From Flavisolibacter longurius (GTDB lineage: Bacteria > Bacteroidota > Bacteroidia > Chitinophagales > Chitinophagaceae), in the NCBI GenBank assembly GCA_014163555.1, contig JACJGO010000015.1:62001-126000 (forward strand): a stretch of 64,000 nucleotides of DNA, read 5' to 3'. Each line of letters begins with the position of its first letter. The stretch's first letter is position 1. The translations under genes and the position numbers were made by a program. The notes beneath the pieces were generated by a model. The model saw nothing but the letters and a program-made list of their open reading frames with translations, made no database searches and was not told the DNA's origin. Shown here piece by piece: positions 1 through 64,000 of this stretch.

Positions 1-336
1 GCGCAGCGCCGCGATCCCGACTCTCTGTTGAACTGGATGACTGCCCTGATCCGGTTACGCAAGGAATGCCCCGAGATTGGATGGGGAAGCTGGGAGTTGG
101 TGGATGTGAAAAATCCATCGGTTCTTGGAATCTGCTACCAGTGGGAAGATAATTATGTGCTGGCCTTTCACAACTTCAGCGACAAGCCTCTCGAGATTTT
201 ATTTCCCGCAAAAACAACCGGCAAAAGTATGTTGGCAGACCTGATGAAAAATGAAACCTTTTGGTCTGATGAAAAAGAAAAGTTTACCATTCCCATGCAA
301 GCCTATGGCTACCGTTGGTTCCGTGCTAAAGATTGA
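1..336 (+). CDS. GH13 alpha-amylase-family enzyme, C-terminal end (partial)
   Basis: The reading frame is open from the first base and ends at TGA 334-336, so only the last 111 residues are present. They match the end of the GH13 barrel and the C-terminal beta domain of trehalose-synthase/maltosyltransferase-like enzymes: an RRDPDSLLNW stretch, a helix with RLRKECPEIGWG, then a beta-rich domain ending in GYRWFR. In those enzymes the barrel rearranges or hydrolyses alpha-glucosides; the catalytic residues lie outside this window. The gene converges on treZ, which fits a glycogen/trehalose cluster. The subfamily cannot be fixed from the tail alone. Confidence 0.75.
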   Translation, partial: AQRRDPDSLLNWMTALIRLRKECPEIGWGSWELVDVKNPSVLGICYQWEDNYVLAFHNFSDKPLEILFPAKTTGKSMLADLMKNETFWSDEKEKFTIPMQAYGYRWFRAKD

Positions 337-386
337 CAACCACGAAAGCGGCTGTTCAAATTAAGGAAAGGGCCTATATCTCTCCT

Positions 387-2240
387 TTATTTTGAATAAA
401 CAACTGCACTCAGTGGTAGTAATGTAAACGAGACCGCCTTCTCCAATCCCAGGGGATGGTGCCGGCTTTCCAGTGGGTCAGTTTCCTGGAGCCACCTGGT
501 TTCTTTCGAATCCAACAGCTTTTTACTTCCCCCCATTTCATCCGGGATCGCAACATCAATTTCACTTTCGGAAAGATTAAAAAAGCAGACTAATTTTTCA
601 TCATTTCCTGCTGCTTTGCGCAGGAGAAAAAAGGCGTCTTCATTGATCACTTCTGCACGACAGTCCTCCTTCTTAAAATTTTTGAGCGGTGCAAGGGTTT
701 GCCGAAGGCTGATCAATGCTTTGTGCCATTGAAGCAGAATGCGATGGTCCGGAGCTTCTCTTTTTTCCCATTGCATTTTTGATCGCAGAAAGGTTTGTTC
801 ATCCTGCGGGTCAGGAATTTCCGTGTCAAATCCAAAATCCTTGAACTCTTCCTGCCGTCCTTTTTGCACGGCCCGGATAAGGTCTTCATCACTATGACTG
901 ACAAAATAGAAGAACGGCGTTTGATCGCCATACTCCTCGCCCATAAACAACATGGGAACATAGGGAGCCAGTAAAAGGGCCGCTGCCGCAATTTTTACCC
1001 GTTCAAAATTTACGAGCATGCATAACCGTTCGCCGCCAGCACGGTTGCCCACCTGGTCATGATTGAGGTTGAAGGCAACAAAACGATTGCCTGAAATACC
1101 TTTGGAAGAAGTCCCATGCTTCCGCTTGCGGAACTTCACCCATTCGCCACTGTGCACAAACCCTTCGTTATAGGCCTTTACCACTTGCGCCATCCTGCCA
1201 AAATCGTAATAACGGTTCTTGTCTGCAGGATTTAGTTTTACATACAGCGCATGGTGAAAATCATCCAGCCATTGCCCGTCAAACCCAAAGCCACCCCGTT
1301 CCGGTGCCGTAACAACCTTGGGACTGTTCAGATCACTTTCCGCAACAAGGTGAAGCGTTCTTCCCAGTTTTTGTTCCAGTGCTTCCACCTTTTCGCTGGT
1401 GTATTGCCAGAAGTGCACCGCCCCGTTGTCAAAAACAGTGTGTACGGCATCGCAACGCAGTCCGTCGATGTGAAACTGTTCAAACCAGTACAAGGCATTG
1501 TCTGAAAAATAGTCCCGCACCGCATCGCTCCATTCCCCGTCGAAATTGATAGCGTCACCCCAGGGAGTGCAATAGGTATTTGTGAAATAAGGACCGTATT
1601 GCGAGAGATAAGCTCCTTCCGGCCCAATGTGATTATACACCACATCCAGCCAAACGGCGATGCCTTTTTGATGACAGGCATCCACTAATTTTTTTAAGCC
1701 TTCCGGTCCGCCATAACTATTTTGCACGGCATAGGGATAGGCTCCATCATAGCCCCAGTTGCGGCTGCCGGGAAATTGTGCTAATGGCATCAGCTCAATG
1801 GCATTAATGCCGATATCCTTCAGCGCATCCAGCCGGGGAATGATGGCTTCAAATGTGCCTTCCGGCGTAAAAGTGCCCACATGCAATTCATACAAAATGG
1901 TCTCCTCCATCGCCAGGCCTTTCCACCCGTTGTCATGCCAATTGAATGTATCGTGATCGATTGTTTCAGACGGGCCATGAACACCTTCGGGTTGATACAG
2001 TGATGCGGGATCCGGATGCTCCTTCCCTTCTTCCAGTTGATAAAAATAGCGCAAGGGCTTTCCCGGGTTTTCAACGGTTACGGTATAAAATCCCCATTCA
2101 TCTTTTTGCATGGGGATGTATTTGTCAAACGGCGCCACTACGTGCAGTTGCACAGCATTTTTTTCAGGTGCCCATACACGAAACAACAACGGCTTGTTCT
2201 TTTCTGTTTTCACGGGTTTTGTTTTAACGATGGCCATCAT
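387..2240 (-). CDS. treZ: malto-oligosyltrehalose trehalohydrolase
   Basis: This 617-residue protein is predicted to release trehalose from malto-oligosyltrehalose in the cytoplasm (GH13_10); there is no signal peptide. The N-terminus is a CBM48-like beta domain (FRVWAPEKNAVQLHV). The barrel follows with YELHVGTFTPEGTF, a DVVYNH region I motif, LRCDAVH with the nucleophile Asp, VAESD with the acid/base Glu, and NHDQVGNRA with the third Asp. Its start overlaps the end of the upstream alpha-glucosidase gene by 17 bases, so the two are probably co-translated. The usual partner TreY is not in the window; it may lie beyond the left edge or elsewhere. Confidence 0.9.
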   Translation of the reverse strand: MMAIVKTKPVKTEKNKPLLFRVWAPEKNAVQLHVVAPFDKYIPMQKDEWGFYTVTVENPGKPLRYFYQLEEGKEHPDPASLYQPEGVHGPSETIDHDTFNWHDNGWKGLAMEETILYELHVGTFTPEGTFEAIIPRLDALKDIGINAIELMPLAQFPGSRNWGYDGAYPYAVQNSYGGPEGLKKLVDACHQKGIAVWLDVVYNHIGPEGAYLSQYGPYFTNTYCTPWGDAINFDGEWSDAVRDYFSDNALYWFEQFHIDGLRCDAVHTVFDNGAVHFWQYTSEKVEALEQKLGRTLHLVAESDLNSPKVVTAPERGGFGFDGQWLDDFHHALYVKLNPADKNRYYDFGRMAQVVKAYNEGFVHSGEWVKFRKRKHGTSSKGISGNRFVAFNLNHDQVGNRAGGERLCMLVNFERVKIAAAALLLAPYVPMLFMGEEYGDQTPFFYFVSHSDEDLIRAVQKGRQEEFKDFGFDTEIPDPQDEQTFLRSKMQWEKREAPDHRILLQWHKALISLRQTLAPLKNFKKEDCRAEVINEDAFFLLRKAAGNDEKLVCFFNLSESEIDVAIPDEMGGSKKLLDSKETRWLQETDPLESRHHPLGLEKAVSFTLLPLSAVVYSK

Positions 2241-3840
2241 CGTTCAGTTCAATAATCAGTCCTTCGTCACCACTCAGCTCCATGCGTTCGGAAATTGTTT
2301 CGCCTTCGCGTTCCATTGACGTAGACAATACCACCGTTCCGGAAACTTTTCGGTGCGGCAGCGATATATAACTGGGTCGGTGGCTCAGGTTTAAAACCAC
2401 CAGGAAGCCTTTCTCCCCTTCCGCCTGACGGATGTAGGCCATCGCCTGTTGGTCGGAATAAACGGGTTTGTAATCACCCCACTGCAGCGAAGGCTCGCTT
2501 TGCCTGAGCTGGATCAACCGGCAGTATAGTGCCAGGTGCGAATACGGATCGTCTTTTTGAATTTCCACGTTCACCCGCTTGCTGGTGGAACTCAGGCGAA
2601 GCCAGGGTTCTGCCTGGCTGAATCCGCCAAACTCGCTGTTGTCCCACTGCATGGGCGTTCGGGCCGGGTCGCGGCTCAGGTTTTTATCAGGCATATTCAG
2701 CCCCTGCGGATCCTGCACTTCATCGGGCGGAATGGGAACATCCCGCATGCCCAGTTCTTCACCATAATAGATGGTGGGGGTACCCCGGAGGGTTAACAGC
2801 AACATGGCAGCCACCCGGGATTGCTGTAAACCTACCCTGCTGGTAATGCGTTGCTGATCGTGGTTGCCTAGCACCCAGTTTGGCCAGGCATTGTTGGGCA
2901 GGGCTCCTTCATATTCATCAATGGCTGATGCAATCCGTTGTGCCTCCCAAGGCAGCGAAAGAAGCATAAAATTGAAGGGAAGATGAGCGCCTTTATTGTC
3001 GATGCCGTAATAGGTCACCAGTTTGTGAATCGGCAGGTAGATTTCGCCTATCATCATGCGTTCGTCAAAGCTATCCAGCACTGCCCGCATCTGGTAAACG
3101 ATGTCATGCACTTCGGGCTGATCAGTTGAATACACCGGCAACAATTTTTCGTACGTAGCCATGTGATTCTGGTAATCTGGATTGACCGGGTTATCGCGGA
3201 ACTGCTCGTCCTTGATCATATGCCACATCACATCCACGCGGAAACCGTCTACACCTTTTTCCAGCCAGAACCGCATCACGTCCAGCATGGCTTGCTGCAC
3301 CTCGGGATTGCGCCAGTTGAGGTCGGGTTGCTCTTTCAGGAAAGCGTGGTAATAGTATTGGCTGGTACTTTCATCCCACTCCCAGGCTGGGCCACCAAAG
3401 ACTGAAAGCCAGTTGTTGGGAGGGGCGCCGTCTTCCAGCGCATCTTTCCAGATGTACCAGTCCCGCTTGGGATTGTCTTTTGATGATTTGGATTCCAGAA
3501 ACCAGGGATGCTGATCGGAGGTATGATTGGGAACGAGGTCGAGAATAATGCGGATGTTTTTTTGGTGCGCCTGTTCCAGCAGGGAATCAAAATCGTCCAT
3601 GCTCCCGAAAAGCGGGTGTATGCCTTTGTAGTCGGAAATATCATAGCCAAAATCGGCCATGGGGGAAGGGTAAATGGGTGAGATCCAGATGGCGGTCACA
3701 CCCAGCCATTGGAGGTAATCCAAGCGCTGCATCACGCCTTTCAGGTCGCCAACGCCATCGTTGTTGCTGTCCTGGAACGACCGGGGATAAATTTGGTAAA
3801 TAATGCCGTACTGCCACCAAAGGTATTTTTCCTTGCTCAT
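2224..3840 (-). CDS. GH13 alpha-glucosidase / oligo-1,6-glucosidase family
   Basis: A 538-residue cytoplasmic GH13 enzyme predicted to hydrolyse terminal alpha-glucosidic bonds of small malto- or isomalto-oligosaccharides. The opening WWQYGIIYQIYPRSFQD is typical of the oligo-1,6-glucosidase/alpha-glucosidase group. Region I (LDLVPNHTS), the nucleophile motif GFRVDV, the acid motif GEIYLP and NHDQQR are all intact. It is the first gene of a two-gene unit with treZ. The ATG at 3838-3840 is preceded by AT-rich sequence. The exact linkage preference cannot be read from the motifs. Confidence 0.88.
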   Translation of the reverse strand: MSKEKYLWWQYGIIYQIYPRSFQDSNNDGVGDLKGVMQRLDYLQWLGVTAIWISPIYPSPMADFGYDISDYKGIHPLFGSMDDFDSLLEQAHQKNIRIILDLVPNHTSDQHPWFLESKSSKDNPKRDWYIWKDALEDGAPPNNWLSVFGGPAWEWDESTSQYYYHAFLKEQPDLNWRNPEVQQAMLDVMRFWLEKGVDGFRVDVMWHMIKDEQFRDNPVNPDYQNHMATYEKLLPVYSTDQPEVHDIVYQMRAVLDSFDERMMIGEIYLPIHKLVTYYGIDNKGAHLPFNFMLLSLPWEAQRIASAIDEYEGALPNNAWPNWVLGNHDQQRITSRVGLQQSRVAAMLLLTLRGTPTIYYGEELGMRDVPIPPDEVQDPQGLNMPDKNLSRDPARTPMQWDNSEFGGFSQAEPWLRLSSTSKRVNVEIQKDDPYSHLALYCRLIQLRQSEPSLQWGDYKPVYSDQQAMAYIRQAEGEKGFLVVLNLSHRPSYISLPHRKVSGTVVLSTSMEREGETISERMELSGDEGLIIELNDDGHR

Positions 3841-4048
3841 GTGTCGATTCTGTTGTTGACCAATGAGACTATAAAAGTTTATACCAAATTCTGGCAGCGC
3901 TATGAAAAAGGCTTTGGGAATAGGTTAAATGCTGCATCCAGCAAACGCGGAGAAAGGGTAATCGGGCACAGCCGGAACAGGTTCGCTACTTACGGGCACC
4001 GCACCTGTTGTTCCGGTAATGCCTTTTGTTTTCAGGGCACTATTCGTT

Positions 4049-4228
4049 TCAAAACCGGCTCCTGTAAAAATCGATCAATGCATACACCATCACCGGTACG
4101 GTTACCAGCAGCATCCAATACCATTTTTCGTGAATGAGGTAAGCATTTTTGAGCACAACAGCATTGCACAAAACCATGGCCATAGCCATTGCACCGCTGC
4201 CTGCTACATAGGTTGTATTTCCCGTCAT
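4049..4228 (-). CDS. small two-helix membrane protein, function unknown
   Basis: A 59-residue frame, ATG 4226-4228 to TGA 4049-4051. It has two hydrophobic stretches, roughly residues 12-30 (AMAMAMVLCNAVVL) and 37-55 (YWMLLVTVPVMVYALIDFY), joined by a short polar loop, and ends in a basic tail (RSRF). The composition looks like a real small inner-membrane protein rather than random translation, and an AT-rich Bacteroidota-like leader precedes the ATG. I do not recognise a family. It stands alone between the alpha-glucosidase gene and a secreted propeller protein. Confidence 0.5.
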   Translation of the reverse strand: MTGNTTYVAGSGAMAMAMVLCNAVVLKNAYLIHEKWYWMLLVTVPVMVYALIDFYRSRF

Positions 4229-4553
4229 AAACTAAAATTGAGGGTTAAAAAATTTGCCGAAAACGCAAAGGAGCTGGTTTTGTATAGGGCAACCCTCTTT
4301 CATTGAAATCTTTAAAGCTGGAGAAGTAATATAACTTGGTGCAAAACGGAACAAACTCCGGAAATGACCAGGTGTAACAATCCTGCATGTCGAGAATCAG
4401 GATCTCAACGGGGTGCAAATGGATCGTCTGTTTTTTTGTTCCGGTCACATTTTAAAATTAAACTTTTTTGTTGTTTATTCCACGTTAATCCTTGTTGATT
4501 TTCGACACATATCTTCCTGAGATTTATCACCATTACTTTGATCTTTTCAAGCA
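4229..4553. other. intergenic stretch without a supported gene
   Basis: AT-rich sequence between the small membrane protein and the terminator of the downstream propeller gene. The only open frame (GTG start, 67 codons, minus strand) has no recognisable domain and an unconvincing composition. The end nearest 4228 probably holds the promoter of the small membrane protein, but no clear -33/-7 pair was found. Confidence 0.4.
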
Positions 4554-4583
4554 TAAAAAAACCCGCTCCAAAAGCGGGTTAGA
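4554..4583 (-). terminator. rho-independent terminator of the propeller gene
   Basis: Read on the minus strand, AACCCGCT-TTTGG-AGCGGGTT is followed by a run of Ts. It lies about 25 bases past the stop codon at 4609. Confidence 0.75.
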
Positions 4584-4608
4584 AACGAATTATCGTGAAA
4601 GACAACGA

Positions 4609-5424
4609 CTACTTTAACCGGTAAGCCGCTACCGTACGGGCAAAAAACGTAGGCACGTACATGATGCGCTGCACCGGATCGTACCCGATATCAGCAGTGT
4701 TCTTTTTATCGGCATGGGTTTCCAGCAGCGTGGTTACTTTTCCATCGGCACCCACGTAAAAAACATAACCGCCCCAAGAGGTTACCAGGTAAGCGCCATC
4801 GCCAACCGGCTCTATGCCATCACCACCCTGGGAAAGTTCGGCCAGCTTCACCTGGTTTTTGCTCCCATCCACTTTCATAAAGTTTTTGCCCGACGCCACA
4901 ATCAGGTCATTGCCCACGGCTTTCAGACCATTGACACCATGCATATTTTCCAGGTAGAGAGATGGCTGCTCTTTTTCCAGCCGCCATACCCTAGCTGTAC
5001 GCGAATCGGAAACATACACGACGCCGTTGTCGGTAACGGTTACATCGTTCAGCCCCGTAGCGCCTTCGATGGGTATTTTTTTATCGATCTTTCCATTTTG
5101 CAGATTGATCACCACCACGTTATTCAGATCGGCTACGTATAATTTATTGTTGTTGATGGCCATGCCTTTGGGTGCATGCAGCCCGGTTACCCAGGTAGAA
5201 TCATACCCGGTGCCATCGGCCTTTATGCGGGCAACGCCGCCCCTGCCATCGGCTTCCCAGGGAGCGCCGTCAATAAGGGTAATGTACAACCAGCCCGTTT
5301 TGGCATCGGGCAATACCGATTCGGGTGTAGCCACAATGGGTTCTGTTTCCCAGATTTTTTCCAGCTTTTGGGCCTGGGTAAACAAGGTTGGTAACAGCAG
5401 GAAAAGGAAGAATGTCTTTTTCAT
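4609..5424 (-). CDS. secreted SMP-30/NHL-like beta-propeller protein
   Basis: A 271-residue protein with a cleavable signal peptide (MKKTFFLFLLLPTLFTQAQ). The rest is a run of four-stranded propeller blades: repeats such as GLHAPKGMAINNNKLYVAD, GLNDVTVTDNGVVYVSDS and GYDPVQRIMYVPTF resemble SMP-30/gluconolactonase and NHL proteins. A lactonase activity is possible, but I cannot place the metal-binding residues with certainty, so the function stays open. It is a single-gene unit with its own terminator and a good -7 promoter element upstream. Confidence 0.75.
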   Translation of the reverse strand: MKKTFFLFLLLPTLFTQAQKLEKIWETEPIVATPESVLPDAKTGWLYITLIDGAPWEADGRGGVARIKADGTGYDSTWVTGLHAPKGMAINNNKLYVADLNNVVVINLQNGKIDKKIPIEGATGLNDVTVTDNGVVYVSDSRTARVWRLEKEQPSLYLENMHGVNGLKAVGNDLIVASGKNFMKVDGSKNQVKLAELSQGGDGIEPVGDGAYLVTSWGGYVFYVGADGKVTTLLETHADKKNTADIGYDPVQRIMYVPTFFARTVAAYRLK

Positions 5425-5470
5425 CGCAAAACATTTGAAACCCGAAAATCCGGCATTCTGCTTTCCGCAG

Positions 5471-5478
5471 CAAATCTA
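5471..5478 (-). promoter_or_regulatory. -7 promoter element of the propeller gene
   Basis: Minus-strand TAGATTTG matches the Bacteroidota -7 consensus TAnnTTTG and lies about 50 bases upstream of the ATG at 5424. No clear TTG -33 box was found at the expected distance. Confidence 0.4.
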
Positions 5479-5517
5479 ATTTTGAACGTCCTATTTCCAT
5501 GAAGTACCAGGCTGTCC

Positions 5518-5550
5518 CCAAAAAAAACAGGAGGGTCGCAACCCTCCTGT
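5518..5550 (-). terminator. terminator of the RND efflux operon
   Basis: An 8-bp stem (ACAGGAGG / CCTCCTGT) with a short GTCGCAAC-type centre is followed on the minus strand by eight Ts. It lies about 55 bases after the stop codon of the pump gene. Confidence 0.8.
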
Positions 5551-5601
5551 ACTAAACCAAACGATACAAAATGCCAGTCTTTACTTCAGCCTGCCTATTG
5601 T

Positions 5602-8600
5602 TTAAATATGTGACGGATCAAACTCCTTTTCATGGGATACACGCTTGCTGTACGATGCGGTCATCAATTCTGTGATCGGGTCTTGCTTTTTACCTCTCCG
5701 CATTTTGTTGATCAGTTTATCAAAGATGGAATACATCACCGGTACCACCACCAGGGTCAGGAACAGGGATGAGATCAAACCACCAATGATTACCCAGGCC
5801 AGACCATTTTTCCACTCGGCACCCGCACCGGAGGCGATCGCAATCGGCAACATACCAATTACCATCGCAATGGTTGTCATAAGGATCGGACGCAAACGGG
5901 CATGGTTGGCATCAATCAGCGCTTCATAGGTGCTGGCACCTTCTGCCTTCCGCTGGTTGGTAAAGTCAACAAGCATGATGGCGTTCTTGGCTACGAGACC
6001 AATCAGCATAATCAAACCAAGAATGGTAAACAGGTTGAGCGAGTTGTTCGTCAGCGCCAGAGCCAGCAAGGCACCAATAATGGAAAGCGGGATTGAGAAC
6101 AACACCACAAACGGGTATACAAAGCTGTTATACAGAGCCACCATAATCAGGTACACCAGTACAATGGCTGCTAATAAGGCAATACCCAATGAACCGAAAC
6201 CTTCGCTCTGGTTTTCCATATCACCACTCCACACATAGCTCACACCGGTTGGACGGGGTAATTCATCAAATTTTGCCTGCCATTCCTGTGCTACCGTACC
6301 GGTAGGACGACCAACCGTTTGGGCCTGCACTGTTACCGATGTACTCTTATCACGTCTTTCCAACTGGCTGGGGCCTGAGCTTTGTTTTACCGTGGCAAAC
6401 TGGGCCAGGCGAATCTGCTCTCCTTTGTCGTTAATGAATAAAAGATTGCTCACGTCTTCAATGCTCTGGCGGTTAAAGCTGCCATAGCGAATGTTGATGT
6501 CGTATTCGTATTCCCCCTGGCGAAACTTACCATCCGTGTTCCCGCTGAACGCGGTTTGCATGGTAGCACCTACCGTAGAAAGGTTCAATCCAAGTGCCGC
6601 CATTTTATCACGATCCACCTGTACGTTGATCTCCGGGTTGCCCGATTCTACTGAAAGTTTCATCTCAGTAGCACCTTCGATGGTACGCAATTGCTCCATC
6701 GCTGCTTTCGCAAAGGTCATCACGCTGTCCAGTTCCGGACCGGTTACCACAAGGGCCAGGGGTGCCTGCTCGGCAGAACCAAGGATACTTACCGGAACGG
6801 TTTTCACCTTGGCGCCTACAAGGATGGGCTCCAGTTCTTTTTTAATTTTGGCCGCATAAATGTTCGAGGCATCCGCACGGTCTTTCTTCTCTACCAACTG
6901 CACGTTGATCTCCGACTTGTAGGCCGTGGCTTGTGAGCCACCCATGCCTTCACTCGACTGGCCAACCGTGGCAATGAGCTTTGTTACTTCTTTTTTCGTT
7001 TTCAGGTATTCCTCTGCCCGTTGGGTCATGGCATTGGTTTGCTCGATCGAAGCGTCTTTCGGCATCTCGATCTGCACCAAAAATTCACCCCTGTCACTCT
7101 TGGCAAAAAACTCCGCACCAATATAGCCGCCACCGATCAAACCAAAAGAGGCGATCAGCAGGCCGAATACAACCGCCAGCGTTGTTTTCTTATGCGCCAG
7201 CGACCATTTCAGGATGCCGGTTACCCAGGCCGTAAAATTGTGCAGCATCTTTTCAAAGCCAATAATGATGCGGCCAAAGATGGTTTTGTTGGAGATCTTT
7301 TCCAGCTTACCAAAACGGCTCGACAACCAGGGTACAATGGTAAAGGAAGACAGGAGCGAAAGCAGGGTGGCAATGGATACTGTTACCGCAAACTGCTTCA
7401 GGATATCCGCAGCCAGCCCGGAGCTAAGGGCAATCGGCACAAACACCACCACAATAACAAGGGTGATAGAGGTTACCGTAAAGCCAATCTCTTTGGTGGC
7501 ATCATAGGCTGCTCTTACGCGGTTCTTCCCCATCTCCATGTGACGGTAAATGTTCTCCAGAACCACAATGGCATCATCCACCAAGATACCTACCACCAGC
7601 GAAAGGGCCAGCAGCGACATCAGGTTCAGCGTATATCCCAACAGGGCCATACCAATGAACGTGGCGATCAGCGAGGCCGGGATGGCAACCATCACAATCA
7701 GGGCGTTCCGTATGCTGTGTAGGAAGAACAACATCACGATTGCCACGAGGATGATCGCCAGGATCAGGTCAAAGATCACCGCATCGGCAGAGGCCAAAGT
7801 GTACACGGAACTGTCGTTGGCAACTTCCAGGTTCAGGTTGTTAACCGCATAATCTTTTTCCAGTTTTGTAATGGTGGCACGGATCTGCTCACTCACACCC
7901 ACGGCGTTGGCATCCGATTGCTTGATCACCTGCACGGCAATGGCGCTTTGCTGGTTTACACGGGCTATCTTCTCTACATCCTTCTGCGTATCCTGTACAT
8001 CGGCTACATCTACCAGGCGCACTTGCGCACCGTTCTTTGAAGAGATGACAAGGTTGCGCAGTTCATCCACCGTTTTGTATTTACCCGACAAACGGATCAA
8101 TACATCCTGCTCCCGCGTTTGTACGCTACCGGTAGGAAAGTCGAGGTTCGAGCTCAGAATGGCCTGCTGCACTTGTATTAAAGACAAGCCATAGCCATCC
8201 AGGCGATCAGCATCGATGCTGACCTGGATCTCACGTTCCTGTCCGCCAATGAGGTTGATCTGGGCCACGCCTTCTACCCGTGACAGCACCGGCGCAATGC
8301 GCTTGTCCATCAGGTCATAAAAAGTGGCTTCATCCATTTTGGCCGATGCTGCCATCGTCATAATGGGAAGATCATCCAGCGAAAACTTGTTCAGCGAGGG
8401 CGGATCAATGTCTTCCGGAAGGTCTTTCAGGATGGCATTAATACGGCGCTGGGCATCGTTCAGGGCATAATCCACATCGGTACCGCTGTTGAGGGTGATG
8501 ATCACGGAGGAAACGCTTTCAAACGAACGGGTATCGAGCTTTTTAATGTTTTCCATGGAAGACACGGCGTCTTCAATTTTTTTCGAAACGGTGTTCTCTA

Positions 8601-8775
8601 CTTCACTGGGGGAAGCACCGGGATACACCGTGGTCACCGATACCACCGAGGGGCTGAATTTGGGCAGCAGCTCGTAGTTCAGTGACGAGTAACTTAACAA
8701 TCCCCCCAGGATCAGTACCGTAAACAGTACGATCACCAGTGTGGGGCGCTTTATGGATACTTCTGCTAGTTTCAT
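5602..8775 (-). CDS. RND multidrug efflux pump, inner-membrane subunit (AcrB-like)
   Basis: A 1057-residue proton-driven pump predicted to export drugs or other hydrophobic compounds across the envelope with the adaptor and channel encoded just upstream. It has the usual two-fold repeat of six membrane helices and two large periplasmic loops. The proton-relay aspartates are visible in GILVDDAIVVLENIYRHME (helix 4), and the second half carries GLIMLIGLVAKNAIMLVDF. The N-terminus IKRPTLVIVLFTVLILGG is typical of the first helix. It is the last gene of the operon and is followed by a strong terminator. The substrate is unknown. Confidence 0.93.
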   Translation of the reverse strand: MKLAEVSIKRPTLVIVLFTVLILGGLLSYSSLNYELLPKFSPSVVSVTTVYPGASPSEVENTVSKKIEDAVSSMENIKKLDTRSFESVSSVIITLNSGTDVDYALNDAQRRINAILKDLPEDIDPPSLNKFSLDDLPIMTMAASAKMDEATFYDLMDKRIAPVLSRVEGVAQINLIGGQEREIQVSIDADRLDGYGLSLIQVQQAILSSNLDFPTGSVQTREQDVLIRLSGKYKTVDELRNLVISSKNGAQVRLVDVADVQDTQKDVEKIARVNQQSAIAVQVIKQSDANAVGVSEQIRATITKLEKDYAVNNLNLEVANDSSVYTLASADAVIFDLILAIILVAIVMLFFLHSIRNALIVMVAIPASLIATFIGMALLGYTLNLMSLLALSLVVGILVDDAIVVLENIYRHMEMGKNRVRAAYDATKEIGFTVTSITLVIVVVFVPIALSSGLAADILKQFAVTVSIATLLSLLSSFTIVPWLSSRFGKLEKISNKTIFGRIIIGFEKMLHNFTAWVTGILKWSLAHKKTTLAVVFGLLIASFGLIGGGYIGAEFFAKSDRGEFLVQIEMPKDASIEQTNAMTQRAEEYLKTKKEVTKLIATVGQSSEGMGGSQATAYKSEINVQLVEKKDRADASNIYAAKIKKELEPILVGAKVKTVPVSILGSAEQAPLALVVTGPELDSVMTFAKAAMEQLRTIEGATEMKLSVESGNPEINVQVDRDKMAALGLNLSTVGATMQTAFSGNTDGKFRQGEYEYDINIRYGSFNRQSIEDVSNLLFINDKGEQIRLAQFATVKQSSGPSQLERRDKSTSVTVQAQTVGRPTGTVAQEWQAKFDELPRPTGVSYVWSGDMENQSEGFGSLGIALLAAIVLVYLIMVALYNSFVYPFVVLFSIPLSIIGALLALALTNNSLNLFTILGLIMLIGLVAKNAIMLVDFTNQRKAEGASTYEALIDANHARLRPILMTTIAMVIGMLPIAIASGAGAEWKNGLAWVIIGGLISSLFLTLVVVPVMYSIFDKLINKMRRGKKQDPITELMTASYSKRVSHEKEFDPSHI

Positions 8776-8800
8776 TTGTTTCTTGTTTCAATTTTTCTTG

Positions 8801-8870
8801 GAAGACATGCCAGGAGCATGTCCCTACACAACATTTCTTTGAAGGACACGCCAGCGGCCTGTACCTACAT
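8801..8870. repeat. two REP-like hairpin repeats
   Basis: Two related 28-30 base units (8801-8828 and 8841-8870) lie between the adaptor and pump genes. Each contains a small palindrome: GACATGC-CAGGA-GCATGTC in the first, and a degenerate GACACGCC-AGCG-GCCTGTAC version in the second. Each ends in CCTACA. They resemble dispersed REP-type intergenic repeats. They sit inside an operon, so they could act as mRNA stability elements. Confidence 0.55.
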
Positions 8871-8885
8871 ACCGCACACTAATCA

Positions 8886-9965
8886 TTATTTGATTGGGCT
8901 GATCTTGCTGCCATCCGCCAGGTTGATCTGACCGCTGGTGATGATGGTATCGCTTTCGCTCAGTCCTTGCAGGATCTCAACCTTATCACCCATCACACGA
9001 CCGGCAATCACATTGCGCAGACGGGCGGTGTTTCCACCTTCTACCACAAACACCTGGTTGGCACTCACGCTACCCACAAAGGCAGAACGCGGAACCATGA
9101 TCACAGGAGCCGTGTTGCCGAAGCGGAAGATGGCTGTACCATACATACCTGCTTTCAGTTTGTTACCGGGGTTGCTGGCAATCTCTACTTCCACCGGGAA
9201 GTTGAGTGAAGCATCCGCTTTCGGTGCGATGAACGTAACGGTACCACCAAAATTCAGGTCCGGAAATACGCTTGCTTTTACATCTACCTTATCACCCACT
9301 TTCAGGTTGGCTACCTGGGTTTCGTTTACCGTGATGGCCAGTTTCAGCTTGGAAACATTTACCAGCTCAAACAATTGTGTACCCGGATTTACGACGGCAC
9401 CCGGCTCGATATAACGCTTGTTTACAATCCCGTTAATAGTTGATTTAATGTTGGCATCGCTGATGCGAACCCTTGCCTGTGATACTCTTGCTTCGGCATT
9501 TTGCAGGGCCAGTTTGGCCTGGTCGAGTTGCTGCTGGGTAACACCACCCGTTTCAAAAGCGTTCTCGTAACGCTGCTTGTCACGCAGGGCATTTTGATAG
9601 GCTGCCTGTGCGGCTTCCAGGTCAATATTCAACACGTCGGTTTTAATGATGGCCAGGGTTTGACCTACGCGTACATAACTTCCTTCATCCACCAAAACAC
9701 GGGTAACACGACCGGAATTTTCGGCTGCAAAATTCATCTGCTGTGCCGGCTGAAAATTTCCGTTGGCACTGAAGTCCAATGAAAGTGTTTCCTTGCCTAC
9801 GGGGCTTACACGAACCGCCACATCGCCACTGGCCATTTCGGCTACAACGGCTGTTTTTTCAGCATTCTTCTTTTTGTTGTTGGCCAGTACCGATCCAATC
9901 AAAACCAGAACGCCGGCTAAAATGGCAACGGTGATGAAACCACGAATGATATTCTTTTTTCTCAT
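8886..9965 (-). CDS. RND efflux periplasmic adaptor (membrane fusion protein)
   Basis: A 359-residue HlyD/AcrA-type adaptor that links the RND pump to the outer-membrane channel. It has one N-terminal membrane anchor (residues 8-28), a split lipoyl domain (GRVTRVLVDEGSYVRVGQTLAII, then INGIVNKRYIEPGAVVNPGTQLFELV), an alpha-helical hairpin with QAAYQNALRDKQRYENA between the two lipoyl halves, and a beta-barrel domain. It is expressed from the same leftward operon, 13 bases after the channel gene and about 110 bases before the pump gene. Confidence 0.92.
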   Translation of the reverse strand: MRKKNIIRGFITVAILAGVLVLIGSVLANNKKKNAEKTAVVAEMASGDVAVRVSPVGKETLSLDFSANGNFQPAQQMNFAAENSGRVTRVLVDEGSYVRVGQTLAIIKTDVLNIDLEAAQAAYQNALRDKQRYENAFETGGVTQQQLDQAKLALQNAEARVSQARVRISDANIKSTINGIVNKRYIEPGAVVNPGTQLFELVNVSKLKLAITVNETQVANLKVGDKVDVKASVFPDLNFGGTVTFIAPKADASLNFPVEVEIASNPGNKLKAGMYGTAIFRFGNTAPVIMVPRSAFVGSVSANQVFVVEGGNTARLRNVIAGRVMGDKVEILQGLSESDTIITSGQINLADGSKISPIK

Positions 9966-9978
9966 TGTTATATCTGCT

Positions 9979-11370
9979 TTAGTTGATTAACGATTTTAAG
10001 GCACCCTGGCTCTTGATCAACTGAATCTCCGCAACGCGGTAATTGAGCAGGGCAGATGAATAATTGTTGTTGGCTTCGGTCAGCGAGGTTTCTGCGTTCA
10101 GCAGGTCGGTCAGTGAAGCGAGGCCGTTGTTATAGTTGTTCTGTGTATTGCTAAACACCTCCTGCGCCAGTTGCACGTTCTTGCGCTGCGCATTGAGGGT
10201 GATGATGCTGTTGTTGATCTGCGTTTTCGCATTTTCAAAAGCAAGGTCAAGACCCAACCGGGTGTTGGCAATGTCTTCCTCCACTTTCTTAATGCTCACT
10301 TCCGTTTGCTTTAACCGCGACTTGGTAGCACCGCCGTTAAAGATGGGGATCCGCAGGTTCAGGCTTACCGATGCCACATCAAACCAGTTCACGCCTTTGG
10401 CCTGTCCTTTTCCAATGGGCATGCTGTTCCCGATTCCCTGGTACGAATAGCTACTGGAGAGGGAAAGACTGGGATAATATTCAGCCTTGATCGATTCCAG
10501 TTTATAGTTCAACAGGTCTTCCTGCTGACGCAAAAGGCGCACTTCCGTACGATCGCTGGCGTTGATGGTTTCACCCGATGCAACGGCCTGCGGCTGAATA
10601 GAGCGGATTTCCGCTTCCGGAATGGAGATGGGTGTATTGATCGGCATTCCCATATAAAACTTCAACTGGTTTTCCAAAAGGGTCACGCCATTCAGCAATT
10701 GTTGCCGCTGGCTTTGCAGGTTGTTGATGTTAACCGCAATACGGTCCACATCAATCTTCTTGGCCAAGCCATTGTTATACTGTCCTTCCAGGATGCGTTG
10801 TACACGCTGCGAGTTGCGGATGGTGGAATCCAACACACCCACCTGCTGGCGCTGCACCAGCACCTGGTAGTAGTTGGTGGCCACTTGTTCCAACACCTGC
10901 TCTTCGGTCAATTGCTGGCTGATGCGGTAAAACTCACGGGCCGCTTTGGCAGCATCCAACCCGGTGAACACCGATTTATTAAACAGGTTTTGCGTAAGCG
11001 AAATACCGCCGTTTGCATTCCATTTTTGTCCAAAGGCAACCAGGATGGTTTCGTTGGGATTGGGGTTGGGGCCAAAAAGGTTTGGCAATGCACTTTTCTG
11101 CAACAGGGGGTTGTAAGTCAATCCACCCGATCCGTTGATCTGCGGTAGGGCCTGCGAACGCACTTCATCAATCTGGTATTCGCTGTTTTCCACATCCAGC
11201 TTTGCTTTTCGTGCATTCTGGTTGGCTTCCAGTGCATATTTCAAGGCGTCCTTCAGGTTTAGTTGCACCGGCTCCTGCGCACTTGTCACTACCGTGACAA
11301 AGGCCGCCAGCATCAGCAACATCCATCGCTTTGCGCCTTGCTTATTTACTGCTATTCTACTCTTTTTCAT
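9979..11370 (-). CDS. TolC-like outer-membrane efflux channel
   Basis: A 463-residue outer-membrane factor with a signal peptide ending near VTSAQ. The mature part shows the internally repeated helix-rich layout of TolC proteins: LNLKDALKYALEANQNARKAKLDVENSEYQIDEVRSQ at the start of the first half and DLAFENAKTQINNSIITLNAQRKNVQLAQEVFSNTQNNYNNGLASLTDLLNA-type segments in the second. Its first 14 bases overlap the end of the upstream TetR gene, so translation is probably coupled. It forms the exit duct for the RND pump. Confidence 0.92.
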   Translation of the reverse strand: MKKSRIAVNKQGAKRWMLLMLAAFVTVVTSAQEPVQLNLKDALKYALEANQNARKAKLDVENSEYQIDEVRSQALPQINGSGGLTYNPLLQKSALPNLFGPNPNPNETILVAFGQKWNANGGISLTQNLFNKSVFTGLDAAKAAREFYRISQQLTEEQVLEQVATNYYQVLVQRQQVGVLDSTIRNSQRVQRILEGQYNNGLAKKIDVDRIAVNINNLQSQRQQLLNGVTLLENQLKFYMGMPINTPISIPEAEIRSIQPQAVASGETINASDRTEVRLLRQQEDLLNYKLESIKAEYYPSLSLSSSYSYQGIGNSMPIGKGQAKGVNWFDVASVSLNLRIPIFNGGATKSRLKQTEVSIKKVEEDIANTRLGLDLAFENAKTQINNSIITLNAQRKNVQLAQEVFSNTQNNYNNGLASLTDLLNAETSLTEANNNYSSALLNYRVAEIQLIKSQGALKSLIN

Positions 11371-11968
11371 TGCTGTTCATTAAATATTTAGTGAGTCTTT
11401 TTTTTCCTTTTTCTGTAGTGATACCATGCAGGTAAAAAATGGTGAGTTCTTTCATGAACTGGCTTACGCTTACCTTAAGACTGGTAAAACCATTGGGCTG
11501 TAAAGCATTGCTCAGTTGATGAATGCGGAGATCGGCAATAAAAGCCAGGTTCATCTCCTCGCGGTAAAGCCCTTCGGTTTGGCCCCGCTCCAAGTTTTTT
11601 ACAATGCCCGGCTGCATCACTATATCCCGGTGCCCTTCCAGTTTTTTCCAGGCTTCGGGAAAGAATTTCTCCAGCTCATAGAAGAAGCCAGGCGTTACAG
11701 ATGCCCAGGTTTCAAACGGAGCATTCGACTGGCGTAATACTTCATCAATGGCATCGGCAGCTTCGGCCTGGCAGGTGGCCAATTGCTGATGATGACAGGC
11801 AATCAAATCCTCCACAATTCTGTTCACCAGGGCACCTTTGTCTTCGAAGCTTTGGTAGATGGTTTTCTTGGAGATTCCGGCCAGTTTGGCCAGGTCGTCC
11901 ATCGATACGCTTCGTAATCCATAGGAGAAAAAAAGCTCCCTTGCTTTCGTCAAAATCAATTCACCCAT
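11357..11968 (-). CDS. TetR-family regulator, third of three
   Basis: A 203-residue TetR/AcrR protein with an N-terminal HTH (LFFSYGLRSVSMDDLAKLAGISKKTIYQSFEDK) and a helical ligand-binding half. I chose ATG 11966-11968: a longer frame would start 36 codons earlier, overlap the upstream gene by about 120 bases and add non-domain sequence. It overlaps the upstream TetR gene by 13 bases and the channel gene by 14, so it sits inside the efflux operon and probably responds to a pump substrate. Its effector half differs from those of the two upstream TetR proteins. Confidence 0.85.
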   Translation of the reverse strand: MGELILTKARELFFSYGLRSVSMDDLAKLAGISKKTIYQSFEDKGALVNRIVEDLIACHHQQLATCQAEAADAIDEVLRQSNAPFETWASVTPGFFYELEKFFPEAWKKLEGHRDIVMQPGIVKNLERGQTEGLYREEMNLAFIADLRIHQLSNALQPNGFTSLKVSVSQFMKELTIFYLHGITTEKGKKRLTKYLMNSNEKE

Positions 11969-12612
11969 TTTTCTGCTTTTAATCCCTGATAAAATAACTT
12001 GATCACTTCCCGCTGCTTCGTCATCACGTCCCGGAAGGCATCGGCATCCGGCAGCGCACCCCGGTCTTTTACACACCGCGAAAACGCATACAGCGTTTCC
12101 AGCAGCAGGTTGCCGGTTATCTGTGCATCCAGCGGCCGCAGCTCACCGGTTTTCATGCCATTCTCAAAAAGGCTTTTCACCAGCGCCAGTTCCTTGATGG
12201 CAAAGCGCTTGCGCCAGGCCACCGCATCTTCGTTACGGGCCAGTTCCAGGTGATCGATACCCATCACCAGCATATAGTATTTCTCGAAAAAATCGCCTTT
12301 TACTTCTGTTAGTTTTAACAGCCCCTCTTCTACCGTACGGGAGGCTTCCATTTCCGCTTTCAGTTGCTGTATGTAATCCGCTTTCAGCTTATCAATGACG
12401 GCGTTCACCAGGCTTTGTTTGTCATGGACGTAGTACGATAACACCTGTTTGGTAACAGCCAGGTCATCGGCCACTTCCGTCAGCGTGGTTTTCGCAATCC
12501 CGAAATGCGAAAACCGGCGAAGGGCCGCTTCCACAATCTGTTCCTGCTTCACGTTGCTTTCCACTTTCATTTTGACTTTTTGACTATCTGACTTTTTTGA
12601 TTTAAAAGTCAA
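11956..12612 (-). CDS. TetR-family regulator, second of three
   Basis: A 218-residue (or 204 if the ATG at 12568-12570 is used) TetR protein. The HTH reads FSHFGIAKTTLTEVADDLAVTKQVLSYYVHDK. It resembles the HTH of the TetR encoded just upstream (FAHFGVAKTTMTEIATDLSLSKASLYYYFPDK), which points to a tandem duplication. Between the two candidate starts the protein is lysine/serine rich without a domain, so the shorter start is plausible. It is likely co-transcribed with the efflux genes. Confidence 0.85.
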   Translation of the reverse strand: MTFKSKKSDSQKVKMKVESNVKQEQIVEAALRRFSHFGIAKTTLTEVADDLAVTKQVLSYYVHDKQSLVNAVIDKLKADYIQQLKAEMEASRTVEEGLLKLTEVKGDFFEKYYMLVMGIDHLELARNEDAVAWRKRFAIKELALVKSLFENGMKTGELRPLDAQITGNLLLETLYAFSRCVKDRGALPDADAFRDVMTKQREVIKLFYQGLKAEKWVN

Positions 12613-12629
12613 AAGTACAACAAAAAAAA

Positions 12630-13244
12630 TTAGTCCTGTTGCGGAATTGTTAAGCCATTGAAAAAAATGGTAGCAAAGGCCTGCTCCTTTTTGAGAATGC
12701 TTTGGAACTGCTTTTTGTCGGGGAAGAAGTTGGGACTGTTGTGAAGGATGGATGAACGGAAGCCCTCGAGAAAGTCGAAAAACAACTCGGCTGTTTTGCG
12801 GGCATCGTCGATATGAAACAAACCGCTCTGAACACCTTTATCAATTATCATGGTTAGGCGCAGCAGCTCTCTTTTTTTCAACTGGGCAAATACCGGCTGC
12901 AGTTCGACCGGAATGGTAGATGGGCTAAATGTACGCAAGTAAACAAGGATGTTGTGGTACTTGATGATGAACTCGGTACGACGCTCCAGGAAATAAGAAA
13001 TAGCCTTAAACGGATCCGGTTCCTGCGCCAGTTGCGCATCCAGTGCATCGGCACCCGAACTGGTGATGGTGGTAAAGACCGCCGCGTACAGGTTTAACTT
13101 GTCAGGAAAATAATAATACAGCGAAGCCTTGGAAAGGGAGAGATCGGTGGCAATTTCCGTCATGGTGGTTTTTGCCACACCAAAATGTGCAAACCGTTTT
13201 ATCGCCGCCTCAATAATTGCCTCCTGCTTTTGATCCTGTGCCAT
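12630..13244 (-). CDS. TetR-family regulator, first of three
   Basis: A 204-residue TetR protein with a clear HTH near residues 8-50 and a helical effector domain. I chose ATG 13242-13244 (MAQDQKQE), directly before the HTH; an upstream in-frame ATG would add 16 residues that fit no domain. It is the first gene of the leftward unit TetR-TetR-TetR-channel-adaptor-pump, so it probably governs the promoter in the 231 bases upstream. Its HTH is very like that of the second TetR. Confidence 0.85.
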   Translation of the reverse strand: MAQDQKQEAIIEAAIKRFAHFGVAKTTMTEIATDLSLSKASLYYYFPDKLNLYAAVFTTITSSGADALDAQLAQEPDPFKAISYFLERRTEFIIKYHNILVYLRTFSPSTIPVELQPVFAQLKKRELLRLTMIIDKGVQSGLFHIDDARKTAELFFDFLEGFRSSILHNSPNFFPDKKQFQSILKKEQAFATIFFNGLTIPQQD

Positions 13245-13475
13245 TCGCAACAAAGAAAAGGAATTTTTACACGCCTGAGATTGCATAACCAAATTCAGGT
13301 TGCTAACTCCATCTAGGATAGTATTCTTAATTGCTGTTTTTGGGGCAATGCTTTCTCCCCGATTTAGGGGATAAACACCGGGTGCTTCGTGTTAATATTT
13401 TTTTATATATTTAAACTACGCCACCCGCCTGAATACTTCACAGCCGTTCCTCCTTCATGCACTAAAACCTTTGTT

Positions 13476-15926
13476 ATGAGAAAAGCGAACTTGTTTTCTG
13501 CTGCGGCCACTGTCTGCCTCCTTCTCCTTTCCGCAACGTTTTGCCAGGCGCAAAACACTATCCGCGGATCGGTATTCGATCACAAAAACAATCCCCTCTC
13601 CGATGCCAGCATTCTCCTGCTCCAGGCAAAAGATTCTGCGTTGGTAAAAGGAGCTGTTACCTCAAAGTCCGGAAGTTTTGTTTTTGACAAAGTAGCCACC
13701 GGCAGCTACCTGGTACAAGTCAGTTACAGTGGTTTTAAAAATGTGTACAGACCGATTTCACCCGCCAATGGCAATGACAACCTGCAATTGCCGGCCATAA
13801 CGGTTTCCGAAAAAGAAACTGTCCTGCAGGCTGTGACGGTATCGGCTAAAAAGCCCCTGTTTGAGCAGCAGATCGACCGGATGGTCATCAACGTGGCCAG
13901 CAGTATCACCAATGCAGGCAGCACGGCACTGGATATTTTAATGCGTTCGCCGGGTATCGTTGTCAACCAGCAAAACAACACCATCTCCATGAGCGGGAAG
14001 GAAGGCGTATCCGTGATGCTGAACGGAAAGCTAAGCCGCATGCCCATAGAAGCGCTGGTGCAAATGCTGGCCGGCATGAGTTCGGCCAACATTGAAAAGA
14101 TAGAACTGATCACCACACCACCCGCCAATTTCGATGCGGAAGGCAACGCCGGTTTTATCAATATCGTACTGAAGAAAAATATGAACGATGGCACCAACGG
14201 CTCTTTTTCTGCTACGGCCGGTTATGGCCTGAAAGGTGGCCCTGTCACCGGCGGAAGCCTCAACCTGAATCACCGTGTGAACAGGTGGAATATTTTCGGC
14301 GACTATTCGTTCTTTCGGTTTGAACCCAGTGTGGATGCCCGGTTGTACCGCAAGGTGATGAACGGCAGCAATTATACCGAAAACAACATGCACAGCCTGC
14401 GGGAAGATTTCCGTCGCAATCATAACGGCAGGATTGGTATCGACTACGAAGCGGGACGCAAAACCATTCTAGGCCTGCTCCTTTCCGGCTTCAATAATAT
14501 GTATGGAATGGAGGCGGTAAACCGCACGTTGCTCTATGCCAACAGCGTGTTGGATACGGTGATGCAGATTGATAACCCGGAGCGGCATCCGCTGGAGAAT
14601 TACAGCCTTAACCTGAACTGGCAACAACAGATTAAGGCAGAAGAACGACTAACCGTGAATGTGGATCGCATGTATTACAAGGATGTCAATACACTTGATT
14701 ATTTCAACCAGTTCTTTCGGGGTGACGGCAGCTTTATTTACAGCGACAAAACACGAAGCTTTAAAGAAACGCCAATCCGGTTTTGGGTGGTTACTGCCGA
14801 TTATTACAAGCGGCTGAGTAAAATAGCCGATCTGGAAGGCGGTGTAAAAACAACGTTCTCCAGTTTCATCAACGATGTACGGGTGGAAAGAGGCGTGCAG
14901 AATAATTGGGTAACCGACCCGGCGTTTACTTCGAAGCACCATCTGGATGAGAAAATCCTGGCGGCCTACACATCTATGAATCTCCACCTGGGCGAAAAAA
15001 CCTCGGCAAAGGCAGGTTTGCGCTATGAATACACAACCTCCAACCTGGGTTCGGAAACAGTAAAAAATATAGTGGACAGAAAGTACGGGAACCTGTTCCC
15101 GACATTTTTCCTGGCGCACCGATTCAGTGAAAAAAGTACAATGAACGTCTCCTACAACCGGCGGATCACCCGTCCGACATTCAACAACATGGCACCGTTT
15201 GTTTACTTTGTTGATCCCAATACATTTTTCTCAGGGAACGCCGCTTTACAGCCGGCAACATCCAATAGCGTAAAGGGGGATTATATTTTGAAGCGGGCCG
15301 TCTTTTCACTCTCTTATACGGCAGAGAAAAATACCATCACCAATTTTACCCCGCAGGTAGATCCTGCCAGCAACAAACAAACCCTGGTAGCCGAAAATCA
15401 AAAAGGCAGAAAACTGCTTTCCGCCAGTATTACCCTACCCATCACCGCTACTACCTGGTGGACGATGCAAAACAACCTGATGGGGAATAAAATTGACCTG
15501 CAGGCACAATACAAAGGCGAACCCTTATCAGTAAAGGTGATGAACATGAATATCTCCAGCACGCAATCCTTTACGTTGCCGAAAGATTTTTCGACGGAGC
15601 TTTCTGTTTTTTATTTGTCGGGAGGAATGTTTGGTATTTACCGGGTAAAACCCTTTGCATCGCTCAATTTCGGCATCCAGAAAAAACTGAAACAGGGTAG
15701 CGGAGGTGTCTTGTCCTTGAACATTACCGATGTTTCCGGCCCGCCCAGGTATCGTGGTTCCATCGATGCACCTGAACACAACCTGGTAACCAACAGTAAC
15801 CTGCGGTTTGCGGTCACAACATTTAAAATAACCTATACCAGGCGTTTTGGTAACAACAATGTAAAAGAAGGCAGAAAACGGGTAACCGGCTCGGAAGAAG
15901 AAAAACAAAGGGTGCAAAGCAATTAA
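13476..15926 (+). CDS. TonB-dependent outer-membrane protein (OMP_b-brl_3 type)
   Basis: An 816-residue outer-membrane protein. ATG 13476 begins a good signal peptide (MRKANLFSAAATVCLLLLSA, cut after CQA); an upstream in-frame start gives a non-signal extension. A carboxypeptidase-D-like beta-sandwich (GSVFDHKNNPLSDASILLL) comes first, then a plug (ALDILMRSPGIVV, GVSVMLNGKLSRMP, IEKIELITTPPANFDAEGNAG) and a long beta-barrel with many aromatic-ended strands. This is the OMP_b-brl_3 class, not the SusC class, and no SusD follows. The ligand is unknown. It is transcribed away from the TetR/efflux operon. Confidence 0.85.
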   Translation: MRKANLFSAAATVCLLLLSATFCQAQNTIRGSVFDHKNNPLSDASILLLQAKDSALVKGAVTSKSGSFVFDKVATGSYLVQVSYSGFKNVYRPISPANGNDNLQLPAITVSEKETVLQAVTVSAKKPLFEQQIDRMVINVASSITNAGSTALDILMRSPGIVVNQQNNTISMSGKEGVSVMLNGKLSRMPIEALVQMLAGMSSANIEKIELITTPPANFDAEGNAGFINIVLKKNMNDGTNGSFSATAGYGLKGGPVTGGSLNLNHRVNRWNIFGDYSFFRFEPSVDARLYRKVMNGSNYTENNMHSLREDFRRNHNGRIGIDYEAGRKTILGLLLSGFNNMYGMEAVNRTLLYANSVLDTVMQIDNPERHPLENYSLNLNWQQQIKAEERLTVNVDRMYYKDVNTLDYFNQFFRGDGSFIYSDKTRSFKETPIRFWVVTADYYKRLSKIADLEGGVKTTFSSFINDVRVERGVQNNWVTDPAFTSKHHLDEKILAAYTSMNLHLGEKTSAKAGLRYEYTTSNLGSETVKNIVDRKYGNLFPTFFLAHRFSEKSTMNVSYNRRITRPTFNNMAPFVYFVDPNTFFSGNAALQPATSNSVKGDYILKRAVFSLSYTAEKNTITNFTPQVDPASNKQTLVAENQKGRKLLSASITLPITATTWWTMQNNLMGNKIDLQAQYKGEPLSVKVMNMNISSTQSFTLPKDFSTELSVFYLSGGMFGIYRVKPFASLNFGIQKKLKQGSGGVLSLNITDVSGPPRYRGSIDAPEHNLVTNSNLRFAVTTFKITYTRRFGNNNVKEGRKRVTGSEEEKQRVQSN

Positions 15927-16009
15927 AGGGATAGATTGTTGCCCTTACTTTTCTATTGCTTTAAGCGGATATATCGGTGACGTATAGCCTAAAAGTGCAA
16001 GTGCCAACC

Positions 16010-16732
16010 TCAATAAGATTGGTGCTGCACCGCCTCTACCCACCGTTTGCCGCCGCACAACGCACAGGTACCAGCAACTTCCTGTTCCTGGAAACGCTTA
16101 TGGTTGCCACAATCCAGGCAACAATAAGTGTCGCCTTGTTGAACCTGCTCACCCTCGTGAACGATCTCTTCAGGCTCAATCATTTCATCGGGCAGCACCG
16201 TCAGCCCCGGTTGCACCTTTTTGGGTGAACGAAAGAAAACAGAAATGGTGCCGGAGGTTTCAAAAAAAGCTTTGTGCACTTCACCCAAATGCTGCACGTC
16301 CTTTCCGCGTAAAGCACGGAAAAGATCTTCCTTGGAAATGTTATCCCTTTTCATGCATTCCCAAACGATAACGCCTTCGCCGACAACTAGGTTGGGAGAT
16401 CCTTCCATTACCGCTTCTACCTTGCGGTTTCTGTTGATGAACCGCTCCAGCATGACCTGAAAGACTGCAATGACCGTTATAGCCAGCAAACCGTGGGTGA
16501 TGGGCATTTCTGCCCCCACCATTGGATCGCCTACCGCCGAACCAAAGGAGATGATAATGGCCAGTTCCAACATGGAAAGCCGCCCCATGCCCCGTTTGCC
16601 TAAAAAGCGCAGCAGGAGCACCGTATAACTGTACATGATCAATGTACGAAAGACAATCTCGAGCAGGAAAAGTATGGGAGCATCACCAAAGAAAATACGG
16701 TGAAAATCGAAGACTTTAAAAGAATCATTCAT
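16010..16732 (-). CDS. DUF421 (YetF-type) membrane protein with zinc-ribbon tail
   Basis: A 240-residue inner-membrane protein. It has about three membrane helices in the first 95 residues and the DUF421 signature LLRFLGKRGMGRLSMLELAI, ISFGSAVGD. The cytosolic YetF-like domain follows (VVGEGVIVWECMKRDNISKEDLFRALR). The last 45 residues are unusual: CLDC, 15 residues later CALC, each followed by Gly, which fits a small zinc-ribbon not normally seen in the family. The function of DUF421 proteins is not established. No gene partner is obvious here. Confidence 0.85.
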   Translation of the reverse strand: MNDSFKVFDFHRIFFGDAPILFLLEIVFRTLIMYSYTVLLLRFLGKRGMGRLSMLELAIIISFGSAVGDPMVGAEMPITHGLLAITVIAVFQVMLERFINRNRKVEAVMEGSPNLVVGEGVIVWECMKRDNISKEDLFRALRGKDVQHLGEVHKAFFETSGTISVFFRSPKKVQPGLTVLPDEMIEPEEIVHEGEQVQQGDTYCCLDCGNHKRFQEQEVAGTCALCGGKRWVEAVQHQSY

Positions 16733-16772
16733 AGCAAGCGGATTTTATGCTGTTTACAAGCAAGCCTCTAAT

Positions 16773-16809
16773 CGAAAAACGTCCATAGCGTTTTGCCATG
16801 GACGTTTCG
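16773..16809 (-). terminator. terminator after the Q/N/G-rich small protein
   Basis: A 10-bp perfect stem (AAACGTCCAT / ATGGACGTTT) around an 11-base loop, about 25 bases after the TAA at 16834-16836. The T-tract is short, so strength is uncertain. Confidence 0.55.
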
Positions 16810-16833
16810 TGCTTAACTTGTTTGCTGCAATCG

Positions 16834-17058
16834 TTAACGGTTTCCTCCTTGCGAGCCGCCCATGTTACCACTCCGTGATCCCTTGTCCTGATTTTGGTCT
16901 TGGTTGCGTCCCTGGTTCCCGGAACCACCTTGTTGGCTGGTTCCCTGTTGGTCACCCATGTTGCCACGTTGATTTTGCCCGCTTTGTTGGCCGCTTTGAC
17001 TGCTTTGACCACCTTGACCGCGGTTCTGGTCCTGCTGGTTTCTGTTTTTGTCTGCCAT
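16834..17058 (-). CDS. small disordered Q/N/G/S-rich protein
   Basis: A 74-residue protein starting MADKNRNQQDQNRGQ. It is composed almost entirely of Gln, Asn, Gly, Ser, Arg and Asp with no hydrophobic core, so it is predicted to be fully disordered. An AT-rich leader precedes the ATG and a hairpin terminator follows. An overlapping frame on the same strand (16725-17012) lacks these features. Small hydrophilic proteins of this kind in Bacteroidota are often annotated as stress-related, but that is only a resemblance. No function is assigned. Confidence 0.6.
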   Translation of the reverse strand: MADKNRNQQDQNRGQGGQSSQSGQQSGQNQRGNMGDQQGTSQQGGSGNQGRNQDQNQDKGSRSGNMGGSQGGNR

Positions 17059-17228
17059 AAATTAAAATTTAATATTCTATATGCGGAAAAAACGTGCCAG
17101 TAAGGTGAAATAAAGCAGCCACATCGGCTTTTTGTTTACAATTTTTTTATTCCTTCCAACCATCATTCTACAAGTTGCATGGTTCTTGTGCGGCAATTCA
17201 CCTTTGATAACTTTTAAAATTGCGCTGG

Positions 17229-17432
17229 ATGAAAGACAAAAGACGGGTAGGCCAGGACGCAGAAGCGCTAAAAGCCCAATATGACACTAAACAACAGCAA
17301 CTTGCGGATGCCCTTTTGCGGGGTGCCGCCTGGGAAGAGGTGAAAGAAAAACAATATGCGGTAACCCGGTTGTCCATCCAGTTGTATAAATGCATTTCCC
17401 GGCACCCTGCAGCCTACGGACGGAGAAAGTGA
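17229..17432 (+). CDS. small helical protein, function unknown
   Basis: A 67-residue frame from ATG 17229 (MKDKRRVGQDAEALKAQYD) to TGA 17430-17432. It is charged and predicted to be one or two amphipathic helices (ALKAQYDTKQQQLADALLRGAAWEEVKEKQYAVTRLSIQLYKCI). A TTG three codons earlier is less likely. An AT-rich TTTGATAACTTTTAAAAT leader suggests a promoter. No family is recognised. It stands alone before a bidirectional terminator. Confidence 0.5.
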   Translation: MKDKRRVGQDAEALKAQYDTKQQQLADALLRGAAWEEVKEKQYAVTRLSIQLYKCISRHPAAYGRRK

Positions 17433-17540
17433 TTCATACGATAAACAACACGCCATAGAAATTCTTTTTGCAACAGCATTCATAGCCTTGCGATTTTCTC
17501 CATTTGCTGTTTAGCATTGGCGATCATCAACTACAAACAA

Positions 17541-17570
17541 AAAAGGCTGTTGATCTCAACAGCCTTTTTT
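17541..17570. terminator. bidirectional terminator
   Basis: A 12-bp perfect stem AAAAGGCTGTTG-ATCT-CAACAGCCTTTT with Ts on both strands. It lies between the small protein at 17432 and the end of the exuT gene, and can serve both. Confidence 0.85.
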
Positions 17571-17588
17571 TATCATTGAAAAAAACGA

Positions 17589-19049
17589 TTAAATCTGAGT
17601 GATGGGTTTGTACTTGGGAACCAGGGCTTTCATCACCGTCCAGGCTATGATATAAGCTACGGCACAGAAAGAAAACATGATGGTATACCCGGTTTGAATT
17701 GAACCTATGCTATCGTAATAATCAAACAGGGCACCACCCACTTTCGACACCACTACCCCACCAATGCCACCGGCCATGCCGCCAATACCCACTACCGACC
17801 CTATAGCCCGCTTGGGAAACATATCCGACACAGTTGTAAAGATATTAGCGCTCCAGGCCTGGTGTGCCGAGGCGCCAACACCAATCAGCAAAACCGGCAC
17901 CCAGAAGCTTATATAACCCAGCGGCTGGGCTGCCAGTACAACCAGTGGTATCAGGGCAATTACAAACATCGCTTTCATGCGGGCTTCGTACACCGGTCGG
18001 CCCGGTTTCATAAACTGAACAGGGAACCAACCGCCACCGATACTACCGATCATGGTCATACTGTAAAGTGCGGCGAGGGGAAGCATGATCTCGGTTTTTT
18101 CCATCGCGTATTGTGCCTTTAGGTAAGCCGGCAACCAAAACAGGAAGAACCACCATACGCCGTCGGTCATAAACTTTCCAAACACAAAGGCCCAGGTCTG
18201 GCGAAAACCGAGAAGAGCCGTCCAGGATACTTTCTTCTCCTGTGGCACCACACCGGCAGCAGGATCAGGACCGGCCGCCTTCATCGGCTCTTTGCTCACT
18301 TCTTCGTCTTTATCGCTGTTGATATAAGCCAGTTCGGCAGCAGAGAGCCGCTTTTGCTCTTCCGGCTTATCGTACAAAAACCACCAGAAAAGCAGCCAGA
18401 TAAAACCAACAGCACCCACAACAATAAAAGCAGCCTGCCAGCCCCAGTTTACTTCAATCCAGGGAACCGTAAGCGGCGCCAGAATAGCGCCTACATTGGC
18501 ACCGGAATTAAAGATGCCGGTAGCAAACGAACGTTCTTTTTTCGGAAAATATTCGGCTGTGGCTTTGATAGCTGCCGGAAAGTTTCCGGCTTCGCCAATG
18601 GCCAGCACCAAACGACCAATCATAAACCCTACCACCGAAACAGAGAGGGCTGAAATGCCCAGCCAGCCGACCATCGTTACCACACCGGTTCCCATAGGGA
18701 TGGCCAGGGCATGAATAATGGCACCGATGGACCAAATGATGATGGCCCAGGTAAATCCTTTTTTGGTACCCATTCTGTCAATGATCCGCCCGGCAAACAA
18801 CATCGAGATGGCATAGGCAAACTGGAACACGGCGGTGATGTTGGCATAATCTGCATTCGACCAGTTATAGGTTTCCGCCAGCGTAGGTTGCAGAAGGCTC
18901 AATACCTGCCGGTCAAGATAGTTAACAGTCGTGGCAAAGAATAACAGGGCGCAAATGGTCCAGCGGTATTTTCCAATCGCTTTTAAGCCATCTGCATTTC
19001 CGGGGGAATGATGCGTACGGGCTTCTTCTTTTACATTTAGCAAGCTCAT
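17589..19049 (-). CDS. exuT: hexuronate transporter, MFS family (ExuT-like)
   Basis: A 486-residue major-facilitator protein with 12 predicted membrane helices, of the anion:cation symporter (ExuT/GudP) group. The first helix reads TICALLFFATTVNYLDRQVLSLLQPTL, with the NYLDRQ motif common in the group, followed by GRIIDRMGTKKGF (loop 2-3 motif). It is predicted to import galacturonate or glucuronate with protons. It follows the KDPG aldolase gene after only 9 bases, so the two form one operon divergent from kdgK, which supports uronate as substrate. A charged stretch near residues 225-265 is the central cytosolic loop. Confidence 0.88.
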   Translation of the reverse strand: MSLLNVKEEARTHHSPGNADGLKAIGKYRWTICALLFFATTVNYLDRQVLSLLQPTLAETYNWSNADYANITAVFQFAYAISMLFAGRIIDRMGTKKGFTWAIIIWSIGAIIHALAIPMGTGVVTMVGWLGISALSVSVVGFMIGRLVLAIGEAGNFPAAIKATAEYFPKKERSFATGIFNSGANVGAILAPLTVPWIEVNWGWQAAFIVVGAVGFIWLLFWWFLYDKPEEQKRLSAAELAYINSDKDEEVSKEPMKAAGPDPAAGVVPQEKKVSWTALLGFRQTWAFVFGKFMTDGVWWFFLFWLPAYLKAQYAMEKTEIMLPLAALYSMTMIGSIGGGWFPVQFMKPGRPVYEARMKAMFVIALIPLVVLAAQPLGYISFWVPVLLIGVGASAHQAWSANIFTTVSDMFPKRAIGSVVGIGGMAGGIGGVVVSKVGGALFDYYDSIGSIQTGYTIMFSFCAVAYIIAWTVMKALVPKYKPITQI

Positions 19050-19058
19050 TCGGATTTC

Positions 19059-19745
19059 TTATTTTTTGATGGATTGTATCAGTTGCAACGACTGTTTCGT
19101 CAGTTCGGTGATCTTTGCGTAGTCTTTGGTTTCCAGGATCTGCTTTGTAATCAGTTTGCTTCCCATGCCCACAGCTGCTGCACCGGAGCCAAACCAGCCA
19201 CGGAGGTTGTTTTCTTCGGGCTCAACACCACCGGTGATGATAAACTTCAGGCCACTGAACAATTCTTTGATGGTACTGACAAAACCGGGACCGAGAACAT
19301 TACCGGGAAAGATTTTTACCAGCGTGGCACCAAAGCTTTCGGCTTTAATGATCTCTGTTGGTGTCATACAACCCGGCACGTACAACAAGCCGTTTAGCGC
19401 GGCCACTTCTGCAGCCTCTTCCACTACACCGGGACTGATCATGTAATCGGCACCGGCATCCACAAATGCTTTGGCCTGTTCCGCATTCTTGATGGTGCCA
19501 ATGCCAAGGTGCATACCATTAAGTTCCGTATCGCAAACCCGGCGCAAGGCTTTGAAGTTTTGCAAAGCAGCTTCGCCGCGATTGGTGTATTCCACCGTGC
19601 GGATACCGGCATCATAAAGCGCTTTTAATACGGCGATGCTGACGTCTTCGTCTTTGTTGAAATAAAGCGGAAGAACCCCTTGCTGAAGGGTCAGTTGCAA
19701 AATGTCTGATTTCTTGTCGGCGGTTGTCGAAGTAGACTGACTCAT
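19059..19745 (-). CDS. eda: 2-dehydro-3-deoxy-6-phosphogluconate (KDPG) aldolase
   Basis: A 228-residue class I aldolase that splits KDPG into pyruvate and glyceraldehyde-3-phosphate, the last step of uronate breakdown. Visible motifs are TVEYTNRG with the general-base Glu, GIGTIKNAEQAKAFVDAGADYMISPG, YVPGCMTPTE, and VKIFPGN with the Schiff-base Lys. The phosphate-binding end reads ITGGVEPEENNLRGWFGSGAAAVGMGS. I chose ATG 19743-19745 (MSQSTST); a longer frame adds 30 residues and runs into an operator-like site. It is the first gene of the aldolase-exuT operon. Confidence 0.92.
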   Translation of the reverse strand: MSQSTSTTADKKSDILQLTLQQGVLPLYFNKDEDVSIAVLKALYDAGIRTVEYTNRGEAALQNFKALRRVCDTELNGMHLGIGTIKNAEQAKAFVDAGADYMISPGVVEEAAEVAALNGLLYVPGCMTPTEIIKAESFGATLVKIFPGNVLGPGFVSTIKELFSGLKFIITGGVEPEENNLRGWFGSGAAAVGMGSKLITKQILETKDYAKITELTKQSLQLIQSIKK

Positions 19746-19775
19746 GTCGAACTGAATTTTTATCGTGAAGGTTGA

Positions 19776-19797
19776 ATGCGCAAATCGTTTATGCGAA
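19776..19797. promoter_or_regulatory. LacI-type operator-like site upstream of the aldolase gene
   Basis: ATGCGCAAATCGTTTATGCG is a near-palindrome centred on CG, of LacI-family type (AAnCGnTT core). It lies 31 bases upstream of the aldolase ATG, where binding could block transcription or mark the leader. Confidence 0.45.
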
Positions 19798-19850
19798 TGA
19801 AGATACAATTCCTGCCTTTGCGAACTGTTCTGCACTTGCCCGCATCCCTA

Positions 19851-19873
19851 CTTTTTTTACGCAAACGTTACCG
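19851..19873. promoter_or_regulatory. pectin-regulon element, aldolase/exuT copy
   Basis: A C and seven Ts followed by ACGCAAACGTTACCG. The whole 23 bases match the copies at 33775 and 52620 except one A/T difference in the core. It lies about 115 bases upstream of the aldolase start in the divergent region with kdgK. Confidence 0.65.
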
Positions 19874-19884
19874 TGAGGGGAAGA

Positions 19885-20049
19885 CAAGTTCACACGTTTA
19901 CAAGTTCATAGGTTATTGTTCACAGTTTGTCGTTTACTGTTCAAGGATTTCGTTGTAATAGGTTGATAGAACAATTTGAAAAATGATGACGTATTCAACA
20001 TTCCTGCAACCAACTTGTGAACGAGTGAACAGGTAAACATGTGAACTGG
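19885..20049. repeat. imperfect inverted repeat between aldolase and kdgK
   Basis: The left arm (19885-19909) and the reverse complement of the right arm (20024-20049) agree at about 21 of 25 bases, around the shared string GTTTAC. The arms are built of short GTTCAC/GTTTAC words also scattered between them. It looks like a degraded intergenic repeat and does not overlap the operator sites. Confidence 0.4.
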
Positions 20050-20052
20050 CCT

Positions 20053-20067
20053 ACGCAATCGTTGCCG
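20053..20067. promoter_or_regulatory. pectin-regulon operator, kdgK copy
   Basis: ACGCAATCGTTGCCG differs by one base from the core at the SusC and GH28 promoters, but lacks the preceding T-tract. It lies about 45-60 bases upstream of the kdgK -7 element. Confidence 0.6.
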
Positions 20068-20111
20068 TACATTTTCTTTGCCCAATCCGTGCATTCGTCC
20101 CTTGCAAAAAC

Positions 20112-20119
20112 TAAATTTG
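20112..20119 (+). promoter_or_regulatory. -7 promoter element of kdgK
   Basis: TAAATTTG matches TAnnTTTG exactly and lies 65 bases upstream of the kdgK ATG. No convincing TTG is present at 19-21 bases upstream, which would fit a promoter needing an activator. Confidence 0.5.
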
Positions 20120-20184
20120 TTCATATTGAAGATTGCCTGCGCAAATTTTCGACACATTACCTCATTAATCAATTCAAAAAAATC

Positions 20185-21210
20185 ATGTCAAAAAAAGTAG
20201 TTACGCTGGGTGAAATCATGCTCCGCTTATCCACTCCCGGCAATGAACGTTTTGTACAAGCCGACAGCTTTGATGTTACCTATGGCGGCGGCGAAGCCAA
20301 TGTAGCGGTTGCATTAAGCAACTATGGTCTTAATGGTACGTTTGTTACCAAAGTTCCCGACAATGCTATTGGACAAGCTGCTATCAATCATATTCGCCGC
20401 TATGGCGTGGACACGCAATACATTGCCCGTGGCGGCAAACGGCTGGGTATCTACTTTTTGGAAACCGGTGCTTCCATGCGGGCTTCGCAGGTGATCTACG
20501 ACCGTGCCGGCGCTTCTATCGCCGACGTGGATGCATCCGAATTTGATTTTGACAAGATCTTTGACGGCGCCGACTGGTTTCACACTACAGGCATTACACC
20601 GGCCCTGAGTGATAAAGCAGCCGCGCTAACAGAAGCCGCACTGAAAGCAGCCAAGGCAAAAGGCATCACCACCTCTATTGACCTGAACTACCGCAAAAAA
20701 TTGTGGAGCAAGGAAAAAGCAAGAGAAGTGATGACCAAGCTTTGTCAATATGTTGATGTTTGTATCGGCAACGAAGAAGATGCGGATACGACCTTAGGCT
20801 TTAAAGCCGGTGAAACCGATGTCACAAAAGGCGAATTGCACCTCGAAGGTTTCAAAGACGTGTTTCAGCAAATGAAAGAAAAGTTTGGATTTAAATACAT
20901 CGCTTCATCACTACGCGAAAGCCATAGCGCTTCCGACAACGGCTGGAGTGCCCTGGTGTATGATGGCACCGAATTTTACCATACCCGTAAATACGATGTG
21001 CGTATTGTAGACCGTGTGGGCAGTGGCGACTCGTTTGCGAGTGGCCTGATCTATGGTCTGGTGACCGGTATGCCCATGAAAGATGCCGCTGAATTTGGTG
21101 TAGCCGCATCAGCCCTGAAGCACACCATCCCCGGTGACCTGAACCACGCTACGCTGTCGGAAGTAAAAGACCTGATGAAAGGCGATGCGTCCGGACGGGT
21201 ACAACGCTAA
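20185..21210 (+). CDS. kdgK: 2-keto-3-deoxygluconate (KDG) kinase
   Basis: A 341-residue PfkB-family sugar kinase that phosphorylates KDG to KDPG with ATP. The N-terminus holds the substrate-binding GEIMLRLSTPGNERF and TYGGGEANVAVALSNYG. The C-terminal PfkB signature is RVGSGDSFASGLIYGL, with the catalytic Asp and anion-hole glycines. ATG 20185 was chosen because it starts directly before the first strand (MSKKVVTLGEIM); an upstream in-frame start would add 48 residues of operator sequence. It is transcribed divergently from the KDPG aldolase gene, so the two consecutive steps share one control region. Confidence 0.93.
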   Translation: MSKKVVTLGEIMLRLSTPGNERFVQADSFDVTYGGGEANVAVALSNYGLNGTFVTKVPDNAIGQAAINHIRRYGVDTQYIARGGKRLGIYFLETGASMRASQVIYDRAGASIADVDASEFDFDKIFDGADWFHTTGITPALSDKAAALTEAALKAAKAKGITTSIDLNYRKKLWSKEKAREVMTKLCQYVDVCIGNEEDADTTLGFKAGETDVTKGELHLEGFKDVFQQMKEKFGFKYIASSLRESHSASDNGWSALVYDGTEFYHTRKYDVRIVDRVGSGDSFASGLIYGLVTGMPMKDAAEFGVAASALKHTIPGDLNHATLSEVKDLMKGDASGRVQR

Positions 21211-21217
21211 ACTGTGG

Positions 21218-21237
21218 GGACACACGATAATGTGTCC
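21218..21237. repeat. small hairpin after kdgK
   Basis: A 7-bp stem GGACACA-CGATAA-TGTGTCC just past the kdgK stop. It resembles half of the REP-like units at 8801-8870 and precedes the true terminator. Confidence 0.35.
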
Positions 21238-21245
21238 GCATCATA

Positions 21246-21288
21246 AACAAAAAATCCGTCCGGCAAATGTTGTGACGGATTTTTTGTT
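21246..21288 (+). terminator. terminator of kdgK
   Basis: A stem of about 14 bp (ACAAAAAATCCGTC / GACGGATTTTTTGT) with a 13-base loop and a T-tract, about 35 bases after the kdgK stop. Confidence 0.8.
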
Positions 21289-21394
21289 ACCGGTGTGAGT
21301 ACTACTATTATGCTTCCGTTGCGTCGCACTCTTGTACGTTCTGAACAATATTCAGCAATGAAAAAACACAAACTTCAAACTACAAACCATTACA

Positions 21395-21841
21395 ATGATA
21401 CTCGATAACATAACCAACATCGACAAATACGTTTCTCTTCACCCCCGTTTTGCCAAAGCCTTTGAGTTCGTCAAAAGTCAGAACCTCCAATCCCTTGAAG
21501 TCGGCAAAATGGAAATTGACGGGAAAGACATCCATGCTTCCGTATCCGCTAAAGAAGGTGTAAAGGCAGAAGAGGCCAAGTTTGAATGCCATGATCACTA
21601 CATCGACATCCAGGTTTGTCCGTCTGGCACGGAAACACTTGGCTGGAGCCCCCTGGCCGACTGCAAGGATGTAAAAACGCCTTACAATCCTGAAAAAGAT
21701 GTCACTTTTTTTGCCGACCAACCTTCTACCTATTTCCGGATGAAGGCCGGCCAGTTCGCCATCTTTTATCCCGAAGACGTGCATGCGCCCATGATCGGTG
21801 AAGGCGAGATAAAAAAGATGGTGGTGAAGATCAGGATTTAA
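21395..21841 (+). CDS. YhcH/YjgK/YiaL family protein (DUF386)
   Basis: A 148-residue single-domain cupin-like protein. Visible features are HPRFAKAFEFVKS, FECHDHYIDIQVC with the His/Asp metal-site candidates, and the C-terminal FAIFYPEDVHAPMIGEGEIKKMVVKI. Family members occur in sugar-acid and sialic-acid operons and are thought to act as sugar isomerase/mutarotase-like proteins; the exact reaction is not settled. Its place between kdgK and the uxa genes supports a role in uronate handling. It converges on uxaA and shares a terminator with it. Confidence 0.85.
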   Translation: MILDNITNIDKYVSLHPRFAKAFEFVKSQNLQSLEVGKMEIDGKDIHASVSAKEGVKAEEAKFECHDHYIDIQVCPSGTETLGWSPLADCKDVKTPYNPEKDVTFFADQPSTYFRMKAGQFAIFYPEDVHAPMIGEGEIKKMVVKIRI

Positions 21842-21847
21842 GAGATG

Positions 21848-21993
21848 ACAGTTGATGGATGACAGATGACTGGTTGTTCATTACTCTAAATGATCATTGT
21901 GTTTTACAAAAAAGAAAGTGCAGGACGAAATCCTGCACTTTTATACTTGTTGTGAGACAGTTGCCTTACAGTCATCTGTCATCCATCAACTGT
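21848..21993. repeat. 25-bp perfect inverted repeat flanking a shared terminator
   Basis: The arm at 21848-21872 (ACAGTTGATGGATGACAGAT followed by GACTG) is the exact reverse complement of 21969-21993. Between them lies the hairpin terminator at 21915-21941. Transcripts reading through from either side could fold into a long stem. Confidence 0.75.
21915..21941. terminator. bidirectional terminator between the yhcH-like gene and uxaA
   Basis: A stem AAAGTGCAGGA-CGAAA-TCCTGCACTTT, 11 bp, with A/T tracts on both sides. It serves the convergent genes ending at 21841 and 22002. Confidence 0.85.
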
Positions 21994-22001
21994 TAACTTC
22001 C

Positions 22002-23489
22002 CTACAACGTTACACCACTCTTAAAAATCGCAATCTCCCGGAAGCCGGCTTTTTCATGTTTTGCTTTTTCACCACTGGCTACACGAATGATTTTATCAAT
22101 CAATTCTTCGAGGCCTTCATCAAACGTTTTATCTTCTGCCAGCGGTCCGGCGTTGTAGTCGATCCAGTGCGGCTTTTTCATGGCCAGCTCCGTATTAGTC
22201 GCAATCTTCAATGTGGGAATAAACGAACCAAACGGTGTACCTCTCCCCGTTGTGAACAACACAATATGGCTGCCGGCAGCACCCAATGCGGTGGTGGATA
22301 CAAGGTCATTACCAGGAGAACTTAAGAGGTTCAGCCCTTTCTCCTTCAGCCGTTCGCCGTATTTCAGTACATCCACCACTGCAGCATTGCCGCCTTTCTG
22401 CGTACAGCCAAGCGATTTATCTTCCAGCGTCGTGATGCCACCTGCCTTGTTACCCGGTGAAGGATTCTCATAGATTGGCTGCTTCAGGTCAATAAAGTAT
22501 TGCTTGAAATCGTTGATCAGGTGAACGGTTTTGTGAAACACTTCTTCCGTAACACAACGATCCATCAGGATGGTTTCGGCGCCAAACATTTCCGGCACTT
22601 CCGTCAGTGTCGTCGTTCCGCCCTGACTGATCAGGAAATCGGAAAAATAACCAACCAACGGATTGGCCGTAATACCTGAAAGGCCGTCGGAGCCACCGCA
22701 TTTCAACCCTACTTTCAATTCAGAAATAGGAACCGGTTCCCGTTTGTCATGCCTCACTACATCGTAAATTTCTTTCAGCAGCATCACAGCTTCTTCCACC
22801 TCGTTCTGCGCCTTTTGACTGGCCAGGAATTTTATTCGGCTGCGATCAAAATCACCCAGCCCTTTTTCAAATTCATCGATCTTGTTGTTCTCGCAACCCA
22901 GTCCTAAAACCAGCACGCCGCCAGCGTTGGGATGAAGGGTAATATCGGAGAGAATACGTCTTGTGTTCTCATGGTCGTCGCCCAATTGCGAACAACCGTA
23001 ATTGTGCTTGAACACTTCAATGCCTTCCACTTCTTCACCGCCATATTCGGCCTTAAATTCACGAATGATCTGTTCGGCAATGCCATTGACACAACCCACG
23101 GTGGGAACGATCCAGATCTCGTTGCGAATGCCCACTTCTCCATTGCTGCGACGATACCCCTGGAAGGTAAGTTCACGCTTCGGATGCGTAAGCGGTGTGA
23201 AAGAAGGTTTGTAAACATAATCAAACACCTCTCCCAACTTGGTCTTTACATTGTGCACATGCACATGTTGTCCTTTTTGAATAGGCTCTGTAGCTTGCCC
23301 AATGGGATAGCCGTATTTTAAAATATCGGCGCCGGGAGCAATATCCTCCAGTGCAATCTTGTGACCTTTTTCAATGTCATCCAGTAAGGTGACACTATTA
23401 CCCTCTACGTTGATGACATCACCTTTACTGAAAGGGCGCAGCGCAATGACAACGTTGTCACGGGCATGTATCTTAATTAACTCTTTCAT
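22002..23489 (-). CDS. uxaA: altronate dehydratase
   Basis: A 495-residue UxaA that dehydrates D-altronate to 2-keto-3-deoxygluconate, the substrate of KdgK. The N-terminal SAF-like domain (HARDNVVIALRPFSKGD) is followed by the large catalytic domain with GYRRSNGEVGIRNE, VPTVGCVNG, HNYGCSQLGDDH, GLGCENN, GLKCGGSDGLSGITANP and GNKAGGITTLEDKSLGC. The conserved Cys and His residues fit the metal-dependent site of the family. It is the last gene of the leftward uxa operon, 33 bases after uxaB. Confidence 0.94.
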   Translation of the reverse strand: MKELIKIHARDNVVIALRPFSKGDVINVEGNSVTLLDDIEKGHKIALEDIAPGADILKYGYPIGQATEPIQKGQHVHVHNVKTKLGEVFDYVYKPSFTPLTHPKRELTFQGYRRSNGEVGIRNEIWIVPTVGCVNGIAEQIIREFKAEYGGEEVEGIEVFKHNYGCSQLGDDHENTRRILSDITLHPNAGGVLVLGLGCENNKIDEFEKGLGDFDRSRIKFLASQKAQNEVEEAVMLLKEIYDVVRHDKREPVPISELKVGLKCGGSDGLSGITANPLVGYFSDFLISQGGTTTLTEVPEMFGAETILMDRCVTEEVFHKTVHLINDFKQYFIDLKQPIYENPSPGNKAGGITTLEDKSLGCTQKGGNAAVVDVLKYGERLKEKGLNLLSSPGNDLVSTTALGAAGSHIVLFTTGRGTPFGSFIPTLKIATNTELAMKKPHWIDYNAGPLAEDKTFDEGLEELIDKIIRVASGEKAKHEKAGFREIAIFKSGVTL

Positions 23490-23522
23490 GATTCAAATGT
23501 TGTTTAAAGAGTAACCGGAAGT

Positions 23523-24992
23523 TTACAGGCTTGCCTGTGCCGGTGTCAGTAGTTGTTGCAGGGCATTTTGAATCCCCTCTTTTTCAATGTTGATCAAATG
23601 GTTGGTAACGGCTTCAGTCAAACCCTCCACGCTGTTCAAATCCATTTTCCAGACCTTTTGGTAGCCCAAAACGGCTGTGACCACGTTCCGGATTCCGGCC
23701 TCACTCCCATCTGACGTTTGCCAGGCGCTTGCCAGCAAGGCAAGGGCTGCTGGATCATCATTCAAGGCAATGGCCTCTTCTCCACGTTTGCCTTTGTAAA
23801 AAGCAATGGTAGCAGCCAGTGAAAAGGAAAGCCGCTGCGGAATAGAACCTTTTCGTTTTTTATACTCAAGGATGGAAGGCAACACTCTTGTTTCAAACTT
23901 GGACCAGGAGTTCAGCGCAATGCTCATTAACTGGTGTTTGATATAAGGATTGCGGAAACGGTCAATCACTTCATTGGCAAAACTTTCCAATTCTTCCGTG
24001 GGCAGGTCAAGGGTGGGAATGATCTCTTCCAGGATGGCATCCCGCAGAAATGTACCCACCACCGGGTGCTCTACCGATTCCCGCACCGTGTTCAGTCCGT
24101 AGAGATAGGCCACCGGTACCAGGGTGGTGTGTGCACCATTCAGAATACGCACTTTACGTGTGCGGTACGGCGTTATATCATCCACATACAATACATCCAA
24201 CCCGATGGAAGGAAACGGTAATTCGGTTTGCAGGGATTCCGGCGCTTCCATCACCCAGAGATGAAAAGGCTCCCCTTCCACCACCTGCTTGTCTTCGTAG
24301 CCCAGTTCTGCTGTGATCTCGGCCATGCGTTCGCCCGGGTATCCCGGCACAATACGGTCAACCAGTGTATTGCTGAAGGTGCAGGCATTTTGCAACCAGG
24401 CCACAAACCCTTCTTCATAGCCCCATTTTTCGGCCAGGGTGAGAAGGATCCGTTTCAGGTTATCAGCATTCTTTTCAATCAGTTCGCAGGGAATAATGTG
24501 TACACCTTTGGATGCATCGCCATTGAAAGTTTTATACCGGTGATAAAGCCATACTGCCAGTTTTCCCGGAAACGAGGCTGGTGGTGTATCCGAAGGGCTG
24601 TCGCTCTCATTGTAGGCAATTCCTGCTTCCGTTGTGTTGGAAACCACATAACGCATATTCGGATTTTCAGCCGTTTGCAAATAGGCCGCAAAATCTTCAT
24701 ACGGGTTAATGCCACGGCTGATCACATCCACCGTTTCATGGGTGCTTTCAGCCTTGCCACCTTTCAGACCACGCAGGTAAAGGGTATATAAACCATCCTG
24801 CTCGTTGAGCAGGTTTACCATACCCCGCTCAATGGGTTGCACAGCCACAACGGAACCGTTGAACCCTGCTTTTTTGTTCAGCTCATGAAACATCCAGTCA
24901 ACAAAACAACGAAGGAAGTTGCCTTCGCCAAACTGTAATACTTTTTCAGGATAGGTGCGGTACCCCGACCAGGTCTTTTTACTTAATTGCAT
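23523..24992 (-). CDS. uxaB: tagaturonate reductase (UxaB, first copy)
   Basis: A 489-residue mannitol-dehydrogenase-family enzyme that reduces D-tagaturonate to D-altronate with NADH. The N-terminal dinucleotide-binding part begins YPEKVLQFGEGNFLRCFVDWM. Further markers are VVSNTTEAGI, SFPGKLAVWLYHRYKTF, CTFSNTLVDRIVPGYP and the catalytic-domain KVRILNGAHTTLVPVAYLYG, with the Lys/Asn/His residues of the polyol dehydrogenase active site. It sits directly before uxaA. A diverged paralogue is encoded at 26620-28125. Confidence 0.9.
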   Translation of the reverse strand: MQLSKKTWSGYRTYPEKVLQFGEGNFLRCFVDWMFHELNKKAGFNGSVVAVQPIERGMVNLLNEQDGLYTLYLRGLKGGKAESTHETVDVISRGINPYEDFAAYLQTAENPNMRYVVSNTTEAGIAYNESDSPSDTPPASFPGKLAVWLYHRYKTFNGDASKGVHIIPCELIEKNADNLKRILLTLAEKWGYEEGFVAWLQNACTFSNTLVDRIVPGYPGERMAEITAELGYEDKQVVEGEPFHLWVMEAPESLQTELPFPSIGLDVLYVDDITPYRTRKVRILNGAHTTLVPVAYLYGLNTVRESVEHPVVGTFLRDAILEEIIPTLDLPTEELESFANEVIDRFRNPYIKHQLMSIALNSWSKFETRVLPSILEYKKRKGSIPQRLSFSLAATIAFYKGKRGEEAIALNDDPAALALLASAWQTSDGSEAGIRNVVTAVLGYQKVWKMDLNSVEGLTEAVTNHLINIEKEGIQNALQQLLTPAQASL

Positions 24993-25124
24993 ACATTTTA
25001 TTTTATCGCAGCGCTTTCGGAATTAACGTTTTTATCATTACAGGAAAACAATTTGTGCCTTATAGAAAATTTTCTCTAACTACCTCCAGCACACAAATTC
25101 CAATTACCGAATCATCCTGTTGTC

Positions 25125-26561
25125 TTAAACACTTTCCACCGTTGCTGGTTTTGGTTCTTCTTTCCAGTTGAAATAATTACTGGCATTGTGGTAACAGATA
25201 TCCTGGATGATCTTACCCGTCCACTCCAGGTCTGCCGGCAATTCGCCGTTCTCAATTTCTTCTCCAAAAAGGTTGCACAAAATGCGACGGAAATATTCGT
25301 GGCGCGGATAGGAAAGAAAACTGCGGCTGTCGGTTAGCATACCTACAAATCGGCTCACCAATCCCATATTGGAAAGTGCATTCAGTTGTTTGATCATGCC
25401 GTCTTTCTGATCGAGAAACCACCAGCCCGATCCCCACTGCACCTTTCCGGCCACCGAACCGTCGTTGAAGTTGCCGATCATGGTTGCCATCAATTCATTG
25501 TCGGCCGGATTCAGGTTATACAGAATGGTCTTTGCCAGTTGGTCGCGGCCATCCAGCCTGTCAAGGAAACGGGAAATGGCTCTGCCCTGAGCAAAATCGC
25601 CAATGCTGTCCCAACCGGTATCAGCACCAAGTTGGCGCAGGCGGCGACTGTTGTTGTTGCGCAATGCACCAAGGTGGTATTGCTGCACCCAGCCTTTTTC
25701 CCAATCCCACACGGCAAAAATTTCCAGCATGGCCGATTTGAACTTCTGTGCTTCTTCCATATTCAGTTCACGGCCCGAACGTATTTTATTGAATGCCGCT
25801 TTGATTTCGGCTTCGGTATAATCTTCCGCATAAATCTGCTCCAGGCCATGATCGGAAACCGAGCAGCCCATGGTCGCAAAAAAATCATGGCGGGACTTTA
25901 AACAATCGAGGTAGTGCTCAAAGGTCAGAATGTTGCAATTGCTGACGCTTTCCAGTTTGCCAACATAGTCGTTGAAAGCGGCAGCACTGTCCACGTTCAT
26001 TGCCTTATCCGGGCGGTAAGCTGGTAGAATTTTAACTTCAAAACCATCGTCGGCAATCTTCTGATGATGCTCCAGCGTATCAATGGGATCATCGGTGGTG
26101 CACACCACTTTTACATTCATCTTGCGCAGCAGGTTGCGAACTGAATAATCCGGTGTTTGCAACAAGGCCGTGCATTCGTCGTAGATCTTTTTAGCCGACT
26201 GCCCGTTCAATATATCGTGAATACCAAAATAGCGCTGCAGTTCCAGGTGCGTCCAGTGGTACAAAGGGTTGCGGAGTGTATACGGTACCGTTTCCGCCCA
26301 TTTCTGAAATTTTTCAAAATCAGGCTTTGAACCGGTGCAGTAGCTTTCGTCCACGCCGTTGGTACGCATAGCCCGCCATTTATAATGATCACCATACAAC
26401 CAAATCTGGGTCAAGTTGTCAAACTGCTTATCCGCTGCAATCTGGTCGGGCGGCAGATGGCAATGGTAGTCGATGATGGGCATTTGTTTGGCATATCCAT
26501 GATACAACTCCTGAGCTGTTTTGGATTGCAGGATAAAATTTTCGTCTAAGAATTTTTTCAT
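25125..26561 (-). CDS. uxaC: glucuronate/galacturonate isomerase
   Basis: A 478-residue amidohydrolase-superfamily TIM-barrel enzyme that isomerises D-galacturonate to tagaturonate and D-glucuronate to fructuronate. Motifs are PIIDYHCHLPPDQIAADK (metal-binding HxH), LYGDHYKWRAMRTNGV, VVCTTDDPIDTLEHH and, near the end, MLTDSRSFLSYPRHEYFRRILCNLFG. The length is typical of UxaC. It lies between the two UxaB-like genes in the uxa operon and catalyses the first cytoplasmic step of galacturonate use. Confidence 0.94.
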   Translation of the reverse strand: MKKFLDENFILQSKTAQELYHGYAKQMPIIDYHCHLPPDQIAADKQFDNLTQIWLYGDHYKWRAMRTNGVDESYCTGSKPDFEKFQKWAETVPYTLRNPLYHWTHLELQRYFGIHDILNGQSAKKIYDECTALLQTPDYSVRNLLRKMNVKVVCTTDDPIDTLEHHQKIADDGFEVKILPAYRPDKAMNVDSAAAFNDYVGKLESVSNCNILTFEHYLDCLKSRHDFFATMGCSVSDHGLEQIYAEDYTEAEIKAAFNKIRSGRELNMEEAQKFKSAMLEIFAVWDWEKGWVQQYHLGALRNNNSRRLRQLGADTGWDSIGDFAQGRAISRFLDRLDGRDQLAKTILYNLNPADNELMATMIGNFNDGSVAGKVQWGSGWWFLDQKDGMIKQLNALSNMGLVSRFVGMLTDSRSFLSYPRHEYFRRILCNLFGEEIENGELPADLEWTGKIIQDICYHNASNYFNWKEEPKPATVESV

Positions 26562-26619
26562 TACCGGTTGTATTTTTCGGGTCGCTCTAAGTTCCTCTTT
26601 TATTTCTTCTTTTTTCCAA

Positions 26620-28125
26620 TCAAACCCTAACCTGGTTTAAAAGGGCTGCCTTTACATCGCCTTCCAGCAACAGGTTCAGCTTTTCCAGCACAGCTTCCGC
26701 AAATCCCGGCAATTCGGACAGATCAGTACCCCATAAGGTTTCATCCCGAAGCACATCCTGCACCAGGGCCGCGGTGCTTAGTCCGCTCCAGCGGCGGTAA
26801 AAAGCCGGTGCCTCATCATCCTGCAACAGGTAAGCGTAGCCGTTATAGTCACCGTAATATCGGCCTTCCCGTCTGCTTACCGGCCGGGTAAAACGCAGGT
26901 AAGCGGCAAAACCCAGCGCCATTAATTCCGGCATGGTTCCAAATTGTTCGTAATGACGCAGCAACACCGGCACACAACGGGTTTGCATTTTTGAGCTGTA
27001 GTTCAGCGTAATGCTTAGCCAATGGTGATTGAGATAAGGATTCTGAAAACGGGTTAATACCGATTGGGTGTATGCATGTGCCGCCTGGAGACCAACCGGG
27101 TAGGGAATCGATGGCGATATCTCGTCCAGCATCAGGTCTTTCATGTATCCGGAAAGCAAGGCATCGTCCATACTTTGCTTAACGGTTTCGCAGCCGGCCA
27201 GGTAGGCCAGTCCGCAGGTAAAGGTGTGAACACCATTGAGCAACCGCAGTTTAAGTTCGCGGTAGCGTTGAATATCTGGCTCCACCACCACACCTTCACC
27301 TGCTTCCGCAAAACACAGCACCTCTTTTACGGCTTCATCGCCTTCAATGGCCCACAAACGATGGGGTTCCGCCACTATCAGTAACTGGTCACTATAACCA
27401 AACGACGCTTCCAGTCCCTGCTGTGTACCGGCATCTGGTTTTCCCGGCACAATCCGGTCCACCAAGGAATTACAAAACGTATTGCAGCGTTCGAGCCACT
27501 CAATAAAGGCATCATCCAAACCATTGAGGTGCGCCAGTTCAAACACAATCGCTTCCAGCTTTTTGCCATTGTCCGGTATCATTTCCGTAGGAACGATCAC
27601 CATCCCGCTTTGCTCACTGCCACCAAATGCCTTGTAGCGTTCGTACAAAAACGAAAGCAACTTCCCGGGAAAAGAGCGTGGTGGGTGTAATCTGATATCA
27701 TCGTTCTCCAGCCGTATGCCCACTTCTGTAGTGTTGGAAAGAATGATCTTCATTTCCGGGTTGTGGGCACATTCCAGCACCTGCTGCCATTGGTGCGAAG
27801 CCGTAAGTACCCGGCTGATGGAGGCGTTGATGCTGGCTTCTTCAACTACCTTTTCCTCCTCCAAGCCGCGAACACAAAGCGTATATAAACAGTCTTGTTT
27901 ATCAAATGCAGATACATCGCCTTGTGAGGTTGATTTTACCACCACCACACGGCCGTTAAAAATGCCCTGACGGTTTGCCTTGTCGATAAAATAATCCGGC
28001 AGTCCACGCAGCAGCACACCGGTGCCAAACTGCAGCACTTTTTCCGGCAGGCGAAACACAGCAGCATCCGGCACTTCCACCTGTGCACTGTTGACGTTAA
28101 AAACCGTGTATTGTGATAAAATCAT
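26620..28125 (-). CDS. second UxaB-like reductase, diverged
   Basis: A 501-residue mannitol-dehydrogenase-family protein. The start was set at ATG 28123-28125 (MILSQYT); an upstream in-frame codon would overlap the preceding gene. It shares the UxaB layout (PEKVLQFGTGVLLRGLPDYFID, LSNTTEVGIRLE, SFPGKLLSFLYERYKAFGG, CNTFCNSLVDRIVPGKP, LRLLNGVHTFTCGLAYLAG) but clearly differs in sequence from the copy at 23523. It may be a second tagaturonate reductase or act on fructuronate from the UxaC glucuronate reaction. It lies 23 bases after the PL10-CE8 gene, so catabolic and secreted genes are in one operon. Confidence 0.82.
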   Translation of the reverse strand: MILSQYTVFNVNSAQVEVPDAAVFRLPEKVLQFGTGVLLRGLPDYFIDKANRQGIFNGRVVVVKSTSQGDVSAFDKQDCLYTLCVRGLEEEKVVEEASINASISRVLTASHQWQQVLECAHNPEMKIILSNTTEVGIRLENDDIRLHPPRSFPGKLLSFLYERYKAFGGSEQSGMVIVPTEMIPDNGKKLEAIVFELAHLNGLDDAFIEWLERCNTFCNSLVDRIVPGKPDAGTQQGLEASFGYSDQLLIVAEPHRLWAIEGDEAVKEVLCFAEAGEGVVVEPDIQRYRELKLRLLNGVHTFTCGLAYLAGCETVKQSMDDALLSGYMKDLMLDEISPSIPYPVGLQAAHAYTQSVLTRFQNPYLNHHWLSITLNYSSKMQTRCVPVLLRHYEQFGTMPELMALGFAAYLRFTRPVSRREGRYYGDYNGYAYLLQDDEAPAFYRRWSGLSTAALVQDVLRDETLWGTDLSELPGFAEAVLEKLNLLLEGDVKAALLNQVRV

Positions 28126-28148
28126 AAATCTTTTTAGACCTATTGTTC

Positions 28149-30143
28149 TTATAAAAATTTTTCCGGTTGCCACCTGTTTCCAAACACCCATTGGGCTGTG
28201 ATCTGATCGGCCTTTGGCGCACCCGCAGCCTTTTCGAGGTTGTTGGCAAACCAGGTATAGTTGCCACCTTCACGGCGACAATCGGCATAATATACTCGCC
28301 GGCCCCATTGCAAGGCGTTGGCGGTACCAACCAGGTAAATATCCTGGTCGGCCATGTTTTCTGAGAACGTACAGTTGACCAGATAGAACTGGGCATCCTT
28401 ATGAAAACGTCCCAGCTTAAATCCTTTAAAGCCATTGAACGTGCAATTCTTCAGCACCGTTTTGTAATCAGGATTGGCAGAACCATCATGCCAGATAGCT
28501 GCTGTGCCCGAATGCGTGTAAAAAGTGCAGTTCTCGGCATACGCCCAACCCCGCGGACAATAAAAATCAACGCCACCTTCCATGATGCAATCCTTAAAAT
28601 AGAACATGCCATCCCGAAGGTTCCAGGGACTGACTGTATCGCCAGCCCAGGCTTTAAAATGACAGTTGATGGCCTTCAGTCTTGTGGCGATAAAGCTGCG
28701 CAGGGCCATCTGGTGGCTGTTACGGGTGATCTGTCTTTTGCCCGATGAATCATGCGAACAGGCCACCGTTCGCGGCTCCGTTTGCGAGAAGCCATAATCG
28801 TTTACAACCGTCAGGTTTTTTAACGTAATGTCATTGCCATCGATGTTGAGTGTGGCCACACCCCAGTCATTTATATGCTCGCAACGCCATTCGTCGCGGG
28901 CAATGCTTTGGACTATTTTCGTATCCTCCCGGCGTTCGCCTTCCAATACAATATTGTGCTTTGCAATAAAGATTTTTTCGTTGTAATTACCTGGTCTGAT
29001 CCGGATGGTACGCGGAACGGACCCGGTATCCGGCAAGTGATCAATTGCAGCCTGGATGGAAGTATAATCGCTCTTTCCATCCTGCGAAACGATCAACAAT
29101 GTTTTGGTGGTGACCAGGCCATTTTTCAGCTGCCAAGCCGGAAAGGTTTTCTGCAATATCTTTTCCGGCCAGGTGCCGTACCAGGCATAACCGACGCGGC
29201 GCTCCACCTCCACTTCTTCCAGGCTAAAGCGTTTTTTTCCATCGCGACCGGCAAACATCGGCTTGCCAGTTTCCAGGTCATAAAACCGGGCCCACACAGA
29301 CGATACATCATCTTTCACGAGCACACGGTCGCGGCCTTTGGGTTGCGACGGGTCTTCCACCTCGGTGTATTTATAGCCGCGGATCCTGGCGGCTTTTAAC
29401 CAGTTCACCGCATGCACCACCGCATTTATTACCTCCGGAGAAGGGTTTTCCTCCTTCATTAAAAAATCAACAATACCTACAGATTCACTTCCGCTCAATG
29501 AAGCCAGTTCGAAGGCCCTGGCATTGATGGGCAACAGTGTTTTTTTATCGTGCTGTGCCCCCCAAACCGTGGGCTTTCCGTTGATGACGACCTGCGTTTT
29601 TACAATGCAGTCAATTCCTTTTTCTACAGCTTTTTTTGCCGGTGCTTTCAGTGATGCGTCTACGGCCGCAAATGCATCCAGGCTATTTGCCACATCCCGC
29701 AATACACTAAGCGCATTGATCATGGCATTGTCGTTATACGTGATCTGTCCGCGGTAAGAAGAACTGTCGGGATAGAATTGTGGGAATCCGCCATTGGCCA
29801 TCTGCATTTTCAACAAGTACCGAATGCCATTTTCTGCCGCCTGCTTGTACGCTTTGTTGCCGGTTTTTTGATAAGCTTTTACCAGGTAACGAATCTCTTT
29901 CGTAGTAGCACCGTTATCGATGGTGGCATCCTTCCGGGAACGGTCACTTGTCAGGCGAACAAGGTCGGTTTCTGAAAGTGATTTTGTGTAATCAACCTTT
30001 ACGTCATTGATATGCTTGGACCATCCGCCATTGCTGCGCTGGTACAGCAGCATGTTGTCCGCCTGGGCATCCTGCGCCATTGCAGAAACCGTAAGCAGTG
30101 CACTTACCACCAACAATCCTATGCGGGTCATCAACTTCGTCAT
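28149..30143 (-). CDS. secreted pectate lyase PL10 - pectinesterase CE8 fusion
   Basis: A 664-residue two-domain enzyme with a signal peptide ending near AMAQ. Residues about 25-340 are a PL10 pectate lyase: RSNGGWSKHIND, ATIDNGATTKEIRYL, NGGFPQFYP, TYNDNAM, WGAQHD and PINARAFELASLSGSES. Residues about 348-660 are a diverged CE8 pectin methylesterase helix. The catalytic Asp pair is at D502 (GDT, where the usual Gln is Gly) and D526 (GGVDF), and Arg is in KLGRFH. One chain could thus remove methyl esters and cut the freed homogalacturonan. Its ATG overlaps the upstream stop by 4 bases (ATGA). Confidence 0.88.
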   Translation of the reverse strand: MTKLMTRIGLLVVSALLTVSAMAQDAQADNMLLYQRSNGGWSKHINDVKVDYTKSLSETDLVRLTSDRSRKDATIDNGATTKEIRYLVKAYQKTGNKAYKQAAENGIRYLLKMQMANGGFPQFYPDSSSYRGQITYNDNAMINALSVLRDVANSLDAFAAVDASLKAPAKKAVEKGIDCIVKTQVVINGKPTVWGAQHDKKTLLPINARAFELASLSGSESVGIVDFLMKEENPSPEVINAVVHAVNWLKAARIRGYKYTEVEDPSQPKGRDRVLVKDDVSSVWARFYDLETGKPMFAGRDGKKRFSLEEVEVERRVGYAWYGTWPEKILQKTFPAWQLKNGLVTTKTLLIVSQDGKSDYTSIQAAIDHLPDTGSVPRTIRIRPGNYNEKIFIAKHNIVLEGERREDTKIVQSIARDEWRCEHINDWGVATLNIDGNDITLKNLTVVNDYGFSQTEPRTVACSHDSSGKRQITRNSHQMALRSFIATRLKAINCHFKAWAGDTVSPWNLRDGMFYFKDCIMEGGVDFYCPRGWAYAENCTFYTHSGTAAIWHDGSANPDYKTVLKNCTFNGFKGFKLGRFHKDAQFYLVNCTFSENMADQDIYLVGTANALQWGRRVYYADCRREGGNYTWFANNLEKAAGAPKADQITAQWVFGNRWQPEKFL

Positions 30144-33100
30144 TTTTTTATCTGTTTGGCGATCCAGGTTACCAGGTCGGAGGCGGCTTCATAATTCTGG
30201 AAATCGGAAGGCAGTTTGCGTCCGTCAGTGTATTCGTTGTACAACCAGGGATCACCCAGCACAAACACGGTTCCTTTTCCATGTTTTGCAACAGCCATAA
30301 TGTTCTTGCCTTCTTTGGTAACGATCGTTTTAGCCGGCGGTATTACCGACAGCGTGGCCAGTTCTTTTACATAGATTTTTTTAGCGTTGGGAAAAATATC
30401 ACTGGCTGCTGATACATCCACAGCGCCCTGCTCAAACGTATTTCCCTCAACAGTATTAAAAAGATCATTGTTCAACCGAATGCCAAACTTCGACGCCAGT
30501 ACGTTCATGCTTTTAATATTGTTGCGGGCCGAATCGTTGCCCAGCAACACCAGTACGCCTCCGGCCTTTACCCAGTCGGCAACGGCGTTTGCGTCTTTTG
30601 CTGTAATGAGATTGGGCCTGGCCGTTTCTTTTTCATCGTCCGGATCCACAACAATGTACACATCGGTGCCTTTCAGGTTTTGCGCTGTAGGGGCCGACTT
30701 CAGTGTTTTCAATTTAGCGCCGTGGCGTTCGAAAACCTGTCCCAGGGTATAATAACCATCGTTGTCTTTTTCATCCCAGATGTAGTGCCAGGGCATATTG
30801 CGACCGGCGGCATCTTTGCGCCATTCGTTGTTGAAATAATTATCCAGCATCACGGTTCTGCCTTTGGCAACAGGGAGTGTTTTGAGCATTTCAAATTCAT
30901 TGGCCGCAAGGATAAATGCTCCCATGCCTTTGGGATCGTTTACGATCACCGGCTCACGCATGTAATATTCAAAACTGCCATCGCGGTATGGCTTACCACC
31001 AAGACCCGACACCATAACGGTGCCGTGCAGGTTGGTTTGCCCTTCTTCTTCTTTGATAAATTCTTTCAGAATACCATCATAGGCTCTGCGTGCATTGGTA
31101 AGATAAGTGGCGGGCAGGTAGCCCTTGCGAACACCTTTTGCCAATGTGTAAGCAAGCATCGCCGACGCCGAAGCTTCGGGGTAATTTTTTCCAACGCCGA
31201 TCATGTTTGGAATATCGTACCACAATCCGGTTTTGCTGTCCTGCACCGTACTTACCGCTTTGGCAAAACGGTTCAGGATACCGATGATAGAATCACGGCC
31301 ACCGTGATTGTCGGGAAAATAATCCAGCACATCCACCATGGCCATGCCATACCAACCGAGGGCCCGGCCCCAGACATGCGGCGAAAGACCGGTTTGTTTG
31401 TTGGCCCACTGCTGCTCACGACTTTCGTCCCAGCCGTGGTAAAGCAGCCCTGTTTTGGGATCACGGGCATTTTTTTCAATCAGCACATATTGTCGGGTAA
31501 TGTCGTTAAATGCCGCGTCGAGGCCATTGAGCTTTGCATACTCGGCATAGAACGGCTGGCCCATGTACAACCCATCCAGCCAAACCTGGTAAGGATAAAT
31601 CTTCTTGTGCCAAAAGCTACCTTGATTGGTACGTGGATGCGTTTTCACCTGGTCGAAAAGGTTCTCCACCGCCTTGCGGTATTTGTCTTTTTTAGTGACC
31701 TGGTAAAGCAGCAGCAACACCTTGCCATTATTTAAATGGTCGATGTTGTATTCATCCTGGCGATAGCCTTTGATAGTGCCGTCTTCCTGCACATAATGGT
31801 CCATGCTTTTTTGAATGTAGTCGAACCATTTTTTATCGCCGGTGGCATACCAGATGCCTTCAATGCCTTTGAGAATCACCCCCTGGTCATAGCTCCATTT
31901 GGCGGGGGTATTGGCCCTGAGCGAAAACGAATCCGGCCACATTTTAATGGCGGTATTCGCAAGCGCCTGCGCATAGGAATAATTTGCTGACGTTCCCTTT
32001 GCAATGCGCACATCATCTGCCGTGGCGCCAAACTCCGTATTCACGGCATGGCGGGCCTTTTGCAGATCGGTGCCGTTCAATTGTATGTTTTCTGTTTTCT
32101 GTCCCGATACGTTCAGCAGCAGGTCAGCTTTGTTGTACCTCACCGCTTCCAGCACAATATTCCGGCTGTTGTGGATGTTCATCACCGGGTCTGTATCTGT
32201 AGGAAGAAAATGCGCATTCTTTATAGCGATGTTGGTAGCCTCGGTCATGTCCAGTCCTTTCTTCGACTGGATCACCAGGTCTTCCATGTAAATATTCTGC
32301 ACATTCATTTCCGGCAGGCCACGAACAAAGATGGCTTTCTCGGCGCCGTGCACCACGACGTTTTTAATATAAAAATTCCGGAACTGCGGTGTTTCTTCCG
32401 TCACCGGTTTTTCTTCCACCTTAGGAGGCTCCCGCTTTTCGCCTACCAGGGGCACTGGGTCCTTGGCGGCATAATACATATCAAACAGGATGGCTTCACC
32501 GGGAATGTCCTTCATGTAGGTATTGGTGATGTAGATATTTTCCACCACACCGCCACGGCCACGGGTTGTTTTAAACCGCAGACCAATATCGGTTCCGATA
32601 AACGTATTGTTGTCTACGTAAAGATTGCGGGCACCACCGCTCATTTCCGAACCAATGACAAAGCCACCGTGTGCATGATAAACCGTATTGTTTCGCACAA
32701 TCACATTTTCGGTTGGACGGCCCCGTTTCCTGCCGGCCTCATCCCGTCCGGATTTAATACAGATACCATCATCGCCCACATCGAATGTGCTGCCTTCGAT
32801 TAAAACATTTTTGCAGCTTTCCACGTCAAGGCCGTCGCCGTTTTGTGCATACCAGGGATTTTTCACTGTGATGTTGCGAACGGTCAAATCCTCGCACATC
32901 AGCGGATGCACACACCAAGCCGGCGAGTTCTGAAAGGTCACGCCTTCGAGCAATACCGTTTTACAGGCTGTAAACAGCAAAAGGTTGGGACGCAGAAAAT
33001 CTTTTACCGACTGGTAAAATTCCTTCGTCTTTTTTCCGTCGATCACGCCGGGGTTCTGCAGGGTTGATCCCTTCAGCGAACTTTCGGATGGATACCAGAT

Positions 33101-33649
33101 GCGCTGTTTCTCATCCAGCACACCACCCGACGCCACCAACTTTTTCCACTGGCTCTCAGTTAGCTTTTCTTTTTTCACCATCCGCCAGGTATCGCCGTTG
33201 CCATCAATAATGCCCGAACCGGTAATAGCAATGTTAACAGCGTTGGTAGCGGAAAGCGGCGACTGGTTGCGCATTTGCGGCAGGCCCTCCCAGTTAGCTT
33301 CTACCAGGGGATACTGGCTGAAATCGTCCGTGAACTGCAGCAAGGAACCTTTTTGCAGGTGCAGGTTTACATTGCTTTGCAGCACCACGGGCCCGGTTAA
33401 CCATAAGCCAGCCGGGACCACCACCACACCGCCGCCACGCTGGCTGGCTGCCGTGATGGCATTGTTGATGCTGGCCGTATTCAGAGTAACGCCATCGGCC
33501 TTTGCTCCAAATTTTGTGATGAAAAAAGAGTCACGCTTGAAGCTGGGTTGTTTCACCGTAAACGGAATCGAGCCCATTTGCCCCTGGGCAAAAAAACCGG
33601 TAAAAACCACCCATAACAAGAGAAAAAAACTATGCGGATTTTTATTCAT
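30140..33649 (-). CDS. secreted GH28 - GH105 - DUF4350 three-domain pectin enzyme
   Basis: A 1169-residue protein with a signal peptide (cut near FAQGQ). Residues about 40-520 are a GH28 polygalacturonase-like helix with D272/D275 in NGDGLD, D293-D294 in VGDDG, H327 in HAHGGF and RFKT at 358. Residues about 550-915 are GH105, an unsaturated uronyl hydrolase: WSYDQGVILKGIEGIW, a VWLDGLYMGQPFYAEYA motif with the likely catalytic Asp, LLYHGWDES and HVWGRALGWYGMAMVDVL. The last 240 residues resemble DUF4350/ThuA-like folds (VADWVKAGGVLVLLGND). It may cut a galacturonan and trim the unsaturated end. It is the first gene of the uxa operon. Confidence 0.87.
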   Translation of the reverse strand: MNKNPHSFFLLLWVVFTGFFAQGQMGSIPFTVKQPSFKRDSFFITKFGAKADGVTLNTASINNAITAASQRGGGVVVVPAGLWLTGPVVLQSNVNLHLQKGSLLQFTDDFSQYPLVEANWEGLPQMRNQSPLSATNAVNIAITGSGIIDGNGDTWRMVKKEKLTESQWKKLVASGGVLDEKQRIWYPSESSLKGSTLQNPGVIDGKKTKEFYQSVKDFLRPNLLLFTACKTVLLEGVTFQNSPAWCVHPLMCEDLTVRNITVKNPWYAQNGDGLDVESCKNVLIEGSTFDVGDDGICIKSGRDEAGRKRGRPTENVIVRNNTVYHAHGGFVIGSEMSGGARNLYVDNNTFIGTDIGLRFKTTRGRGGVVENIYITNTYMKDIPGEAILFDMYYAAKDPVPLVGEKREPPKVEEKPVTEETPQFRNFYIKNVVVHGAEKAIFVRGLPEMNVQNIYMEDLVIQSKKGLDMTEATNIAIKNAHFLPTDTDPVMNIHNSRNIVLEAVRYNKADLLLNVSGQKTENIQLNGTDLQKARHAVNTEFGATADDVRIAKGTSANYSYAQALANTAIKMWPDSFSLRANTPAKWSYDQGVILKGIEGIWYATGDKKWFDYIQKSMDHYVQEDGTIKGYRQDEYNIDHLNNGKVLLLLYQVTKKDKYRKAVENLFDQVKTHPRTNQGSFWHKKIYPYQVWLDGLYMGQPFYAEYAKLNGLDAAFNDITRQYVLIEKNARDPKTGLLYHGWDESREQQWANKQTGLSPHVWGRALGWYGMAMVDVLDYFPDNHGGRDSIIGILNRFAKAVSTVQDSKTGLWYDIPNMIGVGKNYPEASASAMLAYTLAKGVRKGYLPATYLTNARRAYDGILKEFIKEEEGQTNLHGTVMVSGLGGKPYRDGSFEYYMREPVIVNDPKGMGAFILAANEFEMLKTLPVAKGRTVMLDNYFNNEWRKDAAGRNMPWHYIWDEKDNDGYYTLGQVFERHGAKLKTLKSAPTAQNLKGTDVYIVVDPDDEKETARPNLITAKDANAVADWVKAGGVLVLLGNDSARNNIKSMNVLASKFGIRLNNDLFNTVEGNTFEQGAVDVSAASDIFPNAKKIYVKELATLSVIPPAKTIVTKEGKNIMAVAKHGKGTVFVLGDPWLYNEYTDGRKLPSDFQNYEAASDLVTWIAKQIKK

Positions 33650-33731
33650 ATCGCAATCATTAGACGTAAACAGAAGGCCTTGCGCACAATCACAGCCATG
33701 CAGGCATCATTTTGCAATGCTGCTTTCATTA

Positions 33732-33763
33732 CAAGTCTAAACAGTTATTCAGAGGTAGCAAGC
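33732..33763 (-). promoter_or_regulatory. promoter of the GH28/uxa operon
   Basis: On the minus strand a GCTTGC -33 box (TTG at 33759-33761) is followed by exactly 19 bases and TAGACTTG (33732-33739), 7 of 8 matches to TAnnTTTG. The same pair with the same spacing occurs at the SusC promoter. Confidence 0.7.
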
Positions 33764-33774
33764 GTAATGAAAGG

Positions 33775-33813
33775 CTTTTTTTACGCAATCGTTACCGAAA
33801 ACGTTGCCGTAAA
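33775..33813. promoter_or_regulatory. pectin-regulon operator, GH28/uxa copy
   Basis: A C, seven Ts and ACGCAATCGTTACCG (33783-33797), then a second CG-centred site AAAACGTTGCC. The two CG centres (33790 and 33802) are 12 bp apart. The block lies about 20-50 bases upstream of the -33 box of the leftward promoter, a position typical for activator binding. Confidence 0.7.
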
Positions 33814-33986
33814 TACGGAAACTGTTAAAGCATCGCAAACTGTGGGAAAAGCCGGAGAACTACCTTAAGGAATCATTGCATCACTGTATTCAAGAAATGA
33901 AGTTGCTGATGGTGATGTGATGCTAAAAATAATCCGGGCAAAAACTGTTTGCATGCAACTTTGTTATGTAAAAAAGCAAACGGCAA

Positions 33987-34853
33987 ATGCGAACAATCAA
34001 AGCCATCCACAAAGCGGAATACGGTCCTATCGGCAACCTGGTTACCTACAAGGCCATGCCGACAGGAACTTTCCCAATGAACGCTATCGATCCTTTCATT
34101 TTCCTGAACCACCACGGCTGGCAGGACTTCCTGCCCATGAATGGCGGTCTGCCCTTTGGCCCCCATCCGCACCGCGGATTTGAAACAGTTACGTTTATAC
34201 TGGAAGGCGATCTTACGCACAAAGACAGCAGTGGCGCCAACAGTGTGATCAGGGCCGGAGGTGTGCAGTGGATGACTGCCGGAAAAGGCCTGATTCATGC
34301 CGAAGTTTCATCGGAACAGTTTAAAAACCTGGGCGGTCCGCTGGAGATCTTGCAACTGTGGGTAAACCTGCCGGCAAAACATAAAATGACGGAGCCGAAA
34401 TTCACGGGTCTGCAAAAGGAAGAAATTCCTGCACTGCAACTCGATGGCGGCAAGATTGTGTTGCACCCGGTTTCCGGAACTTGGGGAGAAACGAAAGGTC
34501 CGGTGACGCCTCTTACTGATATCCATCTCTCATGGATCGAATTCAGGGAAGGCGGACAAACAAGCTTCTCTGTTCCCGATTCTCAAAATATATTCTTCTA
34601 CGTGGTAAAGGGCGAAGTTGCTGTAAACGGAACCGATGCGGGCATGCTGCACACCGTAGAATTTGCCCGGGATGGAGAAGAGGTAAACATAACAGCTAAC
34701 ACCGATGCCGTGATCCTGTTTGGCTATGCAACGCCATTCAATGAACCCCTCGCCGCCTATGGACCGTTTGTGATGAACACAAGGGAAGAAGTAATGGAGG
34801 CATACGATGATTTCAACAAGGGTTTGTTTGGTAAGCCGGAAGACTTGTTGTAA
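33987..34853 (+). CDS. pirin family protein
   Basis: A 288-residue two-domain cupin. The N-terminal half holds the iron-site motif: FLNHHGWQDF, GPHPHRGFETVTFILEGDLTHKDS and GLIHAEVS, supplying His-His-His-Glu ligands. The C-terminal pirin domain contains VVKGEVAVNG. Bacterial pirins include quercetinase-like and regulatory members, and no role is shown here. It lies between the two leftward pectin operons but is read rightwards, so it need not belong to them. Confidence 0.9.
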   Translation: MRTIKAIHKAEYGPIGNLVTYKAMPTGTFPMNAIDPFIFLNHHGWQDFLPMNGGLPFGPHPHRGFETVTFILEGDLTHKDSSGANSVIRAGGVQWMTAGKGLIHAEVSSEQFKNLGGPLEILQLWVNLPAKHKMTEPKFTGLQKEEIPALQLDGGKIVLHPVSGTWGETKGPVTPLTDIHLSWIEFREGGQTSFSVPDSQNIFFYVVKGEVAVNGTDAGMLHTVEFARDGEEVNITANTDAVILFGYATPFNEPLAAYGPFVMNTREEVMEAYDDFNKGLFGKPEDLL

Positions 34854-34861
34854 AATGATTT

Positions 34862-34936
34862 GAAACACGGAGGCAGAAAGGCACGGAGGCACCAACTATC
34901 CCTGTGCTTCCCTGTGTTCCCTGTGTCACTGTGGGG
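34862..34936. repeat. intergenic CACGGAGG / CCCTGTG repeats
   Basis: CACGGAGGCA occurs twice on the left, and CCCTGTG-type words occur several times on the right, partly complementary. It resembles degraded dispersed intergenic repeats between the convergent pirin and GH43 genes. No strong terminator is seen. Confidence 0.35.
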
Positions 34937-34945
34937 AAAAACCAC

Positions 34946-36574
34946 TCACTTCAACGGCTCTACCCGGAACCAATCCACGTCAGCGTAACCCGAATCATTG
35001 GTCTGTGTTTGCCTTGTGCAGAACAGGCCAAGCTTGGCGCCTTTCCATCGTCCGGGTTCGGCGGTAAATTCCTCAGCGGTATCGGTAAAATTGTTGCCAT
35101 CGAAACTGTAACTGAAACGGCACTTACCCCCTGCTGTTACCCTGATACGGAAATACACAGTAGCACTGCCGGCTTTCGCCAGATCTTTCACTGCTTCCTT
35201 TTTTCCTTTGGCCGCATCTTTGGCCGATGCATAAACAATCCTGTTGCCGTCCTTGCCGCTTTCAATGGCAATAGCAGCATAGCTTAGGCCCATCACGGCC
35301 AGGCCGGCCCGTTCGCCTTCCAGTTTTGGATTGGGTGTAAAAGTGATTTTTGTTGTGGCCATAAATTCTTCCGCCGGAAATTTCTGTTGCAACACATTGG
35401 GTGCCTCCCAGAGGTTCCTGGCACTGTCGGGCAGCTTGTCCGAGAACAGCCGCAGTGCTCCTTTGGCCGGATTGGCGAACGCCCATGTGGCTTTCGGGTT
35501 GGCGGCCCACTGCCATTGCAGCCCGATGGTATTACCATTAAATTCATCGCTTTCCGGCGGTGTTTGCACCGGGTAGGTTTTGCCTACGTTCGGCTTTTTG
35601 TAGCGCAGCACCGGTTCGCCTTTTCCATCGCCATCCTTGTCCACGCCAATCACCGGCCAGTCCCCCACCCACTTCATGGGTTGCAGGTGCACAATGCGGC
35701 CATAGGCTTCTTTGTCCTGGAAATGGAGGAACCAGTCCTCACCGGTTTGTGTTGTCACCCAGGCACCCTGGTGAGGTCCGTTGATCGGTGTTGCTCCCTG
35801 GTCCATTACATTCCTTCTTTCGTAAGGACCGTAAACATTTTTGGAACGCAAAACAAGTTGCCATCCTGTTGACACACCGCCTGCCGGCGCAAAAATGTAA
35901 TACCACCCGTTGCGCTTGTAAAACTTCGGTCCTTCCACGGTGGGGTCTGACTCATGTCCATCGTAAACGATCACACCTTCATCGATGGCTTTTGTTCCTT
36001 CTTTATTCAATTTTTTAACCGCCAGCACCGATTTGATGCCGGCACGGCTGCCGGCATAGGCATAAACCAGGTAGACCTGCCCGTCGGCGTCCCAAAGCGG
36101 GCAGGGATCGATAAGGCCTTTGCCACCTGCCACCAAAATGGGTTCGCTCCAGGGGCCTTCAGCTCTTTTTGCTTTGGTGAGATAAATGCCAAAATCAGGA
36201 TCGGGATAATAGAGGTAAAACTCGCCATTGCGATAGCGCAGCGAAGGCGCCCACACTCCCTCACCGTGACGAGCAACCGAAAAATGTTCGTACGGCGACA
36301 GGCTATTTAGTGCATGGCCAACAAGGCGCCAGTTCACCAGGTCCTTAGAATGTAAAATCGGAAGGCCGGGAACATCTTCAAACGAAGAAGCGGTCATGTA
36401 ATAATCCGTTCCGACCCGGATAGCATCCGGGTCGGAATAATCCGCATGCAGGATGGGGTTTTTATAAGTTCCATCACCGTTGTCAGCCACCCAAACTTTT
36501 GAAATAACCGGCTTTTGCGCAACGCCATGCAAGCCTACCAATACCGCTGTCAACAAGAAAATTTTCTTCATCAT
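34946..36574 (-). CDS. secreted GH43 arabinofuranosidase/xylosidase-like enzyme
   Basis: A 542-residue exported glycosidase (signal peptide cut near GVAQ). The GH43 five-bladed propeller spans about residues 35-345: ILHADYSDPDAIRVG with the base Asp, LIDPCPLWDADG with the pKa-tuning Asp, and DPTVEGPKFYKRNGWYYIF with the acid Glu. The rest is a concanavalin-like domain of the beta-xylosidase C-terminal type (PESDEFNGNTIGLQWQW, SGYADVDWFRV). In a pectin locus it probably removes arabinose side chains. It is the last gene of the SusC operon. Subfamily and linkage remain unresolved. Confidence 0.88.
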   Translation of the reverse strand: MMKKIFLLTAVLVGLHGVAQKPVISKVWVADNGDGTYKNPILHADYSDPDAIRVGTDYYMTASSFEDVPGLPILHSKDLVNWRLVGHALNSLSPYEHFSVARHGEGVWAPSLRYRNGEFYLYYPDPDFGIYLTKAKRAEGPWSEPILVAGGKGLIDPCPLWDADGQVYLVYAYAGSRAGIKSVLAVKKLNKEGTKAIDEGVIVYDGHESDPTVEGPKFYKRNGWYYIFAPAGGVSTGWQLVLRSKNVYGPYERRNVMDQGATPINGPHQGAWVTTQTGEDWFLHFQDKEAYGRIVHLQPMKWVGDWPVIGVDKDGDGKGEPVLRYKKPNVGKTYPVQTPPESDEFNGNTIGLQWQWAANPKATWAFANPAKGALRLFSDKLPDSARNLWEAPNVLQQKFPAEEFMATTKITFTPNPKLEGERAGLAVMGLSYAAIAIESGKDGNRIVYASAKDAAKGKKEAVKDLAKAGSATVYFRIRVTAGGKCRFSYSFDGNNFTDTAEEFTAEPGRWKGAKLGLFCTRQTQTNDSGYADVDWFRVEPLK

Positions 36575-36651
36575 TCCATTTAATTTCTACGTTTCCTCTG
36601 CGTACTATTTTACCGTTCGATGCAAAGTCAACAACTGGTCAGCACCGATTA

Positions 36652-37575
36652 TCATTTTTTCTTTGGCACCACAAACTCTTTTTCCACCAACCAGCGATAC
36701 AGCAGATCCAACCAGAGGTCCGTGGAGCCAGGGTTATCCGAAAGGCCAATGCCATGACCGCCCTGCGGGAAAACATGCAAACTGGCCTGTACCCCTTTTT
36801 CGATCAGCGCATTAAAAAAGTAAAGGCTGTTGCGTACGTTCACCGAACTGTCGTTTTGCGCATGCACCAAAAACGTTGGCGGTGTGTTTACCGTCACCTG
36901 TTGTTCGCTGGAAAATCGGCGAACGGTTGCCGCCGTTGTATCGGCACCCAAAAAAAGCTTTTTACTCCCCTTATGAGCGTAGGCACCCATGGTAACAACC
37001 GGTGAGAGTAGGATCAGAAAATCGGGTCGGGAACTGACGCCATCAAGTGAATCACGGATAGCAGAAACATCTGTTGGATAGGTGGCCAATGTGGTGGCCA
37101 CATGCCCGCCGGCGCTGACGCCCATGACGCCAATTTTATCTGCAGCCAGCGACCACTTTGCGGCATTTGTCTTCAGGAGTTTCATGGCCCGTTGTGCATC
37201 TGTAAGCGGACCGATTTGGCCATTCTTTAAATCCGTTTGATGCGGCAATCGGTACAACAACACAAAGGCATTGATGCCATGCGCATTGAACCATTTGGCA
37301 AAATTAGCCCCATTATACAGGTACGATAACCGCTCGTAACCACCACCGGGACAAATCAAAACCGTGGTTCCTTTGTTCTCCCCTTTCGGTACCAGGAATG
37401 CATACATACCGGGTGTACCCACCCGCCAGATGCGTTCGTTGTACAAGCTATCCGTAACCACTACGCCGTTCCAGTTTGGCTTTTTTCCATCCGGCCAAAG
37501 CGGGATAAACTCCTGTGCGCCGGCAACGGCCTTTCCCAGCAGGAATAGTATCAAAAAAAGTCTTTCCTTCATCAT
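36652..37575 (-). CDS. secreted serine esterase (alpha/beta hydrolase)
   Basis: A 307-residue alpha/beta hydrolase with a signal peptide (LFLILFLLGKAVAG). The oxyanion-hole motif is ICPGGGY, the nucleophile elbow is GVSAGGH, the acid is the Asp of HAQNDSSVN, and the base His is in QGGHGIG. It resembles acetyl-xylan/pectin esterase-like proteins of polysaccharide loci. ATG 37573-37575 overlaps the stop of the upstream pectinesterase gene (ATGA), so an upstream in-frame start was rejected. It probably removes acetyl or other ester groups. Confidence 0.85.
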   Translation of the reverse strand: MMKERLFLILFLLGKAVAGAQEFIPLWPDGKKPNWNGVVVTDSLYNERIWRVGTPGMYAFLVPKGENKGTTVLICPGGGYERLSYLYNGANFAKWFNAHGINAFVLLYRLPHQTDLKNGQIGPLTDAQRAMKLLKTNAAKWSLAADKIGVMGVSAGGHVATTLATYPTDVSAIRDSLDGVSSRPDFLILLSPVVTMGAYAHKGSKKLFLGADTTAATVRRFSSEQQVTVNTPPTFLVHAQNDSSVNVRNSLYFFNALIEKGVQASLHVFPQGGHGIGLSDNPGSTDLWLDLLYRWLVEKEFVVPKKK

Positions 37576-38600
37576 TGCTTTTTTGTCTCTTGCGGCCACT
37601 GGAAGGATTTCCTTTCTATCTGCCGGAACCAAGCCCCATCTTCCGGAACCTGTGCCCCGTTTGAAAAAATAGTTTCCAGTGTATAGTCCTTTACTTCTTT
37701 TGCCGTTAATTGTTTGGCCCAGGAAGCCCGGTATTTTGTATTGGCGCCTTCACCCCTGTTTTGATACTCGGCGTAATAAGCTGTTTTTTCATTCTCAGGA
37801 TTGCCCCAGTTATGCCAGCCTTCGGGAACGATGGCTTTTGGCAGTTGGCAACGAATGAAGGCTGTTTTTGCAAAGGCCCGCCAAGGCCTGCCCAGGTAAA
37901 GTTTGGTTACCGCCGAATCGGCAAGAATGGTGCAGTCGAGAAAAACAAAGCCAAACTTTTTTCCTGTTGTGGTGTTGGCAGCGGTTATGTATGAATTTGA
38001 TTTGGCCCGGATGGTGCATTGCTGGAAGACCGCCGTGGAAGGACCAAATATAAAATCGGTTGTGCCTTCTAAATAACAATTCACAAAAAGCTGCCGTGCA
38101 TTTTCGCCGGCGGCGTAGATAGTATCCTGGTTGCCCAGGAAACGGCAGTTGGTGAAGACCGCTTTATCCGCATCCACATAAAGGGCAAGGGCCTGGCCCA
38201 CCGGTCCGGCTGTATTGGCAAAAGTTATGTTCTCTGCAACAAACCGGTTCCCGGAAATTTTTGCCGTGTAGGAAGTAAAGGTTGTATGCTTGCCACGACC
38301 CGAATAATCGTTAAAGGTGATGATGGTTTTCTCAACGCTTTCACCGATAAACCGTACGTCTGTGTTGTTGGCCGGGAGTTCAATCTTTTCATTGTAAACG
38401 CCGTTCTTAATGTAAAGGGTAATTGGCGCCAGCGGAAACACCCGCATCGCATCGATAGCATCCTGTATATACCGGTAATCACCTGAACCATCTTTGGCTA
38501 CGGTAAAGACATATTTGTACTGCTGCGGATTGGCTGTCTGGCCAAGGCTTGCGGTAACCGAAAGGCAAAAAACCAACACGAAAAAAATGCATCTTATCAT
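37572..38600 (-). CDS. secreted pectinesterase (CE8)
   Basis: A 342-residue secreted pectin methylesterase with a signal peptide cut near ASLGQ. The right-handed beta-helix carries the full CE8 signature: Q158-D159 in GNQDTIY, D182 in TTDFIFG and R238 in LGRPWRAF. It hydrolyses methyl esters of homogalacturonan, making it a substrate for pectate lyases. Unlike the CE8 domain of the protein at 28149, all standard residues are present. It is located between two esterase genes in the SusC operon. Confidence 0.93.
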   Translation of the reverse strand: MIRCIFFVLVFCLSVTASLGQTANPQQYKYVFTVAKDGSGDYRYIQDAIDAMRVFPLAPITLYIKNGVYNEKIELPANNTDVRFIGESVEKTIITFNDYSGRGKHTTFTSYTAKISGNRFVAENITFANTAGPVGQALALYVDADKAVFTNCRFLGNQDTIYAAGENARQLFVNCYLEGTTDFIFGPSTAVFQQCTIRAKSNSYITAANTTTGKKFGFVFLDCTILADSAVTKLYLGRPWRAFAKTAFIRCQLPKAIVPEGWHNWGNPENEKTAYYAEYQNRGEGANTKYRASWAKQLTAKEVKDYTLETIFSNGAQVPEDGAWFRQIERKSFQWPQETKKQ

Positions 38601-38613
38601 AACGCCTTTCCAA

Positions 38614-40296
38614 TTATTTGTTGAAGACTTTTTTCAAAAAACCATCCATGTATTTTACCGTCGGATCAAACCAGGGATGGTAAAGCGGAAAGGTGTGCGG
38701 AGCATCCGGAAAAGTTTTTGCATCGGTGTAAATGTTGTGTTGTCGCAACACCTGCATAAAATCGTCCCGTCCTGCATGCATGCGATCCACGCTGCTGTTG
38801 ATAAAAAGTGTAGGCGGTGTATGCTTTCCCACATGCATCAGCGGTGAGGCTTCTGTCCATAATTCAGCGGCATCTTTTTTCGGGTAGCCGAACCAGTAAG
38901 TTGCAGCAGAGATGCGTTTGCTATCGTCGCCTTCGCCGGATTCGGGATGCACAAACGAAAGCGTTCCATCCAGGTCGATGACGGCATCCACATCAGAGGA
39001 TTGATTTGCATAACAACCCTCACCTTCATAACTGGCCATTCCGTTTGTAGCGCCGAGGAAAGCAGCCAGTTCGCCACCAGCCGAAAAACCAGCTACGGCA
39101 ATTTTTGCGGTATCGATGTTGTATGTTTTTGCATGGGCATGCATCCACCGTAAGGCCCCTTTCAGGTCATGCACAGCCGCCGGGTACAAGGCTTCCGTTG
39201 ACAGGCGATATTCCGGTGTAAAACAAACATAGCCCAATGCGGCCAGTTTCTGCGCCAGGGGATGGTGCTGCGTTTTGTTTCCCGACCGCCAGCCACCGCC
39301 GTGAATGATAAGCACAGCGGGTCGTTTTTTAGAAGACCGCATTGTGGTCAGGAAGGCATCCAGCTTTAGCTTGCGATCGCCTCTTTCACAGTACACAATA
39401 TTAGCCTTCTGAACAACGTTTTTTGTAGCTGCCAGCGTTATCGGTTTGATAAAAGGATAATTCTTTTTGGTTTTGATAAAATCACTCCCGTTTGTAAAGG
39501 ATGTGTCAGGAACCCCTGTCAGTCCGCTCAAAATAGGCTCCGGTTTTTTTGTTCCCGGTTTCACGATACGCTCCGCCAGTTCTATCTTTTGCTGTTTAAG
39601 CCCGGCAAGTACCAACTGGGCCATCTGCCTGGCGCCGTACGCATTAAAATGTGTGTTGTCTTTTTGTCCCTCCGGGTAGGCCGGGTGTTCGCCCGGTTCC
39701 AGGTACATAAACAGGTGTTTGGAAAGCTCAGGCCCAAGGCTTGTCAAGAGATTCCTGCTCATGCTGTCCAGATCAATAATGGGTACACCATGCTGCTTGC
39801 CTACTTCCAATACGGCTGCCGTGTATTCTGTATGAGTTTCTTCCTGTTTCCCTTCTTTGTTGAAACGCATTCGTGTGACCGGTGTTACCAAAACAGGAAA
39901 GGCTTTTCTTGCCCTTGTTTCGGTAATAAATTTGGCCAGATTGGATTTGTAATCCGGTACCGGGGTGTAACGGTCTTTGTAGCGTTCTTCTTTGGCTTCA
40001 TCGTTGTGCCCAAACTGCATCAGCACATAGTCACCTTCGTTTAGATTTCCTGTAATCGGAGACCAACGATTCTCCGATAAAAATGTGCGGGTGCTCCGTC
40101 CGCCGCGGGCATGGTTGCTGATGGTGACAGTAGAATCAAAAAAGTATTTAAACGGCATCCCCCAGCCGGCCAACGGCGCCCGTTGGGGCTCGTATTCACA
40201 CACGGTAGAATCACCGATCAGGTAAACCGTGATCTTTTTTTTCGGTGGAAGCGAAAAAGCAAAGGCAATGATCGCCAGTAAAAGAAAAAAACGCAT
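38614..40296 (-). CDS. rhamnogalacturonan acetylesterase (CE12) - alpha/beta esterase fusion
   Basis: A 560-residue protein with a short signal peptide (MRFFLLLAIIAFAFSL). Residues about 25-265 are a CE12 SGNH domain: LIGDSTVC with the Ser, GGRSTRTF, MQFGHND and DNTHFNAYGARQMA with the Asp/His pair. Residues about 305-560 are an alpha/beta hydrolase with IHGGGWRSG, AGFSAGGEL and a C-terminal DAPHTF. I chose ATG 40294-40296 because it begins the signal peptide; a longer frame extends into the preceding gene. Two different deacetylases in one chain may attack differently placed acetyl groups. Confidence 0.87.
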   Translation of the reverse strand: MRFFLLLAIIAFAFSLPPKKKITVYLIGDSTVCEYEPQRAPLAGWGMPFKYFFDSTVTISNHARGGRSTRTFLSENRWSPITGNLNEGDYVLMQFGHNDEAKEERYKDRYTPVPDYKSNLAKFITETRARKAFPVLVTPVTRMRFNKEGKQEETHTEYTAAVLEVGKQHGVPIIDLDSMSRNLLTSLGPELSKHLFMYLEPGEHPAYPEGQKDNTHFNAYGARQMAQLVLAGLKQQKIELAERIVKPGTKKPEPILSGLTGVPDTSFTNGSDFIKTKKNYPFIKPITLAATKNVVQKANIVYCERGDRKLKLDAFLTTMRSSKKRPAVLIIHGGGWRSGNKTQHHPLAQKLAALGYVCFTPEYRLSTEALYPAAVHDLKGALRWMHAHAKTYNIDTAKIAVAGFSAGGELAAFLGATNGMASYEGEGCYANQSSDVDAVIDLDGTLSFVHPESGEGDDSKRISAATYWFGYPKKDAAELWTEASPLMHVGKHTPPTLFINSSVDRMHAGRDDFMQVLRQHNIYTDAKTFPDAPHTFPLYHPWFDPTVKYMDGFLKKVFNK

Positions 40297-40306
40297 TATC
40301 CAAAAC

Positions 40307-41059
40307 CTATTTTTTCGCCGGCGGCTGGTAAATATGTCCCGCCAGCGGAAGTTGTAAATTTTTGATCCCGGCCAGAACGATCTGCGCCATCTTTCTTGCT
40401 CCCAGTTCGCTGAAATGAGTATCGTCCACTTTGCCGGCGGGATAGTTCGGATGCTCACCTGGCTGCAGGTGCAGGAAGAGCATTTTGGAACCTTCCACGC
40501 CAAAGCTTTGGACCAGTTGCTGGCTTTTACTATCAAGATCAATCAGCGGCACCTTTTGAGAAGAGGCTACTTCTCTTACCAGAGCGGCATAGGCATCATG
40601 TGTTCCCTCCACCCGGCCATCGGCGCTGAACTTACGACGGGCTGCAGGCGTTATCAAAACAGGAAAGGCGCCCTTGTTTCGGGTTTCCGAAACATAACGG
40701 GTTAGGTTGGCCGTAAACTGCTCCTGCGTAGTAGCGCTCCTTTTTGTCGGCACTTCATCGTTGTGGCCAAACTGGATAAAAACATAATCGCCCTTTTTCA
40801 AACCTTCCACAACCGGCTTCCACAGGCCTTCTTCAATAAACGTTCGGGTACTGCGACCATTCTTAGCTTGGTTATCAACGACGATCGTACTGTCAAAAAA
40901 ATGGGCGAAGGGCATCCCCCAGCCGGTTTCAGGATAGGCTTTCACTTCCTTGATAGAGATGGTGGAATCGCCAATAAGGTAAACTGTTGTTTTGTCCTTA
41001 AGAGGCAGAAAGGCTGTTGTCATCAGCAAAACAAAAAAGAGGAAAAGAAGTCTTCTCAT
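40307..41059 (-). CDS. rhamnogalacturonan acetylesterase (CE12)
   Basis: A 250-residue SGNH hydrolase with a hydrophobic N-terminus (RRLLFLFFVLLMTTAF). The four blocks are present: YLIGDSTIS, NGRSTRTF, IQFGHNDE and DDTHFSELGARKMAQ. It is homologous to the N-terminal half of the next gene's product, which suggests duplication followed by fusion. It is predicted to remove acetyl groups from rhamnogalacturonan I in the periplasm or outside the cell. ATG 41057-41059 was preferred since an upstream start would add a non-signal extension. Confidence 0.88.
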   Translation of the reverse strand: MRRLLFLFFVLLMTTAFLPLKDKTTVYLIGDSTISIKEVKAYPETGWGMPFAHFFDSTIVVDNQAKNGRSTRTFIEEGLWKPVVEGLKKGDYVFIQFGHNDEVPTKRSATTQEQFTANLTRYVSETRNKGAFPVLITPAARRKFSADGRVEGTHDAYAALVREVASSQKVPLIDLDSKSQQLVQSFGVEGSKMLFLHLQPGEHPNYPAGKVDDTHFSELGARKMAQIVLAGIKNLQLPLAGHIYQPPAKK

Positions 41060-41106
41060 GCAAACTACTTTAGGTGCGGCTATAATAATAAGAAGCAAGC
41101 AAAAGC

Positions 41107-41130
41107 GGAGAAGGTTGCACCTTCTCCTTT
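41107..41130. terminator. hairpin after the oxidoreductase gene
   Basis: GGAGAAGG-TTGCA-CCTTCTCC, an 8-bp stem, lies between the oxidoreductase stop (41159) and the CE12 start (41059). Its T-run is better on the plus strand. It may attenuate leftward transcription within the operon. Confidence 0.5.
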
Positions 41131-41158
41131 TTACATTTCTCGTCTGACGTTTCACGCC

Positions 41159-42565
41159 CTACACCACGTGGCGCTTTGCCATTGGTTTCAGGTCGGTGAG
41201 TTCGGCAATGGAAACGGTGCGTTTTTCCTTAATGCTTTTGCGGGCCGCTACACCAATCAGCATTGACATGGCACCTTCCCGTGAGCCGGCCAGGATGTTA
41301 TAGGGATTATCGGTGGGGTCTTTGAAAATACGGTGATGCATGCGCTGATCGCCGCCACCGTGGCCTCCGGCATATTGCGGCACTTTGATGATCTTGTGTT
41401 CTTTCTGGAAATTGTTCATCAGCATCACCTCTTTGAACTTGCCCGGAATGGCGTCTTTGTCTTGCGCCATTTCCTGCGCATGGCGTGAAGCCTGGTCGGT
41501 AGCATCCGGTTGCAGGTAAGGAATATCCTCCCAGCTTTCCAGCCGTCCGTCCATGCCGTTAAACGCTATGCGCCAGCCTTCGTAAGGCGAATACGTGGTG
41601 AGACTGTAATTCACAATCACGCCATTGGCGTATTTAATCTGCGCCGACATTTTATCCCATATGTCGATCTCTTCACGCCACACGCAACCATCCCGCAGGT
41701 AACCATCATGATGTTCGTTGGCCACGTACAGATCCATCATGCCTTTGTTCTTGGTGATGTCCATATAAAACCGGCACTTGTCCTTGTGTTCGCAACCCCG
41801 GCACTTAGTGCCGCGGAACGGATTGTTCTTTCCGTAGTGTTCCAGTTCTCCATGAGCAGTCACTTCCAGCGGCTCCGAGTTCAGCCACCAGTTCAGCAGG
41901 TCAAAATGGTGCGTGGCCTTGTGCACCCACAAGGACCCGCCTTTGGCAGTGATGCCGTGCCAGCGGCGGAAATAATCGGCACCGTGGTACACGTTCAGCA
42001 TCCAGTTGAAATCAACGGATGTGACCCTACCAATGCTGTTGGCGGCAAGCAGTTCTTTTATCTTCATCATGTGCGGGCCATGCCGGTAGTTAAACGCAAC
42101 CGTTACTTTTTTACCTGTTTTTTTCTCGGCATCCAGGATGTTTTTGCACTTCACTTCGTCCGTTGTCATCGGCTTTTCCGAAATCACATCGGCACCCAGT
42201 TCCATGGCACGGATAATAAATTTATCATGCGTAGAATCCATGGTGGTGACGATGACAATGTCAGGCTTTGTTGCTTTCATCATCACCTCAAAATCCGTAA
42301 ACGTAGGACAGGCTACTTTCATCCGTTGTTTGGCCAGCGCCACTCGACCGGGATTGCTGTCACAAAGGCCTACAAACTCCACTACATCACTAAAATTCTT
42401 CAAAACCGCTTCACCCCAAAAGCCAATGCCACGGGAACCGGTTCCAATCATGGCCAGCTTTTTTTTGGGAGCGGCAGCCGCCGCCAAAGATGTCAATGGT
42501 GTTTGCGCCAACAGGATACCGGTTGCCGCTAAGGAAGAATTCCGTAAAAAATGCCTGCGTTTCAT
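41159..42565 (-). CDS. Tat-exported Gfo/Idh/MocA oxidoreductase with Cys cluster
   Basis: A 468-residue NAD(P)-dependent oxidoreductase-like protein. The N-terminus MKRRHFLRNSSLAATGILLA is a twin-arginine signal (RRHFL), so it would be exported folded with its cofactor. The Rossmann part reads LAMIGTGSRG and VISEKPMTT with the family's EKP Lys. The catalytic half includes FNYRHGPHMMKIKELL and WHGITAKGGSLWVHKATHHFDLLNWW. A cysteine group, CRGCEHKDKC and a later DGCVW, may hold zinc. The substrate is unknown; its place between lyases and esterases suggests a pectin-derived sugar. Confidence 0.85.
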   Translation of the reverse strand: MKRRHFLRNSSLAATGILLAQTPLTSLAAAAAPKKKLAMIGTGSRGIGFWGEAVLKNFSDVVEFVGLCDSNPGRVALAKQRMKVACPTFTDFEVMMKATKPDIVIVTTMDSTHDKFIIRAMELGADVISEKPMTTDEVKCKNILDAEKKTGKKVTVAFNYRHGPHMMKIKELLAANSIGRVTSVDFNWMLNVYHGADYFRRWHGITAKGGSLWVHKATHHFDLLNWWLNSEPLEVTAHGELEHYGKNNPFRGTKCRGCEHKDKCRFYMDITKNKGMMDLYVANEHHDGYLRDGCVWREEIDIWDKMSAQIKYANGVIVNYSLTTYSPYEGWRIAFNGMDGRLESWEDIPYLQPDATDQASRHAQEMAQDKDAIPGKFKEVMLMNNFQKEHKIIKVPQYAGGHGGGDQRMHHRIFKDPTDNPYNILAGSREGAMSMLIGVAARKSIKEKRTVSIAELTDLKPMAKRHVV

Positions 42566-42582
42566 ATAGAGCGTTTTATATT

Positions 42583-44016
42583 TTATTGCCTGGGATTGAC
42601 CAAACCGTTTATATACATTTCAATGTTCGTATAAAATCGGTGCAGTGTGTTTGCAGCAGCATCGGAAGCATTGGCAGGATTCAATCCCCTTAACTTTTCC
42701 CACGCATCGGGCATGCCATCACCGTCACTGTCTTTTGGCGCTTCTGCTGTCTGTAAGGTGGGCCATGCGTTCACCGTCATTTCGTAAGGCGTTCCGTGCG
42801 GAAAGCCACCCTGCACGTCAATGATGCGGCCCTTTCCATTTTGTACATCGCGGATGATGCGTTCATCCAGCGTATCCCTTCGGTAACTGGCGCCTGCTTC
42901 CTGCAACACCAACTGGTAAGCTTCTCCTGCTTTTTGCGTTGTTACCGGTAAAGCCGCAAACGCTAAGTCCATTTTGACATTTTGCTTATCCGCTTCGGAA
43001 CCGTTGTTCATCACCACACCTTTCCAGTTGTCGGCCGTAACGGCTGCAGTGCCTTCCACCACATTTCCAGCCACATAAAATTTACCAAAAGGCAGTTGTG
43101 GCAATTTATGGTAAGGATTCAATAATCTATCCTGCACTGTTTTTTTGGTGTCGGGTCCGGGCTTGTAATAATTGTTCACCATGTTGTAGGAACCGCCTTC
43201 ACCGGCATATACATTGTTGGTGCTCCAATTGTAAATAACATTGTTTCGAAAATCCACAAACTCTGATGGAATGTTTCGGGTTCCGTCGAACCGCGGTGTA
43301 CGGGTAACGCAGTGGGCAAACAGGTTGTGGTGTGCCGATGTATGCCGGCCACCCCAAATGCCGCCATAACCATGTTGTTCAAAATCTTTATCGCCCTTTT
43401 CAAAATGATAAGAATAGTTCAGGGGCTCGGAGATCAGGTTCCACTGCAGGGTGGTGCTGTCGCCACCGTACACCGTAAAGGCTTCATCCGTACTCCAGCT
43501 CATGGTGCAGTGATCGATGATGATGTTCCTGCGACCTATGCCGCCAAAGGCATCATCGCTGCCGCCGCCGGGTGTTTTGCCTGCATTCTGATAACGGTCG
43601 CCCATGCGAAAACGCAGGTAACGAATAATGATGTTATCTCCCGACAGCGATACCGGCTGATCGGCGAGGCAGATGCCATCGCCGGGAGCCGTTTGTCCCG
43701 CTATGGTGACGTTGCCTTTGATGTTCAATTTTGATTTGAGATGGATGGTTCCTGATACCGCAAATACAATAATGCGGCGACCGTTTTTTTGCACTGCTTT
43801 GCGAAAGCTGCCCTCTCCTTCATCGTTTAAATTGGTGACGACAACCATTTCGCCTCCTCTACCGCCGGTAGTGTATTTGCCAAAGCCTTCGGCCCCGGGG
43901 AAAGCAATGGGCACCGACTCTTTGTCAACTGCCGGCGACAAGGTTCGTGAACACCCCACCTGCAACAAACAGGAGAATAAAAAAGCAAGTATGTAGATAG
44001 GATAAAATCGAATCAT
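42583..44016 (-). CDS. pectate lyase PL1, lipoprotein (second of two)
   Basis: A 477-residue right-handed beta-helix lyase, with a lipobox LLQVGC that predicts a surface or periplasmic lipid anchor. Family markers are AFPGAEGFGKYTTGGRGG, VVTNLNDEGEGSFRKAV, VTIAGQTAPGDGICL, IIRYLRFRMGD, IIIDHCTMSWSTDEAF and HHNLFAHCVTRTPRFDG. The tail has DSDGDGMPDAWEKLRG, a calcium-loop-like repeat. It is predicted to cut polygalacturonate by beta-elimination. Its start overlaps the stop of the preceding PL1 gene by one base (TAATG). Confidence 0.9.
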   Translation of the reverse strand: MIRFYPIYILAFLFSCLLQVGCSRTLSPAVDKESVPIAFPGAEGFGKYTTGGRGGEMVVVTNLNDEGEGSFRKAVQKNGRRIIVFAVSGTIHLKSKLNIKGNVTIAGQTAPGDGICLADQPVSLSGDNIIIRYLRFRMGDRYQNAGKTPGGGSDDAFGGIGRRNIIIDHCTMSWSTDEAFTVYGGDSTTLQWNLISEPLNYSYHFEKGDKDFEQHGYGGIWGGRHTSAHHNLFAHCVTRTPRFDGTRNIPSEFVDFRNNVIYNWSTNNVYAGEGGSYNMVNNYYKPGPDTKKTVQDRLLNPYHKLPQLPFGKFYVAGNVVEGTAAVTADNWKGVVMNNGSEADKQNVKMDLAFAALPVTTQKAGEAYQLVLQEAGASYRRDTLDERIIRDVQNGKGRIIDVQGGFPHGTPYEMTVNAWPTLQTAEAPKDSDGDGMPDAWEKLRGLNPANASDAAANTLHRFYTNIEMYINGLVNPRQ

Positions 44017-45488
44017 TATTGATTTTGTGCCGCTGTAATATTTTTCACTAAACTGTTGATGTAAACCTCAATGTTATCGTAACCAGTACTTAAGTTGCGA
44101 CTGGCTGCATTGGCTTTGGACGGATCCAGTTTCTGAGCTTTTTCCCAAGCATCCGGCATGCCATCACCATCCGCATCCGGCAGTGCGGGAGCAGACTGCA
44201 ATTCGGGCCATCCACCCACGTCCTTTTGACTGTCAATGATACCCAACAGGCTTCCGCCCGAACCATTTGCGGTGTAGGTTCCGTTTTTCACAGAGAGCAA
44301 AATGCGTGCATCGGCTGCATCCCGCTTGAACGAAGCACCTGCGTATTCAAGAACTTTGGTGTAGGCTTCTTGCGCTGTATGGGTTGTAACATTATCGCCA
44401 ACCGGATGCGCCGCCGTCAACCGCATGGCTGCTTTATCCGCATCGGAAACGGTTCCGTAGCTGCTGTGAAACTGATTGTACACGCCATAGGTCCAGTTAT
44501 CAGCCGTGGCTCTTGTACTGCCTTCCACGACATTGCCGTCAATAAAAAACTTGCCCCAGATGTTGTACACTTCCGTACCAATGTTCTTGTTTTTATCGGG
44601 GGAAAAAATGCGTTCTTTTTTTGTGGTAGCCGGCCCGGGTTTGTAATAGTTATTAACGATGTTAATGTTCATGGCTTCGCCACCGTAAGCACTATTACTG
44701 GCCCAATTGTAAAGAACATTGTTGCGGTAGTCAACCAGGTCCGTCAACGCAAACGCCTTCCCGGCCTCTTCGCCAAAACGTGGATTGCGGCTGTCGTGAT
44801 GGGCCAGCAGATTGTGGTGAAAAGAAGCTTTCCTGCCGCCAAAAATACCACCGTAGCCGTGTGCCCCTTTGCTGTGGACCGAGTTGCGCAGGCTTTCGGC
44901 AATCATGCTCCATTGCAGGGTAAAGTTTTCGTTGGCATAGAACGACGTGCATTCATCCACACTCCAGCTCATCGAGCAATGATCAATGATGATGTTCCTG
45001 TGAAAACGTCCGCCAAGTGCGTCGGACTCCTGGCCGCTTTCATCACCCAGTCGAAAGCGCAAATAACGGATGATCACATTATCGGCATCAATACCCAGGG
45101 CATAATTCTTCAGGCAAATCCCATAACCGGGCGCCGTTTGTCCCGCTATGGTAATGTTGCCATTGCGAATGGACAATCCACTCCTGAGGGCAATGGTTCC
45201 CGCTACATCAAAAATGATGACGCGGGCACCAGAAGCATTGATGGCTTCCCGAAGGCTGCCAGGCCCTGCATCATTCAGGTTCGTTACTTTGATCACACGA
45301 CCACCCCTACCTCCCGTTGCTTCGCGGCCAAAGCCTTCAGCACCGGGAAATGCAAACGCTGTTTCAGTAACAGGCACAGGTCCTTCCGATACCGGTTCTA
45401 CATTGCCACCGCCCGTTTCTTTTTTCTGGCAGGAAGAATGGAGAAAGCCCAAACTGAAAAGAATACCGAAAATCAAATTTGTATGCAT
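44016..45488 (-). CDS. pectate lyase PL1, lipoprotein (first of two)
   Basis: A 490-residue paralogue of the next PL1 gene's product, with a lipobox (FLHSSC). It shows FAFPGAEGFGREATGGRGG, VTNLNDAGPGSLREAI, ITIAGQTAPGYGICL, VIIRYLRFRLGDESGQESDALGG, HCSMSWSVDECTSF and HHNLLAHHDSRNPRFG. It ends with a DADGDGMPDAWEKAQ calcium-loop-like motif. The two copies share layout and motifs but differ through most of their length, so they may prefer different pectin lengths or methylation. It follows the surface lipoprotein gene by about 70 bases. Confidence 0.9.
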   Translation of the reverse strand: MHTNLIFGILFSLGFLHSSCQKKETGGGNVEPVSEGPVPVTETAFAFPGAEGFGREATGGRGGRVIKVTNLNDAGPGSLREAINASGARVIIFDVAGTIALRSGLSIRNGNITIAGQTAPGYGICLKNYALGIDADNVIIRYLRFRLGDESGQESDALGGRFHRNIIIDHCSMSWSVDECTSFYANENFTLQWSMIAESLRNSVHSKGAHGYGGIFGGRKASFHHNLLAHHDSRNPRFGEEAGKAFALTDLVDYRNNVLYNWASNSAYGGEAMNINIVNNYYKPGPATTKKERIFSPDKNKNIGTEVYNIWGKFFIDGNVVEGSTRATADNWTYGVYNQFHSSYGTVSDADKAAMRLTAAHPVGDNVTTHTAQEAYTKVLEYAGASFKRDAADARILLSVKNGTYTANGSGGSLLGIIDSQKDVGGWPELQSAPALPDADGDGMPDAWEKAQKLDPSKANAASRNLSTGYDNIEVYINSLVKNITAAQNQ

Positions 45489-45560
45489 TGGCTTCAGCTA
45501 AAAATGTACGGACAAGGGAAAGGTGTGAACTCCTGTTCACACCCCTGTATGCGTTCAGAT

Positions 45561-47135
45561 TTATAACCTCCACCGCGGATCACCAGCGCTGCTGCGTCCA
45601 GGGAACAGGTTGTCAATGATCATGAAATTTCCGTTTGCCGGCGCCTGCCACAATTCCGTTGACTTCCGGCTGTAGTTGATGACGTTGGGAAAATCACTTC
45701 CAGCCGATTCATAGTCACTGGTACGGTAATTATTACTGGCATTGATCGTAGTGGAAGCACTGGCTCTGAAATCACGTATAGCGATGCTGCCTGTTCCCGG
45801 ATTGGGTTTACCCATGCCGAAAATGTTGTTGTTGACCGTTATACCATTGGGCACATTACGGGAGCCGGCATCAATGATGTAGTTACTGCCACCACCCAAT
45901 GGTGTTTCGTTGAACGTGCAATTTTCAATAAGGATCGCACCTCCCATATCATTTTTGCTGCTGGTAATTATCTTCTCCACTTTGTAAAAGGTGGAATTGC
46001 GCAAGGTGATGTTGTTCGCTTTACACGTGGCGTTGTCAACGATAATCACACCGTAATTGGAGATACTGTCAATCGTTGAGTTTTCAATCAGGAAATTCGA
46101 AACGGTTGTTGTTCCTGACTGCAAACGAACCAGCCCGCGGAAAATCTCAGCATGACAGTTTACAAATTTCATTGTACCTACGGTAGCACTTCGCGTGGTG
46201 TTGAATACATACCGCGAAGAATAGCTACTGCCATAGAGGTAAACATCGTTGAACTCAATTTGATCGATCACGCTGCCTTCTGCAAAATTGAAATTGCTGG
46301 TGAAATAGAGTTTTGCCTGCTCACTCGCCATAAGGTCGGAGCCGCTGGTAATGGTGATATTTTTACCAATATCAATTGCTGAAGAAATTTCATAGACTTC
46401 GCCCCTCTTTAACAGGACCGTGCTGCCTGCCGGAATAATCGGAATTGTATCGGCCAGCACTGAAGGCCGGCCCTCGATATCCCGAAGGTCGATAATGGTA
46501 CCGCTGTATGGTGCTTTGGTGGTAAAATCGGCCCAGCCCCTTAGGGTCGTACCGCTGTAAAGGAAAATGGTATGCGGCGTTGCGGAAGCCAGTCCGCTGA
46601 TAATCCGGTACTGATTGCTGACATCAGTTGCTGAAAGCGTTACCTCTCTCACAACAGAACTGTCAGCCGTTTTAATGATCCGAATGCGGGAAACCGCAGC
46701 TCCGCTTTTTGCCCAGGTCACTTTTACGGCAGCATCGGTTATGTCACTTACGCCGGGCACATTCAGAATGGTAGGGAAACGCGGCGTTTTGATGGAACCC
46801 AACAGCGAATACCGTGAGCTGTAAACCGTATCTTCCGCATTGGCCCTAACCTGCACCTGGTAGGTTTTTTCCCAGCCCAGGTTTTCAAAACGCACATAAT
46901 TGGTATCGACATTTACTGTAGCCAGTACGGTTTTGAATGTATCCATACTCAGTTGGGCTGTGTACGAACGGGCACTCCCAATCTGTTGCCATTTTGCTTC
47001 AACCCAGTTGCCTTCAGCAACCAATTGTTCTTTCAACACAGGACGAAACAAACGGGTAGGTTCCAATTCCTCTGTCTTTCGGCAGGCGGCGAGGAAAAGC
47101 GTCATGACAGTTATGGCAAGCAATATATTTCTCAT
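45561..47135 (-). CDS. surface lipoprotein with Fn3-like and DUF5123 domains
   Basis: A 524-residue predicted outer-membrane lipoprotein (lipobox FLAAC, ATG 47133-47135; a start four codons earlier is less likely). Residues about 30-200 form two fibronectin-III-like beta domains (VEAKWQQIGSARSYTAQL, VKVTWAKSGAAVSRIRI). Residues about 215-520 form a parallel beta-helix of DUF4957/DUF5123 type ending in AGDPRW. It occupies the SusE/SusF place just after SusD, so it is a likely pectin-binding surface protein; no catalytic motif is seen. The binding role is inferred from position. Confidence 0.82.
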   Translation of the reverse strand: MRNILLAITVMTLFLAACRKTEELEPTRLFRPVLKEQLVAEGNWVEAKWQQIGSARSYTAQLSMDTFKTVLATVNVDTNYVRFENLGWEKTYQVQVRANAEDTVYSSRYSLLGSIKTPRFPTILNVPGVSDITDAAVKVTWAKSGAAVSRIRIIKTADSSVVREVTLSATDVSNQYRIISGLASATPHTIFLYSGTTLRGWADFTTKAPYSGTIIDLRDIEGRPSVLADTIPIIPAGSTVLLKRGEVYEISSAIDIGKNITITSGSDLMASEQAKLYFTSNFNFAEGSVIDQIEFNDVYLYGSSYSSRYVFNTTRSATVGTMKFVNCHAEIFRGLVRLQSGTTTVSNFLIENSTIDSISNYGVIIVDNATCKANNITLRNSTFYKVEKIITSSKNDMGGAILIENCTFNETPLGGGSNYIIDAGSRNVPNGITVNNNIFGMGKPNPGTGSIAIRDFRASASTTINASNNYRTSDYESAGSDFPNVINYSRKSTELWQAPANGNFMIIDNLFPGRSSAGDPRWRL

Positions 47136-47165
47136 AATAAGATGCATTTTTTGTTCTCTTAAATC

Positions 47166-48971
47166 TTAATATCCATATTGGTTCTGAAGCGTGCCTTTGC
47201 TGTTGGTTACCACCGAAGAATGCAAGGGCAGAATGTAACGTAGCGGTGTGGCACCAGTGTTGTCCGTATACCCTCTCCATTGGCGGGTGATATAATCGGC
47301 CGGTGCATTGTTGGTTGTATTCCACAGGGCACGCAACCAGTTCACACGGGTATTGTATTCCTCCGGAATGGTGCCGGTGGCCTTGTAGTACCGGTTAAGG
47401 AATGAAATAGACTTGTCGGCGTTGCGCTTGTAGTACTGATAATCTGCCAGGTTTGCGTACGTACCCGTACCGGCAACGGCATCCTCGCCCATTTTTATCA
47501 GGGTGTTCCGCGCTTCGGCCACTTTTTTACCAAACAGGTTCCAACGCTCCAGGTCATACTTGCGCAAAAATTCCCCGCCAAATTCCCAGGCACGTTCGTT
47601 TACAATGGCATCAAAAAATGAGTTTTTGGAACCGGAAACCGAACCCACATATGCATTCACCTTTTCAGCCCATAACGATTGCGGGAAGGCACGCTGGCGA
47701 ACCTGTCGCAACGCATCCTGGGCCGTAGCTGTCGGACCATTCAATTCATTCTCGCTTTCTGCCAGCATCAACAACACATCTGAATAGCGCATCATGGGCC
47801 AGTTGATACCGGTTCCTTTTGCGGATGCTGGCCCTAAGGGTGCAGGCACCAGCATGCGGTTCCATTTATTGATGGTAATGCTTGTGGGTCCAGTCGGCAT
47901 CTGCGCCAGCGTATCGTTATAGGAAATGATAGAAGCGGTTGCGGGTAACCGCAAGTCCGTTGTGTCAAACGAATGGTAATAATTCGGTGTCAGATACATC
48001 TGGATGGTGGTAGCACCGTAGGAATGATAGCCGGTGCTGTTGGTAACTGTCACACCCACCGACCAGGCCACATCGCCATAACCCGGATGGAAAGCTACTT
48101 CCCATAACACATCGCTGTTGACCGGCTTAATGTATTTGTTTTCATTCATGAAAACCGAAGCAAAATCCGGCAAAGGCCTTGGCTTCAGATCGATTAATTT
48201 CTTTGCATACGTATTGGCGATCTGGTAGTAGTCACGATAATCGTCTTTGCGACGCATCTGCATATCGGGATAAAGCCAATAGCCTCCGCGCATAAGAGCC
48301 AATCGGGAGATAAAACCCATGACATACTCACGGTTGATACGTTCGATACCAAAATCCAACTGATCGGCCCAGAACATATCACCTTCCACGCTGATCAGGT
48401 CATTGATCAGGAAGGTAAGGATGCTGTCACGACCAGTACGGGGCTGGTAAAAATCATCACCCGCACGGGAAGGAGTAGCTTTGAACGGCACATCACCCCA
48501 ATGGTTCATCAGCATGTAGTACCAATAGGCACGGAGGGCTTTTACTTCACCGAGCAATTGCTTGTATTGACGGTTGCCGGGATCATTGGCCAATGCAATT
48601 TTTGTCAGTCCTTCTTCACACTCATTGGCGCGGTTGATGGCGTTGTAGGCGTTGTTCCAAACCGTCAGCAGGTCAGGGTTGGAAGCCGTGGCTTCAAACG
48701 ACCAGATGTCGCGGCGTGAGTTATCGGGAGAAGCGCCAACAGGACCTACTTCTACATCGGTATTGCCGGCAAAGTTGTTGGACAAACGAGAGGTAAAGGC
48801 ATCCTGGTTGAACAGGGCATAGACACTGTTTACTGCTTTTTTAGCATCGGTCTCGCTGCTGAAAATATAATCCTGCGAAAAGTTGGAAGGCGAATCGGCC
48901 GTCAGAAACTTTTTACACGAAACCATTAGCAGGGTGGAAAAAGCTAAAACGGAGTATAGAATGCGTTTCAT
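47166..48971 (-). CDS. susD: SusD/RagB family pectin-binding lipoprotein
   Basis: A 601-residue outer-membrane lipoprotein with lipobox LLMVSC. It has the SusD fold: TPR-like helices near the N-terminus (ANECEEGLTKIALANDPGNRQYKQLLGEVKALRAYWYYMLMNHWGDVPF) and a C-terminal EWNLFGK-like RKYDLERWNLFGK segment. It binds glycan at the cell surface and caps the SusC channel encoded 32 bases upstream. The surrounding enzymes point to a pectic oligosaccharide as ligand. Confidence 0.93.
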   Translation of the reverse strand: MKRILYSVLAFSTLLMVSCKKFLTADSPSNFSQDYIFSSETDAKKAVNSVYALFNQDAFTSRLSNNFAGNTDVEVGPVGASPDNSRRDIWSFEATASNPDLLTVWNNAYNAINRANECEEGLTKIALANDPGNRQYKQLLGEVKALRAYWYYMLMNHWGDVPFKATPSRAGDDFYQPRTGRDSILTFLINDLISVEGDMFWADQLDFGIERINREYVMGFISRLALMRGGYWLYPDMQMRRKDDYRDYYQIANTYAKKLIDLKPRPLPDFASVFMNENKYIKPVNSDVLWEVAFHPGYGDVAWSVGVTVTNSTGYHSYGATTIQMYLTPNYYHSFDTTDLRLPATASIISYNDTLAQMPTGPTSITINKWNRMLVPAPLGPASAKGTGINWPMMRYSDVLLMLAESENELNGPTATAQDALRQVRQRAFPQSLWAEKVNAYVGSVSGSKNSFFDAIVNERAWEFGGEFLRKYDLERWNLFGKKVAEARNTLIKMGEDAVAGTGTYANLADYQYYKRNADKSISFLNRYYKATGTIPEEYNTRVNWLRALWNTTNNAPADYITRQWRGYTDNTGATPLRYILPLHSSVVTNSKGTLQNQYGY

Positions 48972-49003
48972 TATACGAAGTGTTAAGCGTTTAAAGAATG
49001 GGA

Positions 49004-52000
49004 TTAAAACGTCACATTAATTCCCGCTGTATATGTGCGGCTTTTCGGATAAGCAGAATAATCGACACCCGGTGTTAACTGGCTGTAGCTGCTGCTCCGT
49101 GTTGTGCTTACTTCCGGATCGTAGCCACTGTATTTCGTCCACAGGAAAGCATTGTACGCGGTCACGTATACACGCAGTTTGCTGATGGACGCTTTGGAGG
49201 TTAGCTTAAATGGAAGCGTGTAACCCAATGAAATGTTATTTAACCGGAGGAAAGATCCATCTTCCACCGCCCAGGAATGAAATACCGGTGAGGCCGTGCC
49301 CATAGAAAATGGCGACCAGATGGTGGCGTTGGGATTCAGCTTGCGCAGGTCTTCCAGTTCTGTTACCAGGTTGCCCTGCATATCAATATAATGGAAACGA
49401 TTTTCATAATTGGAGGTGTTTAGCATATTGCCATATGTGCTTCTGTAAAGCATGTTGTGGGCAATTTTTCCGGTATTGTAAACGTCGTTACCATACACCC
49501 AGTTAAAGAAGGCCGAAAAGTCAAACCCTTTGTAGGCACTGTTTATTCCGAAACCACCAGTCGCTTTGGGCAGTGCACTACCGATGATCTGCCGATCAGC
49601 TGCTGTAATCACTCCATCACCCTGGTCAGGAACACCGTCACCGTCTGTATCAACGGTTGGCAAATCTTTCAGCTTTAACACACCCGGCCGTACACTGATG
49701 CCTCCCAATAGTGAACCTACATTGGCAACGCCGGGCTTTAACGTATAGCGGCCGTTTGTTGCATTATAGGATTCAAAATCATCCACGGTGTACATGCCAT
49801 CAGTTACATAGCCATACATCAAACCAATAGTGCGACCAACAATCAGGCGATAATCATCAATGGTCTTCAGATCGGTGCCGGCCCAGTTCGAGTTAAATGA
49901 TTGTTCGTTCACGCCGTCCAGTGCATCGATGCGGGCCCGGTTGATACCAACGTTGAAGTTAGCGGAAAGCTGGAAGTCCTTGCCGCTGATGATGTTTCCG
50001 GTCAAAGCTAATTCTATACCGCGGTTAGAGGTCTGCCCGATGTTACGCTGCTGCGTGGTGAAACCTGTTGTTTGCGGAATCACAGATTGTACCAGCAGGT
50101 CTTTTGTTGTGTTCTTGTAAAAATCAAGGGTACCACTCAGCCTGTTTTTAAACAACGTGAAGTCCAAACCAATGTTACGGGTGATGGTCGTCTCCCAACG
50201 AATGTCCGGATTGGGTAACTGGTTGCCGGCAAAGGTGTAGTAAGGTTGTGCTACATCGCCAAAGCCGATAGGGCGGTTATCTGTTGGAGAAAACAATACC
50301 CGCCACTGATCGTTTCCAATATTATTGTTACCGGCTGTTCCATAGCTCAGGCGCAGCTTAAGGTCATTTACGAAGGTTGCGTTCTCCATAAAGTCTTCTC
50401 CGGAAACACGCCACGCAAAAGAGGCGGCAGGGAAAAGCCCCCATTGTTTGCCGGGAGCAAACTTGGTAGAACCATCGTAACGGGCCGTCAGGTTAAAAAT
50501 GTATTTGTTGTCCAGTTGGTAAATGGCCCGGCCAAAGAAAGAAGCGATTTTATTGCCTGCAAATTCATTGGTTGTGTGACGGTCCTGTGTCCCGAGTGTC
50601 ATGGTGGCAAACAGCTTTTCCGGAGTGATGTTTTCGGCAAAGTATTTCGCACGATTGTACTCTTCAAAGCCTTGTCCCAGGGCCAATATCTCCTGCCCAA
50701 CCAGGAAGTTGAAATCGTGCTTGGCACCGCTGCGCAGTCTGTAGTTCAGTGTGTTGGTCCAGCGATAGCCAGTGCTGTTGAATTGGGAAATTTCTCCCAT
50801 AGGAAGGTTGCCTCCCTCATTGCGGGAAGTGCTGGTCAACGGACCAAAATAGCGGCGGTTGTTGCCCCATCCAAGGTCATATCCAAATTCAGAGCGATAG
50901 GTCAGCTCTTTCAGAATATTCCAGGAAGCAGCAATGTTCATGTTCAGCACACGGTTGGTACGCTTGCGGTAATCCTGAGCCGCCAGTTGGATGGGGTTGA
51001 TCAGGTTACGCAAAAACTGGTCGTAATCGTCGCCACTACCCGGGTCCACAATGATCATATCAGCGATGCCGTTCACCGGCCGGGTGGTAATGCCATCCCC
51101 CACACGCAGGCTGGATCCGCCGGAAGTTCCTGCTCCATCGATGATGGTATGTGTATAGCGGGAAGCAAAATCAAAACGCAGTGCTTTTGAAACTTCATGG
51201 TTTAATTTAAAGTTCAGGTAATTGCGCTGGTAGCCCGAACCCGGCACCAGGCCCTGGTCGTTGTTGTTAGTGAAGGTCAGCGCCATTCTTGTTTTCTCCG
51301 TGCCGCCGGTTACGCTGAAATTATGCTGCTGCGAATAAACAGGATTGCCGAAGAGACGTTTTTGCCAATCGGTTCCTTTTTGATTTTTATACAGTTCCAG
51401 GTCATCATATACACCAAAATAACGGGAGAAGTTATCGACATCCGTTTGGCTCCGTAACCGTGCATATTCGTACTGGGCCAGCACAAATTCGTAAGGAGAT
51501 AGCACTTCAAGTTTACGCGGCAGGTTTCGCTGCTGCACAAACCCGTTGTAGTTGATGGTGGTCTTTCCGCCTCGGGCACTTTTGGTCGTGATGATAACGA
51601 CGCCGTTGGCACCGGCAGCACCGTAAATGGCCGATGTAGCTGCATCTTTCAGGATATCGATGCTGGCAATATCCGAAGGAGCAATGTCATTGATGCTGTT
51701 CACACGGAAACCATCCACGATATACAGTGGAGAGTTATCGCCGGTCAACGAACCGCCACCCCGCACTCGGATTACGATCTCCGCACCGGGAGCACCATCA
51801 ACGGTGGTTACCTGTACACCTGGCAGGCGTCCGGTGATCGCTTCTGCTGCATTGGCCACTGGTATCTTTTCCAAGTCTCTTGCGCCTATAGAAGAAATGG
51901 TACCTGTAAGGTCTTTTCTTCGCGTGGTACCATACCCGATCACCACAATATCATTTAGTGCAGAAACCTCCTCGGCCAATGTTACATCCACCGTTGAGCG

Positions 52001-52264
52001 GGTGCCCACGGAAACTTCCTGCCGGGTGTAGCCAATGGAGGAATACACCAGCACCACGTTGCTTCTGTCAGGGATGCTAATGGTGTAACGGCCTTCCGTA
52101 TTGGTGGATGTACTGGTTTGTGTGCCTTTAATGGTAACAGAAACGCCTCCCAGTCCGTTTGTGGCACTATCGGACACAACACGGCCGGTAACCGTACGTG
52201 TTTGCGCCCAAACCAAAACGGAGCAAAAGCAGGCAAGTAGCGTTAGAATCAACTTTCTTTCCAT
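49004..52264 (-). CDS. susC: SusC/RagA TonB-linked outer-membrane transporter
   Basis: A 1087-residue TonB-dependent transporter with a signal peptide (ILTLLACFCSVLVWAQ). ATG 52262-52264 (MERK) was chosen over a TTG two codons upstream. A carboxypeptidase-D-like domain (VTGRVVSDSATNGLGGVSVTIKG) precedes the plug with VIGYGTTRRKDLTGTISSI, VRVRGGGSLTGDNSPLYIVDG and IEILKD-like IDILKDAATSAIYGAAGANGVVIITTK. The C-terminus ends in an aromatic strand (YTAGINVTF). It should import pectic oligomers together with SusD. It is first in a leftward operon of about eleven genes. Confidence 0.94.
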   Translation of the reverse strand: MERKLILTLLACFCSVLVWAQTRTVTGRVVSDSATNGLGGVSVTIKGTQTSTSTNTEGRYTISIPDRSNVVLVYSSIGYTRQEVSVGTRSTVDVTLAEEVSALNDIVVIGYGTTRRKDLTGTISSIGARDLEKIPVANAAEAITGRLPGVQVTTVDGAPGAEIVIRVRGGGSLTGDNSPLYIVDGFRVNSINDIAPSDIASIDILKDAATSAIYGAAGANGVVIITTKSARGGKTTINYNGFVQQRNLPRKLEVLSPYEFVLAQYEYARLRSQTDVDNFSRYFGVYDDLELYKNQKGTDWQKRLFGNPVYSQQHNFSVTGGTEKTRMALTFTNNNDQGLVPGSGYQRNYLNFKLNHEVSKALRFDFASRYTHTIIDGAGTSGGSSLRVGDGITTRPVNGIADMIIVDPGSGDDYDQFLRNLINPIQLAAQDYRKRTNRVLNMNIAASWNILKELTYRSEFGYDLGWGNNRRYFGPLTSTSRNEGGNLPMGEISQFNSTGYRWTNTLNYRLRSGAKHDFNFLVGQEILALGQGFEEYNRAKYFAENITPEKLFATMTLGTQDRHTTNEFAGNKIASFFGRAIYQLDNKYIFNLTARYDGSTKFAPGKQWGLFPAASFAWRVSGEDFMENATFVNDLKLRLSYGTAGNNNIGNDQWRVLFSPTDNRPIGFGDVAQPYYTFAGNQLPNPDIRWETTITRNIGLDFTLFKNRLSGTLDFYKNTTKDLLVQSVIPQTTGFTTQQRNIGQTSNRGIELALTGNIISGKDFQLSANFNVGINRARIDALDGVNEQSFNSNWAGTDLKTIDDYRLIVGRTIGLMYGYVTDGMYTVDDFESYNATNGRYTLKPGVANVGSLLGGISVRPGVLKLKDLPTVDTDGDGVPDQGDGVITAADRQIIGSALPKATGGFGINSAYKGFDFSAFFNWVYGNDVYNTGKIAHNMLYRSTYGNMLNTSNYENRFHYIDMQGNLVTELEDLRKLNPNATIWSPFSMGTASPVFHSWAVEDGSFLRLNNISLGYTLPFKLTSKASISKLRVYVTAYNAFLWTKYSGYDPEVSTTRSSSYSQLTPGVDYSAYPKSRTYTAGINVTF

Positions 52265-52576
52265 AAACAAGCTTGAAATGAATTAATGTTTAGTCGTCGT
52301 TTTTATTAAGATCAGTAAATCCTCTTTTCAAGAACACATTTTTGATGCGCACTTTATCTTACTCTATTTTTTATCCTACATACTCCAGCCCGTAACAATG
52401 GTGGTAAAACAGGATTGGTGGTGACGTCATGAACTACAAAGACACCCGCCATTCTAACCGGAATAAAAAGGAAAAAAAAGTCTTTATTCATGACAGTAAT
52501 CAGCTTCGCAATCATTGAACGGTAATTGAAGAAAGCCGCATAGCAATCAATCTATTTTAATAAGGGCTTTCGTAAA

Positions 52577-52606
52577 CAAGTCTAAACAGATATTCAGAGC
52601 CGGCAA
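52577..52606 (-). promoter_or_regulatory. promoter of the SusC pectin operon
   Basis: On the minus strand a GCTTGC -33 box (TTG at 52604-52606) is followed by 19 bases and TAGACTTG (52577-52584). Boxes, spacing and most of the spacer (CTCTGAATA, CTGTT) match the promoter at 33732-33763. Confidence 0.75.
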
Positions 52607-52619
52607 GCGTATTGAAACT

Positions 52620-52661
52620 CTTTTTTTACGCAATCGTTACCGATAACGTTTGCAATTGCGG
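52620..52661. promoter_or_regulatory. pectin-regulon operator, SusC/LacI copy
   Basis: A C, seven Ts and ACGCAATCGTTACCG (52628-52642), then ATAACGTTTGCAA. The CG centres (52635 and 52647) are 12 bp apart, as at the GH28 promoter. It lies upstream of the susC -33 box and also 70-110 bases upstream of the lacI start, so it could control both directions. Confidence 0.75.
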
Positions 52662-52668
52662 CACCTCC

Positions 52669-52690
52669 GCTAAAAATCAATATTTTTAGC
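52669..52690. promoter_or_regulatory. A/T-rich inverted repeat upstream of lacI
   Basis: GCTAAAAAT-CAAT-ATTTTTAGC, a perfect 9-bp inverted repeat ending 38 bases before the lacI ATG. It could be an mRNA hairpin or a protein site; it lacks the CG centre of LacI-family operators. Confidence 0.45.
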
Positions 52691-52728
52691 CTGAATTTTT
52701 CACGATCAGTAACCTCCGATTTGCGCTC

Positions 52729-53754
52729 ATGAAGTTTGAAAGTGCTACCATCAAAGACATAGCAAAAGCCCTGAACCTGTCCACGTCAACCGTGTCAAGA
52801 GCTTTGCGGGGAAGCTATGAGATCAGCGATGAGACCAAAAAACAGGTACTGGAATACGCAGAAAAAATCAACTACCGTCCCAATCCAATCGCATTATCGT
52901 TAAAAGAGCGCCGCACCCGTGCCATCGGCATCGTGGTGAGCGAAATTGCCAACAACTTTTTTTCACAGGCCATCAACGGCATCGAATCCATTGCCTATAA
53001 CCGGGGCTACCACGTTATTATAACCCAAAGCCACGAATCAAGAGACCGAGAGAAAGTAAATGTGGAGCACATGGCAGCCAGAGGGGTGGATGGCTTGCTG
53101 GTTTCTCTTTCCAGCGAAACGGCCGACCTCTCCTACCTGAAAGAGTTGCATGAAAAAGGGATGCCGATCGTTTTTTTTGATCGCATCACCGACGAGATTG
53201 AAACACACAAGGTGACGGCAAACAATTACAACGGTGCCTTTGTGGCTACAGAGCACCTGATAGCACAGGGATACAAACATATTGCCCATATTACCTCTTC
53301 GCCTTTTCTTTCCATTACAAAAGAACGACTGGAAGGGTACAAAGCTGCGCTGCAGAAAAACGGATTGCCCTTTGTGGAAAGCCTGGTAAAATATTGTCCA
53401 CACGGCGGCATGATTGCCAAAGAAGTGGAAGATGCGCTGCTGGAACTGGACAAGGCCAAAATAAAACCCGATGCTTTTTTTACAGCCGGCGACCGGTTGA
53501 CAATTGTTTGCTTTGGCATCCTGAAGCGCAAAATAGGGGTGGGTGAAAAGGGTTTTATCGGTTTTTCCAACACGCAGGTTGGCGACCTGTTTTCTCCTTC
53601 GCTGACCACTGTACGGCAACCGGCATTTGAAATTGGTCAATCAGCCATAGAAATGCTGATCCAGTTAATTGAAAGCAAACGGCCTGTTACCGATTTCCAG
53701 CGCAAGGTGCTGGAAACCGAACTGATTGTACGGGAATCTTCGAAGCAACAGTGA
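52729..53754 (+). CDS. LacI-family transcriptional regulator of the pectin locus
   Basis: A 341-residue LacI/GalR protein. The HTH and hinge are at residues 6-60 (ATIKDIAKALNLSTSTVSRALRG, IALSLKERRT). The periplasmic-binding-protein-like effector domain follows (IGIVVSEIANNFFSQAINGIE, GVDGLLVSLSS, PIVFFDRI, GYKHIAHITS, FIGFSNTQVGDLFSPSLTTVRQP). It is divergent from susC and lies next to the operator pair, and matching operators occur at the other uronate promoters. It is therefore the best candidate regulator. The inducer is probably a uronate or KDG, which is not shown by sequence. Confidence 0.9.
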   Translation: MKFESATIKDIAKALNLSTSTVSRALRGSYEISDETKKQVLEYAEKINYRPNPIALSLKERRTRAIGIVVSEIANNFFSQAINGIESIAYNRGYHVIITQSHESRDREKVNVEHMAARGVDGLLVSLSSETADLSYLKELHEKGMPIVFFDRITDEIETHKVTANNYNGAFVATEHLIAQGYKHIAHITSSPFLSITKERLEGYKAALQKNGLPFVESLVKYCPHGGMIAKEVEDALLELDKAKIKPDAFFTAGDRLTIVCFGILKRKIGVGEKGFIGFSNTQVGDLFSPSLTTVRQPAFEIGQSAIEMLIQLIESKRPVTDFQRKVLETELIVRESSKQQ

Positions 53755-53862
53755 CCTATATCTTTCTGTCACACGTTGCAGTTTTTTACGTTTCTTATCC
53801 AGAGATACATTTCAACATAACAACGGCTCCGAATTATATTGCAAAAGCCAAGTGCAGTTTTC

Positions 53863-56800
53863 TTATTTGACCGGTATCGATAAAACAATAGAGGTATCGC
53901 GTTTGCCCACTTCAAAGGCAAGGCTTGCATTTAACATGCCGGCATTTTGTTGCAACCGTTCCCGTAACGCCTGCAAATTCTCTTTGCTTTCATTGGATTC
54001 ATCACCGGTGCGCAGCACTTTCAAAACAATCCTGGACCATACAAGATCGATATCGACCAGGATATTTTTATTGGCAGCGTGTTGGGCGAGATCCTGCAAT
54101 ACGGCTTTGCACACCAGGAAAAAATTATGGCGAAGCTTCATGTTCAGGCGCAACTGTTTTACTTTTTCATGTACCATAATATCAATGGAAGTGTCATAAC
54201 TGGTTTCCAGCGTACGGGCAAATTCAAAAATCCGCACCAGGGTTTTTTCCATGGTATCATTCACCGGGTCGATGCTCCAGAGAATTTCATCCATGGACAT
54301 CATCATGTTGTAGCTTTTCCCGCTGATCTCGTCGATCAGTTCTTTCGACCGCACAATATCCTTATCCGCCTTCAGCTTGGCAATATGGCTCAGCACATTG
54401 ATGTTATTCAACGTTGTGCTCACATCCTGGTGCAAATGATTGGCAATATCGGAGCGAACATTCTGCAGGGTTACCAATTGCCGGATGCGTTCCCGGTAAA
54501 GAATGTAAAGAATGGCGATGATGCCCAGCACAATCAAAAAGAAAAACCACCAGGTAAGCCAAAAGGGCGGGTGAACCTTCATGTTGAGGTACACCATTTC
54601 GGGACTTTCCTCTCCCACCAGGTTTTTTGTTTTCAGCCTGAACTGGTATTTTCCCGGCGGCAGGTAATTGTAAATAGCCTGGTGGCGATTATCGCTTTTG
54701 ATCCAGGCCGTATCAAATCCTTCCAATTGGTAATAATAATCAAGCTTGGTAAGCTTGCTGTAATTAAACGCACTAAACTCAATGGCTACATAGTTGTTGT
54801 TATAACTCAGGTCAACCCGTTTCAGGGACAGCAACGAATCCACCGACAAGGATGTATTGCGCAACTGAAAATCGGTAATGTAGGCCCGACCCGTGGTTTG
54901 TTTTTTTTGTACCGATGCAGGATTGAAGACAACAAAACTTTCCTGGGTGGTAAAAAACAACTTCCCATTTGTAAGCCGCAAAGCACCCGCTACATTAAAC
55001 TGGTCATTCAACAACCCATCGCTTTGATCATATACCGTAAAAGAACGTTTGCTGATGTCCGTTACACATAGCCCGTTCATGGTACCCATCCAGATCAACC
55101 CTTCGCTATCCATCGCCAGGCTATGTATCGAGTTGGAAGGCAGTCCGTCCCTGCCCGTGATGTGACGAACCTTGTTTGTTTCCTGGTCAACCAGATTCAG
55201 CACACCGGCCGCTACCACCAGCAGGCTGTCTTTGTACTGCAGGATGTCTTTTACATTGTTATTCCACAACCGGAAACCATCCGGCCCGTCCATGGTCAGG
55301 TGCGAAACGACCTTCCCCGTACGCGGTTCTATTTTCAACAATCCCTCGCCTATCGTAGCCACCCAAACAAACCCCTTGCTGTCGGCAAACAGTTTTTCAA
55401 TTTCTGTTGTCTTTTTCACGAGGCTGAACCCGGCCAGGATGTTTTTGGCCCCGGCTTGCGCATTCCATTTCACCAGGTTGCCGGCTTGTGTTGCCAGCCA
55501 GAGATTTCCATCCTTGTCTTCCGTTACCTGTTTTATAGCACGGCTTTGAAATTGTGGCGGCGAAAGCAATTGGGCCTTCCGGCTTACCGGGTCAAAAACG
55601 ACAAGTTGTCCGCCCCGCAACGTAATCCAGATGGCCCCCGACCGGCTGTGACGGTGCAGGTCCCATACTGACTTCATATCGGTCAGGGCTTGTAAGGATG
55701 GAGGTAAAGGCAAGGGGTGCATGGCACTATCGTATCGGAACAGGCCCAGGTCGCGGTAGCCAATCCAAAGCTCCCCATTGGCAAGTTCCAGTGCCGTTTG
55801 CGCCTTGCCTTCTACCGAAAAACGTTTTGGTGTGGTGAGGGTATAATTGTGAAAAAGTTGCGCATCCGGGTTAAACAAGTAAAGGCCATAATCGGTACAA
55901 ATCCAGATATTCTGTTGCCGGTCTTCGTACATGTCATACACCTGGTTGAACTTGAGTTCACGTTCTTTGTTGTAATCTTTTTTCAGAAACTGCAGGGTGC
56001 CGGCCATATTGGTATAGCCGGCAATAAAGGGCAGACCGTAAATCCATCGCCGCCCGTTGCGCTGCTCCAGGATAGCTTTGATCTGGTGGTAACCAAGTCC
56101 ATAATCTGATTGCAGATCATATTGTTTCCGGGCGGCCGTTTTCAGGTTTACCACCGTTAAAATGGGATGGGTATTTTCTTTTGGCCACTGCTCAAAAAAT
56201 ACATTTCGACCCGCATCGATGTACAGGTAGTTCACATGGCGTTCCCCGTCGGTGCTTTTTAGCACGGCATTTACGTCGGTTGCCTGTTGCCTTGTTTTTT
56301 GTCCTGCTGCACTGCGTACCACGATGCCCGAATCAGTTGAAAGAAAATAGTGCCGTGAAATCTTATCGTAGTAGATGTAGTTTACGGGCAAGCTGGCTGG
56401 AAACGGAATCAGGCTTGAAGGAACAAACACATTTTCTGTGGGAGAATATTGAAACAACTTGGATGTCTTGCGAAAATGCAACAGCAGTTTGCCATCGGGT
56501 GTCTCCAGAAATGTTTTTTCGATGTTCAGCTTTTCCCGCGTTGTTTCCCGGATCGGCACTTCGGTGTACCGGAACGAATGGGTATCAAAAATGCCGGCCT
56601 TGTTATCGGCCGTCATCACCCACAACCGCCTTTCTTTATCGATGTAAACCTGGGAAATTTCATCTGTAGGTAAACTGCCCGGTGCACCCGGTGTTGATTT
56701 GAAGGTGATGAATTTATTTCCATCGAAGCGTTGCAGGCCGCTTTGCGTTGATAGCCAGATAAAGCCCCTTTCATCCTGTACCACATTGTTGACGATATTG

Positions 56801-56919
56801 GACGCCAAGCCATCAGCCAACCGGTAGTGTGTAAATACATAACGCTCCGGTTGCTGACCCCGTGCCGAAAACAGGAAAAATAGGAGGCTTATGAAAACAA
56901 GTACAATTTTCGGTGGCAT
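53863..56919 (-). CDS. Reg_prop/Y_Y_Y sensor histidine-kinase-like protein with degenerate ATPase
   Basis: A 1018-residue membrane protein; ATG 56917-56919 starts a signal peptide (PPKIVLVFISLLFFLFSARG). The periplasmic part is a two-propeller Reg_prop region (GLASNIVNNVVQDERGFIWLST, GLPSNSIHSLAMDSEGLIWMGT) and a Y_Y_Y domain (YYYQLEGFDTAWI). One membrane helix lies near residues 765-790. The dimerisation helix keeps H830 (HLHQDVSTTLNNI). The ATPase half is eroded: the N-box reads KAVLQDLAQHA, and no DxGxG or GxGL glycine box is present. It may be a pseudokinase sensor. No response regulator is adjacent. Confidence 0.85.
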   Translation of the reverse strand: MPPKIVLVFISLLFFLFSARGQQPERYVFTHYRLADGLASNIVNNVVQDERGFIWLSTQSGLQRFDGNKFITFKSTPGAPGSLPTDEISQVYIDKERRLWVMTADNKAGIFDTHSFRYTEVPIRETTREKLNIEKTFLETPDGKLLLHFRKTSKLFQYSPTENVFVPSSLIPFPASLPVNYIYYDKISRHYFLSTDSGIVVRSAAGQKTRQQATDVNAVLKSTDGERHVNYLYIDAGRNVFFEQWPKENTHPILTVVNLKTAARKQYDLQSDYGLGYHQIKAILEQRNGRRWIYGLPFIAGYTNMAGTLQFLKKDYNKERELKFNQVYDMYEDRQQNIWICTDYGLYLFNPDAQLFHNYTLTTPKRFSVEGKAQTALELANGELWIGYRDLGLFRYDSAMHPLPLPPSLQALTDMKSVWDLHRHSRSGAIWITLRGGQLVVFDPVSRKAQLLSPPQFQSRAIKQVTEDKDGNLWLATQAGNLVKWNAQAGAKNILAGFSLVKKTTEIEKLFADSKGFVWVATIGEGLLKIEPRTGKVVSHLTMDGPDGFRLWNNNVKDILQYKDSLLVVAAGVLNLVDQETNKVRHITGRDGLPSNSIHSLAMDSEGLIWMGTMNGLCVTDISKRSFTVYDQSDGLLNDQFNVAGALRLTNGKLFFTTQESFVVFNPASVQKKQTTGRAYITDFQLRNTSLSVDSLLSLKRVDLSYNNNYVAIEFSAFNYSKLTKLDYYYQLEGFDTAWIKSDNRHQAIYNYLPPGKYQFRLKTKNLVGEESPEMVYLNMKVHPPFWLTWWFFFLIVLGIIAILYILYRERIRQLVTLQNVRSDIANHLHQDVSTTLNNINVLSHIAKLKADKDIVRSKELIDEISGKSYNMMMSMDEILWSIDPVNDTMEKTLVRIFEFARTLETSYDTSIDIMVHEKVKQLRLNMKLRHNFFLVCKAVLQDLAQHAANKNILVDIDLVWSRIVLKVLRTGDESNESKENLQALRERLQQNAGMLNASLAFEVGKRDTSIVLSIPVK

Positions 56920-57149
56920 TAGTCTGGTTCTTCCCAAATCTAAATAAATTAAAGCTGAATTAAATACTTTAAACGGGTTTAATTCTTTGAAAGGCAGATA
57001 ATTACTCTGTTTCGCTGCAGATGTCAACGACAAGCTAATGACAGTGCATTTCAAAGCGTATAAAAGATGTGTTTACGGGAAGTCACAGCGACCGGGTATG
57101 ATTATTTAGAGTGTTTCGCCGCGTAAACAACAACCAAAAATTCACTTGT

Positions 57150-57839
57150 ATGCGACCACATATCACCTGTCATATGCTTGGATCCGTGGATGGAAAAATC
57201 AAACAAAACATCTGGGGTTTTAAAGAGCATCATAAATATTTTGAAGAACCGGCTTCGAAAATCAAGGCGGATGCCTGGCTGGTGGGCCGGGTAACCATGC
57301 AGGAATTTTCCAGCAAAAAAGCATTGCCTGCAGGCAAAACAAGAGTACTTATTCCGAAGGAAGATTTTGTAGCCGAACAACCGGCCAATCAATTTGCCGT
57401 GGTAATTGACCCTTCGGGAAAATGCACCTGGGACAGCAACATGGTATCTACAGAGCATGTGATTGAAGTGCTAACAGAAAAAGTTTCTTCCCGCTACCTG
57501 GCGCATCTTCGCGACAAAAACGTGTCGTACGTATTTGGCGGCAAAACAGAACTCGATCTGAATGTTGTTGTCAAAAAGCTGTACAAACTTTTTGGCATCA
57601 AACGCCTTCGCATCGATGGCGGCGGCCACGTGAACGGTTCGTTTCTGAAAGCGGGACTGATAGATGAATTCAGTTTGGTGCTAGCACCCATTGCCGATGG
57701 CACTATCGGCGCACCAACCCTATTTGAAGCCGAAGAAGGATATGGAAAACGAAAAGCAGCTCTTTTCAAATTAAAATCAGTAAAGAAAATCTACGACGAC
57801 TTTTTATGGATTCGTTATGAAGTTGTGCGCAGGAAATAA
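57150..57839 (+). CDS. RibD C-terminal / dihydrofolate-reductase-like protein
   Basis: A 229-residue cytoplasmic protein of the RibD_C/DHFR fold. Markers are HITCHMLGSVDGKI, ADAWLVGRVTMQEF, VSYVFGGKTELDLNVVVKKLYKLFGIKRLRIDGGGHVNGSFLKAGLIDEFSLVLAPI. This fold binds NADPH and reduces folate or pyrimidine-type substrates; the substrate here is unknown. ATG 57150 (MRPHITCHM) was chosen, since an upstream in-frame start adds 13 residues without domain match. It is divergent from the sensor gene. Confidence 0.85.
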   Translation: MRPHITCHMLGSVDGKIKQNIWGFKEHHKYFEEPASKIKADAWLVGRVTMQEFSSKKALPAGKTRVLIPKEDFVAEQPANQFAVVIDPSGKCTWDSNMVSTEHVIEVLTEKVSSRYLAHLRDKNVSYVFGGKTELDLNVVVKKLYKLFGIKRLRIDGGGHVNGSFLKAGLIDEFSLVLAPIADGTIGAPTLFEAEEGYGKRKAALFKLKSVKKIYDDFLWIRYEVVRRK

Positions 57840-57914
57840 AGTCTGTCGATGCATTTTATGGCATTCTCCTTATTACTTAGCCTTCTCAACCTTTTCAACC
57901 TATCATCTTATTAC

Positions 57915-58769
57915 TCATTTCACCTTTACTTCCTTCTCCCATCCGGTTTCCTTCAGTGCCGGGTCAGCCTCTTTTTTCAGAAAATCAGCTTCGGAAAGAG
58001 AAGCGGCTTCCCATGTAAGGATAGCTTCATCCGGTACCGCCTGTACAGGCGTTTTCCACGAGGTGGAGGTTTCGTTATAAGCAAGGTTGGTTTGTGAACA
58101 ATAGCAGGCAATGATCGACCAACGCGGATGATCGGAAAGATTAGCTTCGGAACGGTGCAAAAGATTGGGATGAAAAAACAGGGCATCGCCAGGCGACAGT
58201 TCGCCATAAACCAATTCCATTGTTTGCAGCGCATTGTTCACCATCACCATATCGGCGCCAACCTGCTCGCCGGCAAAACCGTGATTGACCCTTCCCATTT
58301 TGTGCGAACCCCTGATAAATTGGAGACAGCCATTTTCTTTGTTGGCCGGTGTCAGGGCTACCATAACAGAAATTAACTGGTCAGGGAACATGAACTGGTT
58401 TTTATACCAATAGCCATAATCCTGGTGCCATTCCCAGGCGCCACCCACCCGGGGCTCTTTCTGCATCAGCTTCGAATGAAAATGACAAACCGGTGCATCG
58501 CTGTCAAGCAACTGTCCAACGGCATTCACGATTTTTTCGCTGCGGGTGAGATAACCAAAAACATCATTACCAGGTGTAAACCAAAGAGAGAGTCTTGTTT
58601 TCTTTCCCGACTGATCGTTCAGGTCCAGTGCGTTTTTGCGCATGGCATCATCTTCCAGGGCGGTGGAATAAAGTTTATCGACTTCTCCGGGCGAGCAAAA
58701 GTTTTTGATTAAAAGATAACCGTCGCGATGATAGGCGGCCATCTGATCGGGGGTGAGTTGAAATGACAT
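57915..58769 (-). CDS. phytanoyl-CoA dioxygenase (PhyH) family hydroxylase
   Basis: A 284-residue Fe(II)/2-oxoglutarate-dependent oxygenase. The double-stranded beta-helix shows WEWHQDYGYWY with the HxD iron ligands, a distal His in LLHRSEANLSDHPRWS and the Arg that binds 2-oxoglutarate. FVALTPANKENGCLQFIRGSHK-like sequence (VMVALTPANKENGCL) is typical of PhyH. It is the last gene in the leftward permease-ligase-dehydrogenase operon, 73 bases after the fusion gene. The substrate is unknown; an amine or a compound made from one is plausible from context. Confidence 0.85.
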   Translation of the reverse strand: MSFQLTPDQMAAYHRDGYLLIKNFCSPGEVDKLYSTALEDDAMRKNALDLNDQSGKKTRLSLWFTPGNDVFGYLTRSEKIVNAVGQLLDSDAPVCHFHSKLMQKEPRVGGAWEWHQDYGYWYKNQFMFPDQLISVMVALTPANKENGCLQFIRGSHKMGRVNHGFAGEQVGADMVMVNNALQTMELVYGELSPGDALFFHPNLLHRSEANLSDHPRWSIIACYCSQTNLAYNETSTSWKTPVQAVPDEAILTWEAASLSEADFLKKEADPALKETGWEKEVKVK

Positions 58770-58842
58770 ATAGCAAGCGTTTTCCCTTTAAGGTAGCACC
58801 TTTGGCGCAAACGGTAAAACAGAAAGTGGCGAATAAAATGCT

Positions 58843-60918
58843 TTACATGCTGCGCAAATGATAAGCCTTCGGCCGGGTAAAAGCCCGCAGTCCTGCATGC
58901 GAAAGCGTAGCCCCAAAACCCGATTGTTTTCGGCCGCTCCAGGGAACGGCGGCACTCACCCGGTCACAGCAATTCCAGTATACCGTTCCCGTATTCAACT
59001 GTTGCAAAATGGCATCAGCCCGCTCTTTGCTCCTGCTGTAAACAGAAGCTGTTAAGCCATAGTCCGTATCCTGCATCAACCGGACAGCCTCTTCATCATT
59101 TTCTACTTTCATAATCCCGATCACGGGTCCAAACGACTCGTCTTTCATGAGGCGCATTGAATGATCGACGTTGGTCAAAACGGTGGGCTGAAAATAATAG
59201 CCCTTGTCGTTTATCCGCTTTCCACCAGTCAGTACGGTCGCACCTTTTTCTGTTGCTTCAAGAATTTGTTCTTCCAAAAATGCCAATTGTTCTTTTCGGC
59301 TGAGTGGTCCTACATAAACACCGTCCTCCGTTGGCAAGCCGATTTTATACGATTGCACTTCGGTTACGAAGGCATTGATGTATTCGTCATAAACAGCCTG
59401 GTGAACATAGATGCGTTCGACTGCGCAACAACTTTGCCCATTGTTGTAAAAAGCACCATCGGCCGTGGAAGCTGCTACCGCTTTGATATCGGCTATATCA
59501 TCCGCAACATACAAGGGATCTTTACCGCCCAACTCACATTGGCAGGGCACCATTTTCGGCGCTACCCGTTCATAAATATGCTGTCCGGTTTTGTACGAAC
59601 CGGTGAAGAAGTAACCGTCCAGAGGAAGATCGAGCAACTTCTCTCCCACTTCTTTACCACCGATTGCCACGGTAAATACTGAATCCGGAACGCCGGCCTC
59701 TTTCAGGTATTTCTCAATTTGCAGTCCCGTAAGCGTTGCATATTCTGAAGGTTTGTAAAGGACAGCATTGCCAGCCAGCAGGGCCGGAACAAAAACATTT
59801 ACGCCTACCAGATAGGGATAGTTCCATGCAGAAATATTACAGACTACACCCAAGGACTCGTACACGATTTTTTCCTGCATACAGTCTTCGTCGGTCATTA
59901 CTTCCTCCTGCAGGTATCGATCGGCATTTTGCGTCAGCCAGGAAATGCGCTTACAGGCACCGGCTATCTCATTGCGGGATTGTTGCAGGGGCTTTCCCAT
60001 CTCTGAAGTAAGAATGGAGGCAAGCGACTCGCTGTTCTTTTGTAACAATTCCGAAAACTTCTTTATAACCGCTACCTTTTCCGAAAGAGAAACCTTCTGC
60101 CATGCTTTTTGTCCCTGTTGCAATTGCGTAAGTTTATCCTGTAAGGTTTCATCACTGTCTTCATTTAATTGCGTGATCACTTCTTCTGTCGCGGGGTTAA
60201 CAATTGTCAGCTTTTTCATGGTTGTTGATCGCACTGCAGTTAGAAATGCAGCTTTTATTTTTTGAGAATATGGATTGGATAATTTTTCAAGCATCCGTTC
60301 CGGATGCCATTGCACACAAAGCAGGAAGGGTTTTTTGTTGCCACCTTTATATTCAATGGCTTCAATGGTTCCATCTTTTGACTTAGCTACTGCAGAGAGA
60401 TTTGTTGCCAACATGCCAATGGCCTGGTGATGGGCACTGTTGACATCACCATGTGTGGAACCAACAAGCCCATATAAAAAGGAGTTTTCATCTACGGTGA
60501 TCGTATGCTCCTTATCGAGGCCTTGTTCTCTGCGGTGTTGCCCATTGGCTTCACCCAAGTCCTGCACCAGTGTTCCCCCTTCCAGCACATTCACCAATTG
60601 CAGGCCGCGACAAATACCCAGGAGCGGCAACCCGTGTTGTTGCGAATACCGGTAGATCATTGTTTCGAAACGATCCCGTTCCGGAAGCAAGGGTTCTGTT
60701 TTGTTAGGATAATTTTCGTTGCCATTGTAAAATGACGGGTGCACATCAACGCCGCCCGGCAACACAAACCCATCACAAGAAACAATATCCTCGAAATTAT
60801 TTTTCTCGAAGGATAATTCTACCAGCTCAAGATTACCGCCCAAATCTCCGGGTGTAAACCAGTTCCAATAGTTGGAAAAGGCGAGCTCTGTATAACTGAT
60901 TCCGATGCGCTTTTTCAT
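58843..60918 (-). CDS. gamma-glutamyl amidohydrolase (PuuD-like) - aldehyde dehydrogenase fusion
   Basis: A 691-residue fusion. Residues 1-230 are a class I glutamine-amidotransferase-like hydrolase (peptidase C26): FVLPGGVDVHPSFY, GICRG with the nucleophile C103, and QWHPE with H205/E207. Residues 234-691 are a complete aldehyde dehydrogenase with C497 in NGQSC, E462 in CELGGKDP and FFTGSYKTG. M234 (ATG 60217-60219) looks like the old start of the dehydrogenase, so the two were probably separate genes joined by loss of a stop. Together they would oxidise a gamma-glutamyl-aldehyde and hydrolyse the gamma-glutamyl bond. Confidence 0.9.
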   Translation of the reverse strand: MKKRIGISYTELAFSNYWNWFTPGDLGGNLELVELSFEKNNFEDIVSCDGFVLPGGVDVHPSFYNGNENYPNKTEPLLPERDRFETMIYRYSQQHGLPLLGICRGLQLVNVLEGGTLVQDLGEANGQHRREQGLDKEHTITVDENSFLYGLVGSTHGDVNSAHHQAIGMLATNLSAVAKSKDGTIEAIEYKGGNKKPFLLCVQWHPERMLEKLSNPYSQKIKAAFLTAVRSTTMKKLTIVNPATEEVITQLNEDSDETLQDKLTQLQQGQKAWQKVSLSEKVAVIKKFSELLQKNSESLASILTSEMGKPLQQSRNEIAGACKRISWLTQNADRYLQEEVMTDEDCMQEKIVYESLGVVCNISAWNYPYLVGVNVFVPALLAGNAVLYKPSEYATLTGLQIEKYLKEAGVPDSVFTVAIGGKEVGEKLLDLPLDGYFFTGSYKTGQHIYERVAPKMVPCQCELGGKDPLYVADDIADIKAVAASTADGAFYNNGQSCCAVERIYVHQAVYDEYINAFVTEVQSYKIGLPTEDGVYVGPLSRKEQLAFLEEQILEATEKGATVLTGGKRINDKGYYFQPTVLTNVDHSMRLMKDESFGPVIGIMKVENDEEAVRLMQDTDYGLTASVYSRSKERADAILQQLNTGTVYWNCCDRVSAAVPWSGRKQSGFGATLSHAGLRAFTRPKAYHLRSM

Positions 60919-60963
60919 ACAATTAATCCTAAATGTTCTTATCGCATGTGTCTGCAGGCCTCA

Positions 60964-62112
60964 TTACAACGCTTCCTGGTATAAGGAACGAAAATCCTCC
61001 CTTGCCACTGGCTTGGGATTGTTGGGATGAGCAAAATCAGCTATCGCTAGGTCACTGAGTGGTTCAAGGTGTTCGGGCTGCACGCCAATGTCACGCAGTT
61101 TGTGCGGAATACCAATAACACTATTCAATTCGAACAAATAGTTTACCACGGCTTTTCCGGTCTTCTCCTCAAGCTGTAAGGTTTGGGCAATGCGACTGAA
61201 TTTTTCTTCTGAACCTTCAATATTAAATCGCATACCATAAGGAATGTTCACGGCGTTGGCGAGTCCATGGTGGGTATCCAGCAAAGCCGATAGCGGATGT
61301 GCCAGCGAATGCACCACACCCAGGCCTTTTTGAAATGCTACAGCACCCATCAGCGAAGCAATCAACATTTTACTGCGAGACGCAAGGTCGGGACTGTTCA
61401 CAGCTTTTTCCAATGACTGGCTTATAAGATAAATTCCTTCGAGGGCAATGCCTTCGCAAAGCGGGTGGTGCATTTTGGCAAGAAATGCCTCCATGTTGTG
61501 CGTCAGGGCATCCATGCCGGTGGCAGCTGTAATAAACGGTGGCAGATCCATCGTAAGCAACGGATCGGCAAACACAATTTTTGCCAACAGTTTTGGCGAG
61601 AAGAGGATTTTTTTCTGGTGGGTTTCATCATCGGCAATAATGGCACTGCGCCCCACTTCGCTGCCTGTACCTGCGGTGGTAGGAATGGTAATAAAATGCG
61701 GCACTTCGTTGGTCACGTACACATCGCCGCCAACAAGGTCGTCGTACACAAACAAATCTTCGCGGTGGTTGATGCGCAGGCAAATGGCTCTTGCCACGTC
61801 GATGGCCACACCGCCGCCGAAACCAATGATGGAGTCTCTGGCCGTTTGATCGTACACATCAGTACCCTTGTACACATCGGATTTCACTGGGTTTTTGTGC
61901 AGATCAAAAAACACTTCCGTGTCAATATTTTTCGCCTGGAGATGTGCGATGGCTTTTTTAAAGAACGGCAGTTCCGCCACAACAGGATCGGTAACAACCA
62001 GGGGGCGCTGCAAATTTTGCTTTGACAGGTAATCACCCAGTTCATTGCTGGCGCTAACACCGAAGCGAATTGTTGTCGGGAAATTGTATTGATGGATGGT
62101 ATCGAATTGCAT
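60964..62112 (-). CDS. iron-containing alcohol dehydrogenase
   Basis: A 382-residue group III (Fe-dependent) alcohol dehydrogenase. The nucleotide-binding half has DSIIGFGGGVAIDVARAICL and ITIPTTAGTGSEVGRSAII. Metal ligands are in DALTHNMEAFL and GVVHSLAHPLSALLDTHHG. It lies 45 bases before the fusion gene and 18 bases after the ligase gene, so it belongs to the same operon. In this context it could oxidise a hydroxyl group of a gamma-glutamyl-amino-alcohol to the aldehyde. The true substrate is not shown. Confidence 0.9.
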   Translation of the reverse strand: MQFDTIHQYNFPTTIRFGVSASNELGDYLSKQNLQRPLVVTDPVVAELPFFKKAIAHLQAKNIDTEVFFDLHKNPVKSDVYKGTDVYDQTARDSIIGFGGGVAIDVARAICLRINHREDLFVYDDLVGGDVYVTNEVPHFITIPTTAGTGSEVGRSAIIADDETHQKKILFSPKLLAKIVFADPLLTMDLPPFITAATGMDALTHNMEAFLAKMHHPLCEGIALEGIYLISQSLEKAVNSPDLASRSKMLIASLMGAVAFQKGLGVVHSLAHPLSALLDTHHGLANAVNIPYGMRFNIEGSEEKFSRIAQTLQLEEKTGKAVVNYLFELNSVIGIPHKLRDIGVQPEHLEPLSDLAIADFAHPNNPKPVAREDFRSLYQEAL

Positions 62113-62130
62113 GGCTGTTTTTTATGTAAA

Positions 62131-63489
62131 TCAGATGATCTCAAAATAACGTCTGTACTCCCAGTCGGTCACGGCTTTCAGATGCTGGCGCCATTCCCAT
62201 TCGCGGGTTTGCACAAAATGGTCAACAAAGGCTTCGCCTAAAATTTCCTTTGCCACTTCTGATGCTTTCATTTTTTCTGTGGCTTCCTGTAAGGTATGCG
62301 GCAATGTGCCAAACGCCGTATCGCGGTAGCCATTTCCTTTTACCGGTGGTTGCGTTAGCTCAAGCTTCTCTCTAATGCCGTACAAACCTGCCGATAAACA
62401 GCCAGCCATTGCCAGGTAAGGATTCACGTCGGCACCAATCACTCTTGTTTCCAGCCGGCAACTTTTTTTGCTTCCGGGCAATACCCGCAACGCTACTGTT
62501 CGATTATCAATGCCCCAGGTGAGTGTAGTAGGTGCCCAGGCACCTTCCACCAGGCGTTTGTAGCTGTTTATGGTTGGTGCAAACAGCGGCAGTAAAAAAG
62601 GCAGGCAAAACAACTGGCCGGCGAGATAGTGCTTCATCAAAACACTCATACCCTGTTCATCATCCGCATCATAAAACCGGTTTTCCGATTTGTCCTTATC
62701 CCACAAACTCTGGTGTACATGACCACCGCAACCTGGCAGGTTCTCGCTGATTTTTGCCATGAATGTGGCCATGATGCCATGCTTGTAAGCAATTTCTTTT
62801 ACGGCCGTTTTGAACAGCACAGCCCTGTCTGCTGCTTCCAAAATGGGAGCATGTTCAATGGCCGCTTCGTAAGTACCGGGACCTGTTTCTGTGTGCAGGC
62901 CTTCCAGGGGCACACCAAATTTTCGTAGTAATTCGAAAAGATCAGAGAAGAATGGATTTTTGAGTGTGCTGCGAAGAATGGAATAGCCAAACATGCCTGG
63001 CGTTAAGGGCTGCAAATTCCGATACGCTTTGTCGGAGGCCGACTGCGGTGTTTCTGCAAAATTGAACCATTCAAACTCCTGTGAAAAAACCGGCGCAAAG
63101 CCCATTTGTTCCGCATCGTTCAACACTTTTTTTACCAACTGCCGCGGACAAACCGGCGAAGGCTTTTCTTCAGCCGTGCAGAAATCGCCCAGGAAAAAAG
63201 GAACGTCATCTTCCCATGGCAATTTGCGGAAGGTTGCTAAATCCAATTTTGCCGGACAATCGGGGTAGCCGGAATGCCAGCCTGTGAACCGGCTGTTGTC
63301 ATACGATACATCGGCTGCATCCCAGCCAAATACCACATCGCAAAAACCCAATCCGTTTTCCGCCACCGACAAAAATTTCTCTGCCGAAATGTATTTGCCC
63401 CGCAATATGCCATCGATATCGGCAAAGGCGATCTTCACTTTTCCGGATGGATGCGCTTTGACGTATTGAATGATCTCGTTTGTTTGCAT
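62131..63489 (-). CDS. glutamine-synthetase-like gamma-glutamylamine ligase
   Basis: A 452-residue member of the glutamine synthetase family, of the PuuA/GlnA4-like group rather than biosynthetic GlnA. Beta-grasp: KIAFADIDGILRGKYIS. Catalytic motifs: SQEFEWFNF (metal Glu), GPGTYEAAIEHAP, GCGGHVHQSLWD, INSYKRLVEGAWAP, GIDNRTVALRVL and RLETRVIGADVNPYL. It would join glutamate to a small amine with ATP. It sits between a permease gene and dehydrogenase genes and not in a nitrogen-assimilation cluster, which supports a catabolic amine ligase. The amine is inferred only from neighbours. Confidence 0.88.
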   Translation of the reverse strand: MQTNEIIQYVKAHPSGKVKIAFADIDGILRGKYISAEKFLSVAENGLGFCDVVFGWDAADVSYDNSRFTGWHSGYPDCPAKLDLATFRKLPWEDDVPFFLGDFCTAEEKPSPVCPRQLVKKVLNDAEQMGFAPVFSQEFEWFNFAETPQSASDKAYRNLQPLTPGMFGYSILRSTLKNPFFSDLFELLRKFGVPLEGLHTETGPGTYEAAIEHAPILEAADRAVLFKTAVKEIAYKHGIMATFMAKISENLPGCGGHVHQSLWDKDKSENRFYDADDEQGMSVLMKHYLAGQLFCLPFLLPLFAPTINSYKRLVEGAWAPTTLTWGIDNRTVALRVLPGSKKSCRLETRVIGADVNPYLAMAGCLSAGLYGIREKLELTQPPVKGNGYRDTAFGTLPHTLQEATEKMKASEVAKEILGEAFVDHFVQTREWEWRQHLKAVTDWEYRRYFEII

Positions 63490-63500
63490 ACAATGATTTC

Positions 63501-64000
63501 TTAGGATTCAGCAATTGCGGGATACGGCTTTTTTCGAAACAGCTTAAACAGGCCATAACATCCCACCAGGAACAAAAAATAAATGAGGGCCAGCACCGGA
63601 TTGAAAACCGTCATCGCAATCAATGATACCGTACCGATTATCAAAGCTACCAGCGGCAACAGGGGATAAAACGGCACTCGAAAAGGCCGGTGCAGATGGG
63701 GTTCGGTTTTACGTAATCGCAGCAAGGCGATCATGGAAAAAATATAAAGCGTCAGTGCGCCGAACACGGAGATGGTAATGATCTCGGCTGTTTTTCCGGT
63801 GAGTAAGATGACAATGCCAATTCCCATATTGGCCAGCAGTGCATTGGCTGGCGTATGAAACCGCGGGTGTACTTGCCCCAGAAAAGCGGGTGCAAACCGC
63901 ACCCGCCCAAATTCAAAACTGGAACGGCCTGCTGCCAGCATCAGTCCATGAAACGAGGCCACCAATCCAAACAGCCCAACGGTGATGAGCAGGTGATAAA
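63501..64000 (-). CDS. APC-family permease, ethanolamine-permease-like (partial)
   Basis: The last 166 codons of an APC-superfamily transporter; the frame is open to the right edge of the window, so the start is missing. It begins ...YHLLITVGLFGLVASFHG, and GLFGLVASFHG is, as I recall, the signature of the ethanolamine permease (Eat) group. About four hydrophobic helices follow, with PRFHTPANALLANMG and RPFRVPFYPLLPLVALIIG between them. It is 11 bases upstream of the ligase gene, so it probably imports the ligase's amine substrate. Confidence 0.8.
   Translation of the reverse strand, partial: YHLLITVGLFGLVASFHGLMLAAGRSSFEFGRVRFAPAFLGQVHPRFHTPANALLANMGIGIVILLTGKTAEIITISVFGALTLYIFSMIALLRLRKTEPHLHRPFRVPFYPLLPLVALIIGTVSLIAMTVFNPVLALIYFLFLVGCYGLFKLFRKKPYPAIAES

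Follow-up and report, generated by a model that had tools for sequence, protein, structure and literature searches.

A conserved operator–promoter element upstream of pectin and uronate genes in Chitinophagaceae and its putative LacI-family activator

Genes and operator sites of the pectin and uronate region

The window, i.e. the whole 64-kb stretch of DNA that was analysed, contains two long predicted operons on the minus strand. The susC-susD-DUF5123-pelZ-pelZ-Gfo/Idh-paeY-like-esterase-PME-paeX-like-GH43 operon (34946–52270) lies behind a promoter at 52.6 kb, and the GH28-GH88, pectate lyase-pectinesterase, uxaB-like, uxaC, uxaB and uxaA operon (22002–33649) lies behind one at 33.7 kb; co-transcription is predicted from gene order. 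A KDPG aldolase-like gene, eda, and an MFS transporter gene occupy 17589–19745 of the minus strand (the eda start at 19745 was picked by eye), and kdgK, encoding a KDG kinase-like sugar kinase, is found at 20185–21210 of the plus strand. By coordinates, kdgK follows directly behind uxaC in four other genomes (G003, G006, G016 and G037). The proposed reader of the operators is a LacI-family regulator with Pfam LacI and Peripla_BP domains, encoded at 52729–53754 on the plus strand (LacI 52729).

The first-pass annotation of this region described a repeated 23-bp string, which is indeed present as CTTTTTTTACGCAAACGTTACCG at 19851–19873 and as CTTTTTTTACGCAATCGTTACCG at 33775–33797 and 52620–52642. 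The variant core that it listed, ACGCAATCGTTGCCG, is located at 20053–20067. At 33.7 and 52.6 kb, the centres of the core and of the second CG-centred site are 12 bp apart. As had been proposed, the core resembles a LacI-type operator, with the CG-centred, quasi-palindromic form expected for a LacI/GalR-family protein. Within the window, 17 matches with up to three mismatches are found versus 3.0 expected, and none of 100 shuffles reaches 17. A scan of the 5.66-Mb genome returned the exact core, ACGCAAWCGTTNCCG, five times, four of them within the window, and a reversed control not at all. The fifth copy (C43:298355) is intergenic and has no TANNNTTG box at 51 bp. One-mismatch pattern matches at C6:139852 and C7:116638 both lie inside open reading frames, and at two mismatches the operator pattern shows no excess (69 matches versus 72 for the control in all).

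The complete element spans 81 bp at 33.7 and 52.6 kb. Its two CG-centred LacI-type sites mirror each other at a distance of 12 bp, an A/T tract flanks them only towards the promoter, and a −7 box, TAGACTTG, is located 51 bp from the centre of the near site. In the susC promoter, the proximal site 1 (ACGCAATCGTTACCG) occupies 52628–52642 on the plus strand, with its centre at 52635/52636, about −63.5 from the predicted start near 52572; the distal site 2 (CGATAACGTTTGCA as read on the plus strand) is its mirror on the minus strand at 52641–52654, 12 bp away centre to centre. The remaining features are on the minus strand: an A/T tract that reads AAAAAAA on the susC strand (52621–52627; approximately −55 to −49) and is a candidate UP-like element, a −33 TTG (52604–52606) that is weakly conserved in relatives, and the −7 box (52577–52584), 51 bp from the site 1 centre. 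The GH28-GH88/105 promoter has sites 1 (ACGCAATCGTTACCG; 33783–33797) and 2 (CGAAAACGTTGCCG; 33796–33809) on the plus strand with centres 12 bp apart and, on the minus strand, the A/T tract on the promoter side (33776–33782), the −33 TTG (33759–33761) and TAGACTTG (33732–33739), again 51 bp from the site 1 centre, with a predicted start near 33727. The near-identical promoter noted earlier, TTG-N19-TAGACTTG, is found at both positions.

Two other readings of these promoters were considered. A promoter farther upstream, TTG-N19-TACGCTTG, can be drawn at both positions and would place the −33 box under the operator, implying repression. L039, by LacI identity the nearest relative, lacks it, and we therefore do not regard it as the conserved promoter. 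The paired sites could also be read as a single 28-bp operator centred on CGTTACCGATAACG. Single-site relatives have the CGCAAWC|GWT register, so that two overlapping sites fit better.

Four promoters had been grouped as one regulon, and the complete element with paired sites holds for the two described above; eda and kdgK have a partial element with one operator each. The eda operator (ACGCAAACGTTACCG; 19859–19873, plus strand) is flanked by an A/T tract at 19852–19858, and a candidate −7 box, TATCTTCA (19798–19805, minus strand), is located 61 bp (51 + 10) from the operator centre, as it is in G014 (L227) and G005 (L077); none is found at 61 bp in G061 (L232). The kdgK operator (ACGCAATCGTTGCCG; 20053–20067, plus strand) is followed by a −7 box, TAAATTTG (20112–20119, plus strand), 51 bp from its centre, likewise in G014; a TANNNTTG box is present at 54 bp in G005, and no kdgK −7 box is found in G061. 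Since 61 bp is 51 + 10, we count the eda distance (source genome, G014 and G005), together with the kdgK distance of 51 bp (source genome and G014), for a fixed spacing on one helix face. The kdgK search gave no further usable divergent eda-kdgK region.

Conservation of the element and its target genes

The 81-bp element is conserved across Chitinophagaceae and occurs in some Sphingobacteriaceae. Of 50 TA(G/C)ACTTG boxes within 160 bp to the left of 190 operator matches, 49 are exactly 51 bp away; thinning at 75% identity leaves 40 boxes, of which 39 have this distance. The looser box TANNNTTG is at 51 bp in 82 of 138 cases and at 52 bp in 16. As a control at the same lacI loci, the lacI match starts 76 to 710 bp from the operator centre, with the box at 49–52 bp in 45 of 50. 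A fixed-spacing scan that allowed up to two mismatches gave matches in 59 of 118 genomes; the reversed control matched in many genomes too, and we do not use this noisy scan as evidence.

Constant spacing might simply be inherited, if promoter cassettes were copied within or between genomes too recently to have diverged. Spacers are alike inside one genome, as seen for our 33.7 and 52.6 kb promoters and for four promoters of G008, but among 67 promoters thinned at 70% identity the mean pairwise spacer identity is 0.29 (2211 pairs), i.e. random between species, and the element is found before unrelated genes. We consider inheritance of this kind very improbable.

The other parts of the element are conserved to different degrees. 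All five key positions of site 2 are kept in 48 of the 67 non-redundant promoters versus 0 of 804 control windows, and at least six of the seven A/T tract positions are A/T in all 67, versus 14 of 67 on the distal flank. TTG at N19 is weak, rather than absent, at −33 (18 of 67 promoters, 1.2 expected). The fifth base of the −7 box is T in one promoter, C in 47 and A in 19; relative to the sigma-A consensus TAnnTTTG (PMC9723704), the box therefore appears to be systematically sub-optimal. An extended motif, AATATCTG, is found upstream of the −7 box (at least six of eight positions) in 33 of 61 TA(G/C)ACTTG boxes that are linked to an operator. None of 61 boxes elsewhere has it, but these may be mostly chance matches and are not a fair control.

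In related species the element stands before SusC, GH28, pectate lyase, esterase, uronate-pathway and KduD-like genes. Outside the source genome, 91 of 103 elements (10 of the 103 from loci chosen with the box) precede homologues of pectin or uronate genes of the window, mostly SusC (51) and GH28 (25); the remainder includes three upstream of KduD-type short-chain dehydrogenase genes and one upstream of an alpha-galacturonidase gene. At 37–68% identity, the 51 SusC matches need not all be pectin receptors, SusC being a large family. Genome-wide, there are 83 core matches outside the source genome, of which 25 have no homologue of a window gene next to them and 39 are without a box at 49–52 bp; the eight reversed-control matches in 118 genomes suggest that some of these arise by chance. 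A promoter profile, R1, built from 72 aligned promoters without the source genome, matches only the two pectin promoters at full length in that genome (E 2e-18 and 2e-17).

The LacI-family protein and the direction of control

LacI 52729 has the domain make-up of the LacI/GalR family (PF00356, 5e-14; PF13377, 1e-23). In a profile search of solved chains CcpA is the best match, with PurR further down, and against the NCBIfam ccpA equivalog TIGR01481 the protein scores 160.7 bits, below the cut-off of 442.35. Among 294 family genomes, with LacI presence called at 1e-80, 122 have both LacI and the element, 15 LacI only, 14 the element only and 143 neither (Fisher 2e-48); in a set of 55 UxaC-bearing genomes the corresponding counts are 33, 4, 3 and 15 (p 2e-7). 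LacI and the element are both parts of pectin clusters, so this co-occurrence does not prove binding. The proposed tie of the regulon to pectin and uronate is strengthened at the sequence level, in that the same element precedes such genes in relatives and tracks the adjacent LacI.

The lacI gene has a candidate −7 box, TATTTTTA (52681–52688, plus strand), 33 bp from the site 2 centre. This distance recurs in six of nine loci with the same site 2 form; it is 41 bp in L047 and 42 bp in L048, and no box is found in L067. In 30 of 80 named loci, the 1 kb upstream of lacI contains no match to the operator pattern; a few of these loci are near a contig end. Eighteen of these 30 were inspected: six Pedobacter loci have a CCCA variant that falls outside the pattern, and several have no site by eye. 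Covariation of LacI and operator in Pedobacter was considered and set aside, because the changes matched only in part: L188 shows the altered protein together with an unchanged CCCG.

Might the site be read by a LacI paralogue or by an unrelated protein, with LacI 52729 a bystander? The genome contains seven further matching LacI-family genes, and in 14 of the 294 genomes the element occurs although no LacI match reaches 1e-80. However, the 4-kb loci of the seven paralogues contain no CG-centred site of the tested form with a TANNNTTG box at 49–54 bp, and of three of the 14 genomes searched again, G064 carries a 90-residue LacI fragment, 84% identical, at the end of a contig and G028, with no LacI match at 1e-20, is a 72% complete draft. 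G046 has only LacI relatives of at most 38% identity. We regard a different reader as improbable.

We consider it likely that the operator–promoter unit belongs to a pectin/uronate regulon controlled by LacI 52729, acting mainly as an activator from about −63. A LacI dimer, we infer, would bind the near site (centre approximately −63.5), and a second dimer could take the mirror site (approximately −75.5). Bound LacI would contact RNA polymerase, probably via its alpha C-terminal domains on the A/T tract (approximately −55 to −49), and recruit it to a sub-optimal promoter made up of TAGACTTG and a weak −33 box. Some 20 genes behind four promoters would be controlled in this way: susC to GH43, GH28 to uxaA, eda with the transporter, and kdgK. 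Expression of lacI itself may also be adjusted through these sites where the gene lies nearby in divergent orientation, and the effector would be an intermediate of the uronate pathway.

The location of the operator upstream of the −33 box had suggested an activating role, and activation is favoured because a fixed 51-bp spacing is kept upstream of a weak −33 box. A site upstream of the −33/−35 box at fixed helical phase is consistent with a class I-type activator. Alternatively, LacI may be the regulator but repress, holding RNA polymerase from −63 via the alpha C-terminal domain until a uronate releases it, much as GalR holds the polymerase via this domain at the upstream gal operator. Most LacI-family proteins repress, contact repression also requires a fixed spacing, and in the genus site 2 lies a short way upstream of the lacI promoter; furthermore, CcpA represses lev from an upstream site (PMC3463425). 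Against this, the −7/−33 region is free of operator overlap at the two complete promoters, and a sub-optimal −7 box with a weak −33 box would be odd for promoters that need only to be kept off. Repression as the main role is in our judgement rather unlikely.

Comparison with known systems

The element shares the half-site ACGCAAACG and the CG centre with the operator of Escherichia coli PurR, and differs from it in function, geometry and gene set. A literature search of titles and abstract openings found no published description of the element. Closer in targets are Bacteroides KdgR (BT0487), UxaR (BT0824), UxuR (BT1434) and UxmR (BT3613), LacI-family regulators of uronate catabolism from the same phylum that were predicted by comparative genomics (PMC3878776, PMC4052901), a likeness in family and targets. 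As in the KdgR/UxaR/UxuR group, operators precede uronate catabolism genes, both in the window and among the 103 elements. The Bacteroides monosaccharide regulons, KdgR included, comprise mainly cytoplasmic enzymes with few periplasmic or extracellular proteins, and rhamnogalacturonan and pectin loci are assigned to hybrid two-component systems (PMC3878776, PMC4052901), whereas here SusC/D and secreted pectinases stand behind the operators. Fixed promoter geometry also sets the present system apart, none being described for the Bacteroides regulators in the cited sections of PMC3878776 and PMC4052901; the word 'activator' is absent from the main text of PMC3878776.

On balance, the sequences may point to a dedicated LacI-family activator of SusC/D pectin loci across Chitinophagaceae, which would act through the 81-bp unit (mirror operators 12 bp apart, a tract for the alpha C-terminal domain and essentially one distance to the −7 box) and take the place of the hybrid two-component and SusR systems known for loci of this kind; we regard this broader proposal as somewhat favoured. 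It offers a specific and testable architecture of activation for promoters of Bacteroidota, in which RNA polymerase recognises TAnnTTTG. Profile R1 can be used to locate pectin regulons in Chitinophagaceae from soil, uncultured members included, and the element suggests itself as an inducible promoter for these bacteria.

Should a LacI-family protein indeed activate from a fixed site, it would join the family members, CcpA among them, that activate or repress according to where their site lies. Activation had been called unusual for LacI, and is less so than thought: for CcpA of Bacillus subtilis, sites upstream of −35 activate as a rule and the helix face matters, the lev operon being an exception (PMC3463425). 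The present system resembles CcpA in protein family and would resemble it in upstream activating sites and in helix-face dependence. CcpA, however, exerts global catabolite control, and the data of that study place three activating cre boxes at −103, +30 and +88 (PMC3463425), whereas the element described here keeps one distance in scores of promoters.

Operator sites and promoters in the pectin and hexuronate cluster

The repeated strings reported in the first-pass annotation are present at 19851, 33775 and 52620, and the variant core it described was found at 20053. Of the five exact copies of the core, ACGCAAWCGTTNCCG, in the 5.66-Mb genome, four lie inside the 64-kb window, where gene-family matches place a pectin and hexuronate cluster around the sites. 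The cluster comprises an MFS transporter, eda, kdgK, uxaA, two uxaB-like genes, uxaC, a pectate lyase–pectinesterase, GH28–GH88, pirin, GH43, esterases, two PelZ-like lyases, SusD, SusC and LacI, with several of these assignments scoring below the NCBIfam curated cut-offs.

Every site is a quasi-palindrome with a CG centre, the left half of which (ACGCAAACG) is the PurR box half-site. At 33.7 kb (GH28 promoter) and 52.6 kb (susC promoter), the site is paired with its mirror image 12 bp away, centre to centre. Only the promoter side of the near site carries seven A/T bases; beyond them lie the spacer, then TTG at N19 and then TAGACTTG. The CG centre of the near site is 51 bp from the −7 box at both promoters. 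If the box is set at −12 to −5, its published placement for Flavobacterium psychrophilum (PMC9723704), the A/T tract is predicted to span −55 to −49 and the operator centres to fall near −63.5 and −75.5.

The divergent eda and kdgK genes each have a single operator. The kdgK box (TAAATTTG) is 51 bp from its operator centre both here and in G014, a genome of the same genus (family Chitinophagaceae) whose LacI is 90% identical, and the candidate box upstream of eda (TATCTTCA) is 61 bp from the operator in this genome, G014 and a further relative, G005. The 10-bp difference is about one helical turn. For kdgK, G005 has TANNNTTG at 54 bp instead, and neither box was found in the eda–kdgK region of G061. 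Runs of GTTCAC/GTTTAC-like words lie between the two genes (19890–20045), likewise in G014 (locus L227).

Other features of the window include a two-component-type propeller and Y_Y_Y protein adjoining lacI (53863–57054), with a UhpB-like C-terminal match below cut-off, which is possibly another regulator of the cluster; three consecutive open frames matching TetR_N, the first two overlapping, beside an RND efflux operon (11357–13292); and a protein combining a peptidase C26 domain with aldehyde dehydrogenase (58843–60918).

Spacing and conservation across species

LacI orthologues are found in 38 of 118 genomes, the present one included (E up to 1e-80). In a scan that left spacing free up to 80, CAAGTNTA boxes accompany an operator in 12 of 30 loci around the best orthologues, at an identical distance in 12/12. 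A larger set of 190 operator matches came from loci fetched without using the box, with mirror sites counted separately and the present genome included. Strict left-side TA(G/C)ACTTG boxes (n = 50) lie at exactly 51 bp in 49 cases, or 39/40 after thinning at 75% identity; the looser box TANNNTTG is at 51 in 82 of 138 and at 52 in 16. Of 15 strict boxes on the right side, 12 are at 63 and two at 51; we read 63 as 51 + 12, the same promoter type viewed from the mirror site. An operator is present within 1 kb in 50 of 80 named lacI loci, with the box at 51 (34), 52 (9), 50 (1) or 49 (1) and none in five; unlike this spacing, the distance to the lacI match ranges from 76 to 710 bp.

Conservation was examined in 67 promoters that have the operator core and TANNNTTG at 51 and remain after thinning at 70% spacer identity; selection itself accounts for the conservation of the near core and the TA..TTG letters in this set. 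The unselected far site keeps all five key positions in 48/67 (control windows, 0/804), and the unselected tract has at least six of seven A/T bases in 67/67, compared with 14/67 for the matching distal flank. The inner −7 letters are also conserved though unselected, the consensus T at the fifth base of the box occurs in only one promoter, the −33 TTG is weakly conserved and the spacer sequence is random (mean identity 0.29, 2211 pairs). Directly upstream of the −7 box, AATATCTG is conserved at positions +41 to +48 relative to the operator centre, possibly as an extended promoter element.

Predicted regulon and the candidate LacI regulator

A profile of the element built from 72 promoters, all from other genomes, gave two full-length matches in this genome (2e-18 and 2e-17), both in the pectin cluster, followed by the eda site (4e-4), an intergenic match on contig C43 (1e-3) and lesser ones. 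Behind 103 distinct elements outside this genome lie homologues of SusC (51; 37–68% identical), GH28 (25), PaeY-like (6), PelZ-like (3) and PME (2) genes and one each of PelPME, esterase, UxaC and UxaB2. A LacI homologue is divergent from 55 of the 103. Many of the loci holding the 103 elements had been fetched for their lacI content. Twelve elements have no window homologue behind them. Eight of these precede a testable frame: three short-chain dehydrogenases (both of the two run against NCBIfam match KduD best, below cut-off), an alpha-galacturonidase that exceeds its cut-off, and two each of other glycoside hydrolase domains and sigma-70-family (ECF-like) genes. The other four, all within 434 bp of a locus end, have no frame of 120 aa. 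The sigma factor genes, in two relatives (L144:4119–4712 and L242:2817–3419), suggest a regulatory cascade. The genome-wide core matches were picked independently of lacI; of the full set of 83 outside this genome, 58 are next to a homologue of a window gene. A box at 49–52 accompanies 44 of the 83, and 41 of these 44 are next to such a homologue. With the core pattern reversed, the 118 genomes yield eight matches.

The element and the LacI encoded at 52729–53754 co-occur in 33 of the 118 relatives (LacI only, 5; element only, 3; neither, 77). Corresponding counts are 33, 4, 3 and 15 for 55 genomes with uronate isomerase, and 122, 15, 14 and 143 for 294 family genomes (p 2e-7 and 2e-48, respectively). 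Some of these genomes may be species whose named loci entered the model, and related genomes are not independent, so that both p values overstate the association. Outside the first sample (G118 and above), the element is present in 97 of 107 LacI-bearing genomes, and 11 have it without LacI. Around the seven paralogues of LacI in this genome, no such operator–box geometry was found. PurR-like sites with two mismatches flank one paralogue (C58:8529–9536) on both sides, at 8384 and 9556. Near-perfect 28-bp mirror operators (ATGCAAWCGTTNCCGGNAACGNTTGCAT) lacking a TANNNTTG box at 51 bp lie ~6–7 kb upstream of lacI in L129 (~3804–3831), L130 (~3340–3367) and L132 (~4150–4177); this LacI or a different one may read them.

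Probable mode of action and relation to known systems

The fixed upstream distance, the displacement of the eda box by one turn, the near absence of the consensus T from the −7 box and a weak −33 box argue for an activator touching RNA polymerase. Judging from these sequence features, the regulator at these sites probably activates, and we consider repression by contact at these promoters unlikely. CcpA provides a precedent for activation from upstream sites: activation is the stated general rule for cre boxes lying upstream of −35, subject to the helix face and with lev as an exception (PMC3463425).

LacI-family uronate regulators have been predicted in Bacteroides (PMC3878776, PMC4052901), and the kind of regulator is therefore already known. 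We found no description of a rigid double-operator unit covering SusC/D and secreted pectinases in the literature searched, mostly outside subscription journals.
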